The notes beneath the pieces were generated by a model, which was not told the DNA's origin, did no database searches, and was given only the letters and a program-made list of their open reading frames with translations. Made by a program: the position numbers and the translations under genes. Of a DNA stretch of 64,000 nt, positions 1-64,000 are shown piece by piece. Position 1 is the stretch's first letter, and each line of letters opens with the position of its first letter. The DNA comes from Streptomyces sp. NBC_00239 (GTDB lineage Bacteria > Actinomycetota > Actinomycetes > Streptomycetales > Streptomycetaceae): positions 6,696,001-6,760,000 of the forward strand of contig NZ_CP108095.1 in assembly GCF_036194065.1 (NCBI RefSeq). The letters run 5' to 3'.

Positions 1-1205
1 TCCGCGCCGACCTTGCTCGCGCGTACCCGCAGGGAGCCGGTGCCGTTGACGGTCGCGCCGATCACGGTGTCTCCGGCCCGTTTGGTGACCGGCATCGGTT
101 CGCCGGTGACCATCGACTCGTCCACCGCCGAGGACCCCGAGAGCACCTCGGAGTCGACCGGGATCTTCTCTCCGGGCCGGATCACGACCTCGTCGCCGAC
201 CGCCACGTCTTCCACGGGGATCTCGGTTTCGGTGCCGTCGCGGATCACCCGGGCGGTGCGGGCTTGCAGGCCCAGCAGTGCGCGGATGGCTTCGCCGGTC
301 CCGGCCTTGGCGCGGGCCTCCAGCAGCCTGCCGAGCAGGATCAGGGTGAGGATCACCCCGACCGCCTCGAAGTACACCTCGCGCAGATCCTCGGGCAGCA
401 GGCTGGGGGCGAGCGTGACGATCAGGCTGTAGCCGTACGCGGCGGTGGTGCCCAGCGTGATGAGGGAGTTCATGTCCGCGCTGCGGTGGCGCAAGGTGAG
501 CCAGCCGGTCGAGTGGATGGGCCAGCCGGTGTAGAACATCACCGGAGTAATCAGGGCCAGTTGCAGCCAGTGGCCCAGCATCCATTCGGGCACCCAGTCG
601 GCGCCGAACAGCTCGTGGGCCATGACGGCGAAGAGCACCGGGGCGGTGAGCACGGCGCCTACGGCGACCCGGCGCGTCAGGTCCGTGATCTCCGCGCGCC
701 GCTCGGCGGCCTCCGCCGCCTCCGCCTCGGCCCCGGTCCCCCCGCCGCCCCTATGTTCCGCTTCGGTGGCGGCGGCAGAGGTTTCCGTACCGTCTCCGTC
801 GGGGGTGACTTCCGTGATGCCGGAACCGTCCGCCGGTTCGACCAGCAGCGTGCCGTGGATCATGTTCATTCCGCAGGCGAACCCGAACGATCCTGCCTGA
901 TCCGGGCTGACGCGCACGGTGGTGCGGGTGAAGGCCGGCAGCCCGGCGCTGACGCGTAGGTCGGGGAAGACGACCCGGTTGGTGCACTCGCCGGACTCCT
1001 GCCGGTCGAAGACCAGCTCCACCGGAATCCCCTGTCGGACCCGGATGACATCGGGGCTGTAGCCGCCCCGCACCGTCACATCGACCCGCTGCACCCCGCC
1101 CTCCAGGTGCGCGGCACGGGCCCGGCGCGGACCGAAGAAGAACCACCCCAGGCCGGCGATCAGCACGGCAGCAGACAACACCACGATCACATCGGCGAAA
1201 CCCAT
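1..1205 (-). CDS. Cupredoxin-fused copper P1B-type ATPase, 3' end outside window
   Basis: Start ATG at 1205, behind a GGGAGG ribosome site; the frame stays open to base 1, so the C-terminal half is missing. In order: an N-terminal membrane helix (about residues 5-25), a cupredoxin-like domain (about 30-135, with Cys in ESGECTN and FACGMNM and His in IHGTL), a Glu/Ala-rich linker, then P-type ATPase membrane helices and the actuator domain with the TGE loop (DESMVTGEP). The CPx, DKTGT and ATP-binding parts lie beyond the edge. The family exports Cu(I) from the cytoplasm using ATP; the cupredoxin domain may receive copper outside the membrane. It diverges from the genes starting at 1407. Metal specificity cannot be read from what is visible. 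Confidence 0.85.
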
Positions 1206-1406
1206 GGCAATGGCCTCCCTGCGTTTTTCACTCCCTCCAGCCTCGCCCCCGTCTACCCCAACCAGGTAGGGGCTGAACGGTCCCGATACAGGGGACCAGG
1301 TGGCCCCTGCGCATACGGCCTGGCGGGGCGACATTGGTAGCAGGAGTCACCGGCCGGACGGCGGGCCCCGCGCCCGCAGCCCCCGAATCCCGGGAAGTGA
1401 AACGCG

Positions 1407-1670
1407 ATGATGTTCTGGTTCGACCACGACGTCAGCGGCTGGGGCTGGTTCGCCATGTCGGCCAGCATGATCCTCTTCTGGGCCCTGATCATCACCGCCG
1501 CCGTCCTGCTCTTCCGCGCCCTGAACCGTGCCCCCGAACACACCCACATGCCCTCCGGGCCCTCGCCCGAGCAGCTGCTCGCCGAACGCTTCGCCCGCGG
1601 CGACATCGACGAAGAGGACTACCAGCGGCGCCTGACCGCCCTGCGCTCCTCCGGCCCCGCCAAACCCTGA
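1407..1670 (+). CDS. Small membrane protein with SHOCT domain
   Basis: 87 residues. One hydrophobic helix at about 15-38, then a linker and a C-terminal SHOCT motif (EQLLAERFARGDIDEEDYQR), a short helical oligomerisation module. Start ATG at 1407 follows GGAAGTG. First gene rightward from the divergent promoter shared with the copper ATPase; the next gene begins 27 bases downstream. SHOCT proteins often accompany membrane stress or metal genes, but the family has no assigned reaction. Membership is clear; role is unknown. Confidence 0.8.
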   Translation: MMFWFDHDVSGWGWFAMSASMILFWALIITAAVLLFRALNRAPEHTHMPSGPSPEQLLAERFARGDIDEEDYQRRLTALRSSGPAKP

Positions 1671-1697
1671 CGACCCTCCCAAGGAGGAGGACCGGCC

Positions 1698-1928
1698 ATG
1701 AACAACAACAGGAACTACGGCCTCTACGCGATCGCCATCGCCATCGCCCTGGTCGGCGCAATGACGCTCGGCGTGCCCCTGGGCACCCTCGCCATCCTCG
1801 CCATCGTTGCCCTCTGCCCGCTGATGATGTTCTTCATGATGCGCGGCATGCACGGCGGTGACGACATCCACAGGCACGATGACGTGCCCAAGGACCGCGA
1901 CCCGCACGACCACAAGCCCTTCCGCTGA
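1698..1928 (+). CDS. DUF2933-like small membrane protein
   Basis: 76 residues with two closely spaced hydrophobic segments (about 8-45) ending in a Met-rich stretch (LMMFFMMRGMHGG) and a His/Asp-rich cytoplasmic tail (DDIHRHDD, DPHDHKPF). Preceded by a strong AGGAGG site. Met and His clusters of this kind could bind copper, and the family is common in metal-resistance clusters. The pattern is seen directly; metal binding is inference. Confidence 0.7.
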   Translation: MNNNRNYGLYAIAIAIALVGAMTLGVPLGTLAILAIVALCPLMMFFMMRGMHGGDDIHRHDDVPKDRDPHDHKPFR

Positions 1929-1957
1929 AACCAGCGGGCGAGGTCAGGTGACGTGGC

Positions 1958-2221
1958 ATGCAAGCCTTGATCGCGATCTTGATCGGCGGGCTGATTCTCG
2001 CGGCCCTGGTCTACGACATCGGCCGCCTGATCACACCTCGCGAGAGCCGGTGGCCCCCTTTGGCGCGGCTGCGGGGCCGCCGCGCCGCTCTGGAGGCCGC
2101 CGAACGCTGGTGTGCGGGCCTGCGAACCCACGGCCAGATCGACGCGGCCGCCTACCAGCGGCGCATGAGCGCACTGGCCCGCGGACAGCGGACACCGCCC
2201 CGAGGAGGACGTGATGGGTGA
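1958..2221 (+). CDS. Small membrane protein with SHOCT-like tail
   Basis: 87 residues: one N-terminal membrane helix (about 4-24), a basic linker, and a C-terminal SHOCT-like helix pair (THGQIDAAAYQRRMSALARG) resembling the one in the 1407-1670 gene. Start ATG at 1958 follows AGGTGA. Its end overlaps the next start by 8 bases, so it is probably co-translated with the methyltransferase gene. Function unknown. Confidence 0.7.
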   Translation: MQALIAILIGGLILAALVYDIGRLITPRESRWPPLARLRGRRAALEAAERWCAGLRTHGQIDAAAYQRRMSALARGQRTPPRGGRDG

Positions 2222-2939
2222 CGCCGCATACGGCCTGTGGCCGCTGGTGGTGCTCAACACGGCGCTGTTCATCGTCTTCGCCGCCAGCTTCTTCCACCCG
2301 AAATCCAAACGGGACTGGCGGGCCATGGGCGCCTACAGCGCCTTCCTGGTGGCGCTGTTCACCGAGATGTACGGCACCCCGCTGACCATCTACCTGCTGG
2401 GCAGCTGGCTCGGCAACCAGTTCCCGCTCCTGGAAGACACCCACGCAGGCGGGCACCTGTGGAACGACCTGACCGGCTGGTCGGGCGATCCGCACCTGAG
2501 CCCCTTCCACCTGGCCAGCTACGTCGCCATCGGCTTCGGATTCTGGCTGATCGCCGCCGCCTGGAAGGTCCTGCACGACGCCGCACAGCACGACAGGCTC
2601 GCCACCACCGGCCTCTACGCCTGGGTGCGCCACCCGCAGTACGACGGCTTCCTGCTCATCATGATCGGGTTCCTGCTGCAGTGGCCCACCCTCCCCACCC
2701 TGATCATGTTCCCGGTCCTGGTGTACGTGTACGCGCGCCTGGCCCGCAGCGAGGAACGCGAGGTCGCGGCCCGGTTCGGTGAGGAGTGGACGGCCTACGC
2801 CGCCCGTACTCCCCGCTTCTGGCCACGTCGGCCTCGCCGCGGTAGCCCCGCTTCGCCGGGCAAGGACACCCCGTCCGGGCACGAGCCGGGGCCGGCGCCC
2901 GAGGCGACGTCCCGGCACTCCGCCACCGGGAGGAGCTGA
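2214..2939 (+). CDS. Membrane methyltransferase, ICMT/PEMT family
   Basis: 241 residues from ATG 2214 (GAGGAGG five bases upstream; the GTG at 2211 is too close). About five membrane helices. The C-terminal third has the isoprenylcysteine carboxyl/phospholipid methyltransferase signature: GLYAWVRHPQYDG, then a helix, then EEREVAARFGEEW and TPRFWP. These enzymes transfer a methyl group from SAM to a lipid or lipidated substrate at the membrane. Homologues often sit beside copper genes, but the bacterial substrate is mostly unknown. Its stop overlaps the next start (TGATG). Confidence 0.85.
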   Translation: MGDAAYGLWPLVVLNTALFIVFAASFFHPKSKRDWRAMGAYSAFLVALFTEMYGTPLTIYLLGSWLGNQFPLLEDTHAGGHLWNDLTGWSGDPHLSPFHLASYVAIGFGFWLIAAAWKVLHDAAQHDRLATTGLYAWVRHPQYDGFLLIMIGFLLQWPTLPTLIMFPVLVYVYARLARSEEREVAARFGEEWTAYAARTPRFWPRRPRRGSPASPGKDTPSGHEPGPAPEATSRHSATGRS

Positions 2940-3070
2940 TGACTGGACTCCCCGTCCTCGTCCAGGCAGCGATCGTGGCCGGCGTGCTCGCCGGGATCGT
3001 GCTGGTGCTCCTCGTGCTCGCCCGCATCGAGCGCCACCGTCGGCCCCGCGGCCCCGACAGGAGGCGATAG
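2939..3070 (+). CDS. 43-residue single-pass membrane protein
   Basis: A very small gene whose ATG at 2939 overlaps the preceding stop as TGATG, directly behind GGGAGGAG. It encodes one hydrophobic helix (about residues 5-30) and a strongly basic tail (RIERHRRPRGPDRRR). The tight coupling, good ribosome site and clean membrane-protein composition support it as real. The next gene starts two bases after its stop. No family recognised. Confidence 0.55.
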   Translation: MTGLPVLVQAAIVAGVLAGIVLVLLVLARIERHRRPRGPDRRR

Positions 3071-3072
3071 AC

Positions 3073-3390
3073 ATGGCTGCCGCCCTTGTCCTGGTCTGGC
3101 TCCTGATCACCGTCCAGGTTCTGACCATCGCGGCGTGCGCACTGCGTCTCGCCAGGTGCCACCGGCGAGACGCCTCGCGCCTGGACCGCACCCTCCACCG
3201 CACCGCCCCCGCCCTCCTGGCTGCCGGTGTGCTGCCCGTTCCCGCTCTGCTCGTCGCCGACGCGCCCGCAGCTGCCTGGGGACTGTGGGGCGCCGGCACC
3301 ATCGCCGCAGCCCTGGCCCATGCCGTCGGTGACACCTTGCGCGACATTCCCAGCCCGCCGGCGGCTACCCAAGCCGGGAGCGGGCCATGA
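3073..3390 (+). CDS. Small three-helix membrane protein
   Basis: 105 residues from ATG 3073. Three hydrophobic segments (about 3-25, 42-60 and 66-85) with a basic loop between the first two. Start chosen because it follows the preceding stop by two bases with AGGAGG upstream. Last gene of the tightly packed run starting at 1407. No recognised domain. Confidence 0.6.
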   Translation: MAAALVLVWLLITVQVLTIAACALRLARCHRRDASRLDRTLHRTAPALLAAGVLPVPALLVADAPAAAWGLWGAGTIAAALAHAVGDTLRDIPSPPAATQAGSGP

Positions 3391-3561
3391 CCAGCCACAA
3401 CCCGCACGGAACACGATCAAACTGCCGCCACAGGGACACACCCGGACAATGGAAGAGACGCGTTCCGGGCTGAGGACCAGCGGCGGGCCGGTACCGCGGC
3501 TGCGCGGTTTGACGCAGCCGATCCCTCCGGCGGGCACAAACTTCAGAGGAAGGCGGTCGCC

Positions 3562-4338
3562 ATGACCAGCATCTCCCAACGCATCGCCACCTTGTTCCGG
3601 ATCAAGGCGAACAAGGCGCTGGACAAGGCCGAGGACCCACGCGAGGTCCTGGACTACTCCTACGAGCAGCAGCTCCAGATGCTGCAACGGGTACGGCGCG
3701 GTGTGGCCGATGTGGCGACCAGTCGCAAACGGGTCGAGCTGCAGGTGAGCCAGTTGCAGCAGTCCGCGGGCAAGCTGCAGGGCCAGGCGGAGCAGGCACT
3801 CGCGGTGGGGCGTGAGGATCTGGCGCGCGAGGCGCTGACCCGCCGGACGGCCGTGGAAGCGCAGGTCACCGATCTTGAGGGCCAGCAGGCGTCACTGAAG
3901 GAGCAGGAGGAGAAGCTCACCCTCGCCTCGCAGCGTCTGGAGGCGAAGGTGGACGCGTTCCGCACCCGTAAGGAGACGATCAAGGCGACCTACACCGCGG
4001 CCGAGGCCCAGACCCGCATTACCGAGGCCGTGACCGGCATCGGCGAGGAGATGGGCGATGTGGGCCTGGCCATGCAGCGGGCCCAGGACAAGACCGAGCA
4101 GCTCCAGGCGCGCGCCGGCGCGCTGGACGAGCTGATCGCCTCCGGCGCGCTGGACGACGCCACCCTGCCCGCCGGACGTGACGACATCCAGGCTGAACTG
4201 GAGCGCGTCACCGCGGGCAGCGACGTAGAGATCGAGCTGGCCCGGATGAAGGCCCAGCTCCCGGCGTCCGCGGCTGCGCCGGCCGTGGAGGCGGGTGGGA
4301 CCAGGCAGGCACCGCCGGACCAGGAGGCGACGTCATGA
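3562..4338 (+). CDS. pspA: PspA/IM30 family membrane-stress protein
   Basis: 258 residues, almost entirely coiled coil, opening with the amphipathic helix typical of the family (SISQRIATLFRIKANKALDK) and the conserved DPREVLDYSYEQQ. PspA/IM30 proteins assemble on the inner leaflet of a stressed cytoplasmic membrane and help keep it intact. AGGAAGG precedes the ATG. The stop overlaps the next start as ATGA. It heads an operon with pspAA, an htpX-like protease and pspAB, an actinobacterial version of the phage-shock module; no PspC or clgR gene is present here. Confidence 0.93.
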   Translation: MTSISQRIATLFRIKANKALDKAEDPREVLDYSYEQQLQMLQRVRRGVADVATSRKRVELQVSQLQQSAGKLQGQAEQALAVGREDLAREALTRRTAVEAQVTDLEGQQASLKEQEEKLTLASQRLEAKVDAFRTRKETIKATYTAAEAQTRITEAVTGIGEEMGDVGLAMQRAQDKTEQLQARAGALDELIASGALDDATLPAGRDDIQAELERVTAGSDVEIELARMKAQLPASAAAPAVEAGGTRQAPPDQEATS

Positions 4339-4613
4339 TCATGCGGATTCTCGGCGAGGGCCAGTACGAGATTACCGAGGAACACCTTGCCCGGCTCAAC
4401 GAACTGGACTCCACCCTGCAAGAGGCCGCCGACTCAGGTGACGAGACGGCGTTCGCCCACGCCCTGTCGGCCCTGCTGGACGGGGTGCGCAGCCTCGGCA
4501 CACGACTGCCGGACGAGCAGATCACGCCGTCCGACCTGATACTTCCCGACGAGACGAACAGCCTCAGGCAGGTACGCGAGCTGCTCTCCGACGAGGGCCT
4601 GATCCCAGGGTGA
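4335..4613 (+). CDS. pspAA: PspA-associated protein PspAA
   Basis: 92 residues matching the small actinobacterial protein that follows pspA: it opens MIMRILGEGQYEI, has an acidic helical middle, and ends with a short helical segment (LRQVRELLSDEGLIPG). ATGA overlap with pspA and TGATG overlap with the next gene imply coupled translation. Thought to act with PspA at the membrane; no enzymatic motif. Confidence 0.85.
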   Translation: MIMRILGEGQYEITEEHLARLNELDSTLQEAADSGDETAFAHALSALLDGVRSLGTRLPDEQITPSDLILPDETNSLRQVRELLSDEGLIPG

Positions 4614-5542
4614 TGACGATGCGCAGCCGTTTTGAACCCGACCGGCAGCTGACCGCCCGCATGGTGGTCACGATGTTCCTGCTCGGCCTGCTGTACGTGG
4701 CGTTCATAGCCGCGCTCATCGTACTGCTCAAGTCCGTCGTCCTGGTCGTCGTCATCGCCGCCGCCATGCTGGGCGCCCAGTACTGGTACTCCGACCGGAT
4801 CGCCCTCTACGCCATGCACGGGCACCTCGTCACGCCTGAGGAACAGCCCCAGTTGCACGGGGTCATCGACCGGCTGTGCGCCACCGCGGACATGCCCAAG
4901 CCCCGGGTGGCCGTCTCGGAGATGGACCTGCCCAACGCGTTCGCCACCGGCCGCAACGCCAACCACGCCGTGGTCTGCGTGACCACCGGCCTCATGCGTC
5001 GCCTGGAGACCGAGGAACTCGAAGGCGTCCTGGCCCATGAGCTCTCCCATGTCGCCCACCGCGACGTGGCCGTCATCACCATCGCCTCGTTCCTCGGCGT
5101 GATCGCCGGACTCGTTGTCCGCTTCGCCTTCTACTCCCAGCTGTTCGGCGGACGCAACCAGCGCGACCAGAACACCGCAGCCGTCTTCATGGCCGTGATG
5201 GCGGTTTCCGCCCTCGTCTACGCCATCAGCTTCCTCCTCATCCGGGCGCTCTCCCGCTACCGGGAGCTGGCCGCCGACCGGGCCGCGGCCATGCTCACCG
5301 GGAAACCCTCGGTCCTTGCCTCGGCGCTGACCAAGGTCAGCGGCGACATCGCCCGCATCCCCACCCGGGACCTGCGCACTGCCCAGGCATTCAACGCATT
5401 CTTCTTCACCCCCGCCCTCGGGCCGGGGACCGCGGTGGCGAACATGTTCTCCACCCACCCCACCCTGGAACGCCGTATCGAGGCGCTCGCGGAGATCTCC
5501 GTACAGCTCGGCGAGGCGGGCGGCGAACCCGGCGAGGCGTGA
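4613..5542 (+). CDS. htpX: HtpX-like M48 zinc metalloprotease
   Basis: 309 residues from ATG 4613 (a GTG three bases upstream is possible). Two N-terminal membrane helices, the zinc motif HELSHVAHRD, two further membrane helices, and a third zinc-ligand region in ELAADRAAAML. Family role: degrading misfolded membrane proteins, with the active site on the cytoplasmic face. Position between pspAA and pspAB is the standard actinobacterial arrangement. The chain ends with the usual FSTHPTLERRIEAL motif, so it looks intact. Confidence 0.92.
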   Translation: MTMRSRFEPDRQLTARMVVTMFLLGLLYVAFIAALIVLLKSVVLVVVIAAAMLGAQYWYSDRIALYAMHGHLVTPEEQPQLHGVIDRLCATADMPKPRVAVSEMDLPNAFATGRNANHAVVCVTTGLMRRLETEELEGVLAHELSHVAHRDVAVITIASFLGVIAGLVVRFAFYSQLFGGRNQRDQNTAAVFMAVMAVSALVYAISFLLIRALSRYRELAADRAAAMLTGKPSVLASALTKVSGDIARIPTRDLRTAQAFNAFFFTPALGPGTAVANMFSTHPTLERRIEALAEISVQLGEAGGEPGEA

Positions 5543-5562
5543 TGAGAAGGAGCTGATGCCCC

Positions 5563-6141
5563 GTGGGATTCCTGGATGTCCTGTTCGGACGGAGCAAACC
5601 GGTCAGGCCCGACCTGGACCAGCTCTTCGGCCTGCCCTCCGCGGCGATCACCCTCCAGGCCGCCATCGGCTTCACCCCGACCGGAGCCGGATCGGTGTGC
5701 TTTGCCGCCATCGAGGGCGGAGCCTTCGCCCAGATCCAGCAGGAGGTACGAGCCCTCCTCGACGCGGACTCCGAACGCGGCGGCGAGCCGGTGGAGTTCA
5801 GCCGCGACACCTACGGATACTCATGGCTGCTCTCCCGCCGAGACCCCGGCGACATGCCCGCCCTGGTCAACGACCTGCACGCGGTGAACACCGCCCTGCA
5901 GGACAGTGGCTTCGGACCGCAACTCCTCTGCTCCCTGGTCACCTTCCACGACGCCGAACTGCGCCCCCTCGCGCTGGTCTACCTCTACAAGCGCGGCACG
6001 TTCTACCCGTTCGCCCCGCTGCCCGGAAACAAACGCGACAATCCGCTGGAACTCCAGATCAAGGCCACGGTCAAGGACGACCTGCACATTGAACAGGACC
6101 TGACCCGCTGGTTCCCGCTGTGGGGCGCACCCGGCCTGTGA
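5563..6141 (+). CDS. pspAB: PspA-associated protein PspAB
   Basis: 192 residues starting GTG at 5563 with GAAGGAG about 11 bases upstream. Begins MGFLDVLFGRSKPVRPDLDQ, the typical opening of the family that follows htpX in actinobacterial psp operons. A soluble alpha/beta protein with no known catalytic motif. Last gene of the operon; the next frame begins 39 bases later on the same strand. Confidence 0.85.
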   Translation: MGFLDVLFGRSKPVRPDLDQLFGLPSAAITLQAAIGFTPTGAGSVCFAAIEGGAFAQIQQEVRALLDADSERGGEPVEFSRDTYGYSWLLSRRDPGDMPALVNDLHAVNTALQDSGFGPQLLCSLVTFHDAELRPLALVYLYKRGTFYPFAPLPGNKRDNPLELQIKATVKDDLHIEQDLTRWFPLWGAPGL

Positions 6142-6180
6142 CAGAGGACCAGTGTGTATCCGATCCGGGGAGGTGACCAC

Positions 6181-6402
6181 GTGACAGAACCCGACCTGCC
6201 GTCCCACCACGCCGGGCTCAACCACGTGCTGCGGGTGTCGCTCGCCGCCGTTCCGGCAGTCCTCATCCTCCTCGCCGTGGCCACCATCCCCGAGGGGTCC
6301 ACAGCCCTGAGCATCCGCGAAGGCGGCCACGCCCTCTCCAGCAGGTCTGAATCCCAGATGTCCACGGCGACACAATGGCCCCACCGCCAGACGAGCCGAT
6401 GA
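6181..6402 (+). CDS. Hypothetical single-pass membrane protein
   Basis: 73 residues from GTG 6181, directly after a strong GGGGAGGTGACC site. One hydrophobic helix (about 20-40), then a short polar tail rich in Ser and Gln. The tail looks poorly conserved and may have entered a non-coding frame after an old deletion. The ribosome site is the best evidence that the 5' end is real. No family recognised. Confidence 0.4.
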   Translation: MTEPDLPSHHAGLNHVLRVSLAAVPAVLILLAVATIPEGSTALSIREGGHALSSRSESQMSTATQWPHRQTSR

Positions 6403-6513
6403 GGCGGATGGCGGTACTGCCCTGGCGGGCGCCACCCTGGTCAGCGACCCTGAGTGCGCGGCCGATCACCAGCCGCACCCGGAGCAAGCAGCCCGTCCGA
6501 AAGACCACTCCGC

Positions 6514-6921
6514 ATGTCACCTACCTGTCCGCGGCGGGGCCGCACCGCCCTGGCGGGGGCAGCCTGCTTGCTGCTCGCCCTGAGCGGCTGCTCGAACGGC
6601 AGCAACGGCTACGGCACAGCCCCCGCCCCTACGAGCGCCGCTTCCACCGCGTCCAGTGCCGTACCCGGCGCGGTGCGCATCGTGATCGAGAACTTCACCT
6701 TCAGCCCTGCCGATCTTCAGGTGCGTCCCGGGGCGAAGGTCACCGTCGTCAACCGGGATTCGGCCTCACATACCGTGACCGCCACCGGGGACAAGGCGTT
6801 CGACACCGGCACCATCAGCGGCGGCGCGACGGCAACCTTCACCGCGCCGTCCACGCCCGGCAGCTACTCCTACCTGTGCACCATCCACCCGAACATGAAA
6901 GGCACCCTCACCGTGACCTGA
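6514..6921 (+). CDS. Cupredoxin (plastocyanin-like) lipoprotein
   Basis: 135 residues. Start ATG 6514 gives a textbook lipoprotein signal: basic N-terminus, hydrophobic run, lipobox LALSGC. A Ser/Thr/Ala linker leads to one cupredoxin domain (about 50-135) with type 1 copper ligands visible as His in SASHTV and Cys, His and Met in LCTIHPNM. Expected to be anchored outside the cell and to bind or pass on a single copper ion. Next come a broken DUF6153 gene and a DUF305 lipoprotein, so this is a secreted copper-handling set. The ribosome site is weak. Confidence 0.85.
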   Translation: MSPTCPRRGRTALAGAACLLLALSGCSNGSNGYGTAPAPTSAASTASSAVPGAVRIVIENFTFSPADLQVRPGAKVTVVNRDSASHTVTATGDKAFDTGTISGGATATFTAPSTPGSYSYLCTIHPNMKGTLTVT

Positions 6922-6980
6922 CACCATCACCAGGGCTCCACGCCCGCGCGCCACGTGCAGGCCGCGCCTACGCTGAAACC

Positions 6981-7343
6981 GTGAGCCGAGGCGAGCCGAG
7001 TGCGTCGCCGCCGCCGGTGCCGCGACTCACGATGCCGCTGGTACTCGCCGTACTGACCGGGCTGGTGGCCATGCACCGCCTTGGCCCGGCCAGCCCCCCT
7101 ACCGGCGGGCCTCGCCCCGCATTCACGACGACGGCAGCGCGGACCGGCACGCCGGCCACGCCGACCAGATGTGCGCGTCGGGAGCCGTTCCCGGCGCAGT
7201 GTTCGTCCCCGCACTGACCGCCTGTGCACCGAGCGGCATCGACACCACAGCATCGCCTCCCCCTGTCGGTGTCGTACGAGCCGTCCGGAGGGCACGCCCC
7301 GCCCACACTCGCCCAGCTCCAGCTCCAGCTCCTGCGGATCTAG
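6981..7343 (+). pseudogene. DUF6153-like small protein, frame-disrupted
   Basis: Starts GTG 6981 with the family's membrane segment (VLAVLTGLVAMHRLG). Around base 7120 the match moves to another frame (HAGHADQMCASGAVPG, then VFVPALTACAP), and after about 7270 it returns to the first frame for the ending LAQLQLQLLRI and stop. The intact relative at 28105-28524 has all three parts in one frame. Two compensating indels, or sequencing errors, are needed. The intact form would be a small secreted or membrane His-rich protein beside DUF305. Confidence 0.6.
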
Positions 7344-7428
7344 GAAACGCCCCCGCGGTGCGGGGCCCGCTGGGCTCGCCTCCGCACACCGGCATTCCTC
7401 GATCCCCCACGTCCAGGAGCTGTGAACC

Positions 7429-8079
7429 ATGAACACAACCCCCTCCCGCCTTCGCCGCCGTGCCGCTGCGGCCACCGCCGTTGCGGCGGTCGCCGCACTC
7501 GGACTGGCCGCGTGCGGAGATGAGGGCGACAGCGGCGCGACCAGCGCCCCACCGCCCGCCACCGCCTCCGTCCCGGCCACCGTCCCCGCGGGCGAGCACA
7601 ACCAGGCGGATGTCACCTTCGCCCAGGGCATGATCCCGCACCACCGCCAGGCCATCCTCATGTCCGAGATGGCCCAGACCCACGCCTCCTCCGACGAGGT
7701 GAAGGCCCTCGCCGCGAAGATCAAGAAGGCGCAGGACCCGGAGATCGCCACCATGACCGGATGGCTGAAAGCCTGGGGCGAGAAGGTCCCCACAGGCATG
7801 GACGGAATGGACGGCATGGACGGTGGAGACCACGACGGCTCCGGCATGCCCGGCATGATGGACAACCAGCGGATGGACCAGCTGCGCGGCGCCTCCGGCA
7901 CGGGCTTCGACACCATGTTCCTGACCATGATGATCGAACACCACGAGGGCGCGGTCGAGATGGCCAAGACCGAGAAGACCGAAGGCGCCTACGGTCCAGC
8001 CAAGACGCTCGCCGACGACATCATCACCGCCCAGACCGCGGAAATCGCCCAGATGAAGACGATGCTGGGCAAGAGCTGA
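7429..8079 (+). CDS. DUF305 lipoprotein, copper-associated
   Basis: 216 residues with a lipobox (LGLAACG) after an Arg-rich N-terminus. The DUF305 domain carries the two His-rich helices FAQGMIPHHRQAI and MMIEHHEGAVEMA, and a Met/Asp/Gly-rich middle (MDGMDGMDGGDHDGSGM) that looks suited to metal binding. DUF305 is a four-helix ferritin-like fold often found with copper resistance. The protein should be exported and lipid-anchored. A second copy with the same design lies at 28614-29246, also after a DUF6153 gene. Confidence 0.9.
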   Translation: MNTTPSRLRRRAAAATAVAAVAALGLAACGDEGDSGATSAPPPATASVPATVPAGEHNQADVTFAQGMIPHHRQAILMSEMAQTHASSDEVKALAAKIKKAQDPEIATMTGWLKAWGEKVPTGMDGMDGMDGGDHDGSGMPGMMDNQRMDQLRGASGTGFDTMFLTMMIEHHEGAVEMAKTEKTEGAYGPAKTLADDIITAQTAEIAQMKTMLGKS

Positions 8080-8215
8080 CCCACAAGGACGGGGCGGCGC
8101 CGTCTCGCCTGCCCCATCCAGCTGCCTGTAACGGCCTGGGCAATCAGTGCCCAGGCCCGGCGGCCAAGCGGCGGAGGCGCAGGCCAGCCACCCCCCGAGC
8201 AGAGGGAGCCCATTA

Positions 8216-8695
8216 ATGACCGAGCAGACGCCCACCGCGGCGGTGGACCGTCCGGTCGTCGGCTCGTATTCGACCTACGCCGGTGCCCAGAGCGCGGTCG
8301 ACTTCCTGTCCGACAGCAAATACCCCGTGGAGCGAACCGCGATCATCGGTACGGACCTGCGCATGGTCGAGACCGTCCTTGGCCGCCTCACCCGCGGCCG
8401 GGCCACCCTGGCCGGCGCCGGCAGCGGCGCGTGGTTCGGACTGCTGATCGGGCTACTGCTGTCGCTGTTCGCCGCCGGCAGCCACCACGTCCTGGTGCTC
8501 ATCGCGAGCGGGCTCCTGTACGGCGCGGCGTTCGGCGCGGTCTTCGGATTCGCCGGCCACTCACTCAGCGGTGGCCACCGCGACTTCGCCTCCCGCAGCC
8601 AGATCGTGGCCGCCCGCTACGACGTGGTCGCCGACGCGGAGGTCGCCGAGGAGGCCAAGAACCTGCTCATCAAACACTCCTGGCGCGAAGACTGA
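8216..8695 (+). CDS. General stress protein 17M-like (YflT domain) membrane protein
   Basis: 159 residues from ATG 8216 with AGAGGGAG upstream. The first part (VVGSYSTYAGAQSAVDFLSD) is the YflT/GSP17M domain, followed by two Gly-rich membrane helices (about 75-120) and a soluble tail (SQIVAARYDVVADAEVAEEA). Stress-induced in relatives; biochemical role unknown. It sits alone between the DUF305 gene and the cytochrome operon. Confidence 0.8.
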   Translation: MTEQTPTAAVDRPVVGSYSTYAGAQSAVDFLSDSKYPVERTAIIGTDLRMVETVLGRLTRGRATLAGAGSGAWFGLLIGLLLSLFAAGSHHVLVLIASGLLYGAAFGAVFGFAGHSLSGGHRDFASRSQIVAARYDVVADAEVAEEAKNLLIKHSWRED

Positions 8696-8906
8696 CCCGT
8701 TCTGCCCGGGCAACGGCGGGAAGCAGCGCAGGGCGCCGGCATCGACCGGCCCCGCCTCGACGCGGGGCCGACGGAGGCGTGCTCGCCTGGGTGAACAGGC
8801 CGCAGCTCGGCGAGTCAGTGAACAAGAAGCTTCTTTGCATCACCCACACTCGGCTGGTGCTGGTCAAACGGGGGCCGTGTCCCTGACGCCACGAAAGGCG
8901 ATCGTC

Positions 8907-9521
8907 ATGCGCAAGGACACCCCCGGCCCGAGAGCGGGCATGCGGCAGAGGGCAGGCTTCCGTGTCCCTTCCCGGCGTGCTGCCGGGCTGGCTGGCGCGG
9001 CGGTTGCTCTGCTCCTCCTCACGATGCCCGGCGTTGCCCGGGCGGACATGGAGGAGAGCGACAAGTCGGCGGTGCTGGTCGAGCAGGCCATCGCCCTGAT
9101 CGCCAACGACGCCGGCCAGGCACGAGTGGCCGAACGGATTGAAGACGCCCTGGAGGCGCCGCGCAAGGAGGGCGCCGACCTGGGCTTGGTGGCCAAGGCC
9201 CTTGATGTCGTTGAGCGTCCGGGCCAGGACCAGGCCACCCTCCAGGAGACCCGCGCAATCCTTGTGAAGTCGCTGGGCGGCAAACTGCCCTCCGCTCCGC
9301 AGCCCGGACGGTTCGCGACGGGCACCGAAACCGGGACGAGCGTGGTGCTGGACGAGTTCCGGCCCGCACGGGGCATCGCCGATGCCGGGGACGCGGCCCT
9401 TCTCGCGCTGGCCCTGGTCGCGGTCGCACTCGGGCTGTGGCTGTCGGTCCGGCTGCGCCCCCCTCACAGCATCCGGGAACTCGAGCGCCGCTCCGCGAAA
9501 AAGGAGGGCAGAGGCCGATGA
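8907..9521 (+). CDS. Exported membrane-anchored protein preceding cytochrome b
   Basis: 204 residues from ATG 8907. Signal peptide ending near GVARA, a helical extracytoplasmic region (about 45-160), then one C-terminal membrane helix (about 165-185) and a basic cytoplasmic tail. Its stop overlaps the cytochrome b start (ATGA), so the two are coupled. No Cys pair, CXXCH or iron-sulfur motif is present, so it is neither a Rieske protein nor a c-type cytochrome. Role unknown; it may be an accessory subunit of the cytochrome. Confidence 0.65.
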   Translation: MRKDTPGPRAGMRQRAGFRVPSRRAAGLAGAAVALLLLTMPGVARADMEESDKSAVLVEQAIALIANDAGQARVAERIEDALEAPRKEGADLGLVAKALDVVERPGQDQATLQETRAILVKSLGGKLPSAPQPGRFATGTETGTSVVLDEFRPARGIADAGDAALLALALVAVALGLWLSVRLRPPHSIRELERRSAKKEGRGR

Positions 9522-10597
9522 CCTCCGACCCGACCCCACCGGCCCCCGCGACCCCGGCGGGGACAGCCCACCGCGGCCGTTTCCATCGTGTCGTCGACGC
9601 GATCGACGAACGCATGGGCACCAAGGCCCTGACCTATCCGGTGCCCGAGCACGCCAACAACCTGGCCTGGAGCCTGGGCGGCATCACCACGGTGGCGTTC
9701 GTGATCCTGCTGGCCACCGGGATCTACATCGCGCAGTTCTACTCGCCGATCCCGGAGGACGCCAACCAGTCGGTGCGGGACCTGGTGAGCGACGTGTGGC
9801 TGGGCGGCTTCGCCCGCGGCCTGCACTACTGGGCGGCGCAGGCCATGTTCGTCACGGCGCTGCTGCACCTGCTGCGGGTGTTCTTCCACGCCTCCTACAA
9901 GAAGCCGCGCGAGGGCAACTGGATCGTCGGCGCCGCGATGTTCCTCCTCACCTTCCTCGCCGTGTTCACCGGCACCGTCCTGAAGTGGGACCAGGAGGGA
10001 TACGAGGCCCTGGTCCACAACCTGGACGTGGCCGAACTGCTCGGCGGGGCAGGCATCTGGTTCACGCAGGAGCTGACCGACCGGGTGCCCATCCTGCTGC
10101 GCCTCTACAGCGCGCACGCGGTGATCATCCCCGGTCTGGTCCTGTTGCTGTTCGTGTGGCACGCGCTCCTGGTCAAGCGGCACAAGATCTCGCCGCACCC
10201 CCAGATCCCGGCGCCCGAAGCCGAGTCACCCGAGCCGTTCACCGCACACCTCAAGCGGGTGGCCGCGTTCGGGCTGGTGCTGCTGGGCCTGCTGTCCGTT
10301 CTCAGCGTGCTGGTACCGCCCGTGGTGGGCCCGACCCCGGTCGACGGGATCGAAGTCACCCGCCCGCCGTGGATGTTCTGGTGGTTCTTCCCGATGGAGC
10401 AATGGTTCGGCGTTGCCTCCATCGCCTACGTCATCGCGGGCGTCTTCGGACTGATCTTCCTCGTGCCGTTCCTCGACCGCGGCCCCAAGCGGAGCTGGCG
10501 CGAGCGCAAACCCGCCCTCGCCGCCGCCCTCGTGCTGATGCTCGCGCTCGCCGCGATCACGATCCAGGTCTGGATCGCCAACCCGAAGGGGCACTGA
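9518..10597 (+). CDS. Cytochrome b/b6-family membrane protein
   Basis: 359 residues. The heme-ligand His pairs of cytochrome b are visible in two helices: H103 and H117, then H200 and H215 (spacing X13 and X14, the b6-type pattern). The C-terminal part resembles subunit IV but has PPWMFWW where the quinol-oxidation motif is normally PEWY. About eight membrane helices. Start ATG 9518 overlaps the preceding stop; the stop overlaps the next start. The family moves electrons from quinol to a partner protein. No Rieske or cytochrome c gene adjoins, and the downstream gene is a metal ATPase. Confidence 0.88.
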
Positions 10598-10875
10598 TGA
10601 GCATCAATGCCCTGCAGCGCGTACAACGCTGCTTCTGGGCTCTCACGACCACCGCCGTCCTGGCGGCGGGCGTGCTGTACCAGGGTCTCCGCTCTGCTCC
10701 CGGCCCTGGCACCGGGCTGCTCGTACTGGCCGCCCTGCTGCTGGCCGCGTCCGCCGTCCAGGCAGCGCGGATCCTGACCGTACTCGCCGGCCTGCCCCGC
10801 CTCCCGAAAAGGCGGCGCACCCCAGGCCCCCAGCCGGCGGACCGCGGTGGACACGAACACGGAAGGGAGCGATGA
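10597..10875 (+). CDS. Two-helix membrane protein of the cytochrome/ATPase operon
   Basis: 92 residues from ATG 10597, overlapping the cytochrome stop (TGATG) and ending with an ATGA overlap with the P-type ATPase. Two hydrophobic segments (about 12-30 and 38-60) and a basic, His-containing tail. The double coupling suggests it is made together with its neighbours. No family recognised. Confidence 0.6.
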
Positions 10876-13445
10876 CGGTGCCTGGCTCCACAGACGAACA
10901 CGGCCACCATGTGCACCCCCCGGCCGGCCCGCGCAAGGAGCGCAGCACCGCAGTGCTGGATGTACGCGGCCTGGTGTGGGCGTCGCAGCAGAGCACGGTC
11001 ACCGCGGTGCTGGGGCGGCGCCCGGGTGTGCTGGAGGTTGAGGTCAACCCGGTCGCGCAGTCAGCCACGGTCGTCTTCGACCCGCGGCGTACCTCGCTGG
11101 CCGAGCTGCGCGGCTGGGTGACCGAATGCGGCTACCACTGCGCCGGCCAGTCGGTGCCCGCCCACGTCTGCGACCCGATGGCCGAACCCGATCCACCCGC
11201 CACCGAGATGCCCGGCGGGCACACCGGGCACGAGCACGCACACGGCGCGGGCGCTGCTGCCGTACTGCCCGAACCCGCCGAGGAGGCGCGGGGCGCGCAC
11301 GCGGAACATGCCGAGGCCCTCGCCGCGCCGGAGGGGATGCCGTCGCCGCACGAGGTCATGGGCCACGGCGGACACGGCGAGATGTCGATGGCGGCGATGG
11401 TCGCCGACATGCGCAACCGTTTTCTGGTCGCGCTGCTGTTCTCCATCCCGATCGTGGTCTGGTCCCCGATCGGCGAGGACGTCTTCGGCTGGCATGCCCC
11501 CGTCCCGTTCGGCCTGCGCCAAGACGTGTGGGCGCTGCTGCTGAGCCTGCCGGTGATCTTCTACTCGTGCTCGATCTTCTTCGACGGCGCCGTACGCGCC
11601 CTGCGCGCCCGCACCCTGGACATGATGGTGCTGGTGGCGGTCGCCGTCGGAGCGGGCTGGCTGTACTCCCTCATCGTCACGCTCACCGGCGGCGGCGACG
11701 TCTTCTACGAGGCGGCCACCGTGCTGGCCTCCTTCGTCCTGCTCGGCCACTGGTTCGAGATGCGCGCCCGCGGCGGCGCCAACGACGCCATCCGCACCCT
11801 GCTCGACCTCGCCCCGCCCAAGGCCCTGGTCCTGCGGGGCGGCGAACCGGTCGAGATCCCCACCGCCGAGGTCATGGCCGGGGACCTGCTGCTGGTCCGC
11901 CCCGGAGCCAAGATCGCCGTCGACGGGATCGTGGAGGAGGGGGAGAGCGAGGTCGACGAGTCCATGGTCACCGGTGAGAGCCTGCCCGTGCACAAGGCCC
12001 CCGGCTCGGCGGTCGTCGGCGCGACCATCAACGCCAACGGCACCCTGCGGGTGCGCGCCACCAAGGTAGGCGCCGACACGGCGCTGGCCCAGATCGTCAA
12101 ACTCGTCCAGCAGGCCCAGAACTCCAAGGCCCCCGGTCAGCGGCTCGCCGACCGGGCGGCGTTCTGGCTGGTCTTCGTCGCCCTACTCGGCGGTGCCGCG
12201 ACGCTGGCCGTCTGGCTGCTGGCCACCGACCGCACCCTGGGCACCGCCATGCTGTTCGCCATCACCGTGGTGGTCATCACCTGCCCGGACGCCCTGGGCC
12301 TGGCGACCCCCACCGCCATCATGGTCGGCACCGGCCTCGGCGCGAAACGCGGCGTACTGTTCAAGAACGCCGTCGCCCTGGAGGCATCCGCCAGCATCCA
12401 GACCGTCGTCATGGACAAGACCGGCACCCTGACCAAGGGCGAACCAGAAGTCACCGACGTGATCACCGCCCCGGGAACCGACGAGGCCGATCTGCTGCGG
12501 CTGGTCGCGGCGGTCGAGCGCGAGTCCGAGCACCCACTGGCCGAAGCCGTCGTACGCCACGCCCAGGCACGCTCCGTACAGGCTGCCAGCGCCCGGCACT
12601 TCGAGAACGTCCCCGGTCACGGAGCGACCGCCGTCGTCGACGGCCACCGCGTCGCCATCGGCAACCGCCGCCTGGCCGAACGCGAAGGCGTCGACCTCGG
12701 CCCGCTGGCTGCCCGGCGCGAGGAACTGGCCGCCACCGGCCGCACCGTCGTCATCGCCACCATCGACGGCCAGGCAGCGGGCTTGATCGGTATCGCCGAC
12801 GCGCCCCGGGAGACCTCCGCCGCCGCGGTGGCCGAACTGCACGCTCTCGGCGTCGAAGTCGTCATGCTCACCGGCGACAACCAGGCAACCGCTCAGCGGA
12901 TCGCGCAGCGCCTCGGCATCGACACCGTCATCGCCGAAGTCCTCCCCGGCGACAAAGCTGCGAAGATCGCCGAACTCCAGCGCGGCGGACGCAAGGTCGC
13001 CATGGTCGGCGACGGAGTCAACGACGCCCCGGCCTTGGCCCAGGCCGACCTCGGCATCGCCATCGGAGCCGGCACCGACGTCGCCATCGAGACTGCCGAC
13101 CTCGTCCTGATGCGCTCCGACCCCCTCGACGTCCCCACCGCCCTGCGCATCGGCCGGGGCACCCTGCGCAAGATGCGCCAGAACCTCGGCTGGGCCATCG
13201 GCTACAACGCCATCGCCCTGCCGATCGCCGCAGGCGTCTTCGAACCCGCCTTCGGCCTGGTGCTCCGCCCGGAGATCGCCGCGCTGTCCATGTCCGGATC
13301 CAGCATCATCGTCGCCGTCAACGCCCTCGCCCTCAAACGCCTCCGCCTGCCACACGCAGCAACATCCCCCTCCCAACCACCACGAGGCACCCCCGCAGCC
13401 CCCGGCCCTGGCGAAGGCCACGACAGCGGCCACCCCAGCGCCTGA
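10872..13445 (+). CDS. Heavy-metal P1B-type ATPase with CPD membrane motif
   Basis: 857 residues. N-terminal HMA-like fold (about 25-95) in which the usual metal-binding CXXC is replaced by VWAS; then a His-rich linker ([17 protein letters not shown]); membrane helices; TGE loop (VTGESLPV); transmembrane CPD at 471-473, where copper pumps have CPC or CPH; phosphorylation site DKTGT at 515-519; nucleotide-binding SEHPLAEAV; and [10 protein letters not shown]. The phosphorylation machinery is complete, so it should be an active exporter; the altered ligands make the metal uncertain (copper likely from context). ATGA overlap with the preceding gene. Confidence 0.9.
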
Positions 13446-13494
13446 CCTCGGCTTGCCCGGGACTCACCACACCGCACCAAGGAAGGAGAAGGAC

Positions 13495-13656
13495 ATGGCA
13501 GAGACAGCCACCGATCCGGTCTGCGGCATGACGGTCGAGGACTCGCCGACCACGCCCCGCATTACCTACCAGGGGCGTACCTACCTGTTCTGCAGCACCG
13601 CCTGCAAGGACCGCTTCACCGCCGACCCGGATCAGTACACGGAAGAAGAACGATGA
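13495..13656 (+). CDS. YHS-domain metal-binding protein
   Basis: 53 residues, almost wholly one YHS domain: DPVCGMTVE, then TYQGRTYLFCSTACKDRF. The three Cys residues probably bind metal; YHS domains are often found at the ends of copper and heavy-metal ATPases. Strong GGAAGGAG site before ATG 13495. Here it is a free-standing unit 49 bases after the CPD ATPase, where it could deliver metal to the pump (inference). Confidence 0.85.
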   Translation: MAETATDPVCGMTVEDSPTTPRITYQGRTYLFCSTACKDRFTADPDQYTEEER

Positions 13657-13717
13657 CGGGCCCGGCCTCTCCGCAGGTGACGCCTCAGCGGGTCGCAGCG
13701 ATGCCGGTGCCGTCCCG

Positions 13718-15217
13718 GTGAAAGAGGACACGGTCACCGGCACCGGCGCCCGAGGCGGCCCGCCCGAGCCGACGCGAGGGAGCCACAGCCAGTGGCTCCT
13801 CCTCGGGACCGTCGCCCTCGCCTGGTTCCTGGTGCTGCTCGACGACACCGCGGTGGCCATCGCGCTGCCCTCCCTCGGCCGTGACCTCGGCCTCGGCCTG
13901 GCAGGGCTGGAATGGGTCGTCAACATCTATACGCTCGCCTTCGCCGTACTCACCCTGTGGGGCGGCATGCTCGCCGACCGGCACGGCGCACGGCCGGTCT
14001 TCCTCACCGGGCTGGCCATCTTCGTGGGCCTCTCCCTCGGGGCGGCCTTGTCTCCGACCGGCAGTACCCTGATCGGCATGCGTGCCGGCCAGGGCGCAGG
14101 AGCGGCACTGATGGGACCGTCCGCCCTCGCCCTGTTGTGCACATCCTTCTCCGGCCCGCGCCGAGCAGCGGCCCTGGGCGTATGGTCCGGCGTCGGCGCC
14201 ACCGCACTGGCCATCGGCCCCCTGCTCGGCGCGATCCTCACCGACGCCTTCGGCTGGCGCTCGATCTTCTTCCTCAACGTTCCCCTCGGCATCCTCATGC
14301 TGATCGCCACCCGCGCGGTACTGCCGAGAAGAACCCAACCCGCCGGTCGCCCGGGCAAGATGGACATCGCCGGAGGCATCGCCTCGGGACTCGGCCTGTC
14401 GGCCATGATCTTCGGCCTCACACAGGCCAACACCTACGGATGGAGATCTGCCACGCTGTGGAGCGTGATGGGCCTCGCAGCGGCCGGCTTCACCGTCTTC
14501 GCCCTGATCGAACGGCACGTCACCACACCGCTGCTGGACCGGACCCTGCTCCGGCTCCCCAACTTCGTGGCCGCCAATGCCCTGGGCCTGGCCAGCCTCG
14601 CCATCATGTGCAGCCTGTTCTTCTTCCTCTCCCTCTACCTCCAGTTCGCCACCGGGTTCTCGCCCGTGCAGGCCGGGGTGACACTGCTGCCGCTGAGCCT
14701 CCTCGTCGCCGTGGTGGCCCCGGTCGCCGGATGGCTGGTCTCCCGTACGGGCGCCCGCATCCTGATCAGCGCCGGCATGGCGCTGACAGCAGCCGGGCTC
14801 TTCACACTGGCCGGAATCAACCCCGGATGGGGAACGCGGCAACTACTGCCCGGACTCGTGATCGCCGGTATCGGAATCGGGCTGTCCAGCACACCGATCA
14901 CCACAGCTGCAATGGGCGCCGTGCCCGAGGAGCGCGCCGGCATCGCCAGCGGCACCCTGAACGCCTCCAGAATGATCGGACTCTCCCTGGGAATCGCGAT
15001 CATGGGCGCCATCGTCGCAGCCCAGTGGCCAGGCGACCTGGCCGACTCCGGTGTCGCCCCCCAGGCATTCACCGACGGCATCGCCACCGGATTCCAAGTC
15101 AACGCCGCGATAGCGCTCGCAGCCGCCATCCTGGCAGGCACAGCGATCCGCACCCCGAAACGGCAACCACCGCAGGACTCAACGCCCGGCGAGTCGCCGC
15201 AGCCGCGCGTGCCTTGA
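13718..15217 (+). CDS. MFS exporter, DHA2 (EmrB/QacA) family
   Basis: 499 residues with about 14 hydrophobic helices. Family features are visible: the LDDTAVAIALPSLGRDL opening helix, WVVNIYTLAFAVL, the A-motif region GGMLADRHGARPVF, and motif C in helix 5. Such proteins export drugs or organic cations using the proton gradient. Start taken at GTG 13718; no clear ribosome site, and it lies 61 bases after the YHS stop. It may be part of the metal operon by read-through, but its substrate cannot be inferred. Confidence 0.85.
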   Translation: MKEDTVTGTGARGGPPEPTRGSHSQWLLLGTVALAWFLVLLDDTAVAIALPSLGRDLGLGLAGLEWVVNIYTLAFAVLTLWGGMLADRHGARPVFLTGLAIFVGLSLGAALSPTGSTLIGMRAGQGAGAALMGPSALALLCTSFSGPRRAAALGVWSGVGATALAIGPLLGAILTDAFGWRSIFFLNVPLGILMLIATRAVLPRRTQPAGRPGKMDIAGGIASGLGLSAMIFGLTQANTYGWRSATLWSVMGLAAAGFTVFALIERHVTTPLLDRTLLRLPNFVAANALGLASLAIMCSLFFFLSLYLQFATGFSPVQAGVTLLPLSLLVAVVAPVAGWLVSRTGARILISAGMALTAAGLFTLAGINPGWGTRQLLPGLVIAGIGIGLSSTPITTAAMGAVPEERAGIASGTLNASRMIGLSLGIAIMGAIVAAQWPGDLADSGVAPQAFTDGIATGFQVNAAIALAAAILAGTAIRTPKRQPPQDSTPGESPQPRVP

Positions 15218-15495
15218 TCCCATCGAGGCCAGGAACGCTCTGACGACAAAAGCGACCCGTTCTGGCGCTGGCGCGGTCAGTCACGGTGGAGGCCGGACAT
15301 GCCGCCGGTCCGTCGCCCGGGCTCGCCGCATCCGGGAAGGATTTCCGCAGCAGCCCGGGAACCCGCCACACGGGCACAGGATCCCGGGGATGGCCCGGCC
15401 GGTCAGCGCGGGCGCGGTGGCCCGTTCTTGCCGCGGGGGGCCGGGGGACACGTGCTTCCGAGCCGCGAGAACGCCGCGCGGGCCATGGAATCGAC

Positions 15496-15561
15496 TCAGA
15501 AGACCATGAAACCGCTGGCCACGGCGAGGACGGCCAGCACCCAGAAGGCCGCGTCACTCAT
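15496..15561 (-). pseudogene. nuoJ N-terminal remnant (21 codons)
   Basis: A 21-codon frame with a good GGGAGG site, beginning with a hydrophobic helix (AAFWVLAVLAVASGFMVF) that matches the first helix of NADH-quinone oxidoreductase subunit J, then an immediate stop. The following DNA does not continue the protein. It directly follows the nuoH-like fragment in the order of a nuo operon. As a peptide it could still be made; as NuoJ it is dead. Confidence 0.45.
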
Positions 15562-15582
15562 CGCGCAGGCACCTCCCTCCCG

Positions 15583-15797
15583 TCATCGGCTCAGCACCAT
15601 CACAGCCACTACCAGGGCCTGCGCCACCGCCAGCGGAGTCCGTACGACCCACGCGAGCTCCACGTAGTGCTCCATTCGTACGGTCGGAACTCTCCGCCGC
15701 GCCCAGAACAGGAAGGCCAACACAGCTGCGTCTTCTGCAGCGTCCAGACCCAGCCGGGCAGCAGAGGGCCATGACCCCCGCCCAGGAAGAGCGGCAC
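15583..15797 (-). pseudogene. nuoH C-terminal remnant, frameshifted
   Basis: Two frames together resemble the end of complex I subunit H: LLPGWVWTLQKT in one frame, then after about 15730 ALVVAVMVLSR preceded by VLAFLFWARRRVPTVR in the other. NuoH ends with this pattern of a helix, Arg-rich loop, and last membrane helix. The 5' part of the gene is missing. Recognition rests on residual similarity, so confidence is moderate. Confidence 0.45.
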
Positions 15798-16400
15798 GCT
15801 GATTGCGGCCGATGTGCCGTTGCGTCGCGCCGTCGGTTCTTCCCCGGGGGCCGGTCACGTCGGCTGCGCCGAGTGTGCCGGGGACGTCGCAGTCACCCGC
15901 GCTGGGCTCGATCCCGTCGAGCCAGACGAGCGTCCTGCTGCACGTCCCCGTCGGCCACCAGCGCAGGACCGGTCACACCGAGGTGGTGCGTATGCTCGCT
16001 GGGCAGTTCGCCGAGCCCTGCCGTCAGCCACCGGGCAATGTCCGCGAACGCCGGCTGCGACAAATCAAGGGTCCGACAGGCGCCGGGAGTTCGGTGGCTG
16101 CGACACCGGTCAGCGCGCGATCGCGTCCCTGCCGCGCGTCGGCTGCCGCGTCGTCCCACCCAGCCACGGCGAGGAACCGGCCGAGGCTGTCAAGATGAGC
16201 CGCACACAGCCGCCGCGCCGCGGGTTACGCGCTCGCCGGCCGATGCACGCAGCCACGGCTCGTTCCAGAAGGGCGGACGGGAAGCGGCGGGGGCGGCGAC
16301 CCATTCGACGGCGGCTCGCTGCACGACATCGCCTTGGAGTTCCAGGCGCAGTACGAGTCCTGCCGGCCAGTCGGCGAGCACCGGACCGAGAGGCCGGCTG
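15798..16400 (-). pseudogene. Degenerate coding remnant upstream of the nuo fragments
   Basis: Coding-like segments on the minus strand fall in different frames: LADWPAGLVLRLELQGDVVQ (near 16375-16320), FWNEPWLRASAGE, AHLDSLGRFLAVAGWDDA (about 16198-16140) and LSQPAFADIARWLTAGLGEL (about 16060-16000). They read as one protein broken by several indels, possibly the subunit preceding nuoH in alternative nuo clusters, though that is inference. No intact gene lies in this stretch. Confidence 0.4.
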
Positions 16401-16405
16401 CCAGA

Positions 16406-17269
16406 TCACGCTCCGACCGTTTGCTTCTGTGGGGGCTCGGTCTTGGATCCGTCCGCCGACACGTCCTCCACCCCCGTGTGTCGACGCGTCGAGATTACGA
16501 GATAAGCGACGGCGCCCACGAAGACCACGACAGACGTCCAGTTGTTCAGCCGGAACCCGAGGAAGCTGTGGGCTTCATCGATCCGCAGGTACTCGATCCA
16601 GAAGCGCCCGACGCTGTACGCCGCCGCATAGAGGGCGAAGGTCCTGCCGTGTCCAAGGGCCCACCTGCGGCTCGCCCAGATCAGCAGTACCGCCACGCCC
16701 ACGTTCCACAGCGATTCGTAGAGGAAAGTGGGGTGGTACGTCGCCAGATCGATGGTCTCGGACGGCCGCTTGTCCGGGTCGATCTCCAGGCCCCAGGGGA
16801 GTGTGGTGGGCCTGCCGTAGAGCTCCTGGTTGAACCAGTTGCCCCACCGGCCGATCGCCTGGGCCAGCGCGACTCCGGGCGCGACGGTGTCCGCGAAGGC
16901 AAGGAATGACACGCCCTGCCGTCGGCAGCCGATCCACGCGCCGACGCCACCCAGCGCGATCGCCCCCCAGATGCCCAGACCGCCCTCCCAGATGTAGAGC
17001 GCGCGGATCGGATCGCCGCCCGCTCCGAAGTACGCCTCCGGGCTGGTGATTACGTGGTAGAGCCGTCCGCCGACCAGGCCGAAGGGCACGGCCCACATGG
17101 CGATGTCGCCTACGGTCTCCTTGTACCCGCCCCGCGCCGCCCAGCGTCGGCTGCTGAGCCATAGGGCGACGAAAATGCCGAGGATGATGCAGAAGGCGTA
17201 AGCCCTCAGTGGAATGGGTCCCAGGTTGACGACGCCGGTCGATGGGCTGGGCAAAAAGGCGAGGTCCAT
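16406..17269 (-). CDS. lgt: Prolipoprotein diacylglyceryl transferase (accessory copy)
   Basis: 287 residues, about seven membrane helices, with the Lgt signature GRWGNWFNQELYG (from about residue 140) and the conserved YHV and GLVGGRLYHVI region. The enzyme attaches diacylglycerol from phosphatidylglycerol to the lipobox Cys of exported prolipoproteins. It starts ATG 17269, 18 bases after the lnt stop, and an AT-rich BlaI-type dyad lies between and inside the lnt end. Several lipoproteins nearby are candidate substrates. A housekeeping lgt is expected elsewhere, so this is probably a stress-induced extra. Confidence 0.94.
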   Translation of the reverse strand: MDLAFLPSPSTGVVNLGPIPLRAYAFCIILGIFVALWLSSRRWAARGGYKETVGDIAMWAVPFGLVGGRLYHVITSPEAYFGAGGDPIRALYIWEGGLGIWGAIALGGVGAWIGCRRQGVSFLAFADTVAPGVALAQAIGRWGNWFNQELYGRPTTLPWGLEIDPDKRPSETIDLATYHPTFLYESLWNVGVAVLLIWASRRWALGHGRTFALYAAAYSVGRFWIEYLRIDEAHSFLGFRLNNWTSVVVFVGAVAYLVISTRRHTGVEDVSADGSKTEPPQKQTVGA

Positions 17270-17287
17270 TTCTGCACTATACGAGAT

Positions 17288-18874
17288 TCAGCTAAGTAGA
17301 TTAGTAAGACGTGGGTCACGCTTGAGGTCCGCCGCCGGCGGATTCGCCCGTGCCCTTCGCCGTAGCCGCAGCAGGGTCGCGAGGCCCGCGAGGGCCGGTG
17401 CGCCCAGCAGAAGCTCCGGCCACGTGCCGAGCCGTGCGGCCAAGGTGTTCCCCTCGGCGAGCGGAAGCCTCTCGACCAGGTAACCACCGCGCCAGGTGCC
17501 CAGCCGGTCGCTGACCCTCCCGTCCGGTGTGACGAGGGCGCTGACACCGCTCGTGGATGCCAGCGCGACCGACCGTCCGTATTCGATCGCACGGATCCGG
17601 GCCATGGCGAGCTGCTGCTCGGATTGGCCGGCCTGCACGCCGCGCTCGTATGTGGCGTTGTTGGTCTGGACGACCAGAAGGTTGGCTCCCGCCAGGACGG
17701 TGTCGCGGACTCGCCCGTCGTAGGCGATCTCGTAGCAGATCACATCGCCGAGCCGCACCGGGCCCGCGATCAAAGGCGCCTGGGAGGACCCGGCGGCGAA
17801 GTCCCGGGGGATGAGCTGCAGCGCGCCGAATCCGCCGAGCAGCGACCGTGCCGGGATGTACTCGCCGAACGGGACGAGCTGGCGTTTGGCGTACGAAGCG
17901 ACCGGTCCCTGCTGAGGCAGCCACAGCTGTCCCGCGTTGTATGACTGGCCGGCCGGCCCGTCCAGGATGGCGCCGATCAGCAGCGGACGGTCCAGCTGCC
18001 GCACGGAATCCGCCACCAGGGCGCCCAGCTCCAGGTCTCGCTGGGGATCGCTGTCCAGGGAGTTCTCGGGCCACAGCACCACGTCGGGCCTGGGAACCTC
18101 ACCTCGGCGGACGGCGTCGGCCAGCTCCTGGGTCTGCCGTGCATGGTTCTGTGCCACCCCGCGGACCCGCGCTTGCTCGGCCAGCGAGCGCTCGCGTTCG
18201 ACATTGCCCTGCACGACGGCCACCACCGCGCTCCGCCCCGACGGCTTCGCGGCAGGGATCAGCAGCGGTGCGACCACCAGTGCGACCACACCGCACGACG
18301 CGACCGCACTCGACCGTCGGTGACCGCCCCGCCAGGACGTCACGCCGTACACCAGCAGCGAACCCAGCAGCGCCGTGACGAAGGAGAGCGCGGCAGCGCC
18401 ACCGACCGAGGCCCACTCGCCCCACGGCGCGTCCGCCTGGCCGAAGGCGAGCCTGCCCCACGGGAAACCACCGAGCGGAGCCCGTCCCCGAAGCGCCTCG
18501 ACCGCGACCCACCAGGCAGCGGCGAACAACGGCCACCCCCGCAGAGAGAGCAGCCGCGGCAGGAGCATCGCGGCGAGGGCCACGAGCAGGGTCTGGACCG
18601 CGGTCAGCGCCAGCCATGGCAGCACGCCGAGATTGGAGAGCCAGACGATCAGCGGACCGAAGAAGGCTGTTCCGAAGACGGCGCCGGCCGCGAATGCCGC
18701 CCGGCAGGACCTGCCCCGGACCGCGACGATCAGTAGCGCCGGCCCGAGCGGTGCGAGGAACCACATGCCTACGGGCGGGAACGAGGCGTAGAGGAGGAGG
18801 CCGCCGAGCGCCGCCGCTGCCCAGGTGCTCACGGGCATGCGAGGCGGTCGTGCATGGCGCTCGCTGCTGCTCAC
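17288..18874 (-). CDS. lnt: Apolipoprotein N-acyltransferase (accessory copy)
   Basis: 528 residues from GTG 18874, chosen because GTGA overlaps the upstream stop. N-terminal membrane domain (about six helices), then the nitrilase-like domain with the catalytic triad: E270 in LWPENSLD, K330 in YAKRQLVPFGEY, C380 in DVICYEIAYD. It N-acylates the diacylglyceryl-Cys of mature lipoproteins on the outer membrane face. A further membrane helix and basic tail follow. The last codons (LTNLLS) are AT-rich and contain the operator upstream of lgt. Confidence 0.93.
   Translation of the reverse strand: MSSSERHARPPRMPVSTWAAAALGGLLLYASFPPVGMWFLAPLGPALLIVAVRGRSCRAAFAAGAVFGTAFFGPLIVWLSNLGVLPWLALTAVQTLLVALAAMLLPRLLSLRGWPLFAAAWWVAVEALRGRAPLGGFPWGRLAFGQADAPWGEWASVGGAAALSFVTALLGSLLVYGVTSWRGGHRRSSAVASCGVVALVVAPLLIPAAKPSGRSAVVAVVQGNVERERSLAEQARVRGVAQNHARQTQELADAVRRGEVPRPDVVLWPENSLDSDPQRDLELGALVADSVRQLDRPLLIGAILDGPAGQSYNAGQLWLPQQGPVASYAKRQLVPFGEYIPARSLLGGFGALQLIPRDFAAGSSQAPLIAGPVRLGDVICYEIAYDGRVRDTVLAGANLLVVQTNNATYERGVQAGQSEQQLAMARIRAIEYGRSVALASTSGVSALVTPDGRVSDRLGTWRGGYLVERLPLAEGNTLAARLGTWPELLLGAPALAGLATLLRLRRRARANPPAADLKRDPRLTNLLS
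17292..17307. promoter_or_regulatory. BlaI-type operator, lgt promoter region
   Basis: CTAAGTAGATTAGTAA, strongly AT-rich against its surroundings, covering the last codons of lnt (LTNLLS) 23 bases before the lgt start. On the coding strand it reads TTACTAATCTACTTAG, matching the 20853 site at 12 of 16 positions. Confidence 0.65.
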
Positions 18875-19326
18875 GAAGGAACGGGGCAGCTGGCAGCCGT
18901 ACGAAGTCGGCGGATCAGCGCGAAGAGCAGGAGGCCGACCGAGGCCACGGCGAGCAGCGGCTGAAGCGGCGCCCAGTACGAGAGCGCACCGGTCACCCCG
19001 ATGGCCAGCACAACCAGCTTGTTGCAGATGGGGCAGCCGACCGCGAACGCCGACAGCAGGCCGGCGCTCAAGGCGCGGGCCGTCGCCGGACGCTCCTTCG
19101 TCTCGGCTTCGGCGGATGACGGCTCGCCGGCGCGGACGTACGTGGCGACGAGCAGTCCCTCGAGGAGGGAGCTCGCCAGCCACACCGGATAGTTCCACCA
19201 CAGCACCGGCGTCATGCGCGTGTAGAACGGCGAAGGCACCACACCGGTGGGGACTCCGATGACGAGGGCGGCGAGCACGGCGACCGCTGCCGCGACGGCC
19301 CATCTACGGGCGGGCCAGCTGCCCAT
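18871..19326 (-). CDS. Membrane protein with CPICN motif, first gene of lnt-lgt operon
   Basis: 151 residues from ATG 19326 with AAGGAG upstream. Four hydrophobic segments; the third begins with GCPICNK, a CXXC pair at the membrane surface like those of thiol redox or metal-handling membrane proteins. Its stop overlaps the lnt start. Exact family not recognised. Because Lnt depends on an active-site Cys, a thiol-redox helper would make sense here, but that is speculation. A BlaI-type dyad lies about 92 bases upstream. Confidence 0.65.
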   Translation of the reverse strand: MGSWPARRWAVAAAVAVLAALVIGVPTGVVPSPFYTRMTPVLWWNYPVWLASSLLEGLLVATYVRAGEPSSAEAETKERPATARALSAGLLSAFAVGCPICNKLVVLAIGVTGALSYWAPLQPLLAVASVGLLLFALIRRLRTAASCPVPS

Positions 19327-19417
19327 GTGTGACTCCTTCAAGGGGGGCCGCCGACCGGTTGAGCTGGACGGGGGAGCCTGCTCATCTTTTCCGGCCGGCG
19401 GCTGACCAGATAGTAAA

Positions 19418-19436
19418 TTACGAAGTTGTTTAGTAA
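19418..19436. promoter_or_regulatory. BlaI-type operator, lnt-lgt operon promoter region
   Basis: TTACGAAGTTGTTTAGTAA: TTAC/GTAA ends with TACGAAG and TTTAGTA half-sites, about 92 bases before the CPICN membrane protein gene. A further ATAGTAAA lies just before it (19410). Confidence 0.6.
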
Positions 19437-19614
19437 CAACCGTGTCGAATGTCACCGGGGTGACGTGGACCGGGGGGTGGCTGACGAGGGCGCGGGTCGG
19501 GGCCGCAATGCTGCTCGACCGGAGCGGGCGACGGCTAAGAGGATCGCCGCCGCAGGCCGTATAGGGCGATGGAGGCGGCGTGTCCGCCTCCGAGGTCGGC
19601 TGCCGACGGGCGTG

Positions 19615-20826
19615 TTACGAGAGAGCGCTGCCCTTCTTCCACGTGGCCCAGTCGACGTTCCAGTCGCCGTAGCCGTTGTTGACGGCCACCGTGTCCACCG
19701 AGTTCACAACCGTCACGGGGTCACCGGGGTTGACCTGGTCGAAGAACCACTTGGCGTCCTCGGTGCTCATGCCGATGCAGCCGTGGCTGGCGTTGACGCG
19801 GCCGAACTTGCCCTCGTTCCATGGGGCCGCGTGCGCGTACGTGCCCGACGGAGTGAGCTGAACGTCCCACTTCACGTCCTCCATGTCGTACGCCTCGGGC
19901 CCGAAGATGCCGACCGTGGCGGAGTTCATCCGGATCGACGGGACCTTGCTCAGGACGACCATGGTGCCGTTCCAGGTCTCGAAGTCCTTCTTGCCGGTGG
20001 AGACGTTCAGTGTCCTGAGTGCCTTGCCGTTCTTGGCGACGGTCATGGCCTTCTTCTCGACGTCGACCGTGCTGGTCACCGCGTCACCGATGCGGAAGTT
20101 CACCTCGCGCTGCTGGGTGCCGTACATGCCACCGCCGGCGTCGACTCCGGCAAGGTCCATGCGCAGGGTGACGTCTGTCCCGGGCTTCCAGTACTCCTTC
20201 GGCCGGTAGTCGACACGGTCCTTCCCATCGCGGTCCTTCATCCAGCTCCACGATCCGTCGACAGCCGGCGACGCGGTGACCGCCAGCTTGCGTTCAACGG
20301 CCGCCTTGTCGTGGATGGGCTTGTTGAAGGTGATCGAGACGGGCATTGCGACGCCCACGGTCGAGCCCTTGTCGACGTTGTACGTGCCGACGAAGGTATT
20401 CGCAGCCGCTTGCGTGGTGAAGGAAGCGGTCTTGGTCAGCTTGGCCCCGTCGGTACCCGCGCCCTGTGCTGTCACCGTGTACTCGGCGCCGGGAGCAAAT
20501 GTGGTCGAGGAAGTCCAGACGGACTTGTCCTGGGACAAGGTGCCCGTGACCGCGCCCTGGCCGGGTGAGGTCACCTCCACGGACGTCAGGGAGCCCCCTT
20601 CGGCCTTGACGGTGATCTTCTGTGACACGGGGACCGGGGCTTCGCCGGAGCCGGTGTCCACGACTATCGCGGAAGGGCCGCTGTTCTTGGCGTCCTCGAC
20701 GGCAGTCGTGCTGGAGCCGCTCTTGTTCTGTCCGGCCGCGCTGCACCCGGCCAGGGCGAGACCGACGGCCGCGGTGAGCGCGAGCGTTCGTACGCCCCTA
20801 CGGCCCCTTGGCGGACTCTGCTGCAT
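19615..20826 (-). CDS. L,D-transpeptidase lipoprotein (YkuD)
   Basis: 403 residues. Lipoprotein signal with lipobox LALAGC (Cys 28), a linker, two Ig-like domains (about 50-250), then the YkuD catalytic domain with H332 and the SHGC motif at 347-350 (catalytic Cys 350). These enzymes make 3-3 peptidoglycan cross-links outside the cell and are insensitive to most beta-lactams except carbapenems. Its lipobox makes it a likely client of the neighbouring Lgt/Lnt. A BlaI-type dyad lies 27 bases before the start codon. Confidence 0.93.
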   Translation of the reverse strand: MQQSPPRGRRGVRTLALTAAVGLALAGCSAAGQNKSGSSTTAVEDAKNSGPSAIVVDTGSGEAPVPVSQKITVKAEGGSLTSVEVTSPGQGAVTGTLSQDKSVWTSSTTFAPGAEYTVTAQGAGTDGAKLTKTASFTTQAAANTFVGTYNVDKGSTVGVAMPVSITFNKPIHDKAAVERKLAVTASPAVDGSWSWMKDRDGKDRVDYRPKEYWKPGTDVTLRMDLAGVDAGGGMYGTQQREVNFRIGDAVTSTVDVEKKAMTVAKNGKALRTLNVSTGKKDFETWNGTMVVLSKVPSIRMNSATVGIFGPEAYDMEDVKWDVQLTPSGTYAHAAPWNEGKFGRVNASHGCIGMSTEDAKWFFDQVNPGDPVTVVNSVDTVAVNNGYGDWNVDWATWKKGSALS

Positions 20827-20852
20827 GACGTCTTGTCTCCATTCCTAATAAG

Positions 20853-20868
20853 CTAAGTGTCTTAGTAG
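20853..20868. promoter_or_regulatory. BlaI-type operator, L,D-transpeptidase promoter
   Basis: CTAAGTGTCTTAGTAG, 27 bases upstream of the L,D-transpeptidase start, in a position to block transcription or initiation. Nearly the same as the 17292 site. Confidence 0.7.
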
Positions 20869-20961
20869 ATGCCTGCCGACGCGACCTGGTTCCCGGTTTC
20901 CGGGAGTGGCCGGACAGGCGTACGCCGCGGCCGCTTCGGGGGCTGGCGCCCCCTCGGTCGG

Positions 20962-21720
20962 TCAGTGAGCGTGACCGTCGTCCGCCTCGGCTGCCCCGCC
21001 CCGGCTCGGCGCAGCGGGCTCCTTCGGGGCCGTGGCCCCTCCGGGAGATGCGGGGGATTCGCTACCTATGCCGCGGTCAGCAGGGTCTTCGGCGCCACCG
21101 CCGTGACTGTGGCCGCCTCCGGACGTCTCGGCGGCCATCCCGTCGGCAATCACGTTCAGACCGAAGTAAGCACCTGCCGCGATGAGCAATACGGCAAGCC
21201 CCATGGGGCCGAAGATCCGGCGCCAGGAGGCGTCCGCGTCCTTGAGGACGAAGGCCACGAAGGAGACCGCTATGCCCAGTGGGACGAGTACGGCACCTCG
21301 GGCGGGGAAGTCGTCGAAGTGCTGCAGGCCGCCGCTGAGCATGCCGATGCCGAACGACAGCAGGAGCGAGGCGCCGATCACCATGAGTGCTCGCGGCAAT
21401 GCGGGCCGGTCGCTGGCGAGCAGGAATTCGTTGACCAATGTGGCGAGCAAGAAGACGAAGACACCGATGACGCCCACGACCGTGTACCGGGCCGGGTCCA
21501 GCGGGTGATGGACGACAGCCCCGCTGATGAGACCGGCGCCGACGAAGTACAGCACGTACCCGATGTAGCGGCCGGCCAGGGGAGGAGTGCGGCGAGCGCG
21601 ATGCGACCGGGCCCGCTGCCGCGCGGCGCCACGGCCTCCGGAAGCGGGCTGAGGCGCGAGGCGCGGAGTGGGGTGGTCGGTGAGGAGCGACAAGACGAGG
21701 CCTTTCGTGATCTGAGGCAT
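20962..21720 (-). CDS. Five-helix membrane protein with His-rich tail (copy A)
   Basis: 252 residues from ATG 21720 (a TTG at 21780 would add an unlikely leader). After a basic N-terminus come five membrane helices (from RYIGYVLYFVGAGLISGAVV to about residue 195) and a Gly/His-rich tail (GGGHSHGGGAED, ending EADDGHAH). A paralogue with the same layout is at 38302-38964. The His tails suggest metal binding on one membrane face. Family name not recognised. Confidence 0.7.
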   Translation of the reverse strand: MPQITKGLVLSLLTDHPTPRLAPQPASGGRGAARQRARSHRARRTPPLAGRYIGYVLYFVGAGLISGAVVHHPLDPARYTVVGVIGVFVFLLATLVNEFLLASDRPALPRALMVIGASLLLSFGIGMLSGGLQHFDDFPARGAVLVPLGIAVSFVAFVLKDADASWRRIFGPMGLAVLLIAAGAYFGLNVIADGMAAETSGGGHSHGGGAEDPADRGIGSESPASPGGATAPKEPAAPSRGGAAEADDGHAH

Positions 21721-21897
21721 GGGCAAGTGCCCCGCCAGCCCGGACGGGGCGGCGTAGGCGCGAGCCGGTACGAGGAGCAAGGGAATCCGCCGACGGAGCC
21801 GCTGCTAGAGCGCGCAGCGAGCGAACGTCTCAGGGGGCCATGGAAGGCCGACCGGACATGGCGGGGAAGGGTGAAGGCAGGGAAGGCTGTGAGCGGG

Positions 21898-22308
21898 CTA
21901 AACGCGCAGGATCGCTGGCGCGCCACTCGGGCCGCCGGGCTGCACTGCCACGGTGGAGCCTGCGAGAGAGCTCGTCGCCTGGTGATTCGGGAGAGTTGCT
22001 CCGAGCGGCGACACGGCCGGTGCGGACACATCGAAGCCGCTGGTCGGCTGCCCAGCCGCGCAGGCCTCAACGGTGTGTGGAGACTCGTGGCTGCCGTCGT
22101 GGCATTCGTCGGCGGTCGACCAGCCCGTAGCACTGGTGGGGACGGTGGCGACGACGCCTGAGGAGCGATGCGCGGCTGCGCTTCCGCTGTCCACGCCGTG
22201 CGTGTACAGCAGCCCGAGAAGCAGCGCTCCGAGCCACAGCAGACGGGACAGCTGCGGCACCCGGGAGCGGGTGGCCGGCAGGGCTGCGACCGTCGGTTTC
22301 GTGACCAC
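21898..22308 (-). CDS. DUF6153-like small exported protein
   Basis: 136 residues from GTG 22308. Basic N-terminus, one hydrophobic helix ending LLLGLLYTHGVDSG, a His/Ser-rich exposed part (DECHDGSHESPHTVEAC), and a short hydrophobic ending (APAILRV). The same design (THGV after the helix and a short branched-chain ending) occurs at 33843-34262 and, more distantly, at 28105-28524. Function unknown; its location among copper genes suggests metal handling. Confidence 0.6.
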   Translation of the reverse strand: MVTKPTVAALPATRSRVPQLSRLLWLGALLLGLLYTHGVDSGSAAAHRSSGVVATVPTSATGWSTADECHDGSHESPHTVEACAAGQPTSGFDVSAPAVSPLGATLPNHQATSSLAGSTVAVQPGGPSGAPAILRV

Positions 22309-22455
22309 GTCGTGATGATAGCCAACCCGGAAGTGGCGCTGGCATCGGGGCCCGGTTCTTGTCCCGTCGCGCGCCCGCGGAAGGCGGCGGCTGGTGGAGG
22401 ACGGCGTAGCTGTGCGCCATTGGGGGCCAGCGGGGTTGCGTCGTCAAGACGTGGC

Positions 22456-22488
22456 GGAGGCCGCTCCTCGATGATCGAGGAGCGGCCT
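22456..22488 (-). terminator. Terminator hairpin of DUF4396 gene
   Basis: GAGGCCGCTCCTCG pairs perfectly with CGAGGAGCGGCCTC over an ATGAT loop. It lies 26 bases after the DUF4396 stop. Confidence 0.75.
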
Positions 22489-22513
22489 CAGGATCCGGCT
22501 GGCGGCGAGGGCG

Positions 22514-23077
22514 TCAGTGGTACGCGTGGACGACGGCGTGGCCCTTGCCGCGGCCGATCATCCACTTGTTCACGGGGGTGGTGATCAGGAAGGCGACGGC
22601 GAAACCGCCCAAGAGCGCGGTCCAGAACAGTGCGTCGGTCAGGTGGGCGTCCATGGCGCCGGGGGTCAGGGCGATGATGCCGTTGTCGACGAGTTCCATC
22701 ACCGCGATGGAGACGGTGTCGGCGGCGAGCGCGACCTTGAGGGCGGTCTTGAAGTCCAGCCCGGCCTTGCGCACTGCCAACAGGGTGAAGGAGTAGCCGA
22801 ACACGAACGCGAGCGTGATCGCCAGGACCATGGTGGGCGCGTTGCCCCAGGCCAGGGCGGTGCCTATGACCATGCCAAGGATCTCACCGATGGCGCACCC
22901 GGTCAGGCAGTGCAGCGTCGCCTTGGCGGCCGCTCCCCAGGTCACCGTTCCCATGGGGTGGCCGCCATGACCCCCGTGGGAGTGGTGCGCGGCGTGGTCG
23001 TGCTCGCCAGCGTGGGCCTGATGTGCGGAGTGGTCGTGAGCGGCGGCGTGATGTGCGCTGTGATCCATATCCTTCAT
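22514..23077 (-). CDS. DUF4396 membrane protein, CsoR-box controlled
   Basis: 187 residues from ATG 23077. A very His-rich cytoplasmic N-terminus (DHSAHHAAAHDHSAHQ, then EHDHAAHHSHGGHGGH), followed by about five helices of the DUF4396 domain (HCLTGCAIGEILGMVIG, ending TTPVNKWMIGRGKG). DUF4396 is common in actinobacterial copper loci; its action is unknown. A CsoR-type box lies 53 bases upstream and a strong hairpin terminator follows the stop. A broken second copy is at 39857-40253. Confidence 0.88.
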   Translation of the reverse strand: MKDMDHSAHHAAAHDHSAHQAHAGEHDHAAHHSHGGHGGHPMGTVTWGAAAKATLHCLTGCAIGEILGMVIGTALAWGNAPTMVLAITLAFVFGYSFTLLAVRKAGLDFKTALKVALAADTVSIAVMELVDNGIIALTPGAMDAHLTDALFWTALLGGFAVAFLITTPVNKWMIGRGKGHAVVHAYH

Positions 23078-23129
23078 CCCCAATTCGCGTCCAGCGTGGC
23101 CGACTTCTCTCGGCCCCACACAGAAAACT

Positions 23130-23147
23130 TATACCCCAGGGGGGTAT
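23130..23147. promoter_or_regulatory. CsoR-type box, DUF4396 promoter
   Basis: TATACCCCAGGGGGGTAT matches the Cu(I)-sensing CsoR operator pattern ATACCCC-N-GGGGTAT. It lies 53 bases before the DUF4396 start. Confidence 0.85.
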
Positions 23148-23305
23148 GTGTCCAGAGTCGCCGGAGGAACGAAGACCGGTTGGGGGTAGCCCTGTTCGGC
23201 CCCGAACCACTCGGTCGGTGACGTGGTCACCCATGGGGGAGGGCAGGAACTGCTGATCCCGGTGATCTAGGTGGTCCGCGGCGTTGGCCATCGTCTCTGA
23301 GTCCA

Positions 23306-23369
23306 CTGCCTCCGGACAGGGCGGGGCCCGCCGGGTTTGCCCGGCGGGCCCCGCCCTGTCCGGAGGCAG
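23306..23369 (-). terminator. Thirty-base-pair terminator hairpin of MFS gene
   Basis: The arm beginning CTGCCTCCGGACAGG at 23306 pairs without mismatch to the arm ending CCTGTCCGGAGGCAG at 23369; 30 base pairs around a four-base loop (TTTG). It starts 36 bases after the MFS stop. Confidence 0.8.
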
Positions 23370-23404
23370 GCAGTGCGTGAAGTGAGGCGGTGGCCCGGGC
23401 GCAG

Positions 23405-24862
23405 TCAGCTGGCAGCTGCCTGGCGGGACTTGGCCTCGCCCTGGGCCGGTACGGATGCCGCCGGGTCGGCGGCCGGATGAGCCTTGCCTCGCATGAGGGC
23501 GAGGGTGGCCACTGCGCCGGTGGCGGCGATGCCCGCGGCGGCGAGGAACGCGGCGCTGAATCCGTTGGTCAGGGCGGACAAGTCTCCGAGCGCTCCCGCT
23601 CCCTGGGAGGTGGCCAGTGCCGTGAGCGAGGCCAGGCCGAGGGCGGAGCCGACCTGGTACGTGGTGTTGACGATGCCGGAGGCGAGGCCGGCCTGTTCCT
23701 GCGGGGCGGCGGACATGGCCGTCATCAAGGTGGGGATGTAGGCCAGTGCCATGCCGAGGGCTGCCACCAGTGAGGCGGGCAGGACGTCCACCACGAAGGA
23801 TCCCGTCGGCCGGGCGGCCGACAGCCACACCAGGCCGGCGGCCAGGACCAGCAGGCCGCCCGTGATCAGCGGCTTGGGGCCGAAGCGGCCGAGCAGGCGG
23901 GCGCTGGCGGTGGTCATGAAGACCATCAGCAGGCCGGTCATCGGCAGTAGGGCTGCTCCGGAGGCGAAGGCGCCGTAGCCCAGGACCTGCTGGAGGTAGA
24001 GGTTGAGGAAGTACCACATCGGGATCCAGGCGGCGCCGAGCAGTGCCATCGCCAGGTTGGAGACGCCGAGGCCGGGGGTGCGCCAGATGGCGAGCGGCAT
24101 CAGGGGCGACTTCGCGGACCGCTGGATGAGGACGAACACGACCAGCAGGGCGGTCCCCGCGATCAGCTGAAGGACCGTCTGCGCGGTCCCCCAGCCGGTC
24201 TCGGGGGCCCGGACGACGGTGAACACGGTGAGCGCGAGCCCGGCGGTGACGGCCGCCGCTCCCAGGACGTCCACGCCACCGCCGCGGCGGGCGGCGACGG
24301 CCGGCAGCAGGCCGGTGGCGAGCAGGGTGGCGATGCCGATCGGGATGTAGATGATGAACACCCACGGCCAGCTGGCCCACTCGGTGAACACCCCGCCCAG
24401 GAACACGCCCGCCGTGCCGCCGGCCGGAGCCGCAGCGCCGTAAAGGGCCAGGGCCTTGCCCAGCTCCTTGGGGCTGTGGCCGAAGAGCATCATCAGCAGG
24501 GTCATCGAGGCGGGTGCGATCAGCGCGCCGCCCACGCCCTGTACCGCGCGGCCGGCGACCTCCACCCATGCGCTCTGAGCTGCCGCGGCGACGGCGGAGC
24601 CCGCGATCAGGATGCCCCAGCCGGCCACAAAGACCTTTCGGGCGCCGAGGAGGTCGGAGAGGCGGCCGCCCAGCAGGAGCAGTCCGCCGAACGCGATGAC
24701 GTAGGCGTTGAACACCCACTGCAGATCACCCTGGGAGAAGCCCAGGTCGCGCTGCATCTCGGGCAGCGCCACGCCGATGATCGACGTGTCCATGATGACC
24801 ATGAACTGTGCGGCGGCAAGCACGGCGAGTGCCCACCAACGACGTGGATTGACAGTTGGCAT
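23405..24862 (-). CDS. MFS exporter, DHA2 family, CsoR-box controlled
   Basis: 485 residues, about 14 helices, opening ALAVLAAAQFMVIMDTSIIG with the conserved D in helix 1, WVFNAYVIAFGGLLLLGGRL and the A-motif GGRLSDLLGARKVF. ATG 24862 follows GGAG. Two CsoR-type dyads lie 24 and 59 bases upstream, so expression should rise when copper inactivates the repressor. Substrate unknown, possibly a copper-chelating or copper-toxic compound. A 30-bp perfect hairpin ends the transcript. Confidence 0.88.
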   Translation of the reverse strand: MPTVNPRRWWALAVLAAAQFMVIMDTSIIGVALPEMQRDLGFSQGDLQWVFNAYVIAFGGLLLLGGRLSDLLGARKVFVAGWGILIAGSAVAAAAQSAWVEVAGRAVQGVGGALIAPASMTLLMMLFGHSPKELGKALALYGAAAPAGGTAGVFLGGVFTEWASWPWVFIIYIPIGIATLLATGLLPAVAARRGGGVDVLGAAAVTAGLALTVFTVVRAPETGWGTAQTVLQLIAGTALLVVFVLIQRSAKSPLMPLAIWRTPGLGVSNLAMALLGAAWIPMWYFLNLYLQQVLGYGAFASGAALLPMTGLLMVFMTTASARLLGRFGPKPLITGGLLVLAAGLVWLSAARPTGSFVVDVLPASLVAALGMALAYIPTLMTAMSAAPQEQAGLASGIVNTTYQVGSALGLASLTALATSQGAGALGDLSALTNGFSAAFLAAAGIAATGAVATLALMRGKAHPAADPAASVPAQGEAKSRQAAAS

Positions 24863-24885
24863 GACCGCTCCTCGAAGCGACGGCG

Positions 24886-24903
24886 TATACCCCCTGGGGG
24901 TAT
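24886..24903. promoter_or_regulatory. CsoR-type box 1, MFS promoter
   Basis: TATACCCCCTGGGGGTAT, a near-perfect CsoR dyad 24 bases upstream of the DHA2 exporter start. Confidence 0.88.
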
Positions 24904-24920
24904 CTCGATGGCGGGAACGT

Positions 24921-24939
24921 TATACCCCGGGTGGGTATT
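24921..24939. promoter_or_regulatory. CsoR-type box 2, MFS promoter
   Basis: TATACCCCGGGTGGGTATT, a slightly weaker copy 17 bases further upstream; it could also serve the divergent, broken DUF6153 gene. Confidence 0.7.
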
Positions 24940-24987
24940 CCTCAAGAGGGGTGCGTCATCCGGGGCTCGGCCGCACCGCGTTTTCGG

Positions 24988-25351
24988 ATGGCCGCTTGCG
25001 ATGCCTGCTGCGGACAGGCAGACGACGCGAGCGCGACGCCTTCGAGCTGCCACCTGCTCCTCGTCCTGGCCGACCTCACCGGACTCTTGGTCATGCACGG
25101 GCCTGGGCCCGGGTGCGGCCCTTATGGCCGCCCACGCCTCGGCGGCGCACCACGCCACGGCTTCGGAGCACGCGCGGGCTGCCGTCGGCGGCCCGCCGGC
25201 CGCCTCGGAGGACCTTGGCGGATGCGTCCATGCCGGCGACCCCGCACCAGGTGACGGACATACCGAGCACGCAGACGTCACCTGCGCGGCCACCGGAACC
25301 AGCAGCGCTCCGCCGGCGCCGGCCGTCTGCAGCGACTGGGCGTGGATCTAA
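24988..25351 (+). pseudogene. DUF6153-like gene, frameshifted
   Basis: The first frame from ATG 24988 gives a family-like membrane helix (LLLVLADLTGLLVMHGPGPG). After about 25110 the match continues in a different frame: a His/Ala-rich middle, DGHTEHADVTCAATGTS, and a stop at 25351. The intact gene at 28105-28524 has the same order (LLGMHGLG, then ADHADPTCASGA). One indel explains it. It diverges from the CsoR-controlled MFS gene. Confidence 0.5.
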
Positions 25352-25693
25352 GCCGACGGCCAGGGCGAGGAACGTTCGCTGAAGGACATGGAGGTAGGAG
25401 TGGCCACTCCTACCGGGCTAGGAGGTGTGGGCTCCGTGAGGGAGCACGGCGCCGGGTGCTGCACCCTCGCCCTGTGGAAGCGCGGTATCGGGCGTGATGC
25501 GAAGCAGACGGCCCAGCCTTGATCGCTGCGCACCCGCGCGCAATGTGTAGACCGAGCGCGGCGCTGCCCCTCAGACTCTGCGGCCACGTAGGTGTGCGCA
25601 GTCTGCGGCGGAAAAATGGTGCGTGTCTGCGGAGACGAGCCGGCGCGTGACGAGATCGGTGCCGACACCCCCGCCAAGCTGCTTCGAGGCGGG
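25352..25693. other. Intergenic stretch with one palindrome
   Basis: No gene seen. Its only notable element is the 22-base perfect palindrome at 25393-25414. Confidence 0.4.
25393..25414. repeat. Perfect 22-base palindrome
   Basis: Eleven-base arms GGTAGGAGTGG / CCACTCCTACC with no central gap. No U-tract, so an operator for a dimeric regulator is more likely than a terminator; a snap-back terminator for the convergent genes is possible. Confidence 0.5.
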
Positions 25694-26554
25694 TCAGGAG
25701 GAACGCGGCGAGAGCGCGGTGAACGTCTGGCCGCCGTCACGCGACTCGTACACCCCGTCCTGGGTCGCGGCGACGACGTGCCGGGCGTCCACCGCGGTGA
25801 GCGCCTGGGGCGCTCCGCCGGGCACGGTCGTGAGCACGGTCCACGACGTGCCGCCGTCTTCGCTGCGGCTCAGCTTCCCGGCCGGGTCGATTCCGAAGAG
25901 GGCCTTCTCCTCCGGCCAGGACACGTACGCCTGCACCGCGCCTGCGGCCTTGCCGAACGTACGGCCCCCGTCGGCGCTGGCCGCCACGCCCTCGGAGGTC
26001 GTGGCCAGCAGCCGCTCGCCCCCTCCCGGACCTGCTGCCAGGTCGAGGGCCTTGAGGCTGGCCCGGTCGTCCCAGGTCTTGAGATCGCTCGTGACTCGGA
26101 TTCGTCCGCCCTCGTACCCGTACACGGTGCCCTCGGCGGAGTCGAGGGAGTGGAAGTCGGCTTTGCCGGAGAGCGACTTGGACGCCCAGGTACGACCCGA
26201 GTCCGTGCTCTCGATCAGTCCGAGATTGCCCGGCTGGCCACCTCCCGGTGCGCCGTGGCCGCTGGCGATGAAGATGCCTTTGCCTGTCACGGTGAAGCCC
26301 ATGAAGTCGTCCTTGCGGTCCCCGACGAGCTTCGGGTCCGTTCCTGCGCCGACGCTGTAGAGACCGTCGTGCGTGGCGACGTACACGCGGCCGTCCGCAG
26401 GATCGACGCCGAGGCCGTGGACATGCGCCAGCGGTGCCGAGGCATCCGCTGATTCGTCGCCAGTGGACTCGGCACCGCAGGCGGCGAGCGTGACCGCGGC
26501 GAGTGTGGCGGCCGTGGCGGCGAACAGGGTGCGGAAACGGAGACGTGCGGTCAC
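25694..26554 (-). CDS. BNR/sortilin-type beta-propeller lipoprotein (F510_1955-like)
   Basis: 286 residues from GTG 26554. Lipobox LAACG after a hydrophobic run, then repeated BNR Asp-box motifs (STDSGRTW, SADGGRTF, SEDGGTSW, SRDGGQTF) typical of a secreted beta-propeller. Relatives are annotated as glycosylhydrolases on weak grounds; no catalytic residue can be pointed to. It has a BlaI-type dyad 83 bases upstream, so it probably belongs to the same regulon as the L,D-transpeptidase, and its lipobox makes it an Lgt client. Confidence 0.85.
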   Translation of the reverse strand: MTARLRFRTLFAATAATLAAVTLAACGAESTGDESADASAPLAHVHGLGVDPADGRVYVATHDGLYSVGAGTDPKLVGDRKDDFMGFTVTGKGIFIASGHGAPGGGQPGNLGLIESTDSGRTWASKSLSGKADFHSLDSAEGTVYGYEGGRIRVTSDLKTWDDRASLKALDLAAGPGGGERLLATTSEGVAASADGGRTFGKAAGAVQAYVSWPEEKALFGIDPAGKLSRSEDGGTSWTVLTTVPGGAPQALTAVDARHVVAATQDGVYESRDGGQTFTALSPRSS

Positions 26555-26637
26555 TGGGGGTCCTCACGGGGATGGCCGGGCGGTACTTATGGGCGGATTC
26601 GATCTTCGCGCTGACCTTAGGCCCAAGCGAGTAAAAA

Positions 26638-26653
26638 CTTAGTAACTTCGTAG
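26638..26653. promoter_or_regulatory. BlaI-type operator, BNR lipoprotein promoter
   Basis: CTTAGTAACTTCGTAG, 83 bases before the BNR lipoprotein start and in the gap after the M56 peptidase gene. It shares CTTAGTA and TACGAAG half-sites with the other dyads. Confidence 0.65.
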
Positions 26654-26705
26654 ATGAGAGGCAAGTGGAAAGCAACCTGACGTAGGACGGACGTGGTCTT
26701 TCCTG

Positions 26706-27614
26706 TCAGAGACCGGGCGGGCAGGCGACCAGCAGCGGCAGCAGAGGCACCACAGCGGCCACGGCGGCCACGGAACCCCAGAGCGCCGGATGGGCGCCAT
26801 CGCGCCGTCCCAGAATGCGCTGCATACGGATAAGAGCGGTGTTCCCGCCCGCGCCGAACGCACCCTCCGGGGCGCGGCCCGCAGCCATTTCGTACATCGC
26901 GGTCGCGAGCACGTCGTGCTCATGGCTCCGCAGCGCTCGGTCGTCCGCGATCATCTCCAGCAGGATCGCCGTCTGCTCCTTGGCGTGGCGGGCCAGTGGC
27001 ACCCACCGGAAGACGGTGGCGAAGGCCTCTGCCACGGCGAGCACCAAGTGGTGGCGGCCCGCGACGTGGGCGCGCTCGTGCTCGAGGACCGCGTCGAGCT
27101 GTTCGTCGGAGAGCAGCCGCACGGCCGCATCGCTGACCACGATCCGTGAGCGGCGGCCTGGCAGACAGTATGCTGCCGGCGTTCTGTGGGCCAGGACAGT
27201 GGCACGCAGGCGGGCGGAGTGGGTCCCCACCTTGTCCAATGCGTCACGGTGCCGGGCTCGCGCACGCCCGGCGCGGGTCATGTGGAAGACGAAGCTCGCG
27301 ACCAAGGCCAGCACCACGGCGCTCGGCAAGGCCACGGCCAGCTGGTCGGCGGTCGTCGGATCTGGGGCAGCGGCGCCGCTGCCGATTCCGCAGGTGTGCA
27401 GCAGGCCCACGAGGCCCGCGTGCAGGTGTTCGGTCGGCGTGGCGAGGTGGTACGCCGCGAGCGCGGCGGAGACGGAGAACGAGACGGCCAGTGCGTGCCA
27501 TGCGGCCACTGCCAGGGCGGGAGCCCGATGCGGCCAGGCGCTGCGCAGCATCAGCCGGGGGGCGAGGAAGCCGACAGCCGCCGTGTAGCCGACCAGAGCG
27601 GGCGCCGCGTTCAT
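26706..27614 (-). CDS. M56 (BlaR1/MecR1-type) membrane metallopeptidase
   Basis: 302 residues with about four membrane helices and the zinc-protease motif HERAH at 179-183, preceded by EQLDAVLEH as in BlaR1. It ends soon after a final membrane helix, so there is no penicillin-binding sensor domain. M56 proteins of this type are thought to cleave their partner repressor when stimulated. ATG overlaps the blaI stop as ATGA, so the pair is made together. The stimulus cannot be read from the sequence. Confidence 0.9.
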   Translation of the reverse strand: MNAAPALVGYTAAVGFLAPRLMLRSAWPHRAPALAVAAWHALAVSFSVSAALAAYHLATPTEHLHAGLVGLLHTCGIGSGAAAPDPTTADQLAVALPSAVVLALVASFVFHMTRAGRARARHRDALDKVGTHSARLRATVLAHRTPAAYCLPGRRSRIVVSDAAVRLLSDEQLDAVLEHERAHVAGRHHLVLAVAEAFATVFRWVPLARHAKEQTAILLEMIADDRALRSHEHDVLATAMYEMAAGRAPEGAFGAGGNTALIRMQRILGRRDGAHPALWGSVAAVAAVVPLLPLLVACPPGL

Positions 27615-27979
27615 GGCTTCGGCCGTCGTCCCACGTTACGCAGCGCTGTGCGCAGCGCTGCGACCTCGTCGGCGGACATTTTCTCGACGAACTGGACCAG
27701 AGCGGCCGGCCGGTCCTCGCTGGCCCCCAGAGCGTCCTCCATCAAGAGGGCCGAGTACGCCTCTCGGCTGCGCACCGGCGTGTACAGCCAGGCCCGCCCC
27801 TCCTTGCCGCGCAGGAGCCAGCCCTTGTGGAACAGGATGTTGGTCACGGTCATCACCGTCGTGTAGGCGATGGTCCGCTGCTCGTTTATGTCGTCGACGA
27901 TCTCGCGCACCGTGGCGGGGCGGTTCCATCTCCAGAAGCGGTCCATGATCTCCGCCTCAAGTTCCCCCAGCCGACGCAT
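27611..27979 (-). CDS. blaI: BlaI/MecI/CopY-family repressor
   Basis: 122 residues from ATG 27979 (AAAGGA upstream), the usual family length. Winged-helix N-terminus (LGELEAEIMDRFWRWNRPAT, then TTVMTVTNILFHKGWL) and a C-terminal dimerisation and cleavage region (SADEVAALRTALRNV). The family represses promoters by binding short dyads and is inactivated by proteolysis through an M56 partner. A dyad (CTACATAGTAG) 33 bases upstream implies autoregulation, and related sites precede five other transcription units in this window. Confidence 0.93.
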   Translation of the reverse strand: MRRLGELEAEIMDRFWRWNRPATVREIVDDINEQRTIAYTTVMTVTNILFHKGWLLRGKEGRAWLYTPVRSREAYSALLMEDALGASEDRPAALVQFVEKMSADEVAALRTALRNVGRRPKP

Positions 27980-28011
27980 GGGCCGAATCCTTTCGCCAAT
28001 GTTGTACGCAA

Positions 28012-28022
28012 CTACATAGTAG
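28012..28022. promoter_or_regulatory. BlaI-type operator, blaI promoter
   Basis: CTACATAGTAG, a perfect five-base-arm dyad 33 bases upstream of the blaI start; flanked by TTGTACGCAA. Suggests autoregulation. Confidence 0.7.
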
Positions 28023-28104
28023 ACCGCGCGAATGAGCACGGACCGGCCCCTCCTACCTGTTCGGACGCGTTCGGCATGCCGTGGGTGGGTGCATTGTGCT
28101 TACG

Positions 28105-28524
28105 ATGGCGCCGATGTCACGCAATGAGAAGCCCGCGAAGCCGCAACCACTGTTGCGGCTCAGCGGGCTGCTCGTCCTCGGCCTCCTCATAGGGCTGCTC
28201 GGGATGCACGGCCTGGGGTTTGCCCCGGCCGCGGCACAGGAGAGCACGCATGGGCGCAGTGCGGAGATCGGGCGCGCGGCAGCTGTCTTGGCCGAGTCGG
28301 ATGAATGCGGCCACGACTGCCACGGACAGCACGAGCCTGCGGATCATGCCGATCCGACGTGTGCGTCCGGCGCCGTGGCGGGGCCTCTGGTGTTTCCCGC
28401 CCTCGTCCCCACAGTGATCGGGCATCCCCTGCCCGCAGAGGGGCAGATCACCGCCCTCTCCAGCGGCCCTGACGGGGGACGAGCCCCTCCTTCTCTCTCG
28501 GAACTGCAGCTCCTGCGGATATAG
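28105..28524 (+). CDS. DUF6153 family small exported protein
   Basis: About 139 residues; ATG 28105 or 28114 (or GTG 28081) could start it, and no strong ribosome site decides. One helix (GLLVLGLLIGLLGMHGLG), a His-rich segment (ECGHDCHGQHEPADHADPTC), then a Pro/Gly-rich part ending LSELQLLRI. Divergent from blaI. A DUF305 lipoprotein follows on the same strand, as at 7.0-8.1 kb. Metal-binding function is inferred from His content and neighbours. Confidence 0.75.
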   Translation: MAPMSRNEKPAKPQPLLRLSGLLVLGLLIGLLGMHGLGFAPAAAQESTHGRSAEIGRAAAVLAESDECGHDCHGQHEPADHADPTCASGAVAGPLVFPALVPTVIGHPLPAEGQITALSSGPDGGRAPPSLSELQLLRI

Positions 28525-28613
28525 GACAGGCCGCGCGCCGCCGGAAGGTGCCCGCATGGGGTCGGCGTCGCCACTCACCATGCCCTGCCACAGATCAAAC
28601 CGAGGAGTTTCGC

Positions 28614-29246
28614 ATGAACGCGCACCGCACGCTGATCCGTCGTACCGCCCTTGTCGCCGGCACCGGAGTGGCCGCCCTGGTCCTGGCCGCTTGTGGGGGT
28701 GACAGCGAGCACGACATGGGGGCGATGGGGGAGTCCAGGTCCACGCCGTCCGCCAGCGCTTCCATCACGGCTGGTGACCACAATGCGGCTGACGTCTCCT
28801 TCGCCAAGGACATGATCCAGCACCACCGCCAGGCGGTGGAGATGGCCGAGCTGGCCGAGACCCGCGCCGCGTCCGCGGAGACCAAGGACCTGGCGACGAA
28901 GATCAAGGGAGCCCAGGACCCGGAGATCAAGACCATGTCCGGCTGGCTCACCTCATGGGGTGAGGAAGTCCCCGCTGACATGTCCGGCCAGGGTCACGAC
29001 ATGTCATCCGGCATGCCCGGCATGATGAGCATGGCCGACATGGACAAGCTGAAGGCGGCCAAGGGCGCCGAGTTCGACAAGATGTTCGCCGAGATGATGA
29101 TCAAGCATCACGAGGGCGCCATCGAAATGGCCAAGACCGAGAAGGCGCAGGGCAAGTACGACCCTGCCAAGAAGCTGGCCGACGAGGTGATCAAGGCCCA
29201 GACGGCCGAGATCGAGCAGATGAACAAGATGCTCGGCAAGAGCTGA
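28614..29246 (+). CDS. DUF305 lipoprotein, copper-associated (second copy)
   Basis: 210 residues from ATG 28614 with GAGGAG upstream. Lipobox LVLAACG; the DUF305 His motifs are FAKDMIQHHRQAV and MMIKHHEGAIEMA; the middle is Met-rich (DMSSGMPGMMSMADMD). Closely similar to the copy at 7429-8079, including the ending QMNKMLGKS. Exported and lipid-anchored. An intrinsic terminator follows 11 bases after the stop. Confidence 0.9.
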   Translation: MNAHRTLIRRTALVAGTGVAALVLAACGGDSEHDMGAMGESRSTPSASASITAGDHNAADVSFAKDMIQHHRQAVEMAELAETRAASAETKDLATKIKGAQDPEIKTMSGWLTSWGEEVPADMSGQGHDMSSGMPGMMSMADMDKLKAAKGAEFDKMFAEMMIKHHEGAIEMAKTEKAQGKYDPAKKLADEVIKAQTAEIEQMNKMLGKS

Positions 29247-29257
29247 GTCGAGGCGGC

Positions 29258-29301
29258 GGGGCGGCCGACGGAGCGATCCGTCGGCCGCCCCGCGGTTTTT
29301 T
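29258..29301 (+). terminator. Intrinsic terminator between convergent DUF305 and DUF1015 genes
   Basis: GGGGCGGCCGACGGA pairs perfectly with TCCGTCGGCCGCCCC over GCGA, followed by GCGGTTTTTT. The clearest U-tract terminator in the window; on the other strand it can end the DUF1015 transcript. Confidence 0.88.
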
Positions 29302-29311
29302 GAGCCGGGCT

Positions 29312-30529
29312 CTACGGGGCTGCGACGACTCGCATGGCCAGGCCGGCAGCCGGCTTCGGGCCGAAGGAGGTTGATTTGCGGGGGAGGAGCACGCCCTTCG
29401 CTGCGAGTCCCCTCACCGTGTCCTCGGTGATAGCGGGGAGCAGGACCGCGGTCCCGCCGCCTGGCGCAGCTACGGAGGTCAATGCCTGGGCGGCGTCGTG
29501 TACATGACGCACTGCACCGGGGAGGTCGGGCACCGACCAGGCGCGAGCGAGAAGGAGAAGGTCCGCGATGGCAGCGGGCTGCTCATGCCATTCGTACGGC
29601 CGCCCGTCCAGCGCCTCGCGCAGCGCTTCCGGCTCAGGGGCCGAGATGCTCCAGGCTCGGCCGCCGCCGGCGACGACCAGCTCATCCGGGTCGGGCAGTC
29701 GTGGCCCGGAGGGCAGTGGACGTACCCGTGCCACGTCTGCGGCTGCCGCGGCCGCCTTGTCGGGCTCCAGGCCGGGAATGACGCGATGGATCGCCTTCAA
29801 CTGCAGGGGAGTTGCCGCGGAGTCGACCAGGAGCGCCAGACTGCGGTCCCAGGTACTGCTCCCTGTCTGCTCCTGCCCGAGCCGCAGGCAGGCCGCATGG
29901 CGGTGGTGGCCGTCGGCTATGAGGGCCTGGCACCCTGTGAGCCCCGCAGCGAGCATTGATTGCTCGGCGGGATCGGTGCAGCTCCACAGGGTGTGAGTGA
30001 TCGCCCCCAGACGGGCGGACGCGGTGGGGCGGCGGCTGGTGATGTCCTCGATGAGGCGGGTCCCCGCGCCATCGGTAGAGCGGTAGGCGAGGAGGAGCGG
30101 CTCCAGTTGGGCGCGCAGTCCGGCCATGTGCGCGGCGCGTTGCCCGACGACATGAGGCTGGACATCCTCGTGGGGCAGAACTGCTCCGGCGCTCTCGTCG
30201 GACAGCAGCAGTTCACCGATCAGTCCACGCTGCAAGAGCTGCTGTCCGCGACGCTGTTGGTACACATAGAGGGCGGACTGGGAATCGCGGCGCAGTACGC
30301 CTCGGTTCAGCCATCGGTCCAACTGTCCTGCGGCGGCATGTACATCGTGGGCATAGAGCAGCCGGGCGATGTGATGAGGCTGGGCCCGCGCGTGGGCGGG
30401 AATCATCTCGTCGTACGGCGGGCTGATCACGGTGGACAGGTCGCCGGCACGCGCAGGGTCGTACCGCACGGCCTGGAACGGCCTGAGCTGCAACGCGGTG
30501 TGGGCCTGCCGAAGTGGGGCGGGTATCAA
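29312..30529 (-). CDS. DUF1015 (SerK-like) protein
   Basis: 405 residues with the DUF1015 landmarks: RPFQAVRYDPARAGDLSTVI and SPPYDEM near the N-terminus and LIADGHHRHAACLRL in the middle. Characterised DUF1015-type proteins include SerK/SbnI-like kinases that phosphorylate free serine to O-phosphoserine. It is the last gene after a PLP-dependent synthase and an MFS gene, a pairing that fits O-phosphoserine as the shared intermediate (inference). Shares a terminator with the convergent DUF305 gene. Confidence 0.8.
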   Translation of the reverse strand: MIPAPLRQAHTALQLRPFQAVRYDPARAGDLSTVISPPYDEMIPAHARAQPHHIARLLYAHDVHAAAGQLDRWLNRGVLRRDSQSALYVYQQRRGQQLLQRGLIGELLLSDESAGAVLPHEDVQPHVVGQRAAHMAGLRAQLEPLLLAYRSTDGAGTRLIEDITSRRPTASARLGAITHTLWSCTDPAEQSMLAAGLTGCQALIADGHHRHAACLRLGQEQTGSSTWDRSLALLVDSAATPLQLKAIHRVIPGLEPDKAAAAAADVARVRPLPSGPRLPDPDELVVAGGGRAWSISAPEPEALREALDGRPYEWHEQPAAIADLLLLARAWSVPDLPGAVRHVHDAAQALTSVAAPGGGTAVLLPAITEDTVRGLAAKGVLLPRKSTSFGPKPAAGLAMRVVAAP

Positions 30530-30612
30530 GGTTCACTCCCGATGCGGGGGCACGGCAGAGCAGAGGGGCGGGCGATGGCACGTGCCCGCCCCCCTGGTGC
30601 TTGGCCGTTCGG

Positions 30613-31917
30613 TCAGACGGTCACGGCTTCGGGCCGTGTCTCAGGCACGGGTGGTGCGAGGCGGCCGGTGCGGTGCAGTCCGTAGACGGCGGCGGTGCAC
30701 GCGAGGCCGAGGGCGAAGAGCGCCAGCCACGGGAGCGCGGACACCCCGGCGTTCCGGGCCGCGTCCAGGGCCGCGCCGGTGAGCAGATTGCCGAGCGCGA
30801 TACCGACACCGCAGATGGTGTTGTACAACCCGTAGTGGGTGGCTACCAGGCGGTCGCCGGAGAGACGGACGATGGTGTCCATCTCGAACGGATAGGCGAT
30901 CATCGTGCCCAGGGCCAGCAGTAGGGCGGACAACGCCGGCGGCACGGCGGCCAGTAGCCACAGTCCTATCCCGCCGTCCGGAACAGGCACTGCCGTGGCA
31001 GCCAGCAGGGGCAGGAAACCCACCCCCATCGTCAGCAGCCCCCAGGCGAGGGCATGACCCGGCTCCACACGGGCCTTGCACCAGGCGGTGACCTTCGTCT
31101 GGAAAAGGACCGTGCTCAGCCCTGAGACGGCGAACAGCACCGCTACCGCAGCCGTGCCGAACTGGCCTTCGCCGCCCAGGCGCCGCACTTCCAACGGGAG
31201 TGCCAGGTAGACCTGGAAGGTCATGACGTACGAGCCGATCATGGCCACGGAGAAGAGAAGGAACGGGCGGTTGGCCAGGATGCCGCGCCACTGGGTCAGC
31301 ACGCTCTCGCGCTGACCATCCTTCTCGTCCTTTGCATCGTTGCCGCGGCGGGCAGGCAGCGCCCGGATCTGCACGAGGCTCAGCACGGCGAAGATTCCGG
31401 CGGCCACCAGACAGGTGACGCGGAAGTCGACGCCCGTCAGGATCATGCCCACCAGCGGGCCCAGCAGGATGCCGGCCTGGTAGAAGACGTTGAACAGCGC
31501 GAAGGCTTCGACCCGACGCTCGCCCGCGTCCGCGGCCAGATACGCGCGGCTGGCCGGGTTGAACAGGGCCCCGGCCAAGCCGGTCGCGGCGGACGCGGCG
31601 ATCAGAGCCGGTACGGAGTCCACGAGCCCGAGCGTCGCGAAGCCGATGACGCGCAGCACCATCCCCGCGATGATCAGCGGCTTGTAACCGAGGCGGTCGG
31701 CCAGCGTTCCGCCGACCAGGAACATGCCCTGCTGGCTGAAGTTGCGTACGCCGAGAATCAGGCCGACGAGCCAGCCCGCCAGTCCCAGCGGGCCGGCCAG
31801 GTGCGTGGCCAGGTAGGGCATCAGCATGTAGAAGCCGAGGTTGATGGTGAACTGATTCACCATCAGCAGCTGAACGCTGCTCTCGTACGAACGGAACTGT
31901 GTGATGGTGCCCTTCAT
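30613..31917 (-). CDS. MFS transporter, MdtH-like 12-helix type
   Basis: 434 residues, about 12 helices. N-terminal half has GFYMLMPYLATHL and the A-motif GGTLADRLGYKPLI. Start ATG 31917 overlaps the stop of the PLP synthase gene (ATGA), implying one functional unit. Likely exports, or imports, the product of the neighbouring enzymes. Substrate unknown. Confidence 0.85.
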   Translation of the reverse strand: MKGTITQFRSYESSVQLLMVNQFTINLGFYMLMPYLATHLAGPLGLAGWLVGLILGVRNFSQQGMFLVGGTLADRLGYKPLIIAGMVLRVIGFATLGLVDSVPALIAASAATGLAGALFNPASRAYLAADAGERRVEAFALFNVFYQAGILLGPLVGMILTGVDFRVTCLVAAGIFAVLSLVQIRALPARRGNDAKDEKDGQRESVLTQWRGILANRPFLLFSVAMIGSYVMTFQVYLALPLEVRRLGGEGQFGTAAVAVLFAVSGLSTVLFQTKVTAWCKARVEPGHALAWGLLTMGVGFLPLLAATAVPVPDGGIGLWLLAAVPPALSALLLALGTMIAYPFEMDTIVRLSGDRLVATHYGLYNTICGVGIALGNLLTGAALDAARNAGVSALPWLALFALGLACTAAVYGLHRTGRLAPPVPETRPEAVTV

Positions 31918-33074
31918 CAGGCCGCGTCCTCCGCGTCGGCCTCGTTGAGCGGCTCGGCCTCGTCGGCGTTCTCCTCGACGTCGGCGTCCCGCGCCTCGTC
32001 GTCGAGGGTGAGCGGGTCGACCACGGTGGTGCATCGGGTCCAGCGGGTGACCTCCTTCTCGTCCAGGCGGCCGATCACCTCGGGTTCGAACGCCGGCGGC
32101 GACTCGAGGAGGCCGTGGGCCGCGCAGTAGTCGTCGTCGTAGACGGTGCTGAGATAGCGCTGAGGACCGTCGGGGAAGATCGCCGCGATCCGGGTGTCCT
32201 TGGGCAGGGCGCGCGACAGCCAGCCCGCGACCATGGCGACGGCGCCGACGCTCCATCCACCGGTGGCGTAGTGGGAGGAGGCCAGTTGGCGGCAGGTCCA
32301 CACCGCTTCGGCCGGGGAGACCCAGTGCACCTCGGAGAAGTTGTCGTAGGCGACGTTGCGGGGGTAGATGCTCGATCCGAGCCCGCGCATCAGGCGGGGC
32401 CGGGCGGGCTGGCCGAAGATGGTGGAGCCGATGGTGTCGACTCCCACGAGCGTCAGGTCGGGGTAGAGCTGCCGCAGTACCCGGGAGACGCCTGCGGAGT
32501 GTCCGCCGGTGCCCACGCTGCACACCAGGACGTCGATGTGCCCCAGCTCGGTGGCCAGTTCGAGTGCCAGCGGGGTGTAGGCGGTGGTGTTGTCGGGGTT
32601 GTTGTACTGGTCGGGGCACCACGAGTCCGGGTGCTGCCCCATGAGCTGGGCCACGCGGTCGCGGCGGGCCTGCTGCCAGCCGCCTGTGGGGTGCGGTTCG
32701 GAGACGACGTTGACCTGGGTTCCGTAGGCGGTCAGCAGCCGGGTCATGGATGCCTCAAGGCCCGGGTCGGTAACCAGGGTGACGGGGTGTCCGTAGACCA
32801 TGCCGGCCAGGGCCAGGCCGAGGCCGAGGGTGCCGCTGGTGGATTCGATGATCCGGGCCCCAGGCTTGAGGTCACCCCGGGCGCGGGCGCGTTCGACCAT
32901 GTGCAGGCCGGGGCGGTCCTTGATGCCGCCGGGGTTGAAGCCCTCCAGCTTCGCCCAGAAGCCGCGTCCCTCCGGGGCGAGAGGCTCTGAGATCCGAAGC
33001 AGTGGGGTGTTACCCACGAGCCCGGACAGGGCGGAGCGGGTGGGGGGTGTCGCGTCCGTGGTCGAGGAATGCAT
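31917..33074 (-). CDS. PLP-dependent cysteine synthase-family enzyme
   Basis: 385 residues of fold-type II. PLP lysine K52 in [11 protein letters not shown], substrate loop [11 protein letters not shown], phosphate-binding [10 protein letters not shown]. The family makes beta-substituted alanines from O-acetyl- or O-phosphoserine (cysteine, cystathionine, or siderophore precursors as with SbnA). A long acidic C-terminal tail ([17 protein letters not shown]) is unusual. First gene of a three-gene operon with an MFS and a DUF1015 kinase-like gene. The exact nucleophile cannot be told from sequence. Confidence 0.9.
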
Positions 33075-33206
33075 TGTTTCGCTCTCATTCGGTGATGCGC
33101 GTCAAGTACTCGCTCAGGTCGCATGCCGCCGGCGCAGGGCAGGGGGTATCCCGGCTCTGAAGATCGGCGTGCGGCAGCCGGTTCGTACGGCTGCATGGCG
33201 AGTGGT

Positions 33207-33635
33207 CTAGATGCGCCACCGGCAGATACTTGTCAGCGTGGAGCGGCCGCTCTGGGCTATCGGCGTTCTGTCGGCGCCAGGCGGTGCAGCTGGGGGCTCT
33301 GCCATCGCCGGGGCACTGGCAATGGCGAGGGAGAGCACTGTTGCCGCGCCTGCTGTGGACTGGGATCCGCCCTGAGGCTGGGGAGCCAGGCCGGGGGAGA
33401 CGCATTCAGAACTGTGCCCGTGCTCAGGGTGCCCGTCCGCAGGCACGTCGACCGGGTGCTGGTGCGTGAGTTCACTTGCTGATGCCGTCGCCACAGCGTG
33501 CCCGTGGTCGTCACTGGCCAGGAAGGGGGAGCAGTGCACCGCTGCCAGCAGCAGGGCACTCAGGATGCCTGCGAGTAGACGGCCTGGCCAGGGCGCGGCC
33601 CGGCGGAGAGGTCGTACGAGCGGGTGGCGTGGCAC
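33207..33635 (-). CDS. His-rich small exported protein
   Basis: 142 residues. Start at GTG 33635, which has an excellent GGAGG site five bases upstream; frames further upstream lack one. Basic N-terminus, hydrophobic helix (LLAGILSALLLAAVHCSPF), His/Asp-rich part (DDHGHAVAT, HQHPVDVPADGHPEHGH), a second hydrophobic segment, and a short ending ICRWRI. Layout like the DUF6153-type proteins nearby. Probably metal binding outside the membrane; function unknown. Confidence 0.6.
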   Translation of the reverse strand: MPRHPLVRPLRRAAPWPGRLLAGILSALLLAAVHCSPFLASDDHGHAVATASASELTHQHPVDVPADGHPEHGHSSECVSPGLAPQPQGGSQSTAGAATVLSLAIASAPAMAEPPAAPPGADRTPIAQSGRSTLTSICRWRI

Positions 33636-33788
33636 TTTTCCTCCGTGCGGCAGTCGCTTCGGAGGCCCATGTGGGCAGAGGAAGCGGCACGAGGTCGACG
33701 GTGTGGACAGCGAGGGTTGGGCCCGTCCGCCGCCCGCTATGAGGGCGTGGGGCATCAAGGCGCCAAAATCTGGACGAGCCAGAACATA

Positions 33789-33803
33789 GCGCCTGTAAGG
33801 CGC
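33789..33803. promoter_or_regulatory. Candidate operator dyad upstream of His-rich gene
   Basis: GCGCCTGTAAGGCGC is a perfect five-base-arm dyad in an AT-richer patch about 155 bases before the start at 33635. A related AGGCGCCAAAAT element is 30-40 bases away. No U-tract follows, so it is more likely a protein site than a terminator. Confidence 0.3.
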
Positions 33804-33842
33804 AAATATGGTGATACGGGCGTCGCCAGTGTTGTTGAGTGT

Positions 33843-34262
33843 CTACACCTGGAGCACGGGCGTTGTTCTGAAATGTGTCAGCGAAGAGCCTGCCGGCCCT
33901 GCCTCGCCGCGGGTGGGCGGGCTCGGCAGGGTCCCGAACGTCCATCGCGCCCCGGTCAGCGGAGACAGTCGAGGTACGTCAACAGTGGCTCCCTGTCGAG
34001 GCAGCCTGGGTGTGCACTCATGCGCGGAGTGGGCAGCTCCGTGGCGGTCCGTGTGGTCCACCCGGGCGGCTGTACTGCCGCCCGAGGGAGTCGCAGAGAA
34101 AGCGGATGCGCTGGGGGCTCCGTGGCCCTCGGCGCCGCCTTCCGTCTGCACGCCGTGCGTGTAAAAGAGGCCCAGCAGCAGCATGGCCAGCCCAAGCAGG
34201 CGCAGCAGACCCATCGATGAGTGGGTCGGCGGCACGCGATAGAGCGACCGGGCTGTAACCAT
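33843..34262 (-). CDS. DUF6153-like small exported protein
   Basis: 139 residues from ATG 34262. Hydrophobic helix LLRLLGLAMLLLGLFYTHGV, His-containing middle (ARVDHTDRHGAAHSAHEC), and ending TTPVLQV; the same plan as the 21898-22308 gene. A near-perfect BlaI-type dyad lies about 103 bases upstream. Function unknown; probably envelope or metal related. Confidence 0.6.
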   Translation of the reverse strand: MVTARSLYRVPPTHSSMGLLRLLGLAMLLLGLFYTHGVQTEGGAEGHGAPSASAFSATPSGGSTAARVDHTDRHGAAHSAHECTPRLPRQGATVDVPRLSPLTGARWTFGTLPSPPTRGEAGPAGSSLTHFRTTPVLQV

Positions 34263-34364
34263 GCCGTGATCTTAGCGGCTCTCTCGCGAAATGATGGACA
34301 TCGATTTGGACAATGCGTGAACAGATCGTGTGTGGATTGGCCTGATTGGGATCTGTCTACTATT

Positions 34365-34378
34365 CAACTAAGTAGTTG
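34365..34378. promoter_or_regulatory. BlaI-type operator, His-rich protein promoter
   Basis: CAACTAAGTAGTTG, a dyad with CTAAGTAG core in a strongly AT-rich patch (CTACTATT before, AAAATTT after), about 103 bases upstream of the 33843-34262 gene. Confidence 0.6.
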
Positions 34379-34883
34379 AAAATTTGATTGCGCGCGGGCG
34401 TGCAGGCCGGAATGGCGGGCGCTGGGGCGTAACCTGGCCGTTCGCGCCAGGGCCGATCAGCAATGCCCTGTCCCGGATGGAGAAGTGGGGCGTCGGAGCC
34501 TGCTGACACACCGGCAGCTGGGCGGGCCAGTCGATCCCGTCGGGGAACAACCTCCGTGCTCGCCCCGAACTCCGAGTGGCTGACCGTCTTTCAGCTTCCG
34601 TCTTGCAGCCCGCACCTGGTCGATGGATGCCTTGCCGGCACCGGCCTGCCCCGTGAGGCCTGCCGACGACAGGCCGACATCGCATCAATTTCAGTAGCCG
34701 GCAGGGTGACCTGCGGATTTCATCACACTGAGTGATGTTGGTCATGCTGCGCGGTGGGCTGGGAACCAAGTGAGGCGTCTTTCGTTTGTGAGAGCGGCGG
34801 AGGCTGTCGAAACGGCAGAGACAGCCGAGAAACACAAGCCGCCGCTGTCGAGTGCGGCGGCCGATGAACCGGGGGTCACTGTC
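34379..34883. other. Gene-poor stretch with a possible NTPase remnant
   Basis: No intact gene. On the minus strand around 34720-34640 one frame reads GLTGQAGAGKASIDQVRAA, P-loop like, and another frame near 34560 reads RRLFPDGIDWPAQLP, as in NB-ARC/AAA-type proteins. The two are out of frame, so at most this is a decayed fragment. Otherwise nothing is evident apart from the upstream region of the SanA-like gene. Confidence 0.25.
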
Positions 34884-35621
34884 ATGCGCCTACCGCGCCC
34901 ACGCCTGAGAGGCATCCATAGGCTGCTTCTGCCTCGTACCCGAGCGGGGCAGCGGCGGGCCGTGCAGGCCGTGATGCTGCTGTGTGTGCTGGCTCTGCTG
35001 CCCGCGACGTGGATGTTCACGGTGGCGGACGGCCGCCTGCGGACAACGGCGGACGCCCCTCGCACAGATGTGGCCGTGGTCTTCGGCGCGGGCCTGATGT
35101 GGAACGGCGCGCCGTCGATGTACCTCGCCAACCGCCTCGACGCGGCGGCGAAGCTGTACCGCGAGGGACGCGTCAAGGTGGTTCTGGTCACCGGCGACAA
35201 CAGCAGCCATCACTACGACGAGCCACACGCCATGCGTATGTACCTCACCCATAACGGCGTGCCCGACGCCCGTATCGTCAGCGACTACGCCGGCTTCGAC
35301 ACCTGGGACTCCTGCGTACGAGCCAAGAAGATCTTCGGTGTCGACCGTGCGATCCTCGTGAGCCAGGGCTTCCACATCCGGCGGGCGGTCGCCCTGTGTC
35401 AGGAGGCGGGCATCGACTCGTACGGCGTCAGTGCGGTCGACCACCAGGACGCGCTCTGGTATTACGGCACCGCACGCGAACTATTCGCCGCGGACAAGGC
35501 AGCCGTGGACGCCCTGTTCGAGCCGGAACCCCAGTTCCTCGGGCCGAAGGAACCGGGCGTCGCGCGGGCCCTGGCCGGGGCTGGCGATCGGGCGTCCCGG
35601 CGACAATCTCGCCGGGCGTGA
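34884..35621 (+). CDS. SanA/YdcF-like DUF218 membrane protein
   Basis: 245 residues from ATG 34884 (GTG 34770 would add 38 residues). One membrane helix (about 28-45), then the DUF218 fold: TDVAVVFGAGLMWNG, YREGRVKVVLVTGDN, DDARI-like PDARIVSDYAGFDTW, VSQGFHIRRAVALC. SanA-type proteins are envelope proteins linked to barrier function and vancomycin exclusion; the biochemical reaction is unclear. A Pro- and Arg-rich C-terminal extension is poorly conserved. Confidence 0.85.
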   Translation: MRLPRPRLRGIHRLLLPRTRAGQRRAVQAVMLLCVLALLPATWMFTVADGRLRTTADAPRTDVAVVFGAGLMWNGAPSMYLANRLDAAAKLYREGRVKVVLVTGDNSSHHYDEPHAMRMYLTHNGVPDARIVSDYAGFDTWDSCVRAKKIFGVDRAILVSQGFHIRRAVALCQEAGIDSYGVSAVDHQDALWYYGTARELFAADKAAVDALFEPEPQFLGPKEPGVARALAGAGDRASRRQSRRA

Positions 35622-36211
35622 GGACCTGCTCCACGTCAAGCACCGCACCGAGGACAAGAGTGGCGGCGGCCAAGGTCGAGCGTGGCGTTCTTCCTGTCGA
35701 GGAGAGCGGTCACGGCCATGGCTCGGTCGCTGCCTTCCCGGCACCGGGCGCCAGGCCCGTGAACTGGAGCTCGAGTTTAACGCCGCAGCAGACCGCCCAA
35801 CTGGGCTCGCGGGCTGCCACGGACTCCACCGCCGTTACGGGCGCAAGAGCATCACTTCGTTACCCGCAAAGTAAGGGGCGCACCTCGGGGGCATGGACAG
35901 CGGGCGCGTACGGCTGCTCGCCGTTCATGTCCGGGTGGGCACCGTGGGTGTTCTGTCAGTGCGCCCGCCGTCCATCTGTCGGTTCGTCTCGTCCACAACG
36001 CCTCTGCCTCTGTCGGGTTGATCCGGGGCAGCCTGGGCGACGGGGGCGATGGACGCTGACGGATTCGTGAGACCGCGAACCTGGTGTGGTGTGGCCGCAT
36101 CGGCGGCGCCCGGCAACGTGATCCGCTGACGCGCACCTCCGTTCAGGATCCGGCCGCCCGCTCCCAGCAAGATCACGGCTCGGTCACGACGCCCGCGTAA
36201 CGCGACGCGTC
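35622..36211. other. Intergenic stretch without recognisable gene
   Basis: Both strands carry only short or compositionally odd frames, with no membrane segment, motif or ribosome site worth reporting. It separates the SanA-like gene from the control region of the NlpC/P60 gene. Confidence 0.4.
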
Positions 36212-36227
36212 TGTGACGTGTGTCACT
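36212..36227. promoter_or_regulatory. CRP-like site upstream of NlpC/P60 gene
   Basis: TGTGACGTGTGTCACT matches the CRP-type pattern TGTGA-N6-TCACA with one mismatch. It lies about 235 bases before the NlpC/P60 start. Streptomyces Crp is known to control some cell-wall hydrolase genes; whether it binds here is inference. Confidence 0.4.
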
Positions 36228-36287
36228 CCATATTTGGGCCATCGAAAGCGGGCTTGGCCATCTGCGTGTGGGGGTGGTAAGCCCAGG

Positions 36288-36390
36288 ACCAATCGGACTT
36301 ATTCCAGAAAGCCTGTGGTCGCAGGCTCGTAAGAGTGTGTCCGTTTCGCCCGTTACGGCGTCAAGGTGGGGCCTGTCGCGCCCGATTGGT
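36288..36390 (+). ncRNA. Candidate structured mRNA leader
   Basis: ACCAATCGG (36288-36296) can pair perfectly with CCGATTGGT (36382-36390), closing a domain that holds a hairpin AGCCTG/CAGGCT (36310-36327) and a second CGCC/GGCG (36347-36360). The domain ends 73 bases before the NlpC/P60 start. Streptomyces cell-wall hydrolase genes often have a c-di-AMP (ydaO) riboswitch in this place, but the conserved ydaO sequence blocks are not seen, so its identity is open. Confidence 0.35.
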
Positions 36391-36463
36391 TCCCCTGGCG
36401 CGGAACTGTGGCGCAGCCCACGTTTCTTGAAGGGTGTCGCAACCCCTGGTAGCGGTTGTCCTC

Positions 36464-37315
36464 ATGTCCCCCACCGCTCTCATCCCCAGCCACCGGAAGC
36501 CCCGCCGCAGCGCCTCCACGCTCGTGGTCCGCGCCGGAGTTGTCAGTGGCGTCCTCGGCACCCTGGCCATGGCCGGCACCGCGAGTGCGTCCCCGCCCGC
36601 CGAGCCCGTGGCCGAGACGACGCTCGAAATGCCCGTCCTGAATCTGGACCTGGGTGCGGAGGTCGCCTCCGCCGTCACCACGGCCGCCGAGAACACCCGT
36701 GCGGCCGCCATCGAGGGCGAACTGACTGCCCAGGAGGAGAGCGCCCGTACCGGGGCTGCCGCCGAGGCGAAGAAGGCCAAGGAGGACGCCCAGGCGAAGG
36801 CGGACGCTGAGAAGAAGGCGAAGGAGGAGGCGGACCGCAAGGCCGCCGCGGAGCGTGCCAACCGCACCTCCTCCCGCACCTCCGTGACGACCGCCTCCGG
36901 CGAGGGCTCCGGCTCCGCCACCGTCAAGGGCTTCGGCGGCGTCAGCACCCCGGCCACCGGCTCCGCCGCCGCCATCATCAACTTCGCCCGCGCGCAGGTC
37001 GGCAAGCCTTACGTGCTGGGCAGCAACGGCCCCAACTCGTGGGACTGCTCCAGCCTCCTCCAGGCCGCCTTCCGCCAGGCCGGCATCTCCCTGCCTCGCG
37101 TATCGCAGGACCAGTCGATGCTCGGCCGCTCGGTGTCGCTGAGCAGTCTCCAGCCCGGTGACATCCTGTATTGGGGCAGCAGGGGAAGCGGCGCCTACCA
37201 CGTGGCCGTCTACGTTGGTGGCGGCAAGTACGTCGGTGCGCAGAACCCCAGCACGGGCATCGTTGAACGCTCCCTGAGCTACGACATGCCCGCGGGCGCC
37301 GTCCGCGTTCTCTGA
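36464..37315 (+). CDS. Secreted NlpC/P60 peptidoglycan hydrolase
   Basis: 283 residues from ATG 36464. Signal peptide ending GTASA, a long Ala/Lys/Glu coiled coil (about 60-135), a Ser/Thr linker, and the NlpC/P60 domain with catalytic Cys in SWDCSSLLQ and His in AYHVAVYVGGG. It cleaves peptidoglycan stem peptides outside the cell. The usual CSGL is CSSL here. A structured leader and a CRP-like site precede it. Followed by a hairpin terminator. Confidence 0.93.
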   Translation: MSPTALIPSHRKPRRSASTLVVRAGVVSGVLGTLAMAGTASASPPAEPVAETTLEMPVLNLDLGAEVASAVTTAAENTRAAAIEGELTAQEESARTGAAAEAKKAKEDAQAKADAEKKAKEEADRKAAAERANRTSSRTSVTTASGEGSGSATVKGFGGVSTPATGSAAAIINFARAQVGKPYVLGSNGPNSWDCSSLLQAAFRQAGISLPRVSQDQSMLGRSVSLSSLQPGDILYWGSRGSGAYHVAVYVGGGKYVGAQNPSTGIVERSLSYDMPAGAVRVL

Positions 37316-37330
37316 GCTGTCCCCAGTGCC

Positions 37331-37381
37331 GCGAAAGGGTCGGTACCTCCCCGCTCCGGGAGGGACTCCCCGGCCCTTCGC
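37331..37381 (+). terminator. Hairpin after NlpC/P60 gene
   Basis: GCGAAAGGG near 37331 pairs with CCCTTCGC ending 37381 with one bulge, and an inner CCTCCC/GGGAGG stem lies between. It begins 15 bases after the stop; no U-tract. Confidence 0.5.
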
Positions 37382-38301
37382 TTGCTTGGCCTATGTCCGC
37401 AACGCCCCGGCTGCAGCTGGATGGCCCCACCCGAGCGCGGCCAGCACCCCGACCCGCTCCCGCGCTTCTTACTCCGACCGGGCCCCGTGCCGCGCGCCCA
37501 CGCGACCGCCCCGGGCGCCACCTGTCGAGCTGCTGGGGAAGATCCGCGCCGAATACTGCGCCGAGGAGTGGGTGTCGGCCATGGTCTGGGCGGCGTGGGC
37601 GCTGAACTCCTCCAGCGCGGCCATCGCCGACTCCACGTACGTTTCCGTCTCACGCCGATCGACGGGAAGCGTCTCCAACTGCTGCGTAGTGATCGACGCA
37701 CTGCTCGCGTTCCGCACCGCGGCCTCGCCGATGAGCGACGCCGCCGCCCGCCCTCCGCCGGCCGCCCGGGCCAGCGCCAGCCTGCTGCGCATGGGCGCGC
37801 TCACCGCGGGCTTCCGACGGTCGCGGTCATGGGGCCACACGGAAGCGTCTGCGCACACCACGTGGGCCACGTGCATCCTGAGCGGTATGCCGCCCGCGAC
37901 CCGCCCCACCCCACCACTGGGGATCAGCCCCCAGCGGTGGAGCGGGAGAAGTCCTGGCGGTACTACGGGCCACGATGCCCGACAAGCACCACCGGGGCCT
38001 GGTCCCGCAAGAGGATCGGCATCGCGTACGACCAGGCGGAGGCCCGGCGGATCGCCGAGCGGGCGATCCGCAAGGAGGCAGCGGCGAAGAACCGGCCGGC
38101 GGACCTGATCAACATCACCGCCGCGGCGAGCTGGGGAAGATCACCAGCGAGGAGAACCGGCTGGAGGAACGCCTCGCCGAGCTGCGCGCCCGCAAGAGCA
38201 CTCCGCATCCCGAGCCCGCCGACGGCAAGCGCAAGCGCCATGAGCCGGACTACGAGCCCAGCGTGGGCCCGCGAGAACGGCTACGAGGTGCGGGACCGGG
38301 G
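37382..38301. other. Degenerate stretch with scattered coding remnants
   Basis: No intact gene is convincing. Plus-strand frames near 38000-38120 (RIGIAYDQAEARRIAERAIR) and, one frame away, near 38130-38270 (KITSEENRLEERLAELRARK) look like pieces of one helical protein. A minus-strand frame at about 37550-37700 (TTQQLETLPVDRRETETYVE) also looks protein-like. They are probably relics of plasmid genes; families not recognised. Confidence 0.35.
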
Positions 38302-38964
38302 TCAGTGGCTATGGGACGTATGGCCATCCTTTGCCGGCTCGGCGGGTGCCTCGGTCGGCTGGTCCTGCTTGACGGGAGCCTGGTCCGGCTCTGTGGGCGT
38401 CTGGGTCGTGGAGCCGTGGTCGTGGCTGTGGCCATCGGAGCTGATGGTGCCGGCGAGGGCGGTCATGCCCAGCCAGGCGAGGGCTGCGAGGACGACGACG
38501 CCGGCCGCGAACGGGGTGACGAGGTGCCGCCAGCGGCCCTTGGAGTCCTTGGCGACGAACGCGACATACGACATGAGCAGGCCGATGGGGGTCATCCAGG
38601 CGCTGCGCTCGGGGAACTGCTCGAAGTGCTGGATGCCGCCGCCGACCAGGCCGACACCGAAGGACAGCAGCAGGGAGAACGCGACCAGCGAGATTGCCTG
38701 GCTCAGCGCCGGACGCTCGTCTGCCAGCACGAACTCGTTGACGATGGTGCCGAGGAGGAACACGAAGGCGCCGACGACGCAGATGATCGCGTACAGCGAC
38801 GGATTGATCGGGTAGTGGACGACGGCGCCGGCGATGAGGGCGGCGCCCAAGAAGTAGAGCATCTGGCCGCTGTAGCGAGCCGGGAGTGACTTCTTGTCGA
38901 GGGTGGGGCGGCGGTGGTTCGAAGCGGGAGTTTGGTTGAGCTCGGGCTTGAGAACGGTGGTCAT
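38302..38964 (-). CDS. Five-helix membrane protein with His-rich tail (copy B)
   Basis: 220 residues from ATG 38964 (GAAAGG upstream). Same layout as 20962-21720: basic N-terminus, helices beginning RYSGQMLYFLGAALIAGAVV, conserved FVFLLGTIVNEFVLA and GGIQHFEQFPERSAW, then a tail with DGHSHDHGS and a final DGHTSHSH. Followed upstream by a His-rich small protein, as in copy A. Function unknown; His tail suggests metal binding. Confidence 0.75.
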   Translation of the reverse strand: MTTVLKPELNQTPASNHRRPTLDKKSLPARYSGQMLYFLGAALIAGAVVHYPINPSLYAIICVVGAFVFLLGTIVNEFVLADERPALSQAISLVAFSLLLSFGVGLVGGGIQHFEQFPERSAWMTPIGLLMSYVAFVAKDSKGRWRHLVTPFAAGVVVLAALAWLGMTALAGTISSDGHSHDHGSTTQTPTEPDQAPVKQDQPTEAPAEPAKDGHTSHSH

Positions 38965-39050
38965 GCGGGTAAGGCCTTTCAGATCTTGCTGTGTGAGAGC
39001 AGGCAGAAGCGCGCCGGCACCAGTGGTGCGGCGTCACGCTGGTGCAGTTC

Positions 39051-39479
39051 TCAGCAGCGCAGGATCGAAAGTCGGTGCAGGCACGGTGGGTCGCCGGTTC
39101 GGCTGATCCAGGGAAGCGCGCGTGTTGCCCATCGGCGCAGGACGCGGTTGGAGCCTCCGCGCCTGAGGACGAACGTGAACAGGGCGGCGACGATGCACAG
39201 CAGCGCCAGGCAGCTCTCTCCGACTCCGCCGTGATGGCAGGGGGATTCGCCGTCCGGGCTGGCCGGTGTTTTGGTGGCGTCCCCGGGGGCGACGTCGGAG
39301 TGAGCGTGCTGAGCCTTGTCCACTGCGTCGATGAGCGCGAACTCGGTGGCGTGCCCGCTATGGACTTGCTGATGTGAGGCCAGGACGTGCATCGCGAATA
39401 CGGCAAGCACCACCGCGAGGAGCGTTGCCCGCAGCAACGCTCCCGTGTGATGGTCGCGAAGGACCTTGCCTGAGATCAC
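39051..39479 (-). CDS. His-rich small exported protein, DUF6153-like
   Basis: 142 residues from GTG 39479. A membrane helix (LLAVVLAVFAMHVLASHQQ), His/Asp-rich region (VHSGHATEF, KAQHAHSDVAPGD), a second helix (CLALLCIVAALFTFVL) preceded by PCHHGG, and a basic tail ending LSILRC. It sits directly upstream of copy B of the five-helix protein. Resembles the other small His-rich proteins here only in layout. Confidence 0.6.
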   Translation of the reverse strand: MISGKVLRDHHTGALLRATLLAVVLAVFAMHVLASHQQVHSGHATEFALIDAVDKAQHAHSDVAPGDATKTPASPDGESPCHHGGVGESCLALLCIVAALFTFVLRRGGSNRVLRRWATRALPWISRTGDPPCLHRLSILRC

Positions 39480-39856
39480 GCTTCACGACCATAGGAGGGC
39501 TTGGTAGCGGGAATGCCAACAGGGGCGTCCCCACCTGGACTGGGAGGAAGATAACACCAGGTGTGGATGCGTCTGCGAGGCGTCCCACGGTGTGGGCTGC
39601 ACCGTGCTGGCTGGTCCCGTGGCTCGGAGCCGGGCTGCGGTCGTCTTCGAGGGCGGCGGCGGTCGAGACGACCAGCCCACCGAGCAGGAAAACCGACTTC
39701 GGCTTGTCAGGCAGACGTCGGGGCGTCGAGGGCGAGGCCCATGCCTGCTGTGAAGCCGTCGAGAATGTCGGGCCGGTACTGAAGGTGCCTGAGGCGATTG
39801 CCCACCAGAGCCAGGGCAAGCGCCCCTCGGTCGCCACCGTCTACCGCATCCTCGCC
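39480..39856. other. Stretch without intact gene
   Basis: One plus-strand frame near 39785-39855 reads VPEAIAHQSQGKRPSVATVY, which is helix-turn-helix-like and ends exactly where the DUF4396 remnant begins, suggesting a deletion junction. Nothing else is supported. Confidence 0.3.
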
Positions 39857-40253
39857 ACTGCCTCACCGACTGTGCCATCGGCGAGATCCTCGGCATGGTC
39901 ATCGGCACGGATCTGGCCTGGCACAACACCCCAACCATGGTCCTGGCGATCGCGCTGGCCTTTTGCTTCGGCTACTCCTTCACCCTCTGCGCCGTCTGCG
40001 AGGCCGACCTCGACTGGAAGACGGCGATCAAGGTCACGCTAGCCGCCGACGCCGTCTCCACGCCGTCATGGAGGCCGTGGACAACGGCATCATTGCCCTC
40101 GTCCCGGGCGCGATGGACGCCCACCTGAGCGAAGGAATGTCTTGGTACGCGCTCCTCGGCGGCTTCGCCGTCGCCTTCCTGATCACCACGCCGGTGAACA
40201 AGTGGATGATCGGCCGCGGCAAAGGCCTCGCCGTCGCCCACGCCTACCACTGA
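39857..40253 (+). pseudogene. DUF4396 gene, 5'-truncated and frameshifted
   Basis: Opens within the domain at DCAIGEILGMVIGTDLAW, lacking the His-rich N-terminus and first residues seen in the intact copy at 22514-23077. Around base 40061 the match moves to another frame (AVMEAVDNGIIALVPGAMDA) and runs to the normal ending NKWMIGRGKG and stop at 40253. Two lesions, so it should be non-functional. It is the third member of the duplicated module at 38-40 kb, inverted relative to its neighbours. Confidence 0.8.
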
Positions 40254-40268
40254 CACGATCGGCGGTAC

Positions 40269-40308
40269 GCAGGCCCTCGCCCGAGCCCCGGCTCAGGTGA
40301 GGGCCTGC
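40269..40308 (+). terminator. Hairpin after DUF4396 remnant
   Basis: GCAGGCCCTC (40269-40278) pairs with GAGGGCCTGC (ending 40308), with an inner GAGCC/GGCTC stem. It begins 16 bases after the stop. From 40309 to 40532 no gene is seen. Confidence 0.55.
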
Positions 40309-40532
40309 ACTGCGTAGAGGCCGCCCACCCTGTGGCGCGACCTTCCAACAGGTCGCTGATCGCAGCGTTGCGGTGCGCCGGCAGGGCCCCGGTGTGATCC
40401 CGGCCGTAGGACGCAGTCCGGCTTCGTCGAAGGCGCTACCTCGCCTCCGAATGAGCGAGGAAATCCAGCGACCGCATCGGAGCTGGGGCCCAGGTTTGGG
40501 GACCAGTGCCGGATGCACGCATTGTCTTGGCG

Positions 40533-41552
40533 TCAGCAGGCTGCTGTGATGCCGTGGGCGGCCAGTTGTTCAGGCAGATCGGCCAGCGCCGTCAGCTGTT
40601 CGAGGTGGTGGACCCCAGCGGGCACACCATGCGTGAAGAGGGTGCGGATGGCGTGGGCGGCCACCAGGCCGGTCGCACGGCTCTGCCCCTGACCGGTGAG
40701 GGCCAGGGTCGCGTGGCGTTCGCCGCGGTAGGCGTCAGCCCGTACCGCGAAGCCGTCGTCGCCGAGGTGGGCGCGGCTGAAGACCCTGGTCAGCAGCTGC
40801 CGTTGGCGTGCTCCGCGAACGCCGCGAAGTAGTCCTGCCCGGCGTAGTGCGAACAGTGCGGCGGTCAGCGGCCGGGAGTCCAGGCAGAGCCGCGTGGTCA
40901 CTTCCGGGACACCGAGGGTGCGCCGCAGGGTGTACTGGTCGGAGAACGGGAACGGGTGGGCGGTCCGCACGCCGAACCCGGGCAGGGTCAGCCGCTGCGC
41001 GCGGGCCGTGACGGGCTTGCCCAGGCCGGCGACCGTCCACCGCACGGCGTCCGTGCCGTGCCGCTCTCCCGCGCCGAGCAACACGGTCAGGTCGATCCGC
41101 TCGGCACCACCGACGGCGTCGTTGACGCGCCAGGCGAGGAGGTTGGTCAGCCCGGGGGCGACACCGACGCTGAGCACGGCCGTGGCCCCGGCCGCGGCCG
41201 CCAGCCCGTGCAGCTCCGTCACCTCCTCGAGCAGCCGGTGAGTCGCTCCGACGTCCACGAGGTGGATTCCGCGTTCGAGACAGATCCGGGCAAGCCCCGC
41301 ATCCTCCGGCTCGACGCACAGCGCAACGACGCTCACATCGCCCAGCTCGTCCAGCACCTGCCGGAAGCCAGCCGGGTCGCCGGCGTCCACGCGCACCCCA
41401 CCGAGCCGCCGCGCCCTTACTTCATCCCGCCCCGAGGGGACAACGCGACCGGGAAACCACTTGGCGAGCGTGCTGGTCACCGTCGCACCGACGGCTCCGT
41501 ATCCGCCGACGACGAGAACCCGTCCTGCGGCACCTGAATTGACTGTAGTCAT
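40533..41552 (-). CDS. NAD(P)-binding oxidoreductase, saccharopine dehydrogenase-like
   Basis: 339 residues. Rossmann motif VLVVGGYGAVGATV at the N-terminus, then the saccharopine-dehydrogenase-type pattern (DVSVVALCVEPEDAGLAR, HLVDVGATHRLLEE, SVGVAPGLTNLLAWRV). The substrate is unknown. It diverges from a tetR gene, and an operator-like dyad covers its own start codon, so the TetR protein probably represses it. Confidence 0.85.
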   Translation of the reverse strand: MTTVNSGAAGRVLVVGGYGAVGATVTSTLAKWFPGRVVPSGRDEVRARRLGGVRVDAGDPAGFRQVLDELGDVSVVALCVEPEDAGLARICLERGIHLVDVGATHRLLEEVTELHGLAAAAGATAVLSVGVAPGLTNLLAWRVNDAVGGAERIDLTVLLGAGERHGTDAVRWTVAGLGKPVTARAQRLTLPGFGVRTAHPFPFSDQYTLRRTLGVPEVTTRLCLDSRPLTAALFALRRAGLLRGVRGARQRQLLTRVFSRAHLGDDGFAVRADAYRGERHATLALTGQGQSRATGLVAAHAIRTLFTHGVPAGVHHLEQLTALADLPEQLAAHGITAAC

Positions 41553-41560
41553 ACTCCAGT
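41542..41560. promoter_or_regulatory. TetR-type operator 1
   Basis: ACTGTAGTCATACTCCAGT: eight-base arms around a three-base centre with one mismatch. It covers the start codon of the oxidoreductase gene. Same sequence class as the perfect site at 41568-41586. Confidence 0.65.
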
Positions 41561-41567
41561 GAGCTAA

Positions 41568-41586
41568 ACTGTAGTCGTACTACAGT
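41568..41586. promoter_or_regulatory. TetR-type operator 2
   Basis: ACTGTAGTCGTACTACAGT: perfect eight-base arms ACTGTAGT/ACTACAGT with a CGT centre, midway in the 55-base gap between the divergent oxidoreductase and tetR genes. Very likely the binding site of the adjacent TetR protein. Confidence 0.7.
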
Positions 41587-41607
41587 CAAAGAGGAGGGGT
41601 GGATTCC

Positions 41608-42234
41608 ATGGCCGAGCCATTGACCAGGGCGGAGAAAGCCCGGCGGACCCGACTGCGGATGATCGACGCCGCAGGACGGCTGTTCACCGAACGGGGCTGG
41701 GCGGGCACGACCATCGACGAGATCGCCCGCACAGCAGAGGTCGGCGTACAGACCGTGTACTTCACCTTCGGGAACAAGCGCGCCCTGCTCAGGGAGCTTC
41801 TGGACACCGCCGTCGCCGGCGACGCGGATCCGGTCGCCACCCTCGACCGCCCGTGGGCACGTGAACTCCTTGCCGAACCCGACCCAGAGTCGCAACTCCG
41901 CCTTCAGGCCGCAGGTGCGCGCCGCATCCTGGAGCGAGCCGCGCCGGTCCTGGAGGTCGTACGCGGCGCCGCTGCTGCCGAACCCGAGCTCGCCGAGCTG
42001 TGGCGGACCAATCTCCGCCAGCGGCACACGGTCCAACTCCACTTCGCCCAGGCATTGGAGGCCAAGACCCCCGGTGGCCTGCGTGACGGCCACGACGCTG
42101 CGTCGGCCGCCGACATCGCCATGACGCTGCTCGGCCCCGAGACGTACGCCCTGCTGGTGACCGACCGCCACTGGACGCCAGAGCGGTGGCAACGATGGGC
42201 CGCGGACTCTCTCGCGCGCCAACTCCTGTCATGA
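41608..42234 (+). CDS. TetR-family transcriptional regulator
   Basis: 208 residues from ATG 41608, 10 bases after GAGGAGG (GTG 41599 is too close to it). N-terminal helix-turn-helix: RMIDAAGRLFTERGWAGTTI, IARTAEVGVQTVYFTFGNKR. The C-terminal ligand domain (from about 80) is helical and variable. Two matching dyads in the short divergent region support autoregulation and control of the oxidoreductase. Ligand unknown. Confidence 0.92.
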   Translation: MAEPLTRAEKARRTRLRMIDAAGRLFTERGWAGTTIDEIARTAEVGVQTVYFTFGNKRALLRELLDTAVAGDADPVATLDRPWARELLAEPDPESQLRLQAAGARRILERAAPVLEVVRGAAAAEPELAELWRTNLRQRHTVQLHFAQALEAKTPGGLRDGHDAASAADIAMTLLGPETYALLVTDRHWTPERWQRWAADSLARQLLS

Positions 42235-42697
42235 GGAAGGGAGGCGGTGGGCCCTTGAGGTGGTGGCCGGCCCCGAACTGCTGCCTCCGCCTTGCTGGTT
42301 GCAGTCCTCGTTGAGAAAACAGCCCAACTTCCCCAGCCCCCGCGTCGGCGTAGGTGGCGTGACAGCGGCCGGGCAGCGCCGTCGTGACCTCCTCGGGTGA
42401 GCGGCAAGGCAACGCTCTGGCCGAGCTCCGCAGGACGCCCAACCGACTCTTCGTCTTCGGGTGGTACAGCGGCTGCTTCACCCGGCGGAGCGTCAGCGGC
42501 TGAAGGACAAGGCCCGCCGGATCATGGACCAGAGCAAGAAGGAGAGCGAGCGGGGCCTCGGGGACGTCGACCCCATGTGACGGCTCTGTAGCTGTACCGG
42601 CTGGTGCCTGCCCACGCGATCCTCTCTGCGTGAGGGAGACACTGGCCGGTGCTTCGTTGTGAACCGCCGGGTATTCGTCGCGGGTTCGGGCCGGTGG
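42235..42697. other. Stretch without intact gene
   Basis: Near 42485-42580 a plus-strand frame (HPAERQRLKDKARRIMDQSK, ending GLGDVDPM) looks like the end of a small plasmid protein with no visible beginning. Nothing else supported. Confidence 0.3.
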
Positions 42698-43354
42698 TCA
42701 GGTGCCGAGTAGGCGGTCGAAGAAGGATCGGTATTGGCGCAGTGCCAGGCGCAGGTCCTCGGTGGCGACCTCCTCGCCGCGATGCCATTGGCTTTCGAGT
42801 CCCTGCTTGTGGTCGGCGAATGTGGTGGCGGGCAGCTGCATCACCTCGGCGACGAGCCCGTCTGCCGCGAGCACCGCTGCTTCGGGTCGTCGACCGAACC
42901 CCTGCTGGATCTCCTGCCACCGGGTACGGAGCTCTTCAGCTTCCTGGGTCGCTAGAAGCGGGGTGGTATCGGGCTCCTGCTCGGACTCGACCTGTTCGCC
43001 GGCTACGGGCTCGGACTCGTTTCCGGCCTCGTCCGTGATTCTGGTCCGGGGTGCTGCCCCCTCGTAGTCGGGGGTTGCCGTCAGGTCATCGTCTGCCGTC
43101 TGTTGCGATGTGTCTGTCTGAGGCCGGGCGATGTCCTCGGTGGACAGTGTCTCTCCGGCGGGCTCGCCTTCGCACACCTGGCCCGCCGCTACGCCAACGC
43201 CGCAACCGCCACGACGGGTCACACCGCCACCCACAGTCTGATGGCCGATGGCAGCCTCCTGGGCGGGCTCCTCGGCCTCGGGCGACGTGGCTGAGGCTTC
43301 GAGGGACGAGGAGACGGCCACCTCCGCGCCGAAGTTCCGGAACGGCCGCGACAC
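42698..43354 (-). CDS. Hypothetical helical protein
   Basis: About 218 residues; the first 110 are low-complexity and acidic and may not all be real. The C-terminal 90 residues (TRWQEIQQGFGRRPEAAVLA, FADHKQGLESQWHRGEEVAT, LRLALRQYRSFFDRLL) look like a conserved helical Streptomyces domain. The start is uncertain (43354 is the furthest). No function known. Confidence 0.5.
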   Translation of the reverse strand: MSRPFRNFGAEVAVSSSLEASATSPEAEEPAQEAAIGHQTVGGGVTRRGGCGVGVAAGQVCEGEPAGETLSTEDIARPQTDTSQQTADDDLTATPDYEGAAPRTRITDEAGNESEPVAGEQVESEQEPDTTPLLATQEAEELRTRWQEIQQGFGRRPEAAVLAADGLVAEVMQLPATTFADHKQGLESQWHRGEEVATEDLRLALRQYRSFFDRLLGT

Positions 43355-43661
43355 CCGTGCGCGCCCACTGGGCGGTAGCAGAGCATGGGAGGTGGCGCCC
43401 TGCTCCTGGGTGGATCTTGGATCGTAGAGCGGGTGCTTAGAAGGCGCGTGCTCTATCCACTGAGCTACGGGGGCTGACCTGCGGAAACGCGCTCTCCTGA
43501 CGTTTGATCAGGGGAAGCGTGGGACGCATGTGGGATCTGGGACGGGAACCGCCCCAGTCGCCGGACGTAGCCTCTCACACGGTCCCCACGAGTCCGAAGA
43601 CCCTCCTGGAAACAATCTTGACCCGTCCGCTGTTGCAGAGGGCAGAGTCAAGAAGGGGGAG
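43355..43661. other. tRNA-fragment region without gene
   Basis: Apart from the half tRNA at 43435-43474 this stretch holds only the leader of the nuclease-like gene. No promoter motif stands out. Confidence 0.35.
43435..43474 (-). tRNA. 5' half of tRNA-Arg (TCT), truncated
   Basis: Read on the minus strand from 43474: acceptor strand GCCCCCG, TA, a D-arm GCTC...GAGC, A26, anticodon stem CGCGC and loop CTTCTAA (anticodon TCT). Positions 39 and 40 still pair, then the sequence departs and no variable loop, T-arm or 3' acceptor strand follows. It is therefore a tRNA fragment and a likely recombination scar, at the border between the island and the mobile block. Confidence 0.65.
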
Positions 43662-44555
43662 GTGTCGGGCCTGAAGCTGTTCAACACGAAAAGCGGCGTG
43701 ACCGAGGTCGCGCCGCGTCTGGCCGAGGCCGAGGCTGATGTGCAGGACCTCGTCGAGGCGCACATGCAGACCATGCTCGGCGTCCGGTTCCTGGCGAGCG
43801 AGTACAGCACCGGACCGGTTCACGGCGGCCGGATCGACTCGCTGGGCATCGACGAGAACGGCGCACCGGTGATCGTCGAGTACAAGCGTGGCACCGACGC
43901 AGGAGTCGTAAACCAGGGGCTCTTCTACATGGCCTGGTTGCTCGACCACCGGGATTCGTTCCGGCACCTGGTCCGCGACCGGCTCGGGGTGCACGCCGCG
44001 GCCCAGGTGCTCTGGAGCGCACCGAGGCTGATCTGCGTGGCCGGCGACTTCACCCGCTACGACATCCACGCCGTCCGCGAGCACCGGCACGCGATCGACC
44101 TGGTCCGCTACCGGTACTTCGGCAGCGAGCACGTCGGCCTTGAGACGGTGGCCTCCTTCGCTGGCCGCGCTGCGGCGCCGAGGGCCGGGAGTCGGACCCG
44201 GGGTACGGCGAAGGCGCAGCGGACCGCGTCGGCTGCCGGGGCCATGGCGGAGTTGGCCACAGCGGTCGACGAGGTGCTGCTCGGGCTTGGAGAGGACCTC
44301 ACCAAGGTCTCGAACCAGACCTACACGGCCTACCGGCGGATGCAGAACTATGCCTGCCTGGTCCCGCCGAAGAAGGCCAAACTGCTGGTCTATCTGAAGG
44401 CCGACCCGGCGACGGTCGACCTCGTGCCCGGCTTCGCGCGGGACGTGACGGGGCTCGGCCACCACGGCACCGGCGACCTGGAGCTGACGCTCCAATCCGA
44501 GCGGGACCTGGAGCGCGCCGCCGACTACTTCCGGCAGAGCTACGCGCTGGCGTGA
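43662..44555 (+). CDS. DUF5655-type protein with PD-(D/E)XK nuclease-like core
   Basis: 297 residues from GTG 43662 (conserved opening SGLKLF; ribosome-site spacing is short). The region RIDSLGIDENGAPVIVEYKR has the PD-(D/E)XK arrangement with D59, E73 and K75, as in NucS-like nucleases. The C-terminal part (AVDEVLLGLGEDLTKVSNQT, YACLVPPKKAKLLVYLK) matches DUF5655. Probably a DNA-acting protein, perhaps in defence or mismatch processing; not tested. Stands alone beside the tRNA scar and opposite the mobile block. Confidence 0.8.
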   Translation: MSGLKLFNTKSGVTEVAPRLAEAEADVQDLVEAHMQTMLGVRFLASEYSTGPVHGGRIDSLGIDENGAPVIVEYKRGTDAGVVNQGLFYMAWLLDHRDSFRHLVRDRLGVHAAAQVLWSAPRLICVAGDFTRYDIHAVREHRHAIDLVRYRYFGSEHVGLETVASFAGRAAAPRAGSRTRGTAKAQRTASAAGAMAELATAVDEVLLGLGEDLTKVSNQTYTAYRRMQNYACLVPPKKAKLLVYLKADPATVDLVPGFARDVTGLGHHGTGDLELTLQSERDLERAADYFRQSYALA

Positions 44556-44867
44556 TGGCCCGGTGTCCGGGGTCTGGCCACGGGCGTCGAAGGGGTTTGA
44601 CGCGGGCTGGCCGACTGGGTTCGTGACGGTGCCTCTCGACGGTTCGGACATGGGTGGCGGTGGATTTCCAATGATCCGGCGATTCCCCGGTTTGGCTGAC
44701 CGGGGATCCGCTGCTATGTTCCGCCGCGCCCAGTGCCCGGGGTCGGGATGGGCGCCCCCGCGCGGTGCGTCGGAGGCTAGGGTCTGGTGAGTGGCCCCGC
44801 GTTATCCCCCGTACGCGGGGCCTCCCCTATGGCATCGGACTTCGGCAGGCGACGGAACGACGGCCGG
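44556..44867. other. Convergent intergenic region
   Basis: Lies between the nuclease-like gene and the end of the long minus-strand gene run. It contains a GC-rich hairpin (CCCCGG/CCGGGG, 44685-44705) that could end transcripts from either side; no gene is visible. Confidence 0.4.
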
Positions 44868-46385
44868 TCAACGCCCGTGGTGGGGGAGATCGTCCTCGCG
44901 GATGGCGAGATAGGTCTCCGCTGTCGCGGCTTCGAGGAGGCCGGGGTCTTCGTCGAGGTCGAGGCGCGGATCGTTCTGGGTGTGCAGCAGTTCTCGCCAG
45001 GGACGTTCCCTTCCGTACTCGAAGGCCGCACGGACCCGGGGCTCGATCCGGGCCCGCTGCTCGTCTTGCTGCTCCCGGAAGACCCGCCGTTGGCTGTGCC
45101 GCCGACGCTCTTCCGCTTCCTCGCTGACGGGCTCGTCGGCCCGGACGTCTTCGGCCCGCATGCCGGGGGTTCGCTCGGCGATCAGCTGGTCCTCGTGGTG
45201 GAGCTGGGCGCAGGCGGCGAAGAGCTGGCGGGACATGCCCAGCCGTAGTTCGGTTCCGGGGACGCGGTAGGTCAGGAAGTCGTCGAGACCGAGGGCTTGG
45301 GCGTACCCCCGGCGGCTGGACTGGTCGCTGTCGGAGGTCTCCGTCCGGACGGCGCTGCGCATCGCCTGGGCGTCCGGGTCGTGCTCCAGAGGCGTGGTCA
45401 CTCCGCGGGGGCCCCTGCGGCGGCTTGTGCGGTCGGCGGGCAGGGCCACGGTTTTGAGCCGGGAAGGCTGGGCGCCGCTGAGTGCGAGGTACACCAGCAT
45501 CTGCGCGCGTGCCGTGCCCATGAGGGCGTCGTCGCTGTCGCCGAGGTGGTCCTCCGGGGACCCCGGTGGTTGGGGCCATGTGGGGCCGGCGGCGGGCTGG
45601 AGCGGTTCCTTGCCGGGGTGGTGGTCGTGGTCGACGGTGAGGAACAGGTCGCCCTGGGGCTGGACGCTGGCCCCGACGAGGATCCGCCGGTGGGCGTACT
45701 CGTGGAGGACCTTCGTTCCGCCCTGGAGCTGCTTCCAGCCTTCCCAGAGCCGCGGGCTGCGGACGTTGCCGCCCTTGGCCTCGATCATCCAGTACAGGTT
45801 CTCGGCCTCGTGCAGGCCCCACAGGTCCGGCAGCTTCGCGGACGGAGTGACGAACTTGTCCCGGAGGGCGGGGATGGGGCCGCCGTCCTCGATGTGCAGG
45901 GTCTGGCCCAGTCCCATCAGCGAGCGGGTCGCCCACTCGGCCATGGTCATGCCCAGGCGGTAGCCGAGGGCGTTCTTCGCGGAGCGCTCGGTGCCGTACT
46001 CGTAGACCGGGTTCACGGTCAGGCGCCGGCCCTTACTGCCCGGCAGGGGGTGCTTGGTGTCGACGCTGTGGGTGCCGAGGTAGGCGTACAAGGGGGCGAC
46101 GCGAGCGACGAGCTCGCTGCCGGCCAGCTGGGGCATTCGCAGCAGGTTGGGGGTGATGTCCCGGCCCACCTCGGTGGCGGCCTTGAGGATCTCCCGCCAG
46201 GTGGTGGTGGGCAGGTACCAGCCGTTCTTCGCCGGGAATCCGGCGGTCGAGGGCCATGGGGACGGCTTTGCGGTTCGCCACTGCTTGAAGGGCCGCGCCG
46301 CCGGACTGTCACGGAACAGCACGGGTATGTCCACGCTGTCGGTGTACAGGAGGGGTGGGACATCGGCGAAGGGGGAGGGGATCAC
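44868..46385 (-). CDS. Large plasmid protein with nuclease-like IEAK motif
   Basis: 505 residues from GTG 46385, which has no clear ribosome site, so the start is tentative. In the middle, LPDLWGLHEAENLYWMIEAK has the acidic-then-EXK spacing of PD-(D/E)XK enzymes. The C-terminal third is rich in charged residues (EEAEERRRHSQRRVFREQQ). Last gene of the minus-strand block. Family not recognised; nuclease activity is inference. Confidence 0.6.
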   Translation of the reverse strand: MIPSPFADVPPLLYTDSVDIPVLFRDSPAARPFKQWRTAKPSPWPSTAGFPAKNGWYLPTTTWREILKAATEVGRDITPNLLRMPQLAGSELVARVAPLYAYLGTHSVDTKHPLPGSKGRRLTVNPVYEYGTERSAKNALGYRLGMTMAEWATRSLMGLGQTLHIEDGGPIPALRDKFVTPSAKLPDLWGLHEAENLYWMIEAKGGNVRSPRLWEGWKQLQGGTKVLHEYAHRRILVGASVQPQGDLFLTVDHDHHPGKEPLQPAAGPTWPQPPGSPEDHLGDSDDALMGTARAQMLVYLALSGAQPSRLKTVALPADRTSRRRGPRGVTTPLEHDPDAQAMRSAVRTETSDSDQSSRRGYAQALGLDDFLTYRVPGTELRLGMSRQLFAACAQLHHEDQLIAERTPGMRAEDVRADEPVSEEAEERRRHSQRRVFREQQDEQRARIEPRVRAAFEYGRERPWRELLHTQNDPRLDLDEDPGLLEAATAETYLAIREDDLPHHGR

Positions 46386-46456
46386 CGGTTCACTGTGCCA
46401 CTGACCGGGGAGAGGCCCGTGCCCCGGGTCCGACGGGCCCCGGCGTGGCAGGGAGT

Positions 46457-47844
46457 TCAGCGCCTGGGCGCGGTCCGGGTCGCCGATGCCGCGGGGCGGG
46501 CGACGGTGGCCTGCACCGGCAGGTGGGGCGCGGTTGCGGCGGTGTGGCGGGGCTGTCGATGGCCCTGGGCGTAGGCGAGTTCGAAGGTGATGTCCTGGAT
46601 GAGTGCGGTGGGCGCGTGTGTGGAGAGGCGGATGGCCCAGGTGGGACTGTCGGCTGTGTTGCCGCCCCAGACGGTCCAGGCCGGCAGGACGCTTCCCTGC
46701 TGGACGAAGGTGTCGAATCGCAGGCCCGCCCCGATTTCGGTGGTGGGGGCCGTCCAGTCGATCAATCGGGATCCGACATCCAGGGGCCAGCCGACGTCCT
46801 CCAGTGGACGGGACGCTTCGGCGAGGCGTTCTTCCTTCACCGGGGTCTCGGTGCCCTGCCCCCAGGCGTCCTCGGTACTGAGGCTCTCCAGCACGGTGCG
46901 CATGATCTCGACGGGGGTCGTGGGGGTGGCGGAGGCGTGCCACAGGCGCTCGCCGACGGGGGACTCGTAGGCGGCGATCGTCCAGGCGTTGTCGCCATGC
47001 CGTGCCTGATGGAGGAACTCGACGCGCAGGGTCAGGGACTCGTGGCTGGCGATGGTGGTCTCGTCGTGAGGCCGCCACTTTTCCCATTCCTCGTGCTTGG
47101 CGAAGAAGTCGACCAGGAGGGCTTCGTGGTCGCCGGGGTCGGCGGCGTACACGGGCACTGCTTCCGGCGTCGGCTCGCTGGGCGCGACGCTCTGGGCCGG
47201 GGTAGGTGCAGGCCCCTTGGAGGGCGGCGTGGTGAGTGCTTCGGCGGCGGCGCGCTCGATGTCGGTGAGGGGGGCGGCCCGGGGCGGACAGCGACGGAGT
47301 GCTGGCGCAGGAAGTCCGCCACGGCCTCCGCCTCGGATTCGTAGTCCGTGACCTCCTGGCGGAGATAGTCCTCGCCATGGAGGTAGACGCTCTTGCCGTC
47401 CCGGTAGGTGCCGACGGCGACGGTGGTCCATCCGTCTCGGGCATGGAGGTGGATGGTGAGGCGGCCGGAGGCGATGTCGTCATGGATCCGCTGGGCTTCG
47501 GCGCTGACCTCACGGATCTCGTCCCGATCCAGGTAGGGCATCGGGTAGTTGCCGTACGTCCACTCGGTGTCGATCTCCTCCTGGAGCGACGGGGCGATCT
47601 CCACTGTCGCACCCTCGTCGCGCAGAGCCCGCGCGGCCTGGTCGGCGTAGTAGGGCTCCTCGTGGTCGATGCGGGCCAGGACGAGGGTCATGCGGTCGAC
47701 CCAGCGGAAGCCGCGGTTGGTCAGGACGGCTTCCGCGAGGTGTCGACTGGACTCGGGGCCGGTGAGGGTGGCGGTCACGGCGCTGCTGTGGTCGGGGTGG
47801 CGGGCGAGGAGGATGTGGGCTTCGGCGAGGCCGGGCTGGGGCAT
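46457..47844 (-). pseudogene. DUF317-like protein with homopolymer frameshift
   Basis: From ATG 47844 the first part (AEAHILLARHPDHSSAVTAT, VDRMTLVLARIDHEEPYYAD) reads to about 47275; the continuation PLTDIERAAAEAL and a DUF317-like part (WTIAAYESPVGERLWHASAT, PTTPVEIMRTVLESLS) lies in the next frame down to 46457. The break falls in a run of six C (minus strand, 47269-47274); one extra C would restore a single frame. It may be a real lesion, slippage or a base-calling error. DUF317 function is unknown. Confidence 0.65.
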
Positions 47845-47902
47845 GGGACTCGATTCCGGGGCCCGGCCGGCGTGCTGCTGGCCGGGCCCGTTCGGGGGTG
47901 GG

Positions 47903-49030
47903 CTATCGGGAGGCCCGCGTGGACACCGCGGCCGGGGTTACGCGCGGGGCGGGCGGCCCGGCGCGCGATGCTGGGGCGGGCTTGGTACGCGGGGGGCTGG
48001 AGGTCGGCGGGCGGGTGGCGTGCTGCCATCGGGCCCGGACGGCGCCGAGGTCGGCGAGCGCGCGGCGGCTGCCGGTGATCAGCTGGTGCGGGGTGTTCGC
48101 GGGGTCGTCGGTGTAGGCGTGGATGTGCAGGCCGGTCGTGTGCGCGTGGTGGAGGAGGGCGCGCTGCAGGATCTGCTCGCCCCAGTGCTCCGGGGACCCG
48201 GCCGGGGTGGCGAGCAGATCCAGCACGTCGCTGGCTGTTGCCCCGGAGGCGAGGAGGCCGTGGTGCTGGGCCTCCCAGAGCACCGTCACTGCGTCGATCG
48301 GATCGCCCCGGTAGGCCAGGGAGGCTATGCAGCGGTAAAGGACGCCGTGCAGCGGGACGGTGAAGTCCTCGGGCCGCAGCCACCTCATCTCGGGCAGGCA
48401 CGCGGGGCGCGCGGCCACCGTCGACAGGAGCAGCTGCTCCTCGCCGGCGGCCTCGGTCCCGGTGTCCGGGGTCGGTGGGTCCAGCAGCACGGTGCGGGGG
48501 AGCGAGCCCGGGTGGGAGGGGAAGAGCCCACTCAGGTCGTCGAGGACGGCGGCGACCGCGTCGGTGCGGTCCAGGACGTGGGCGGCGGGGTCCGGCAGTA
48601 CCGGGTCGGTGGCCGCCTGGATGAGGCGCTGGGCGGCGGCTCGGATGGTGAGGCGGGTCCGGTTGGCCACAATCATCTGGGCGTAGGCCGGGGCGTGGCT
48701 GGGTTCGGGGCACGAGTCGGCCAGGGTGTGCAGGTAGGAGGCGGTCAGTCCGCGGGCGCGGGGCCGGGCACGGTCAAGAAGGGCGGTGATCCACACCGGT
48801 TCCCGGGCATGGATTTTCGGGGCCGGAGGGGTGAGTGCGCGCATCTCCGCGAACAAAGCCCCGTGCATCGCGACACTGAAGTGCTCGGGGCTGAGCAGAC
48901 CGAGCGTCTTGATTCGTAGCGGTTCGAGAAGGAGTGCTCCGAGGAGGGCCTGCTCGGCGTACCGGACGGGCGGGTCCGCAGGCGGCTCCTCCAGAGCGAA
49001 CTCCCTTGTGGGTGTGTGAGGGTTGGGCAT
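47903..49030 (-). CDS. DnaB-like helicase N-terminal domain protein
   Basis: 375 residues from ATG 49030, overlapping the methyltransferase stop. Two repeats of the DnaB N-terminal fold: EQALLGALLLEPLRIKTLGL with PEHFSVAMHGALFAEM, and LPEMRWLRPEDFTVPLHGVL. No Walker motif, so no helicase motor. The protein could modulate the host replicative helicase or primase for element replication (inference). Pro/Ala-rich tail. Confidence 0.8.
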   Translation of the reverse strand: MPNPHTPTREFALEEPPADPPVRYAEQALLGALLLEPLRIKTLGLLSPEHFSVAMHGALFAEMRALTPPAPKIHAREPVWITALLDRARPRARGLTASYLHTLADSCPEPSHAPAYAQMIVANRTRLTIRAAAQRLIQAATDPVLPDPAAHVLDRTDAVAAVLDDLSGLFPSHPGSLPRTVLLDPPTPDTGTEAAGEEQLLLSTVAARPACLPEMRWLRPEDFTVPLHGVLYRCIASLAYRGDPIDAVTVLWEAQHHGLLASGATASDVLDLLATPAGSPEHWGEQILQRALLHHAHTTGLHIHAYTDDPANTPHQLITGSRRALADLGAVRARWQHATRPPTSSPPRTKPAPASRAGPPAPRVTPAAVSTRASR

Positions 49031-50265
49031 CAGACGGCCAGGGTGAAGTCGGAGCGGGTGAGGGTCTTGCCGAGGTGCGGGGCCAGCAGGTGGCCCGCGA
49101 GGAGCGGTGGGACGGCGTTGCCGATCTGCGAGAACTGCTGGCCTTTGTTGCCGGCCCAGGGGTAGTCGGCCGGGAAGCTCTGCAGGATTCCGGCTTCGGT
49201 GGCGGTGATCCGGATCGATTCCGGAGCAGCACCCTGGGAGGCGGTATCAGGCGAGCGCGGTTCGGCGACCCACATGCACTCGTTTGCGCGATGGCCGAAG
49301 AACAGGGTCCCGGCCGGCTCGTTCACGGGCCGGATGGTGGCGTTGGCTTGGTTGTTGCTGCGCAGCGACCAGGCCCAGGGGTGCTTCCCGCACGTGCAGG
49401 CGGGGGTGGTGGAGCGAGCCGGGCGGAGCCGTGTGCGCTGGGAGGCGGGGCGCGGGCCGGGGGGCTTCCAGGTGCCGCGGTCTCGGGCATCGGTGAGCGT
49501 CTTGCGGGCCCCGGAAGGGAAGGGCTCGGGCCCGCCGCCGGGCCCGCCACCGGCGCAGACCGTCGGGACGGGCCGGTCGGTGGCGCCCCAGCCGAGGGCC
49601 TCGGCCATGGACACCCACTTCGCCCGGCCCGGACCGAACAGGCCTTCGGGTTCCGCCGCTTGGGCATGGGTGGGCGGCGGGGGCTCCGCCGTGCGGGTTT
49701 GCGAAGCGATCAGGATCGCCCGCTTCCTCGTCTGCGGCACGCCGTAGTCCGCAGCGTTGAGGATCCCGGTCCAGACCGAGAAGCCCCAGCCCCGAAGGAT
49801 CACGGCGTACTGCCGCCACAGCGGCAGGACGTCGGGGACCTCCTCCATGGCGATCCACTCCGGCTCGCCCACCGAGTGCAGGGCGTGGAGGTAGCGCATC
49901 GGCTCCGCGGCCAGCAGGCTCCGGGGATCCTTGCAGGCGGTCAGCAGCTTCGCCCGGGTATCCCGCCCGGCGGCGAGGTCGGCGACAGCCTGGTGGACGA
50001 GAGGCTGGTCGACCAGGCCGAGCCGCTTGCCGGCCATCGACCAGGCCTGGCAGGGCGGACTCGCTATGAACCCATGGGTGCGGCCGACCATCGGCCACAC
50101 CGGGTACATGGCCACATCGGTGCGGATCGTCAACTGCCCAGCACGGGCACGCGTTTTGCACGCCCACTCGTCCCACTCCAGGCCGACGTCCCGCACGCCG
50201 AGCACGTGCAGTGCGTGGCTCCAGCCCCCGGGGCCGGCGAACAAGTCGACGACGAGCTCCCTCAC
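49030..50265 (-). CDS. DNA C5-cytosine methyltransferase
   Basis: 411 residues. SAM-binding motif DLFAGPGGWSHAL at 7-19, catalytic PCQ with C72 in ASPPCQAWS, the motif IV equivalent AMEEVPDV, QTRKRAILIA (motif VIII), and the C-terminal SQIGNAVPPLLA (motif X). It methylates cytosine at C5 in a specific sequence. No restriction gene is adjacent, so it probably acts as a solitary methylase or protects the element. The variable target region is long and Pro/Arg rich. Confidence 0.92.
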   Translation of the reverse strand: MRELVVDLFAGPGGWSHALHVLGVRDVGLEWDEWACKTRARAGQLTIRTDVAMYPVWPMVGRTHGFIASPPCQAWSMAGKRLGLVDQPLVHQAVADLAAGRDTRAKLLTACKDPRSLLAAEPMRYLHALHSVGEPEWIAMEEVPDVLPLWRQYAVILRGWGFSVWTGILNAADYGVPQTRKRAILIASQTRTAEPPPPTHAQAAEPEGLFGPGRAKWVSMAEALGWGATDRPVPTVCAGGGPGGGPEPFPSGARKTLTDARDRGTWKPPGPRPASQRTRLRPARSTTPACTCGKHPWAWSLRSNNQANATIRPVNEPAGTLFFGHRANECMWVAEPRSPDTASQGAAPESIRITATEAGILQSFPADYPWAGNKGQQFSQIGNAVPPLLAGHLLAPHLGKTLTRSDFTLAV

Positions 50266-50528
50266 GCTGTCAGACCGAAGTCGTCGCGGACCGGCTCAGG
50301 CTTCGGCTCCCAGCCGGTGTCGGCGAAGATCGCCACATCGACGCGGGGAAGGATTCCCTTCGCGGACAGGCAGAGCAGGACGGAGCTTTGGACGCTGGCG
50401 CCCAGCGACAGGATGCGCTTGGCGGGGGAATTGGCTGCGGCGGCAGATCCCGGCGAGGTGGCGGTGGGTGGTGTCCGGGGGGACGTGGAGGTGGTGGGGA
50501 TGGCGGGTCCTTGGGGGTGAGGGGGCAC
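50262..50528 (-). pseudogene. Truncated PAPS-reductase-like ATPase fragment
   Basis: 88 codons. The core RILSLGASVQSSVLLCLSAK, then VDVAIFADTGWEPKP, is the start of the adenine-nucleotide alpha-hydrolase/PAPS-reductase fold (SLGxxVQSxxLL phosphate loop), but the chain stops after about 50 residues of the domain. Full proteins are several times longer. The stop overlaps the methyltransferase start. Probably a deletion product; a small standalone protein is less likely. Confidence 0.6.
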
Positions 50529-50573
50529 GTCCCGGGCGGGGAGGGCGTGGGGCGCGGAGAGGAAGGGGGTTGG

Positions 50574-51527
50574 TCAGCGAGTTCGGGCTGGTGTTGCGGT
50601 GACGCCGTTGCCTGGCAACGGAGTTGTGGTCAGCGCGGGGGCGTGGGGGGCGCGGCCGAGCTGGGCGGCGACGGCCATCGCACCGCTGAGGGTGAGGCGG
50701 ACGCGGTCCTGGGGAGGGCCGCCGTCGAACGCCGGTGGAGCGGAGGCGGGTTCACGTGCGGTCAAGCCCTGGTGCTCCAGGGCGAGCACGGTGTCGATGT
50801 GTACGGTGCGTGATCGGCTGTGGATGTGTTCGCGGCCTCCACTCCGGCCGATTGCGAGGTGACCGCGGGCGGCGGCATACAGCGCGGTCCGCTCGGCGGG
50901 GGTCAGGCAGCCTGCTGCCGTGGCACCGGTGAGGCTGCTGCGGTGCATCTCCAGGGCGACGGCGGTCGCTGCCTCCAGCGCCGCAGCCGGCCCCAGTGCC
51001 GTCAGCTCCTGCGCGAGCGCTATCTGCCGGTTGATCTCCTGGGTCCCGCGTTCCTGGTCCGACCCCGATGCCGGGGCGCCGAGAAGGTCCTTGGCCTCGG
51101 CGAGGTGACGGGCTGCTCCTGCGGTCAGGTAGGCGAGTTGCTTGATCCGGATCGCGGCGTCCGTGACTGCGACGGTCGCGGGTATCGGCTGGTCCTGGAT
51201 GGCCTGGACCGCTTCGGTGCAGGCGCTCACGAGGAACGTGGCGGAGGTGTGCCCGCGGGCCGCACCGTAGGCCGGGCGGAGTCGGGCGAGGTGGTCGTTG
51301 TACTGCGTGAACTGGTCGGCGAGGGCGAGTAGACGCACGATCGGCGAGGGTGGTCTCTGGAAGGAGGGTTCGGGCGGGACGGGCGCGGAGGCCACGGGCG
51401 GCGCGGGATCAGGACGTGTTGGCGGGACGGGTGCGGAGGCGGGCGGCGTGGGTTCGGAGCGTGACGGAGGGGCGGTCGCGGCCGGTGCGGGCTCGTCGGG
51501 GAGGGAGAAGAGGACGTCGTCGGTCAT
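50574..51527 (-). CDS. Hypothetical helical plasmid protein
   Basis: 317 residues from ATG 51527. Pro-rich N-terminus (about 10-65), then a helical core (PSPIVRLLALADQFTQYNDH, IRIKQLAYLTAGAARHLAEA, LEAATAVALEMHRSSLTG) and a winged-helix-like end (ERTALYAAARGHLAIGRSGG, IDTVLALEHQGL). A C-terminal wing of this form also occurs in the 53747-54643 protein. May bind DNA; no family recognised. Confidence 0.6.
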   Translation of the reverse strand: MTDDVLFSLPDEPAPAATAPPSRSEPTPPASAPVPPTRPDPAPPVASAPVPPEPSFQRPPSPIVRLLALADQFTQYNDHLARLRPAYGAARGHTSATFLVSACTEAVQAIQDQPIPATVAVTDAAIRIKQLAYLTAGAARHLAEAKDLLGAPASGSDQERGTQEINRQIALAQELTALGPAAALEAATAVALEMHRSSLTGATAAGCLTPAERTALYAAARGHLAIGRSGGREHIHSRSRTVHIDTVLALEHQGLTAREPASAPPAFDGGPPQDRVRLTLSGAMAVAAQLGRAPHAPALTTTPLPGNGVTATPARTR

Positions 51528-51606
51528 GGGCGGATGAACCCTTCAGGGACGGGGTCCCGGATCGGGTCAGGGGCGCAGGCTGCGGCCTGTGGCTGGGGCT
51601 GCCGGG

Positions 51607-52236
51607 TCAGTGCCGTGTAGGCCCTGACGTTGCGGAGGGGCTGGGCGGCAGACGGACGGCCTGGAGCGGGGTGGCGGGCTTTCCGGTCTTGAGGGACGGT
51701 GCCAACTCGCGCAGCTCAGCGGTCATGTGCTGGGCACGGTTTTCCACCATGGCGAGGCGGATGGCCACGTGATCCGGCAGCTTGTGGCTGTGGGTGTACC
51801 GGGCCCGCTGGATGAGTGCGACGGCGGCATCCATCTGCGCGGCGACCTGTTCGAGGACGAGGTCCTGGTCGTCGTCGATCCCCGTGGCCTGGAGCAGCTC
51901 GTCCAGAGCGCTCGGCAGCGCGGGACGTTCGATCGGCAGGCCGTACAGCTGGGCGTGCAGGGAGTTGGCGAGGGCGAGTACGGAGCCGCCGGTGCTTCGG
52001 TATCCGTAGCGGGGTGCGGCGTTGCGCGTCAGATTGAGGTTGTAGGTGACGGCGTGGGGCGGGGGTGGCGGGGTGGTCGAGATGTGTGTGGCCAGGGCGC
52101 GCGCGATGTCGAAAGGGGTGGGCGCACTGGCGGGGGAGGCTTCGGCCGGGGGCGGACTCAGGGGTACTCCAAGGGGGCGGATGGTTAGCGTCGTGCGGTG
52201 CTCTTCGGTGCGGTAGCGGGGGCAGTCGTCAATCAG
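51607..52236 (-). CDS. Helical plasmid protein without canonical start codon
   Basis: An uninterrupted protein-like frame: TPFDIARALATHIST, HAVTYNLNLTRNAAPRYGYR, GSVLALANSLHAQLYGLPIE, ARYTHSHKLPDHVAIRLAMV. It is open from 52260 to the stop at 51607, but no ATG, GTG or TTG occurs before codon 142 at 51834. Candidate starts are CTG 52236, ACG 52194 behind GAAGAG, or CTG 52161 behind GGAG. The frame follows the DUF317 stop directly. Function unknown. Confidence 0.55.
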   Translation of the reverse strand: MIDDCPRYRTEEHRTTLTIRPLGVPLSPPPAEASPASAPTPFDIARALATHISTTPPPPPHAVTYNLNLTRNAAPRYGYRSTGGSVLALANSLHAQLYGLPIERPALPSALDELLQATGIDDDQDLVLEQVAAQMDAAVALIQRARYTHSHKLPDHVAIRLAMVENRAQHMTAELRELAPSLKTGKPATPLQAVRLPPSPSATSGPTRH

Positions 52237-52260
52237 GCGTAGCCGCTTCTGGTGGTCCGA

Positions 52261-53004
52261 TCAGGGACGGCGGGGCGGTGCCGCGGGTGGGCGGGGCTGA
52301 GGGATCTGGGCGAGTGCGTGGTGTACGTGGGCGCCGAGGCTTGCGGAGTGGGCGGGCGTGATGATCGCGGCGCTCAGGTCGCGGGAGAGGAAGGGGATCT
52401 CGCGGTACTGGCGCTCCACGGGCGTGCTGGACGCCAGGTGGGAGAAGAACTGGGCGACCAGCGGCGCGGGCACGGCGTCGGTGAAGGTGGCGCTCCAGTG
52501 CGTGTCGAACCCGTCGTAGACCGAGTGCTCGAAGGACCAGCCGACGCCGGGGCGGGGGCGGTGGTGCACCGAGCAGTGGCTGTCCGGGGAGCTGTAGGCG
52601 CTGTTGTCGGGCGCGCGGACCCACCGGTTGGTGACGGCGATCTCGCGGAGCGAGAGCGTGGTGATGGAGATCTGTCCGGCGTGACGGTGGTCGCCGAGGA
52701 GCTGCGGCAGGCTCTGGGCGACGGCCGATACCGCCTCGATCGGGGCCTGGCGGCTGATCTGGATCTGCCAGTGGGGCTCGACGTTCTCTATCTTCCACCA
52801 CAGGCCGTCGGGGCTCTCGGGGGTGAACTCCAGCGCTGCTGTGCCCTGCGGATGGGTAAGCCTCACCTGCTGCGGGTTCTGTTCTGCCCGCCAGTCGAAG
52901 AGGTGGACGAGCGGCCCGATGACGTCGGGGATCTTGTCGGTACCCGCGCCGGCCAGGTAGCGGGGGGAGACGAGGACGCGGTCGGTGGGGGCGAAGTCGG
53001 TCAC
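52261..53004 (-). CDS. DUF317 protein
   Basis: 247 residues from GTG 53004, overlapping the preceding stop (GTGA). DUF317 features: DRVLVSPRYLAGAGTDKIPD at the start, then WWKIENVEPHWQIQISRQAP, and GWSFEHSVYDGFDTHWSATF with VPAPLVAQFFSHLAS. DUF317 proteins are abundant on Streptomyces plasmids and integrative elements; no activity is known. Confidence 0.8.
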   Translation of the reverse strand: MTDFAPTDRVLVSPRYLAGAGTDKIPDVIGPLVHLFDWRAEQNPQQVRLTHPQGTAALEFTPESPDGLWWKIENVEPHWQIQISRQAPIEAVSAVAQSLPQLLGDHRHAGQISITTLSLREIAVTNRWVRAPDNSAYSSPDSHCSVHHRPRPGVGWSFEHSVYDGFDTHWSATFTDAVPAPLVAQFFSHLASSTPVERQYREIPFLSRDLSAAIITPAHSASLGAHVHHALAQIPQPRPPAAPPRRP

Positions 53005-53639
53005 CTGCGCCCCGGGCTTCGCGGTGCGGGCGGCGAGGCTGCGGGTGCCGTGTCGGTGGGGTGAGGTGCCGCGACGCCTGCTGGCGGACCGAGGACTTCA
53101 GGCCGTGCCGCATGCTCCTTCGGCGTGGTGGTCACGCTGGGACTACCCGCTGCCTGGGCGATCAGCTGTTGGTCCTCGCGTCGCGCGGCGAACGAGGCCA
53201 GGCGATGGGACAGGCGCTGTGCCAGCCGGTGGTACGTCTTCGCCGCTCGATCCAGTTCCTCGGTGGCCTCGCTCAGCCTGCTGCGGCTCGCCGCGGGGGT
53301 CTCATCAGCGTCGTCGTACAGCAGGACTTCGGTGCGGCGGTGGATGGCGAACGTGCACAGGGTGGCGGCGAGAGATATCTGGGTTGTGGCTTCGACGAGT
53401 TCGGCGAGGTTCTCGTGGCCGTCCTTCATGGCGGCGTACTGGCTGGTCGACAGCGTGAGGGCCTGCTGGGTGCACTGCATCGCGAAGTCCTGTACGCGGA
53501 CGGCGGTCGGCCCGATCTCGCGAAGGGGTTTGGCTATCTCTCCCGCCCTCACGCTCTCCACCTCCTCGCGCAGGGCCTTCAGAGTGGGGGCCACCTGGCC
53601 GAGGAAGCGGGTCTGTTCTGCAAGGTCGATGATCTGCAA
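53001..53639 (-). CDS. Hypothetical coiled-coil plasmid protein
   Basis: 212 residues from 53639. Mostly helical (FLGQVAPTLKALREEVESVR, FAMQCTQQALTLSTSQYAAM, ELDRAAKTYHRLAQRLSHRL) with a Pro-rich tail. Stop overlaps the DUF317 start. No recognised family; tightly packed in the mobile block. Confidence 0.6.
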   Translation of the reverse strand: MQIIDLAEQTRFLGQVAPTLKALREEVESVRAGEIAKPLREIGPTAVRVQDFAMQCTQQALTLSTSQYAAMKDGHENLAELVEATTQISLAATLCTFAIHRRTEVLLYDDADETPAASRSRLSEATEELDRAAKTYHRLAQRLSHRLASFAARREDQQLIAQAAGSPSVTTTPKEHAARPEVLGPPAGVAAPHPTDTAPAASPPAPRSPGRR

Positions 53640-53746
53640 GGCGAACTCTCATGGGGTATCGGGCACAGGTTGGGTTCCAGGGCGCGGGCACGAAGGTGTC
53701 GACGCTGGTGCCTACGGGCGGTCCGGGGCGTTGTCGCGCATCCCGG

Positions 53747-54643
53747 CTAGCGGGTGCGCGCCGCCGGTGGGCGGACCGGACGTACGGGAGCGGAAGCCGG
53801 AGCGGGCAGTGGGACCGGGCCGAGGCTGTCGAGGGCCTGGCGGCCAGTGGGAGTGAGGTGCAGTCGCTGGCCCGTCACGAGGGTGGTGGCGGAACTACGC
53901 TTCACCAGATCTTGCGCCTCCAAGGCCTCCACCGTGCGCATGGTGAACCGGTGAGCGCCGGGCTGGCCGGACAGGGCCAGCTTGTGCCTGCTCAGATACA
54001 CGGTGATCTCGTGCTCGGCGATGACCTGGAGCGCGCGGTGCTGGGCGTCGTTCAACTTGGCCGGGACCCGGGGTGGGGATGGTTGCGGACCGCGGTCGGA
54101 GTTCGTGTCTGCCGGCGAAGGGTCGGGGCGCCCGGGTGCGTCGTCCATTGCGGGCGGCACGGTTGGGGAGCTGGGCGCTGACGACGGCTGGGGGGCGGTC
54201 GCGTCCGGCCCTATTTGGTCGCGGGCCTCGGACAGTGCCCGGCGGATGACGGGCAGGTGCTCATCGGTGGCCTCGTAGAAGTCGAAGCGGTCCATGGCGT
54301 CGTCGACCGTGCCGTACGGGGTGGGCTCGCAGGCGATGGTCAGGGGGGCGAGGATCTTCGTATAGCCGGACAGCGCCTCGGCCAGCGAGACCGTCGTCAA
54401 CGAAAGGATGTGGGTCGGCCGCCAGATGCTGGGCTCGGGGTGACGGCGGGCGTGGTCGCTGTGGGCGTGCGCCTCGTCGGCCATCCGTGAGAGGAGTGCA
54501 CTGACTTGGCTGATGTGCCGTGTGACGGTGCTGACGGAGACGTGGTCGATGCCAATCGGGTGCCGGCGAAGATCCTCGATGATGTCGTCGATGAAGTCAG
54601 ACAGGCCGGGGTATTCCAGGGGCGGCGGGTTCGAATCAGGCAC
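53747..54643 (-). CDS. Hypothetical protein with C-terminal winged-helix-like domain
   Basis: 298 residues. N-terminal helical half (GLSDFIDDIIEDLRRHPIGI, ILSLTTVSLAEALSGYTKIL), a Pro/Ser linker, then a region resembling a winged helix (LNDAQHRALQVIAEHEITVY, FTMRTVEALEAQDLVKRSS, LTPTGRQAL). Possibly DNA binding. Stands between the coupling ATPase and the DUF317 genes. Confidence 0.6.
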   Translation of the reverse strand: MPDSNPPPLEYPGLSDFIDDIIEDLRRHPIGIDHVSVSTVTRHISQVSALLSRMADEAHAHSDHARRHPEPSIWRPTHILSLTTVSLAEALSGYTKILAPLTIACEPTPYGTVDDAMDRFDFYEATDEHLPVIRRALSEARDQIGPDATAPQPSSAPSSPTVPPAMDDAPGRPDPSPADTNSDRGPQPSPPRVPAKLNDAQHRALQVIAEHEITVYLSRHKLALSGQPGAHRFTMRTVEALEAQDLVKRSSATTLVTGQRLHLTPTGRQALDSLGPVPLPAPASAPVRPVRPPAARTR

Positions 54644-54762
54644 AGGGGTCCTTCTGTTTCAGGGGGCAGGCTGTCGTGGGCCAGGGCGAGACCCCTCCCG
54701 GTGTCTTCGGGAAGGTCAGTGCGACCGGCACGGAGTGTGCGTCGGCGAGCGGTCCGGCTTGT

Positions 54763-56556
54763 TCACGCCGCCTTCCCGAAGTCGTCCTTCTTCGGCGAGG
54801 CTTTGGCGACCGCTCGGTCGGTGATGCCCTGGGACGAGGCGGCGGAAGCGGCGGCGAGGGTGCCTGCGCCGGGCTCCAGGTACCAGGGGCGCAGGTCGAG
54901 CATGGCGGCGCGCATGCCGGTGGCGAAGCACAACGCGGTGCCCTTGGGGAGGGCGCGGATCGCGTCCGCGGGAAGGATCCGCTCCTGGCGCATGCTGATG
55001 CTGGTGGACTTCCCCGAGTCGGAGATGGAGGTGGACTTCGTCTCGACGTCGTGGTCACCGATCAGCCTGCTGAGCTTGTCGGCGAAGTCCGGGTCGTCGA
55101 TGCCGGAGCCGATCACCTTCACGGTGGACGCGGACCACATGGCGTCCATGCCTGCGTCGCCCCAAACCTTCTGCCCCTGCCGGTAGGACTGCAGGATGGT
55201 GATCGGGATGATCCCGCGGGACCCGAGGTGGGAGTACAGGTCGGGGAGGTCACTGATCTTGCACACATTGGCGGCCTCGTCGAGGATCGCAAGCATGGGC
55301 GGGTCCAGGCGTCCGCCGGCCCGTTCGGCCTGGGTGGTCGCGGCCCGCATCACGGAGTCCGCGCACGCGGCGATCAGCGCACTGGCTCCGCCGCCTCCGT
55401 CCTTCGACAGCAGGTACAAGGTGTCCTTGCTGGTCACGAAGTCGGCGGGCTTGAACTCGGCGACCCCCTTCTGCGGGGTGACCCACGCGGCGATCTCGCT
55501 GTTCAGGAGCGCTGACGCGTACTGCCTCGCGGTCTCGTAGATGCCGTCGCGGGTCTCCGGCGGGCCTTCGACGGTGCCCTTGAGCTGTGCGGCGACGGCC
55601 GAGAACCCGTGGTCGCGGAGGATGTCCAGAGGCCTGCGGTCGGCGGGGAAGGCCAGCCACTGCATGACGTCGGTGATGGGGCGTTCGTCGAGAGCCGCGG
55701 CCAGGAACAGTTGGCTCAGGATGTTGGATCCGGCCTTGGACCAGAAGTCGCCCTGCTGGGAGGCATCCACGCTCGCGGCGAGGAAGTGCCCGGCCAATCG
55801 TCCCGCTCCGTCGAGGGACTTGGCGGTGGCGAGCGGGTTCCACCACATCTCACGGGCCGCGTGGGCGATCTGCTGCGGATCCATGCTCCAGGTCCGGCCG
55901 TTCTCTCCGCGGGCGTCGAGCGTGGCGGTGTAGGCGTCGCCGGCGGCTTTGTTCGAGGTCAGGAGCACGGGGCCGGGGGCGGCGAGGATCGCGGGGATGG
56001 CCAGGCAGGTCGTCTTGCCGGATCGGGGGGCCATGATCGCGACCGCGACGTCCTCGAAGCCCATCCGGACCTCGGAGCGGCTGCCCTGCAGGTTGCCGAG
56101 CAGGACGCCGGTGTCGGAGGCGTCGATGGCCTTGGCGTCCTTCAGGCTGGGCCTCAGGGAGCGGGCCTTGGCGGTGATGGCCTTGGCGAGCAGCGGCTCG
56201 ATGTCCCTCTGCTTGGCCATCCCGGCGACGCGCTTCCTCTTCCCGCTCGTGCCGCTGTGCCGGGTCCACCACAGGTATCCGAAGACGGTGAGGGCGAGGA
56301 GGACAGTGGCGGGGACGATGCGGGTGCCGATGAGCAGGGACGTTTCTCCCGCCGCGGGCCAGAGGCGTTCGGGGTGGAAAAGAGCTTCGGCCGGCTGGTA
56401 GGGGACCCAGGGGCCACTGCTGGTGACCCAGGCGGTCGCGTTGCCGCCCAGCCAGGCCAGGGTGGACAGGGGCAGGGCAACGGCGAAGGCGCCGAGGAGG
56501 GCCTTGAAGGCTATGTCGTAGCCGTCGGAGTTGGAGTTAGGGGAGGGGCTGGACAA
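54763..56556 (-). CDS. Conjugative coupling ATPase (VirD4/TraG-like)
   Basis: 597 residues from TTG 56556. Two N-terminal membrane helices (about 15-45 and 80-98), Walker A APRSGKTT at 176-183, Walker B MLAILDE at 431-437 and the following SDLPDLYSHLGSRGI, as in type IV coupling proteins. Such hexameric ATPases link a DNA-relaxase complex to the transfer channel. No relaxase or channel gene is in the window. Probably the DNA-pumping component of an actinobacterial conjugative element; TraB/FtsK-type transfer is not indicated by sequence. Confidence 0.88.
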   Translation of the reverse strand: MSSPSPNSNSDGYDIAFKALLGAFAVALPLSTLAWLGGNATAWVTSSGPWVPYQPAEALFHPERLWPAAGETSLLIGTRIVPATVLLALTVFGYLWWTRHSGTSGKRKRVAGMAKQRDIEPLLAKAITAKARSLRPSLKDAKAIDASDTGVLLGNLQGSRSEVRMGFEDVAVAIMAPRSGKTTCLAIPAILAAPGPVLLTSNKAAGDAYTATLDARGENGRTWSMDPQQIAHAAREMWWNPLATAKSLDGAGRLAGHFLAASVDASQQGDFWSKAGSNILSQLFLAAALDERPITDVMQWLAFPADRRPLDILRDHGFSAVAAQLKGTVEGPPETRDGIYETARQYASALLNSEIAAWVTPQKGVAEFKPADFVTSKDTLYLLSKDGGGGASALIAACADSVMRAATTQAERAGGRLDPPMLAILDEAANVCKISDLPDLYSHLGSRGIIPITILQSYRQGQKVWGDAGMDAMWSASTVKVIGSGIDDPDFADKLSRLIGDHDVETKSTSISDSGKSTSISMRQERILPADAIRALPKGTALCFATGMRAAMLDLRPWYLEPGAGTLAAASAASSQGITDRAVAKASPKKDDFGKAA

Positions 56557-56590
56557 GAGGGCGGTTCCAGGGGAAGGGGGCGGTGGGCTT

Positions 56591-57175
56591 CTACCGGCGG
56601 GGCTTTGCCGGGACGGAGTCCCGGCCGGGGAGCGCGGCGACTGGGGCGGTTGCCGGCCGGGACTGGCTGCGCCGCAGAGCGTTGTGGATGTCGAGGACGG
56701 CCTGGCCGTGGAGGGACCATTCGTCCAGGTAGTGCCAGGCCTCGGCGTTCCGCCCGGCGAGCGGCCCGTCGTACTCCTCGACCCCGGGCCGTACGGACTG
56801 CGGCAGGGTGGCGCGCAATGCGAGCCACTCGCTCTGCAGGGAACCGATCCGTTCCTGGGCGGTGCGCAGAGCGCCGATCTGCCAGACCCAGCGGTGGTGG
56901 ACGCTCCGCTCCGGAAGCCTCTGCAACTGGGCCTCGGCTGTGGCGACCAGGTCGTCGGCTCCGGAGCGGACCCGGTTGAAGGACCGCCAGGTGTCGGCGT
57001 CGCGCTGGGCCTGGCGGAACCCGTAGGCCCCCTCGTCGTGCGGCCAACCGTCGGGTCCGGTGTGCTCGTCGGAGTAGGTGTCCCAGGCGGCGAGGATCTG
57101 CTCCGCCTCGCGGAGGTAGAGGGCGAGCTGGTCCAGGAGGTGCTGGTGCCTGGAGTGGAAGTCGGCGTTGGTCAC
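56591..57175 (-). CDS. Hypothetical helical plasmid protein
   Basis: 194 residues from GTG 57175, helical and Trp/Arg rich (LYLREAEQILAAWDTYSDEH, AYGFRQAQRDADTWRSFNRV, WQIGALRTAQERIGSLQSEW) with a basic tail. Lies 34 bases before the coupling ATPase gene. No family recognised. Confidence 0.6.
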   Translation of the reverse strand: MTNADFHSRHQHLLDQLALYLREAEQILAAWDTYSDEHTGPDGWPHDEGAYGFRQAQRDADTWRSFNRVRSGADDLVATAEAQLQRLPERSVHHRWVWQIGALRTAQERIGSLQSEWLALRATLPQSVRPGVEEYDGPLAGRNAEAWHYLDEWSLHGQAVLDIHNALRRSQSRPATAPVAALPGRDSVPAKPRR

Positions 57176-57211
57176 GGGTCCTTCGGGGGTCGGGGAGTTC
57201 TCGGCTGGCGG

Positions 57212-58042
57212 CTACCGGGCGGGCCTGGCCGGCGCGGCGGTGCGCGGAAGTGCGGGCGCGGTCACGGCGGTGGTGAGGTGCGGCTTGGGCCGGTGGCGGC
57301 GGGTCTCGGCCAGGCGCTGCTTGTGTGCGCTGACGACCTCGGAGCCGATCGCGAACTCCGGTCCCTGCATGAGATGGGCACTGTCGTTGATCTTGAATCG
57401 GGCGCGCAGGACCGGCGCGGGGTTGGAGATCGCCTCGGCGACGGCGGCAAGCAGGTGAGCGGGGGTCGCCGCGTCGAGGTGGGCCCGCCAGATGCGCTGC
57501 TCCGGGCCGTGCTCACCGAAGTAGTGGGCGGCCTCGATCTCCCAGCCCATGACACCCAGGGAAGGCGAGACGTACAGCTCGACCTGGACGATGGTGTCGG
57601 GGGAGGTCAGCCTCTGCGAGCCGGTCTCGGACGTGGTGTGCTCCCAGCCGCGGCCGGTGAGGACCTCGATCACCGAGGGGGCCGGTTCTTCGGGCTCGGG
57701 CCGGATGAGTGCGTCGGTCAGGCCGGCCACGATCTCGGCGGGGGTGTCGCCGTTGAATGTGGCGTACCAGAAGCCGGGACCGTGGTTGTTGTCGATGCGC
57801 CACCAGCGGGTAAAGCTGCTGGGCGTCGGCGTGAGGTCGAGCCGGAAGGCGTAATCGGGGCTGGTCATCCGGATCGCGGGGTGCAGGGGGTCGGAGTCCA
57901 GGCTCCATCCGCGTGCCCGCAGTGCGTGGGTGACGTGGCGGGGGTCTCCGGCGTCGGCGAGGTAGCGCGGGGTGATGGCCGAGCCGAGGGCGTTCTCGTG
58001 GTCGTAGGCGAAGGCGGCGAGCTGCCGGTCGGTGATGGACAG
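57212..58042 (-). CDS. DUF317 protein with probable CTG start
   Basis: 276 residues. The DUF317 chain clearly begins upstream of the first ATG at 57868: SITDRQLAAFAYDHENALGS, TPRYLADAGDPRHVTHALRA, then RWWRIDNNHGPGFWYATFNG, TPAEIVAGLTDALI. The only start with a ribosome site is CTG at 58042, eight bases after AAGGAG. The ATG form would lose the conserved N-terminal quarter. Function unknown. Confidence 0.7.
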   Translation of the reverse strand: MSITDRQLAAFAYDHENALGSAITPRYLADAGDPRHVTHALRARGWSLDSDPLHPAIRMTSPDYAFRLDLTPTPSSFTRWWRIDNNHGPGFWYATFNGDTPAEIVAGLTDALIRPEPEEPAPSVIEVLTGRGWEHTTSETGSQRLTSPDTIVQVELYVSPSLGVMGWEIEAAHYFGEHGPEQRIWRAHLDAATPAHLLAAVAEAISNPAPVLRARFKINDSAHLMQGPEFAIGSEVVSAHKQRLAETRRHRPKPHLTTAVTAPALPRTAAPARPAR

Positions 58043-58078
58043 AGGGACGGCTCCTTGAAGACCGGTCGGGGGGTGGTG

Positions 58079-58903
58079 TTACCGCCGGGGCCCGGTGGCG
58101 ACGGGCGCCACCGGGGCCGAGCCGGGGACGGGCTGGGTGGTGAGGGCGGTGCGCCGGCTGCGTACGGCGGTCGCCCGGGATCGGGCCAGGCGCGCGGTGT
58201 GTTCCTTCGCGAGGTCGTCGCCTTGGCGGCCACCGGGCTTCTGGGTGACGAGGCCGCTGTGCGGGACGTCGTACTCGGCCCGTGCAACGGGCGCCGGATC
58301 GACCAGTGCGGTGACGAACGCGGCGGCAAGGTGCGGGGCGTTGCCGAGGTGGGCCTCCCACACCGTTTCCTGCCCGCCGAGGCCGTCGGGGAGCAGGGCG
58401 CAGGCGATGAAGCCGGTGTTCCAGCTGATCTTCCTGTCCCAGCGGCGGAGTTGCAGGATGCCGTCGGGATGTTCGGCGAGCTCGTGGCCGCGCTCGTTCT
58501 GGGTGTAGCTCCAGCCCGCCTTCGTGACGATGGACCACACATCGGGGGCGGTCTCGGGCGCTGGGGCGAGGAGGGCGTCGGTGAATCCGGCGAGGATCTC
58601 CACCGGGGTGTTCCCGCCGAACTCGGCGTACCAGTTCTCGGTGTCGCTGGTGCAGCTGATCCGCCACCACTTGGAGTACGACTCGTTCTCCGGCTCCAGG
58701 GCCAGGGCGTAGCGCTGGTCGGGGCTGGCCAGGATCACGTGCGGGTAGTCCGGGTCGGAGTGGTTGGACCATCCGGCTGCCCGCAGGGCTTGGGTGATGT
58801 GGCGGGGGTCGCCGCGGCCGGCGAGGTGCCGGGGGCTGGTCTCGAACCAGATCCGGCTGTGCGGTTCGTCGGCGCGGGTATGGATGAAAGGCCGCTGGCT
58901 CAG
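58079..58903 (-). CDS. DUF317 protein with probable CTG start
   Basis: 274 residues. CTG 58903 overlaps the previous stop as CTGA and follows GGGAG by seven bases; earlier starts would invade the upstream gene in another frame. Features: TSPRHLAGRGDPRHITQALR, KWWRISCTSDTENWYAEFGG, TPVEILAGFTDALL, and a second half WEAHLGNAPHLAAAFVTALV. Basic tail. Sequence resembles the 57212-58042 protein throughout. Confidence 0.72.
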   Translation of the reverse strand: MSQRPFIHTRADEPHSRIWFETSPRHLAGRGDPRHITQALRAAGWSNHSDPDYPHVILASPDQRYALALEPENESYSKWWRISCTSDTENWYAEFGGNTPVEILAGFTDALLAPAPETAPDVWSIVTKAGWSYTQNERGHELAEHPDGILQLRRWDRKISWNTGFIACALLPDGLGGQETVWEAHLGNAPHLAAAFVTALVDPAPVARAEYDVPHSGLVTQKPGGRQGDDLAKEHTARLARSRATAVRSRRTALTTQPVPGSAPVAPVATGPRR

Positions 58904-59247
58904 TTCGACACTCCCGGCGTGTCGTCGATGGCTTGGTCCAGGCGGCGGACCTCCCAGTGCAGCGAGTGCCACTGCATGATCTCGGTGGCTGCTTCGCGGA
59001 GGGTGGCGACCACCGAGCTGACGTCGCTGGTGTACGGGTCAGCGTTGGTGGCGATGGCTCGGGCGGATGCGCGCAGGACGTCGGACAGGAGCATCGGGAT
59101 GCCGTCGTCCTCGTCGACAAGCGGTATCAGCAGCGTCAGGACCTCGTCGATGGGCGGCTCGGCCCGCAAGTGGTCCCTGAGCTCCAGGAGGATGTCGACG
59201 GCCTGGTCGATCTTCTCCCGACTGGGGCCATTGGAGAGTGCGGTCAT
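58900..59247 (-). CDS. Small helical plasmid protein
   Basis: 115 residues from ATG 59247 with GAGGAA upstream. Wholly helical and acidic (KIDQAVDILLELRDHLRAEP, VATLREAATEIMQWHSLHWE). Its stop overlaps the CTG start of the DUF317 gene, so the pair is likely translated together. Resembles the other small helical partners at 60116 and 63396 in layout. Confidence 0.65.
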   Translation of the reverse strand: MTALSNGPSREKIDQAVDILLELRDHLRAEPPIDEVLTLLIPLVDEDDGIPMLLSDVLRASARAIATNADPYTSDVSSVVATLREAATEIMQWHSLHWEVRRLDQAIDDTPGVSN

Positions 59248-59282
59248 GGGGTTCCTCGGTGGTCGTGGTGTGGGCCGGACGG

Positions 59283-60119
59283 TCAGCGGCGGGCCTTGGT
59301 GCCGGCTGTCGTGTGGGTGCTGGAGGGGGTTCGCTGGCGGGGGCGGGCGGCGCTCCAGGAGTTGCGGGCCCAGGTGGCGGCGCGGGCGGCGGTGATCCGG
59401 GCCTGCTGCCAGGCCCCGAGTTCGGAAGGGCGTACGGACACCGAGGTGGTGCGGATCCACTTCGTGGCCGGGACGTTGCCTCGTGGGCGCAGCACTGGGG
59501 TGGGGTCCGAGAGCGCGGCCGAGAACTCCTGGACCAGGTGCAGTGGTGTCGTGGAGGTGAAGACGGCGTCCCAGGCGCGGCCGTGCTCAGTGCGGGCACC
59601 GGCCCACCAGTGCGCCTGGCTGGGCCCGTCCTGGTGGTATTGCAGCCAGGCGTTGCGGTCCGGGGCGACCGCGACAAAGTGCACCAGGTCCTGCTCGGGG
59701 TCCTGGTGGTCCTCCTCGACACGGGAGGTCTCCCACCCGTTCTGTTCCAGCGGGGCCCACACGTTCGGGGCATGGGCGGAGCGCGGTTTGGTCAGGGTGT
59801 CGGTCAACCCGGCGACGATCTCGATCGGTACGGCTGTGGTGAACGTGGCGTGCCAGGCCGGCTGCTGCCCGATGGGCTGTCCGGAGACGGTCCAGCCGCC
59901 GGGCATCGCCGTGGGGTCGAAGCCAACCCGTACGGAGCGGTCGGGGCTGTCGAAGACGATCGGGCCGCCCGTGCGGGAGATGTCTTTCCAGCCGGAGGCG
60001 CGCAGGTACTCGGCGACGAAGCGGAGGTCACCACCGCCGCCGAGGTAGCGGGGCTCGACCAGATAGTGCTGCTGGGGCTGGTCGGCGGTCGGCCCCCAGC
60101 CTGTCCAGGTCTTCTTCAC
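59283..60119 (-). CDS. DUF317 protein
   Basis: 278 residues from GTG 60119, with AGGAGG five bases upstream and GTGA overlap with the preceding stop. Features: LVEPRYLGGGGDLRFVAEYL, GWTVSGQPIGQQPAWHATFT, VPIEIVAGLTDTLT, and the second repeat AWDAVFTSTTPLHLVQEFSA. Basic Arg/Thr tail. Paired with a small helical protein, as is the DUF317 gene at 58079. Confidence 0.78.
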   Translation of the reverse strand: MKKTWTGWGPTADQPQQHYLVEPRYLGGGGDLRFVAEYLRASGWKDISRTGGPIVFDSPDRSVRVGFDPTAMPGGWTVSGQPIGQQPAWHATFTTAVPIEIVAGLTDTLTKPRSAHAPNVWAPLEQNGWETSRVEEDHQDPEQDLVHFVAVAPDRNAWLQYHQDGPSQAHWWAGARTEHGRAWDAVFTSTTPLHLVQEFSAALSDPTPVLRPRGNVPATKWIRTTSVSVRPSELGAWQQARITAARAATWARNSWSAARPRQRTPSSTHTTAGTKARR

Positions 60120-60490
60120 CGGTGCCTCCTGGCGACGAGAGCCGAGGCCGCGGCCGGGAGCGGGGTGGTTGCCGGGGCCTGAGCGAGTCGGCGGAGGTCT
60201 TCCGCGTGGTCGTCGAGGTCGAGGCCGATGTCGTGGAGCTCGTTCGCGGCCCGGCCGAGGGCGAGCCATGCCTCGGGCGGCAGTACTCCTGCGGTCGCCC
60301 GGTCCTGGGCGAAGCGCGAACCGGTGACCATCAAGTTGGTCAACTGTCCGAGGATGCCGTCTTCGTGGTCAAGGACCTGGCTGAGGGTCCGGGCGGCCTG
60401 GCGGGGCGGAGCCGTGGCCAAGTGTTCGTTGAGCAAGGCGATCTGCTGCGCGATGTGCCGGGTCAGGACGTCAGGGTCGTGGACGGTCAT
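60116..60490 (-). CDS. Small helical plasmid protein
   Basis: 124 residues from ATG 60490 with GGAGGAG upstream. Helical (LTRHIAQQIALLNEHLATAP, TLSQVLDHEDGILGQLTNLM, RAANELHDIGLDLDDHAEDL). The DHEDGIL element resembles the ATHDGIL element of the 63396 gene and DEDDGIP of the 58900 gene, so these form a family. Coupled to the following DUF317 gene. From 60491 to 60756 no gene is seen. Confidence 0.65.
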   Translation of the reverse strand: MTVHDPDVLTRHIAQQIALLNEHLATAPPRQAARTLSQVLDHEDGILGQLTNLMVTGSRFAQDRATAGVLPPEAWLALGRAANELHDIGLDLDDHAEDLRRLAQAPATTPLPAAASALVARRHR

Positions 60491-60756
60491 GCTCCTCCTG
60501 GCCTCTCGGCGGTGGTGCCTGTACGCCGGGACTCGTCCAGCACCCCGAACGGGGCGGTGGCGAGCGGGTTGTGCCGGCCGACTGAGGCAGCGGTCACTGC
60601 GCGGAGATAGCGCCGCAGAAGGAAGACGGCCAGGCGCGGGCGGCGGGTGGGGGAGATAGGGGGCAGGTTGGTGGGGTTCTGCTGGATCGTGGTGCTCCGT
60701 GTGGTGTGGCCGCCCCGGCCCGGATGGGATGGGCCGGGGCGGCATGCGGGTAGTGG

Positions 60757-61167
60757 TCAGCGAGACCGCGGAGGGGATCGGGGCGGTGCCGGGGGAGCAG
60801 CAGCGGGAGCCTGGGCACCCGCGGTCCTGGCCTGCTCGTGGCGGTGGGCGGCCATCGTCTGAGCCCAGGCGGTCACGTCGTACACGTCCGGGTCGATGTT
60901 GACCTTGTAGTCGGCGATGAGTAGGGGCAGGGCCGCGCGGGTGGCGAGCTGCTTCTGGGCCTGTTCGCTCAGGCCGTCGGGGGTTTCGTGCCAGACGTAG
61001 ACGGGGCCGGAGGTCGCCTCCGTGTGGCGTTCAAGGCCGGCGCTGTCGAGGAGGGCCAGGAGTTCTTCGGGTGCGTTGCTGCGGCTGACGATGTGGACGC
61101 TGCCGGGGGTGTGGGCCCGTCGGTAGATCTCGACGTCGGTGCCGGCTTCATCGGCCAGATTTCCCAC
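60757..61167 (-). CDS. Hypothetical plasmid protein
   Basis: 136 residues from GTG 61167 behind GGAGA (an ATG at 61182 is the alternative). Alpha/beta composition: TDVEIYRRAHTPGSVHIVSR, EELLALLDSAGLERHTEATS, then YVWHETPDGLSEQAQKQLAT and an Ala/Pro/Arg tail. No family recognised. Confidence 0.6.
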   Translation of the reverse strand: MGNLADEAGTDVEIYRRAHTPGSVHIVSRSNAPEELLALLDSAGLERHTEATSGPVYVWHETPDGLSEQAQKQLATRAALPLLIADYKVNIDPDVYDVTAWAQTMAAHRHEQARTAGAQAPAAAPPAPPRSPPRSR

Positions 61168-61195
61168 GGGGGATCTCCTCACGGTGGTGGGTGGA

Positions 61196-61954
61196 TCAGC
61201 GGGTCGCAGAAGCGACCGCCGGGGCGGGCGGGCGAGTGGGCAGTGCCGTGGGAGCGGGGGCCGGTCGGGCCGGGCGCATGGTGACGCCGACGCCGATACG
61301 GGCCAGCTGCTGGGAGACAGCCTGGACGCGGGCGATCTGCTCGCGGTCGCCGTACGACGCCGGCAGCATGAACTGCCGGTGGTAGGGGTGGTACTGGAAC
61401 CCGGCGCCGTACAGGACCGCGGTTGCCTCGCGGACTCCGGTGACGGCGCCGACGGCCCCGTCCGGGTGCCAGGCCATGCTCACCGCCCCGGTGATCAGCA
61501 CCGGTTCGGGTCGGCGGGGCGCGGGGTGGGCGGTGTTGTGCCGGACCTGGCGCAGCGCCTTCTCGTAGCGGGGGAGCAGCCTGCGGGTGACTTGGGCGGC
61601 GGCGCGGGCCGGGTCGGCGGGGATGGTGATGCCGTTGGGTTCGTCCACCTGGTGGAAGGCGTCGTGATGGGCGTCTGGTTCCAGCGCGCCGATCATGAAC
61701 TGGTGCCGGTATCGGGGGCGGTCGAAGAGCAGCAGGCGTGCTCCGTCGGTTCGGGTGAGCACGGCCTGGTGGCCGAGGACGAAGTTGGAGGTGGCGTAGC
61801 CGACGGCTCCCATGTCCCACACCGTCGACGTGGTGGCGATTTGGTCATGGTAGACGGCGTGGCGGGTGTAGGTGCTGGTCCAGGTATCGGGCAGGCGGGC
61901 GGCGAGGCCGTCTGCGAAGGCCGCAAGGTCGCTTCGATGGTGTCGTGGAGGCAT
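61196..61954 (-). CDS. Plasmid protein, paralogue of the 62622 gene
   Basis: 252 residues from ATG 61954. Shares its plan with 62622-63371: LPDTWTSTYTRHAVYHDQIA and VWDM, then LLLFDRPRYRHQFMIGALEP, EPNGITIPADPARAAAQVTR, LLPRYEKALRQVR, and a final RIGVGVTMRPA. The two are tandem paralogues separated by a 213-residue protein. No activity known. Confidence 0.65.
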   Translation of the reverse strand: MPPRHHRSDLAAFADGLAARLPDTWTSTYTRHAVYHDQIATTSTVWDMGAVGYATSNFVLGHQAVLTRTDGARLLLFDRPRYRHQFMIGALEPDAHHDAFHQVDEPNGITIPADPARAAAQVTRRLLPRYEKALRQVRHNTAHPAPRRPEPVLITGAVSMAWHPDGAVGAVTGVREATAVLYGAGFQYHPYHRQFMLPASYGDREQIARVQAVSQQLARIGVGVTMRPARPAPAPTALPTRPPAPAVASATR

Positions 61955-61983
61955 GGTCGTTTCGGGGGTGGAGTGCGGCGGGT

Positions 61984-62625
61984 TCAGCGTCCCCGGGCGG
62001 GTGGCGACGCCGCTGGGCCTGGAGGTGCAGGTGGTTGCTGGGCGGCCGGTTTGGCGGAAGCGGCCTGATTGCGGATGTGCCGGATCTCGTCGCCGCCGCG
62101 CGAGAGCACGCTGGTGGTGTCCATCAGCCGCATCGCGAGGTCGTTCTTGGACAGTGCGCCCTCGGTGCGCTGGCTCCAGGTGGCCCAGGTCGTGATCAGG
62201 GTCTGCACCAAGTGGGACAGCAGGCCCTCGGTGGGCGCGGCCACTTCGGCGAGGATCTCGGCGACCTGCTTGTCGTCGGTGGCCTTGCTGGCCTGCTCGG
62301 TGAGCTGGTCCAGGTAGCGGTGGGCCGCTGCCCGGTCGCCGTCGGGGGTGGCGAGCGTGTTCAGGGAGGGATCCAGGTAGACGCTGAACCCTGAGAGCAG
62401 GAGGGCCTGGGCCGCGGCGGTCGCGTAGTGGCGCTGCTGGTCGACGGGCATGTCGTGCGGCTGGCGGAGGTAGTGGACGCCGCCGTCGCGGAAACGTCCG
62501 ACGGTCTCCAGGATGCCCGCGGCTTCCGGTGTGCATCTGCTGGTCACCACCAGCTGGGTGCGCGGGTCGCGGGTGATGGTGACGTAGTCAAGGACGAGGA
62601 AGTCGGGCTCTCCGCCGTCCTTCAC
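61984..62625 (-). CDS. Hypothetical helical plasmid protein
   Basis: 213 residues from GTG 62625, overlapping the preceding stop (GTGA). Starts with a beta-rich segment (PDFLVLDYVTITRDPRTQLV) and continues helical (YATAAAQALLLSGFSVYLDP, APTEGLLSHLVQTLITTWAT, LAMRLMDTTSVLSRGGDEI), with a Pro/Ala tail. No family recognised. Confidence 0.6.
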   Translation of the reverse strand: MKDGGEPDFLVLDYVTITRDPRTQLVVTSRCTPEAAGILETVGRFRDGGVHYLRQPHDMPVDQQRHYATAAAQALLLSGFSVYLDPSLNTLATPDGDRAAAHRYLDQLTEQASKATDDKQVAEILAEVAAPTEGLLSHLVQTLITTWATWSQRTEGALSKNDLAMRLMDTTSVLSRGGDEIRHIRNQAASAKPAAQQPPAPPGPAASPPARGR

Positions 62626-63371
62626 CGGGAGCGCACCGTGTTCGCCCCGGCCGGGCGCGGTGCGGGCAGCGGCCTCGTTGCCGGCGTGCCCCGGTGTGGC
62701 GCGTTGCGCAGGGTCACACCGATGTTCAGGGCCCCGAGAGCGGTGCCGGCCGCCCGCACGCACCGTGCCTGGTGAGCCGTGTCGTCGCCGGAGGCGACGT
62801 ACGTCTGCTGGCCGGGGTCGTGGACGAACCCGTGGGCGGTCAGGACCTTGGCCACCTCCGCCCGGTCAGTGGTGGCGGTGAGGTCGCCGGATTCCGTCCA
62901 GCTCATCACCAAGGTGTCGGGCTGGGAGGAGGCGCGGTTCAGGCTCAGGGCGTTGCCCTGGACCTGGGCCAGAGCGGTCTCATAGCGGGGCAGGAGCTGG
63001 GTGGCGATGGCGTCGGCGGCCTGCTCGGGGTCGGCGGTGATCGTGATTCCGTCCGGCTCCGGCACCCCGCGAAACGCCTCCGCGTGGGTGTCGGCGGGGG
63101 CCATGGCGGCGACGAGGAACTCGTCCTCGTAGCGGGGGTGGTCCATGAGGAACAGGCGCCGGCCGTCCTCGCTGGTGAGGATGACGTCCTGCTTCAGGGG
63201 GTGCTGGGCGAGGGCGTCGGCGACACGGTTCATGTCCCAGACGTCGGCGGTGAGGAAGAACTGGTCGTCGTGGGCGGTGTGCTGACGCAGTTCCCTGGTC
63301 CAGGTACCGGGCAGGAGCTGGGTGAGGATGGCGGCGAAGGAGTCGAGCTCTTCGGGATCGTGGTCAGGCAT
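62622..63371 (-). CDS. Plasmid protein, paralogue of the 61196 gene
   Basis: 249 residues. LPGTWTRELRQHTAHDDQFF, ADVWDMNRV, RRLFLMDHPRYEDEFLVAAM, EPDGITITADPEQAADAIAT, LLPRYETALAQVQ and NIGVTLRNA match the 61196-61954 protein in order and spacing. Duplicated within the element. Function unknown; coupled to the downstream gene. Confidence 0.65.
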   Translation of the reverse strand: MPDHDPEELDSFAAILTQLLPGTWTRELRQHTAHDDQFFLTADVWDMNRVADALAQHPLKQDVILTSEDGRRLFLMDHPRYEDEFLVAAMAPADTHAEAFRGVPEPDGITITADPEQAADAIATQLLPRYETALAQVQGNALSLNRASSQPDTLVMSWTESGDLTATTDRAEVAKVLTAHGFVHDPGQQTYVASGDDTAHQARCVRAAGTALGALNIGVTLRNAPHRGTPATRPLPAPRPAGANTVRSR

Positions 63372-63395
63372 GGGTTCCTCGGGCGGGATCGGGCG

Positions 63396-64000
63396 TCAGC
63401 GGCGGCGGCCGGCCGGGGCGGGCGGAGCGGCGGCCGGTGCGCTGGGCGTGGTGGGGATACGGGCGGGCGCGGGACAGGGGCAGGAAGCCGACTTCTCGCG
63501 CTCGTCACCGGCGACTTCCTGCGGGCAGGGTGCTCGGTGGGGGTGTACTGCTTGCCGGTCGGCGAGATCGTTTCGGACGTGCCGCAGGTCGGAGGCGAGG
63601 ACGTGGAGCCGCTCGTCGGCAAGGTGGCGCAGCCGGGCGGCCGTGTGCGGGTCCGCGGGGTGTCCGAGGTCCTGCAGGAAGTCGGCCGCGGTGTGCAGGA
63701 CTTTGGTGAGGGCCGCCAGGATCCCGTCGTGGGTGGCGGTCAGCTCCGTGAGGGTGTCGGCAACCTCTTCGGTGCTCTCGGCTTCCCGGATCCGGACCGC
63801 GAGGTGTCGGACTTGGTCGCCGAGGGTGAGGTAATGCGGTTCGCGTCGCTCGGTGGCGAAGACGGGGTCGGTGTCGAGGTCGTAGCCGACGGTTTGCAGG
63901 CGGGCCACGGCTCGGGTGGCGAGGCGGATTTCCTCGTCCTGGTCGAGGCCGGTGGGCAGGCGGTGGTAGGTCTCGTGGCGGCGGACCACGGGGACGAACC
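63396..64000 (-). CDS. Helical plasmid protein, 5' end outside window
   Basis: At least 201 residues; a GTG at 63989 could start it, but the frame stays open to the edge and the first residues look internal (RRHETYHRLPTGLDQDEEIR). Helical, with DQVRHLAVRIREAESTEEVA, LTELTATHDGILAALTKVLH, RLRHLADERLHVLASDLRHV. Related in pattern to the small helical proteins at 58900 and 60116 but longer. Pro/Ala tail. Confidence 0.65.
   Translation of the reverse strand, partial: FVPVVRRHETYHRLPTGLDQDEEIRLATRAVARLQTVGYDLDTDPVFATERREPHYLTLGDQVRHLAVRIREAESTEEVADTLTELTATHDGILAALTKVLHTAADFLQDLGHPADPHTAARLRHLADERLHVLASDLRHVRNDLADRQAVHPHRAPCPQEVAGDEREKSASCPCPAPARIPTTPSAPAAAPPAPAGRRR

What the first reader, a model, noticed from the sequence alone, without database searches (positions are those of the whole stretch)
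17288..34378. Six-site BlaI/M56 regulon joining lipoprotein maturation, L,D-transpeptidase and His-rich proteins
AT-rich dyads built from TACTAA/CTTAGTA or TACGAAG half-sites occur at 17292, 19418, 20853, 26638, 28012 and 34365, each upstream of a start codon on the minus strand: lgt, the CPICN-protein/lnt operon, the L,D-transpeptidase, the BNR lipoprotein, blaI-M56 itself, and a His-rich protein. Such motifs stand out in this GC-rich DNA. The only BlaI-family gene lies in the middle. The M56 partner has no penicillin-binding sensor domain, so the signal may be different from that of BlaR1. The combination has the look of a dedicated envelope-repair regulon.
Basis: partly seen in the sequence, partly recalled or inferred. 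Interest (0 to 1): 0.85.

Follow-up and report, generated by a model that had tools for sequence, protein, structure and literature searches.

The report
BlaI-controlled backup envelope enzymes, copper island
A Streptomyces copper-resistance island carries spare copies of enzymes that build and repair the cell envelope, and they share a short DNA switch that very probably belongs to a BlaI-type repressor and its membrane protease, a pair best known from penicillin resistance.

Summary
All six places fit one 17-bp dyad, TACTAA-N5-TTAGTA. Five are strong; the one at blaI is weak and overlaps a conserved -10-like element. A matrix trained only on other genomes ranks the five as the window's best distinct sites. 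In this 9.3-Mb genome the dyad (<=2 mismatches) occurs 9 times, 7 within 48 kb. Beyond the window it precedes NlpC/P60, M23 and transglycosylase genes.

The link to BlaI is comparative. In 199 Streptomyces genomes, 34 of 64 sites (<=1 mismatch) lie within 15 kb of a listed BlaI gene. The CPICN gene preceding lnt has the operator in 6 of 7 copies within 10 kb of blaI-M56 and 0 of 16 others. The lgt, lnt and L,D-transpeptidase paralogues elsewhere in this genome lack it.

Best reading: BlaI represses spare envelope enzymes; M56 relieves repression. The signal is unproven; the copper setting and conserved, presumably extracytoplasmic His/Cys residues of M56 suggest copper or copper-damaged envelope. 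A second BlaI probably shares the operator at core wall-hydrolase genes. I have no binding or expression data.

The parts
17289..17307 (-). operator before lgt (inside 3' end of lnt)
   Evidence: TTACTAATCTACTTAGCTG; score 24.0 with independent matrix; same place in L042 and before lgt in L152
19418..19436 (-). operator before CPICN-protein/lnt genes, with overlapping second dyad at 19410
   Evidence: score 27.2; present in 6 of 7 CPICN copies linked to BlaI-M56, 0 of 16 others
20850..20868 (-). operator before L,D-transpeptidase, with overlapping dyad at 20842
   Evidence: score 20.6 and 17.0; also before ldt in L042, L107, L113
26635..26653 (-). operator before BNR lipoprotein, just after M56
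   Evidence: score 22.4; kept in the near relative L028; in L029 and L108 the same position precedes an NlpC/P60 gene; BNR genes near BlaI in 11 relatives have none
28004..28022 (-). weak operator/promoter element before blaI-M56; lies in the divergent gap to DUF6153-DUF305
   Evidence: score 11.6; CTACTATG part conserved as -10-like element
34357..34375 (-). operator before DUF6153-like/PALP/MFS gene group, overlapping dyads at 34360 and 34365
   Evidence: score 22.7; sites also before the same gene group in L028, L042, L043, L044
27611..27979 (-). blaI (BlaI1), Penicillinase_R repressor, no Cys
   Evidence: PF03965 E 5.5e-25; closest solved chain 2g9w
26706..27614 (-). M56/M48-type membrane metalloprotease, HExxH at residues 179-183, loop motif H63-x-H65...H73-x-C75, C298
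16406..17269 (-). lgt, accessory copy (1 of 2)
   Evidence: PF01790; 2 copies in genome
17288..18838 (-). lnt, accessory copy (1 of 3)
   Evidence: TIGR00546 over cut-off; 3 LNT_N in genome
18871..19326 (-). small, probably membrane, protein with CPICN motif
   Evidence: no Pfam or NCBIfam family
19615..20826 (-). L,D-transpeptidase (Big_10 + YkuD), 1 of 7 homologues
   Evidence: PF17964, PF03734
25694..26554 (-). BNR-repeat lipoprotein, F510_1955 family
   Evidence: NF045728 over cut-off
29312..34262 (-). DUF6153-like, His-rich, PALP (cysteine-synthase-like), MFS and DUF1015 genes behind operator 34357
28081..29246 (+). DUF6153 and DUF305 genes divergent from blaI
   Evidence: PF19650, PF03713

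Best explanation
A BlaI/M56 switch controls a set of accessory envelope enzymes in a copper island. BlaI1 dimers bind the 17-bp dyads and repress an extra lgt, a CPICN membrane protein with lnt, an L,D-transpeptidase, a BNR lipoprotein, a DUF6153/cysteine-synthase-like/MFS gene group and, outside the window, NlpC/P60 and M23 peptidases. When the envelope is poisoned, the membrane protease M56 is activated, BlaI is inactivated (by analogy with BlaR1-BlaI, recalled, by cleavage at its FVE segment), and the spare enzymes are made. The likeliest signal is excess copper, or copper-damaged envelope, sensed through the extracytoplasmic loop of M56. Shown here: the shared dyad, its placement, its co-occurrence with BlaI, and the accessory nature of lgt, lnt and ldt. 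Inferred: binding, repression, proteolysis, copper signal.
For: Independent matrix ranks five of six sites on top of the window. 7 of 9 genome sites at <=2 mismatches lie in 48 kb. 26 of 41 genomes with a BlaI1-type gene (E < 1e-39) have a site against 21 of 158 without; 34 of 64 sites lie within 15 kb of a listed BlaI, 31 of them a BlaI1-type, 2 a BlaI2 and 1 another BlaI. 31 of 40 BlaI1-centred regions L107-L146 hold a site above 16.5; background 0.2 per Mb. 14 of 20 neighbouring NlpC genes carry it. CPICN genes carry it in 6 of 7 copies within 10 kb of blaI-M56 (scores 12.9 to 28.0, two of them 12.9) and 0 of 16 others (best 8.1); Fisher p = 7e-5, copies not independent. In L151, L152, L234 and L236 the CPICN gene lies directly before blaI-M56. 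The other lgt, two lnt and six ldt homologues of this genome have no site in about 1.5 kb on either side (best 5.8). M56 is adjacent to BlaI in 37 of 40 dereplicated loci and keeps H65, C75 and C298 in 26 of 26 close homologues. Copper genes surround it: a cupredoxin, a cupredoxin-fused and an HMA-type P-ATPase and two of the genome's seven DUF305 genes in the window, another HMA P-ATPase and a multicopper oxidase just upstream. Copper is reported to block Lgt action on the +1 Cys and to inhibit L,D-transpeptidases (PMC6593411, passages).
Against: The blaI site is weak, so autoregulation is doubtful in this strain. In relatives near BlaI1, P-ATPase (0 of 11), DUF305 (0 of 17), multicopper oxidase (0 of 5) and also BNR (0 of 11) genes have no operator above 13 within 300 bp; of 20 NlpC genes 6 lack it. 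One CPICN copy, L153, lies 5.4 kb from a BlaI-M56 pair, as close as the L042 copy, and has no operator. The loop motif in M56 is not associated with metal-type neighbours (p = 1). 15 of 41 BlaI1 genomes have no site at <=1 mismatch, and 21 genomes without BlaI1 have one, including G008, in which no BlaI was found at E<=1e-10. The reversed control pattern is not rarer at <=2 mismatches and is common. No binding or expression data.
Confidence: 0.66

Rival explanations
1. The operator belongs mainly to the second, near-universal BlaI (BlaI2, about 0.7 kb from an lsr2 gene), or is shared by both; the window BlaI1-M56 is only one input.
For: In 19 of 19 regions that hold both BlaI2 and the M23b peptidase gene, a dyad scoring above 9 lies within about 350 bp upstream of M23b (start codons partly extrapolated, scores 9.1 to 19.8); in the 3 regions where no M23b was found there is none. 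Genomes without BlaI1 have sites before SLT, M23 and CAP genes. BlaI2 is 55% identical to BlaI1, and 195 of 199 genomes have some BlaI at E<=1e-10. No further M56 besides BlaI1's partner and an HtpX-like protein was detected, and lsr2 is confirmed by Pfam.
Against: The CPICN gene carries the operator only where BlaI-M56 is linked, although BlaI2 is nearly everywhere. Core sites tend to have TACTAG half-sites, accessory ones TACTAA.
Confidence: 0.35
2. The signal is cell-wall damage (beta-lactam or muropeptides), not copper.
For: Many targets are peptidoglycan enzymes: NlpC/P60, M23, SLT, L,D-transpeptidase. A peptidoglycan fragment is reported to trigger beta-lactam resistance in B. licheniformis (PMC3305447, title and start of abstract). 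M. tuberculosis BlaI acts on blaC and a division gene (PMC12565901, passages).
Against: No penicillin-binding domain found on M56; lgt and lnt are not wall enzymes; the setting is rich in copper genes.
Confidence: 0.35
3. The dyads are promoter elements or sites of an unrelated regulator that happens to be linked.
For: The blaI site overlaps a -10-like element kept in relatives; G008 has a site but no detected BlaI.
Against: The sites have no fixed distance to start codons (19 to 94 bp), are palindromic, and sit near BlaI genes in many contexts.
Confidence: 0.08

Closest known systems
BlaI (Rv1846c) with M56 protein Rv1845c of Mycobacterium tuberculosis
   Same: Closest solved relative of BlaI1 is chain 2g9w (E 3.4e-23; named only 'conserved hypothetical protein' there), which I recall to be Rv1846c; also a BlaI with an M56 partner without a penicillin-binding domain (recalled)
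   Different: Reported targets there are blaC, sigC, ATP synthase genes and ftsQ (PMC12565901 and PMC8265638, passages); here accessory envelope enzymes. A Williamsia M56 (one sequence) lacks the His/Cys set. Its operator could not be compared
BlaI-BlaR1 / MecI-MecR1 of Staphylococcus aureus
   Same: Repressor family (MecI and BlaI chains matched), M56 protease fold (best fold match BlaR1, E 0.007), FVE segment aligned to MecI
   Different: No sensor domain found; dyad of TACTAA-N5-TTAGTA type; no beta-lactamase gene noticed behind a site
CopY-controlled copper operons; copper-induced lit2-lgt2 element of Listeria and Enterococcus
   Same: A second lgt among copper genes, there on a mobile element and induced by copper (PMC8275575, passages)
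   Different: BlaI1 has no Cys, so no CopY metal hook (recalled feature), and scores 27 against a CopY cut-off of 122; no Lit was seen (not searched for); adds lnt, L,D-transpeptidase and peptidoglycan hydrolases
RicR copper regulon of M. tuberculosis (multicopper oxidase, LpqS, CysK2, permease)
   Same: Similar gene set: small membrane protein, cysteine-synthase-like protein and MFS permease in one group (PMC7924339, passages); orthology not tested
   Different: RicR is of another regulator family (recalled); here the group has a BlaI-type operator

Membership tests
BlaI/MecI repressors | Penicillinase_R domain | tested here: met
   PF03965, 88.4 bits, cut-off 22.6
BlaI/MecI repressors | Palindromic operator in front of target genes, near the regulator | tested here: met
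BlaI/MecI repressors | Operator in own promoter | tested here: inconclusive
   score 11.6; overlaps a -10-like element
BlaI/MecI repressors | Direct DNA binding and repression | not testable with these tools
   needs gel shift, DAP-seq, deletion
BlaR1-type M56 proteases | Zinc protease motif HExxH between membrane helices | tested here: met
   H179-E180-H183 invariant; helices in the model
BlaR1-type M56 proteases | Pfam Peptidase_M56 over gathering score | tested here: inconclusive
   29.0 bits against cut-off 31; M48 39.6 over its cut-off of 20.3; best fold match BlaR1, E 0.007, TM about 0.34
BlaR1-type M56 proteases | Penicillin-binding sensor domain | tested here: not met
   302 aa, no such Pfam domain
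CopY copper repressors | C-terminal Cys metal hook / CopY_TcrY equivalog score | tested here: not met
   no Cys in the protein (translation); 27.2 bits against 121.95
Copper-linked lipoprotein-modification cassettes (lit2/lgt2 type) | Second lgt beside copper genes | tested here: met
Copper-linked lipoprotein-modification cassettes (lit2/lgt2 type) | Lit transacylase gene | not tested
   no search was made for it
Copper-linked lipoprotein-modification cassettes (lit2/lgt2 type) | Induction by copper | not testable with these tools
   needs RNA-seq or reporter

The most novel reading that the evidence does not exclude
M56 is a copper receptor: a site made by H63, H65, H73 and C75 of its extracytoplasmic loop and C298 at the end of the last membrane helix replaces the penicillin-binding sensor of BlaR1. 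Copper binding activates the protease, BlaI is cleaved, and copper-vulnerable envelope enzymes (Lgt, Lnt, L,D-transpeptidase) are replaced from spare genes.
Probability: 0.3. Interest if true: 0.82.

Novelty: new variant of a known kind. Interest (0 to 1): 0.64.

Why it matters
What BlaI/M56 pairs without a penicillin sensor sense and control is, as far as I know, little understood. Here an operator, a target list and candidate sensing residues come together, so the question becomes directly testable. It also links copper toxicity at the envelope (blocked lipoprotein maturation, inhibited L,D-transpeptidases) to a gene set that would replace those very enzymes, in parallel to the copper-induced lgt2/lit2 element of Listeria and Enterococcus, and it suggests that a BlaI near lsr2 governs core wall hydrolases in many Streptomyces.

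Tried and rejected
Chance: rejected by the independent matrix and shuffles and by placement, although the number of matches alone does not exceed the reversed-pattern control (9 against 19; at <=1 mismatch 4 against 0 in this genome, but control hits are common in the 199 genomes; 139 against 104 for the looser pattern). CopY membership: rejected. Strong blaI autoregulation: not upheld. Association of the M56 loop motif with metal-type neighbours: tested, none (21/9 against 6/3, p = 1). BlaI2 autoregulation: no dyad above 9 lies near BlaI2 in the 22 regions. Fold search for M56: only weak matches, best BlaR1, E 0.007; model confidence below 50 at residues 62-67 and 76-84, and no coordinates were in the box, so clustering of His/Cys could not be measured. 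A profile search of M56 against solved sequences gave only Ste24p and HtpX at E near 0.1. A protein search with the DUF6153-like protein found two relatives and no name of use.

Papers: in the listings of ten searches I saw no title or abstract start on a BlaI regulon in Streptomyces or on BlaI with lgt, lnt and copper. Several lists were cut (20 of 24, 30 of 281, 12 of 1325, 15 of 43, 12 of 28), the term 'blai' probably also matched author names in calls without whole-word matching, and the library lacks most subscription papers. Sala et al. 2009, the M. tuberculosis BlaI regulon paper, is not held, so its operator could not be compared.

Distances used the BlaI places that I listed, not every BlaI2. 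The 18 loci that trained the matrix were chosen by me from the near-BlaI sites. Regions L107, L113, L132 and L136 were shifted to take in a site. The gene starts come from a simple caller of mine, and several gene names there are best hits to my own reference set.
Full report
What is there. The window lies at 6,696,001-6,760,000 of contig C1 of a 9.3-Mb genome (GC 0.70); its relatives by BlaI are Streptomyces. Aligning the six places by eye gives one 17-bp dyad, TAC(T/G)A(A/T)-N5-(A/T)T(A/C)GTA. The sites lie 19 to 94 bp upstream of the start codons of lgt, a CPICN membrane-protein gene followed by lnt, a YkuD L,D-transpeptidase, a BNR lipoprotein, blaI and a DUF6153-like gene (families; the last has no Pfam match of its own). 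Several sites are overlapping dyads, mostly offset by 8 bp.

More than chance. A matrix trained on 17 distinct sites from other genomes ranks five of the six as the five best distinct sites of the window: 27.2, 24.0, 22.7, 22.4 and 20.6. One hundred shuffled windows gave 6 hits above 13 in total, maximum 19.6. The blaI site scores 11.6. It overlaps a CTACTATG/CTACGATG-like element seen by eye before blaI in nearly all of 40 loci and probably a -10 box, while a second half TGCGTA/TCCGTA is seen in 12 of them. So five sites are firm and the autoregulatory one is not.

Genome-wide. TACTAA-N5-TTAGTA with up to 2 mismatches occurs 9 times; 7 of the 9 lie between 6,681,994 and 6,730,374. The reversed control pattern occurs 19 times, so abundance says nothing; position does. 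(The BNR and blaI sites have 3 mismatches to this stricter pattern and are not among the 9.) Outside the window the sites precede an NlpC/P60 gene and an M23 peptidase gene (L016), an SLT-type transglycosylase gene (L017) and a second M23 gene, M23b (L022). One site (L016:5993) lies near a GNAT gene and is unassigned.

Link to BlaI. Of 199 Streptomyces genomes, 41 have a BlaI close to the window's (E < 1e-39); 26 of these 41 and 21 of the other 158 have a site at <=1 mismatch (Fisher p = 4e-10, genomes taken as independent). Of 64 sites, 34 lie within 15 kb of a listed BlaI gene: 31 near a BlaI1-type, 2 near BlaI2, 1 near another BlaI. In 40 BlaI1-centred regions (L107-L146, some related, four shifted to take in a site), 31 hold a site above 16.5, against 0.2 per Mb in simulated sequence. 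Fourteen of 20 neighbouring NlpC genes have one within 300 bp upstream; BNR genes 0 of 11. The cleanest comparison is the CPICN gene: 23 copies were examined, the 22 found in 199 genomes plus L042. Seven lie within 10 kb of a BlaI-M56 pair (80 bp to 8.3 kb); six of these have the operator (scores 28.0, 23.7, 21.5, 19.9, 12.9, 12.9), one (L153, 5.4 kb away) has not. The 16 others have none (best 8.1). In the same genome the second lgt, two further lnt and six further L,D-transpeptidase homologues have no site in about 1.5 kb of flank (best 5.8).

Who binds. The genome has two BlaI genes. Only two M56-like matches were detected: BlaI1's partner and an HtpX/M48 protein in the window. Around BlaI2, which lies near an lsr2 gene, a related dyad, often with TACTAG half-sites, stands before M23b in 19 of 19 regions that hold M23b, and none above 9 is found in the 3 regions without a detected M23b (the 22 regions include this genome, and two that were first fetched because they had a site). 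Sites before SLT and CAP-domain genes also occur in genomes without BlaI1. The simplest view is that BlaI2 governs core wall hydrolases and that BlaI1-M56 added an accessory set with nearly the same operator. Cross-talk is likely and cannot be settled by sequence. G008 has a site but no detected BlaI, which speaks against a strict link.

M56 and the signal. M56 has 302 residues, HExxH and no penicillin-binding domain in Pfam. The model has two N-terminal helices, a short low-confidence helix at 64-74, a long helix, the protease part and a last helix ending at 297. By analogy with BlaR1 (recalled topology) residues 59-85 and the C-terminus face outward. There E-H-L-H...H-x-C-G and C298 are kept: H63 33 of 39, H65 35 of 39, C75 35 of 39, C298 39 of 39, and 25, 26, 26 and 26 of 26 in close homologues. 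One Williamsia M56 has none of them. M56 proteins of L132, L141 and L143 have lost most of the loop residues; in L132 sites stand before GNAT and glycosyltransferase genes. A test for association of the motif with metal-type neighbours was negative. A metal-sensing loop is therefore a hypothesis.

Why copper. The window holds a cupredoxin, a cupredoxin-fused P-ATPase cut by the window's edge, an HMA-type P-ATPase and two of the genome's seven DUF305 genes; another HMA P-ATPase and a multicopper oxidase lie just upstream in L016. DUF305 lies within 10 kb of BlaI1 in 18 of 40 dereplicated loci. The DUF6153/PALP/MFS group behind site 34357 resembles the copper-controlled lpqS-cysK2-permease set of M. 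tuberculosis (PMC7924339, passages). Copper modifies the +1 Cys so that Lgt cannot act, and inhibits L,D-transpeptidases (PMC6593411, passages). A copper-induced second lgt with lit2 is known from Listeria and Enterococcus (PMC8275575, passages). Spare lgt, lnt and ldt in a copper island fit a backup role. Against this, P-ATPase and oxidase genes near BlaI1 in relatives carry no operator, so BlaI1 would control envelope upkeep rather than copper export.

Verdict. A real operator set, very probably of BlaI type, joins accessory envelope enzymes. Binding, repression, proteolysis and signal are inferred. It is a new variant of the BlaI/M56 kind.

Noticed in passing
window 47903-56556: DnaB N-terminal-domain protein and TraG/T4SS coupling protein: conjugation-type genes adjoin the copper island.
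   Followed up: no
window 3562-5542: PspA/IM30 and HtpX-like M48 protease genes close together, another envelope-stress module, without a BlaI-type site above 13 in the independent scan.
   Followed up: partly
window 21898, 28081, 33843, 39051 and L016 7944: Several small DUF6153 or DUF6153-like membrane proteins in one island; three (21898, 28081, 39051) pass the Pfam cut-off.
   Followed up: no
L159, L160, L094: CAP-domain secreted proteins in three other Streptomyces genomes stand behind dyads with 0, 0 and 1 mismatches; one of these genomes (G008) has no BlaI detected at E<=1e-10.
   Followed up: partly
L132, L136, L137, L138: In a BlaI1 clade whose M56 (seen in L132, the representative) lacks most of the His/Cys loop residues, sites precede GNAT-like and GT4 glycosyltransferase genes, perhaps mshA (Pfam run on L132 only).
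   Followed up: partly
L112:5270: Operator in the gap between a response-regulator gene and a divergent MMPL gene.
   Followed up: no
L167:12072-12527: For the second BlaI (BlaI2) no M56 of its own was detected in this genome, so how it is relieved is open.
   Followed up: partly
window 26635 against L029:11327, L108:11326: The operator just after M56 is kept while the gene behind it changes (BNR here, NlpC/P60 in relatives).
   Followed up: partly
window 3-1334: P-type ATPase with a fused cupredoxin domain, cut by the window's edge.
   Followed up: no
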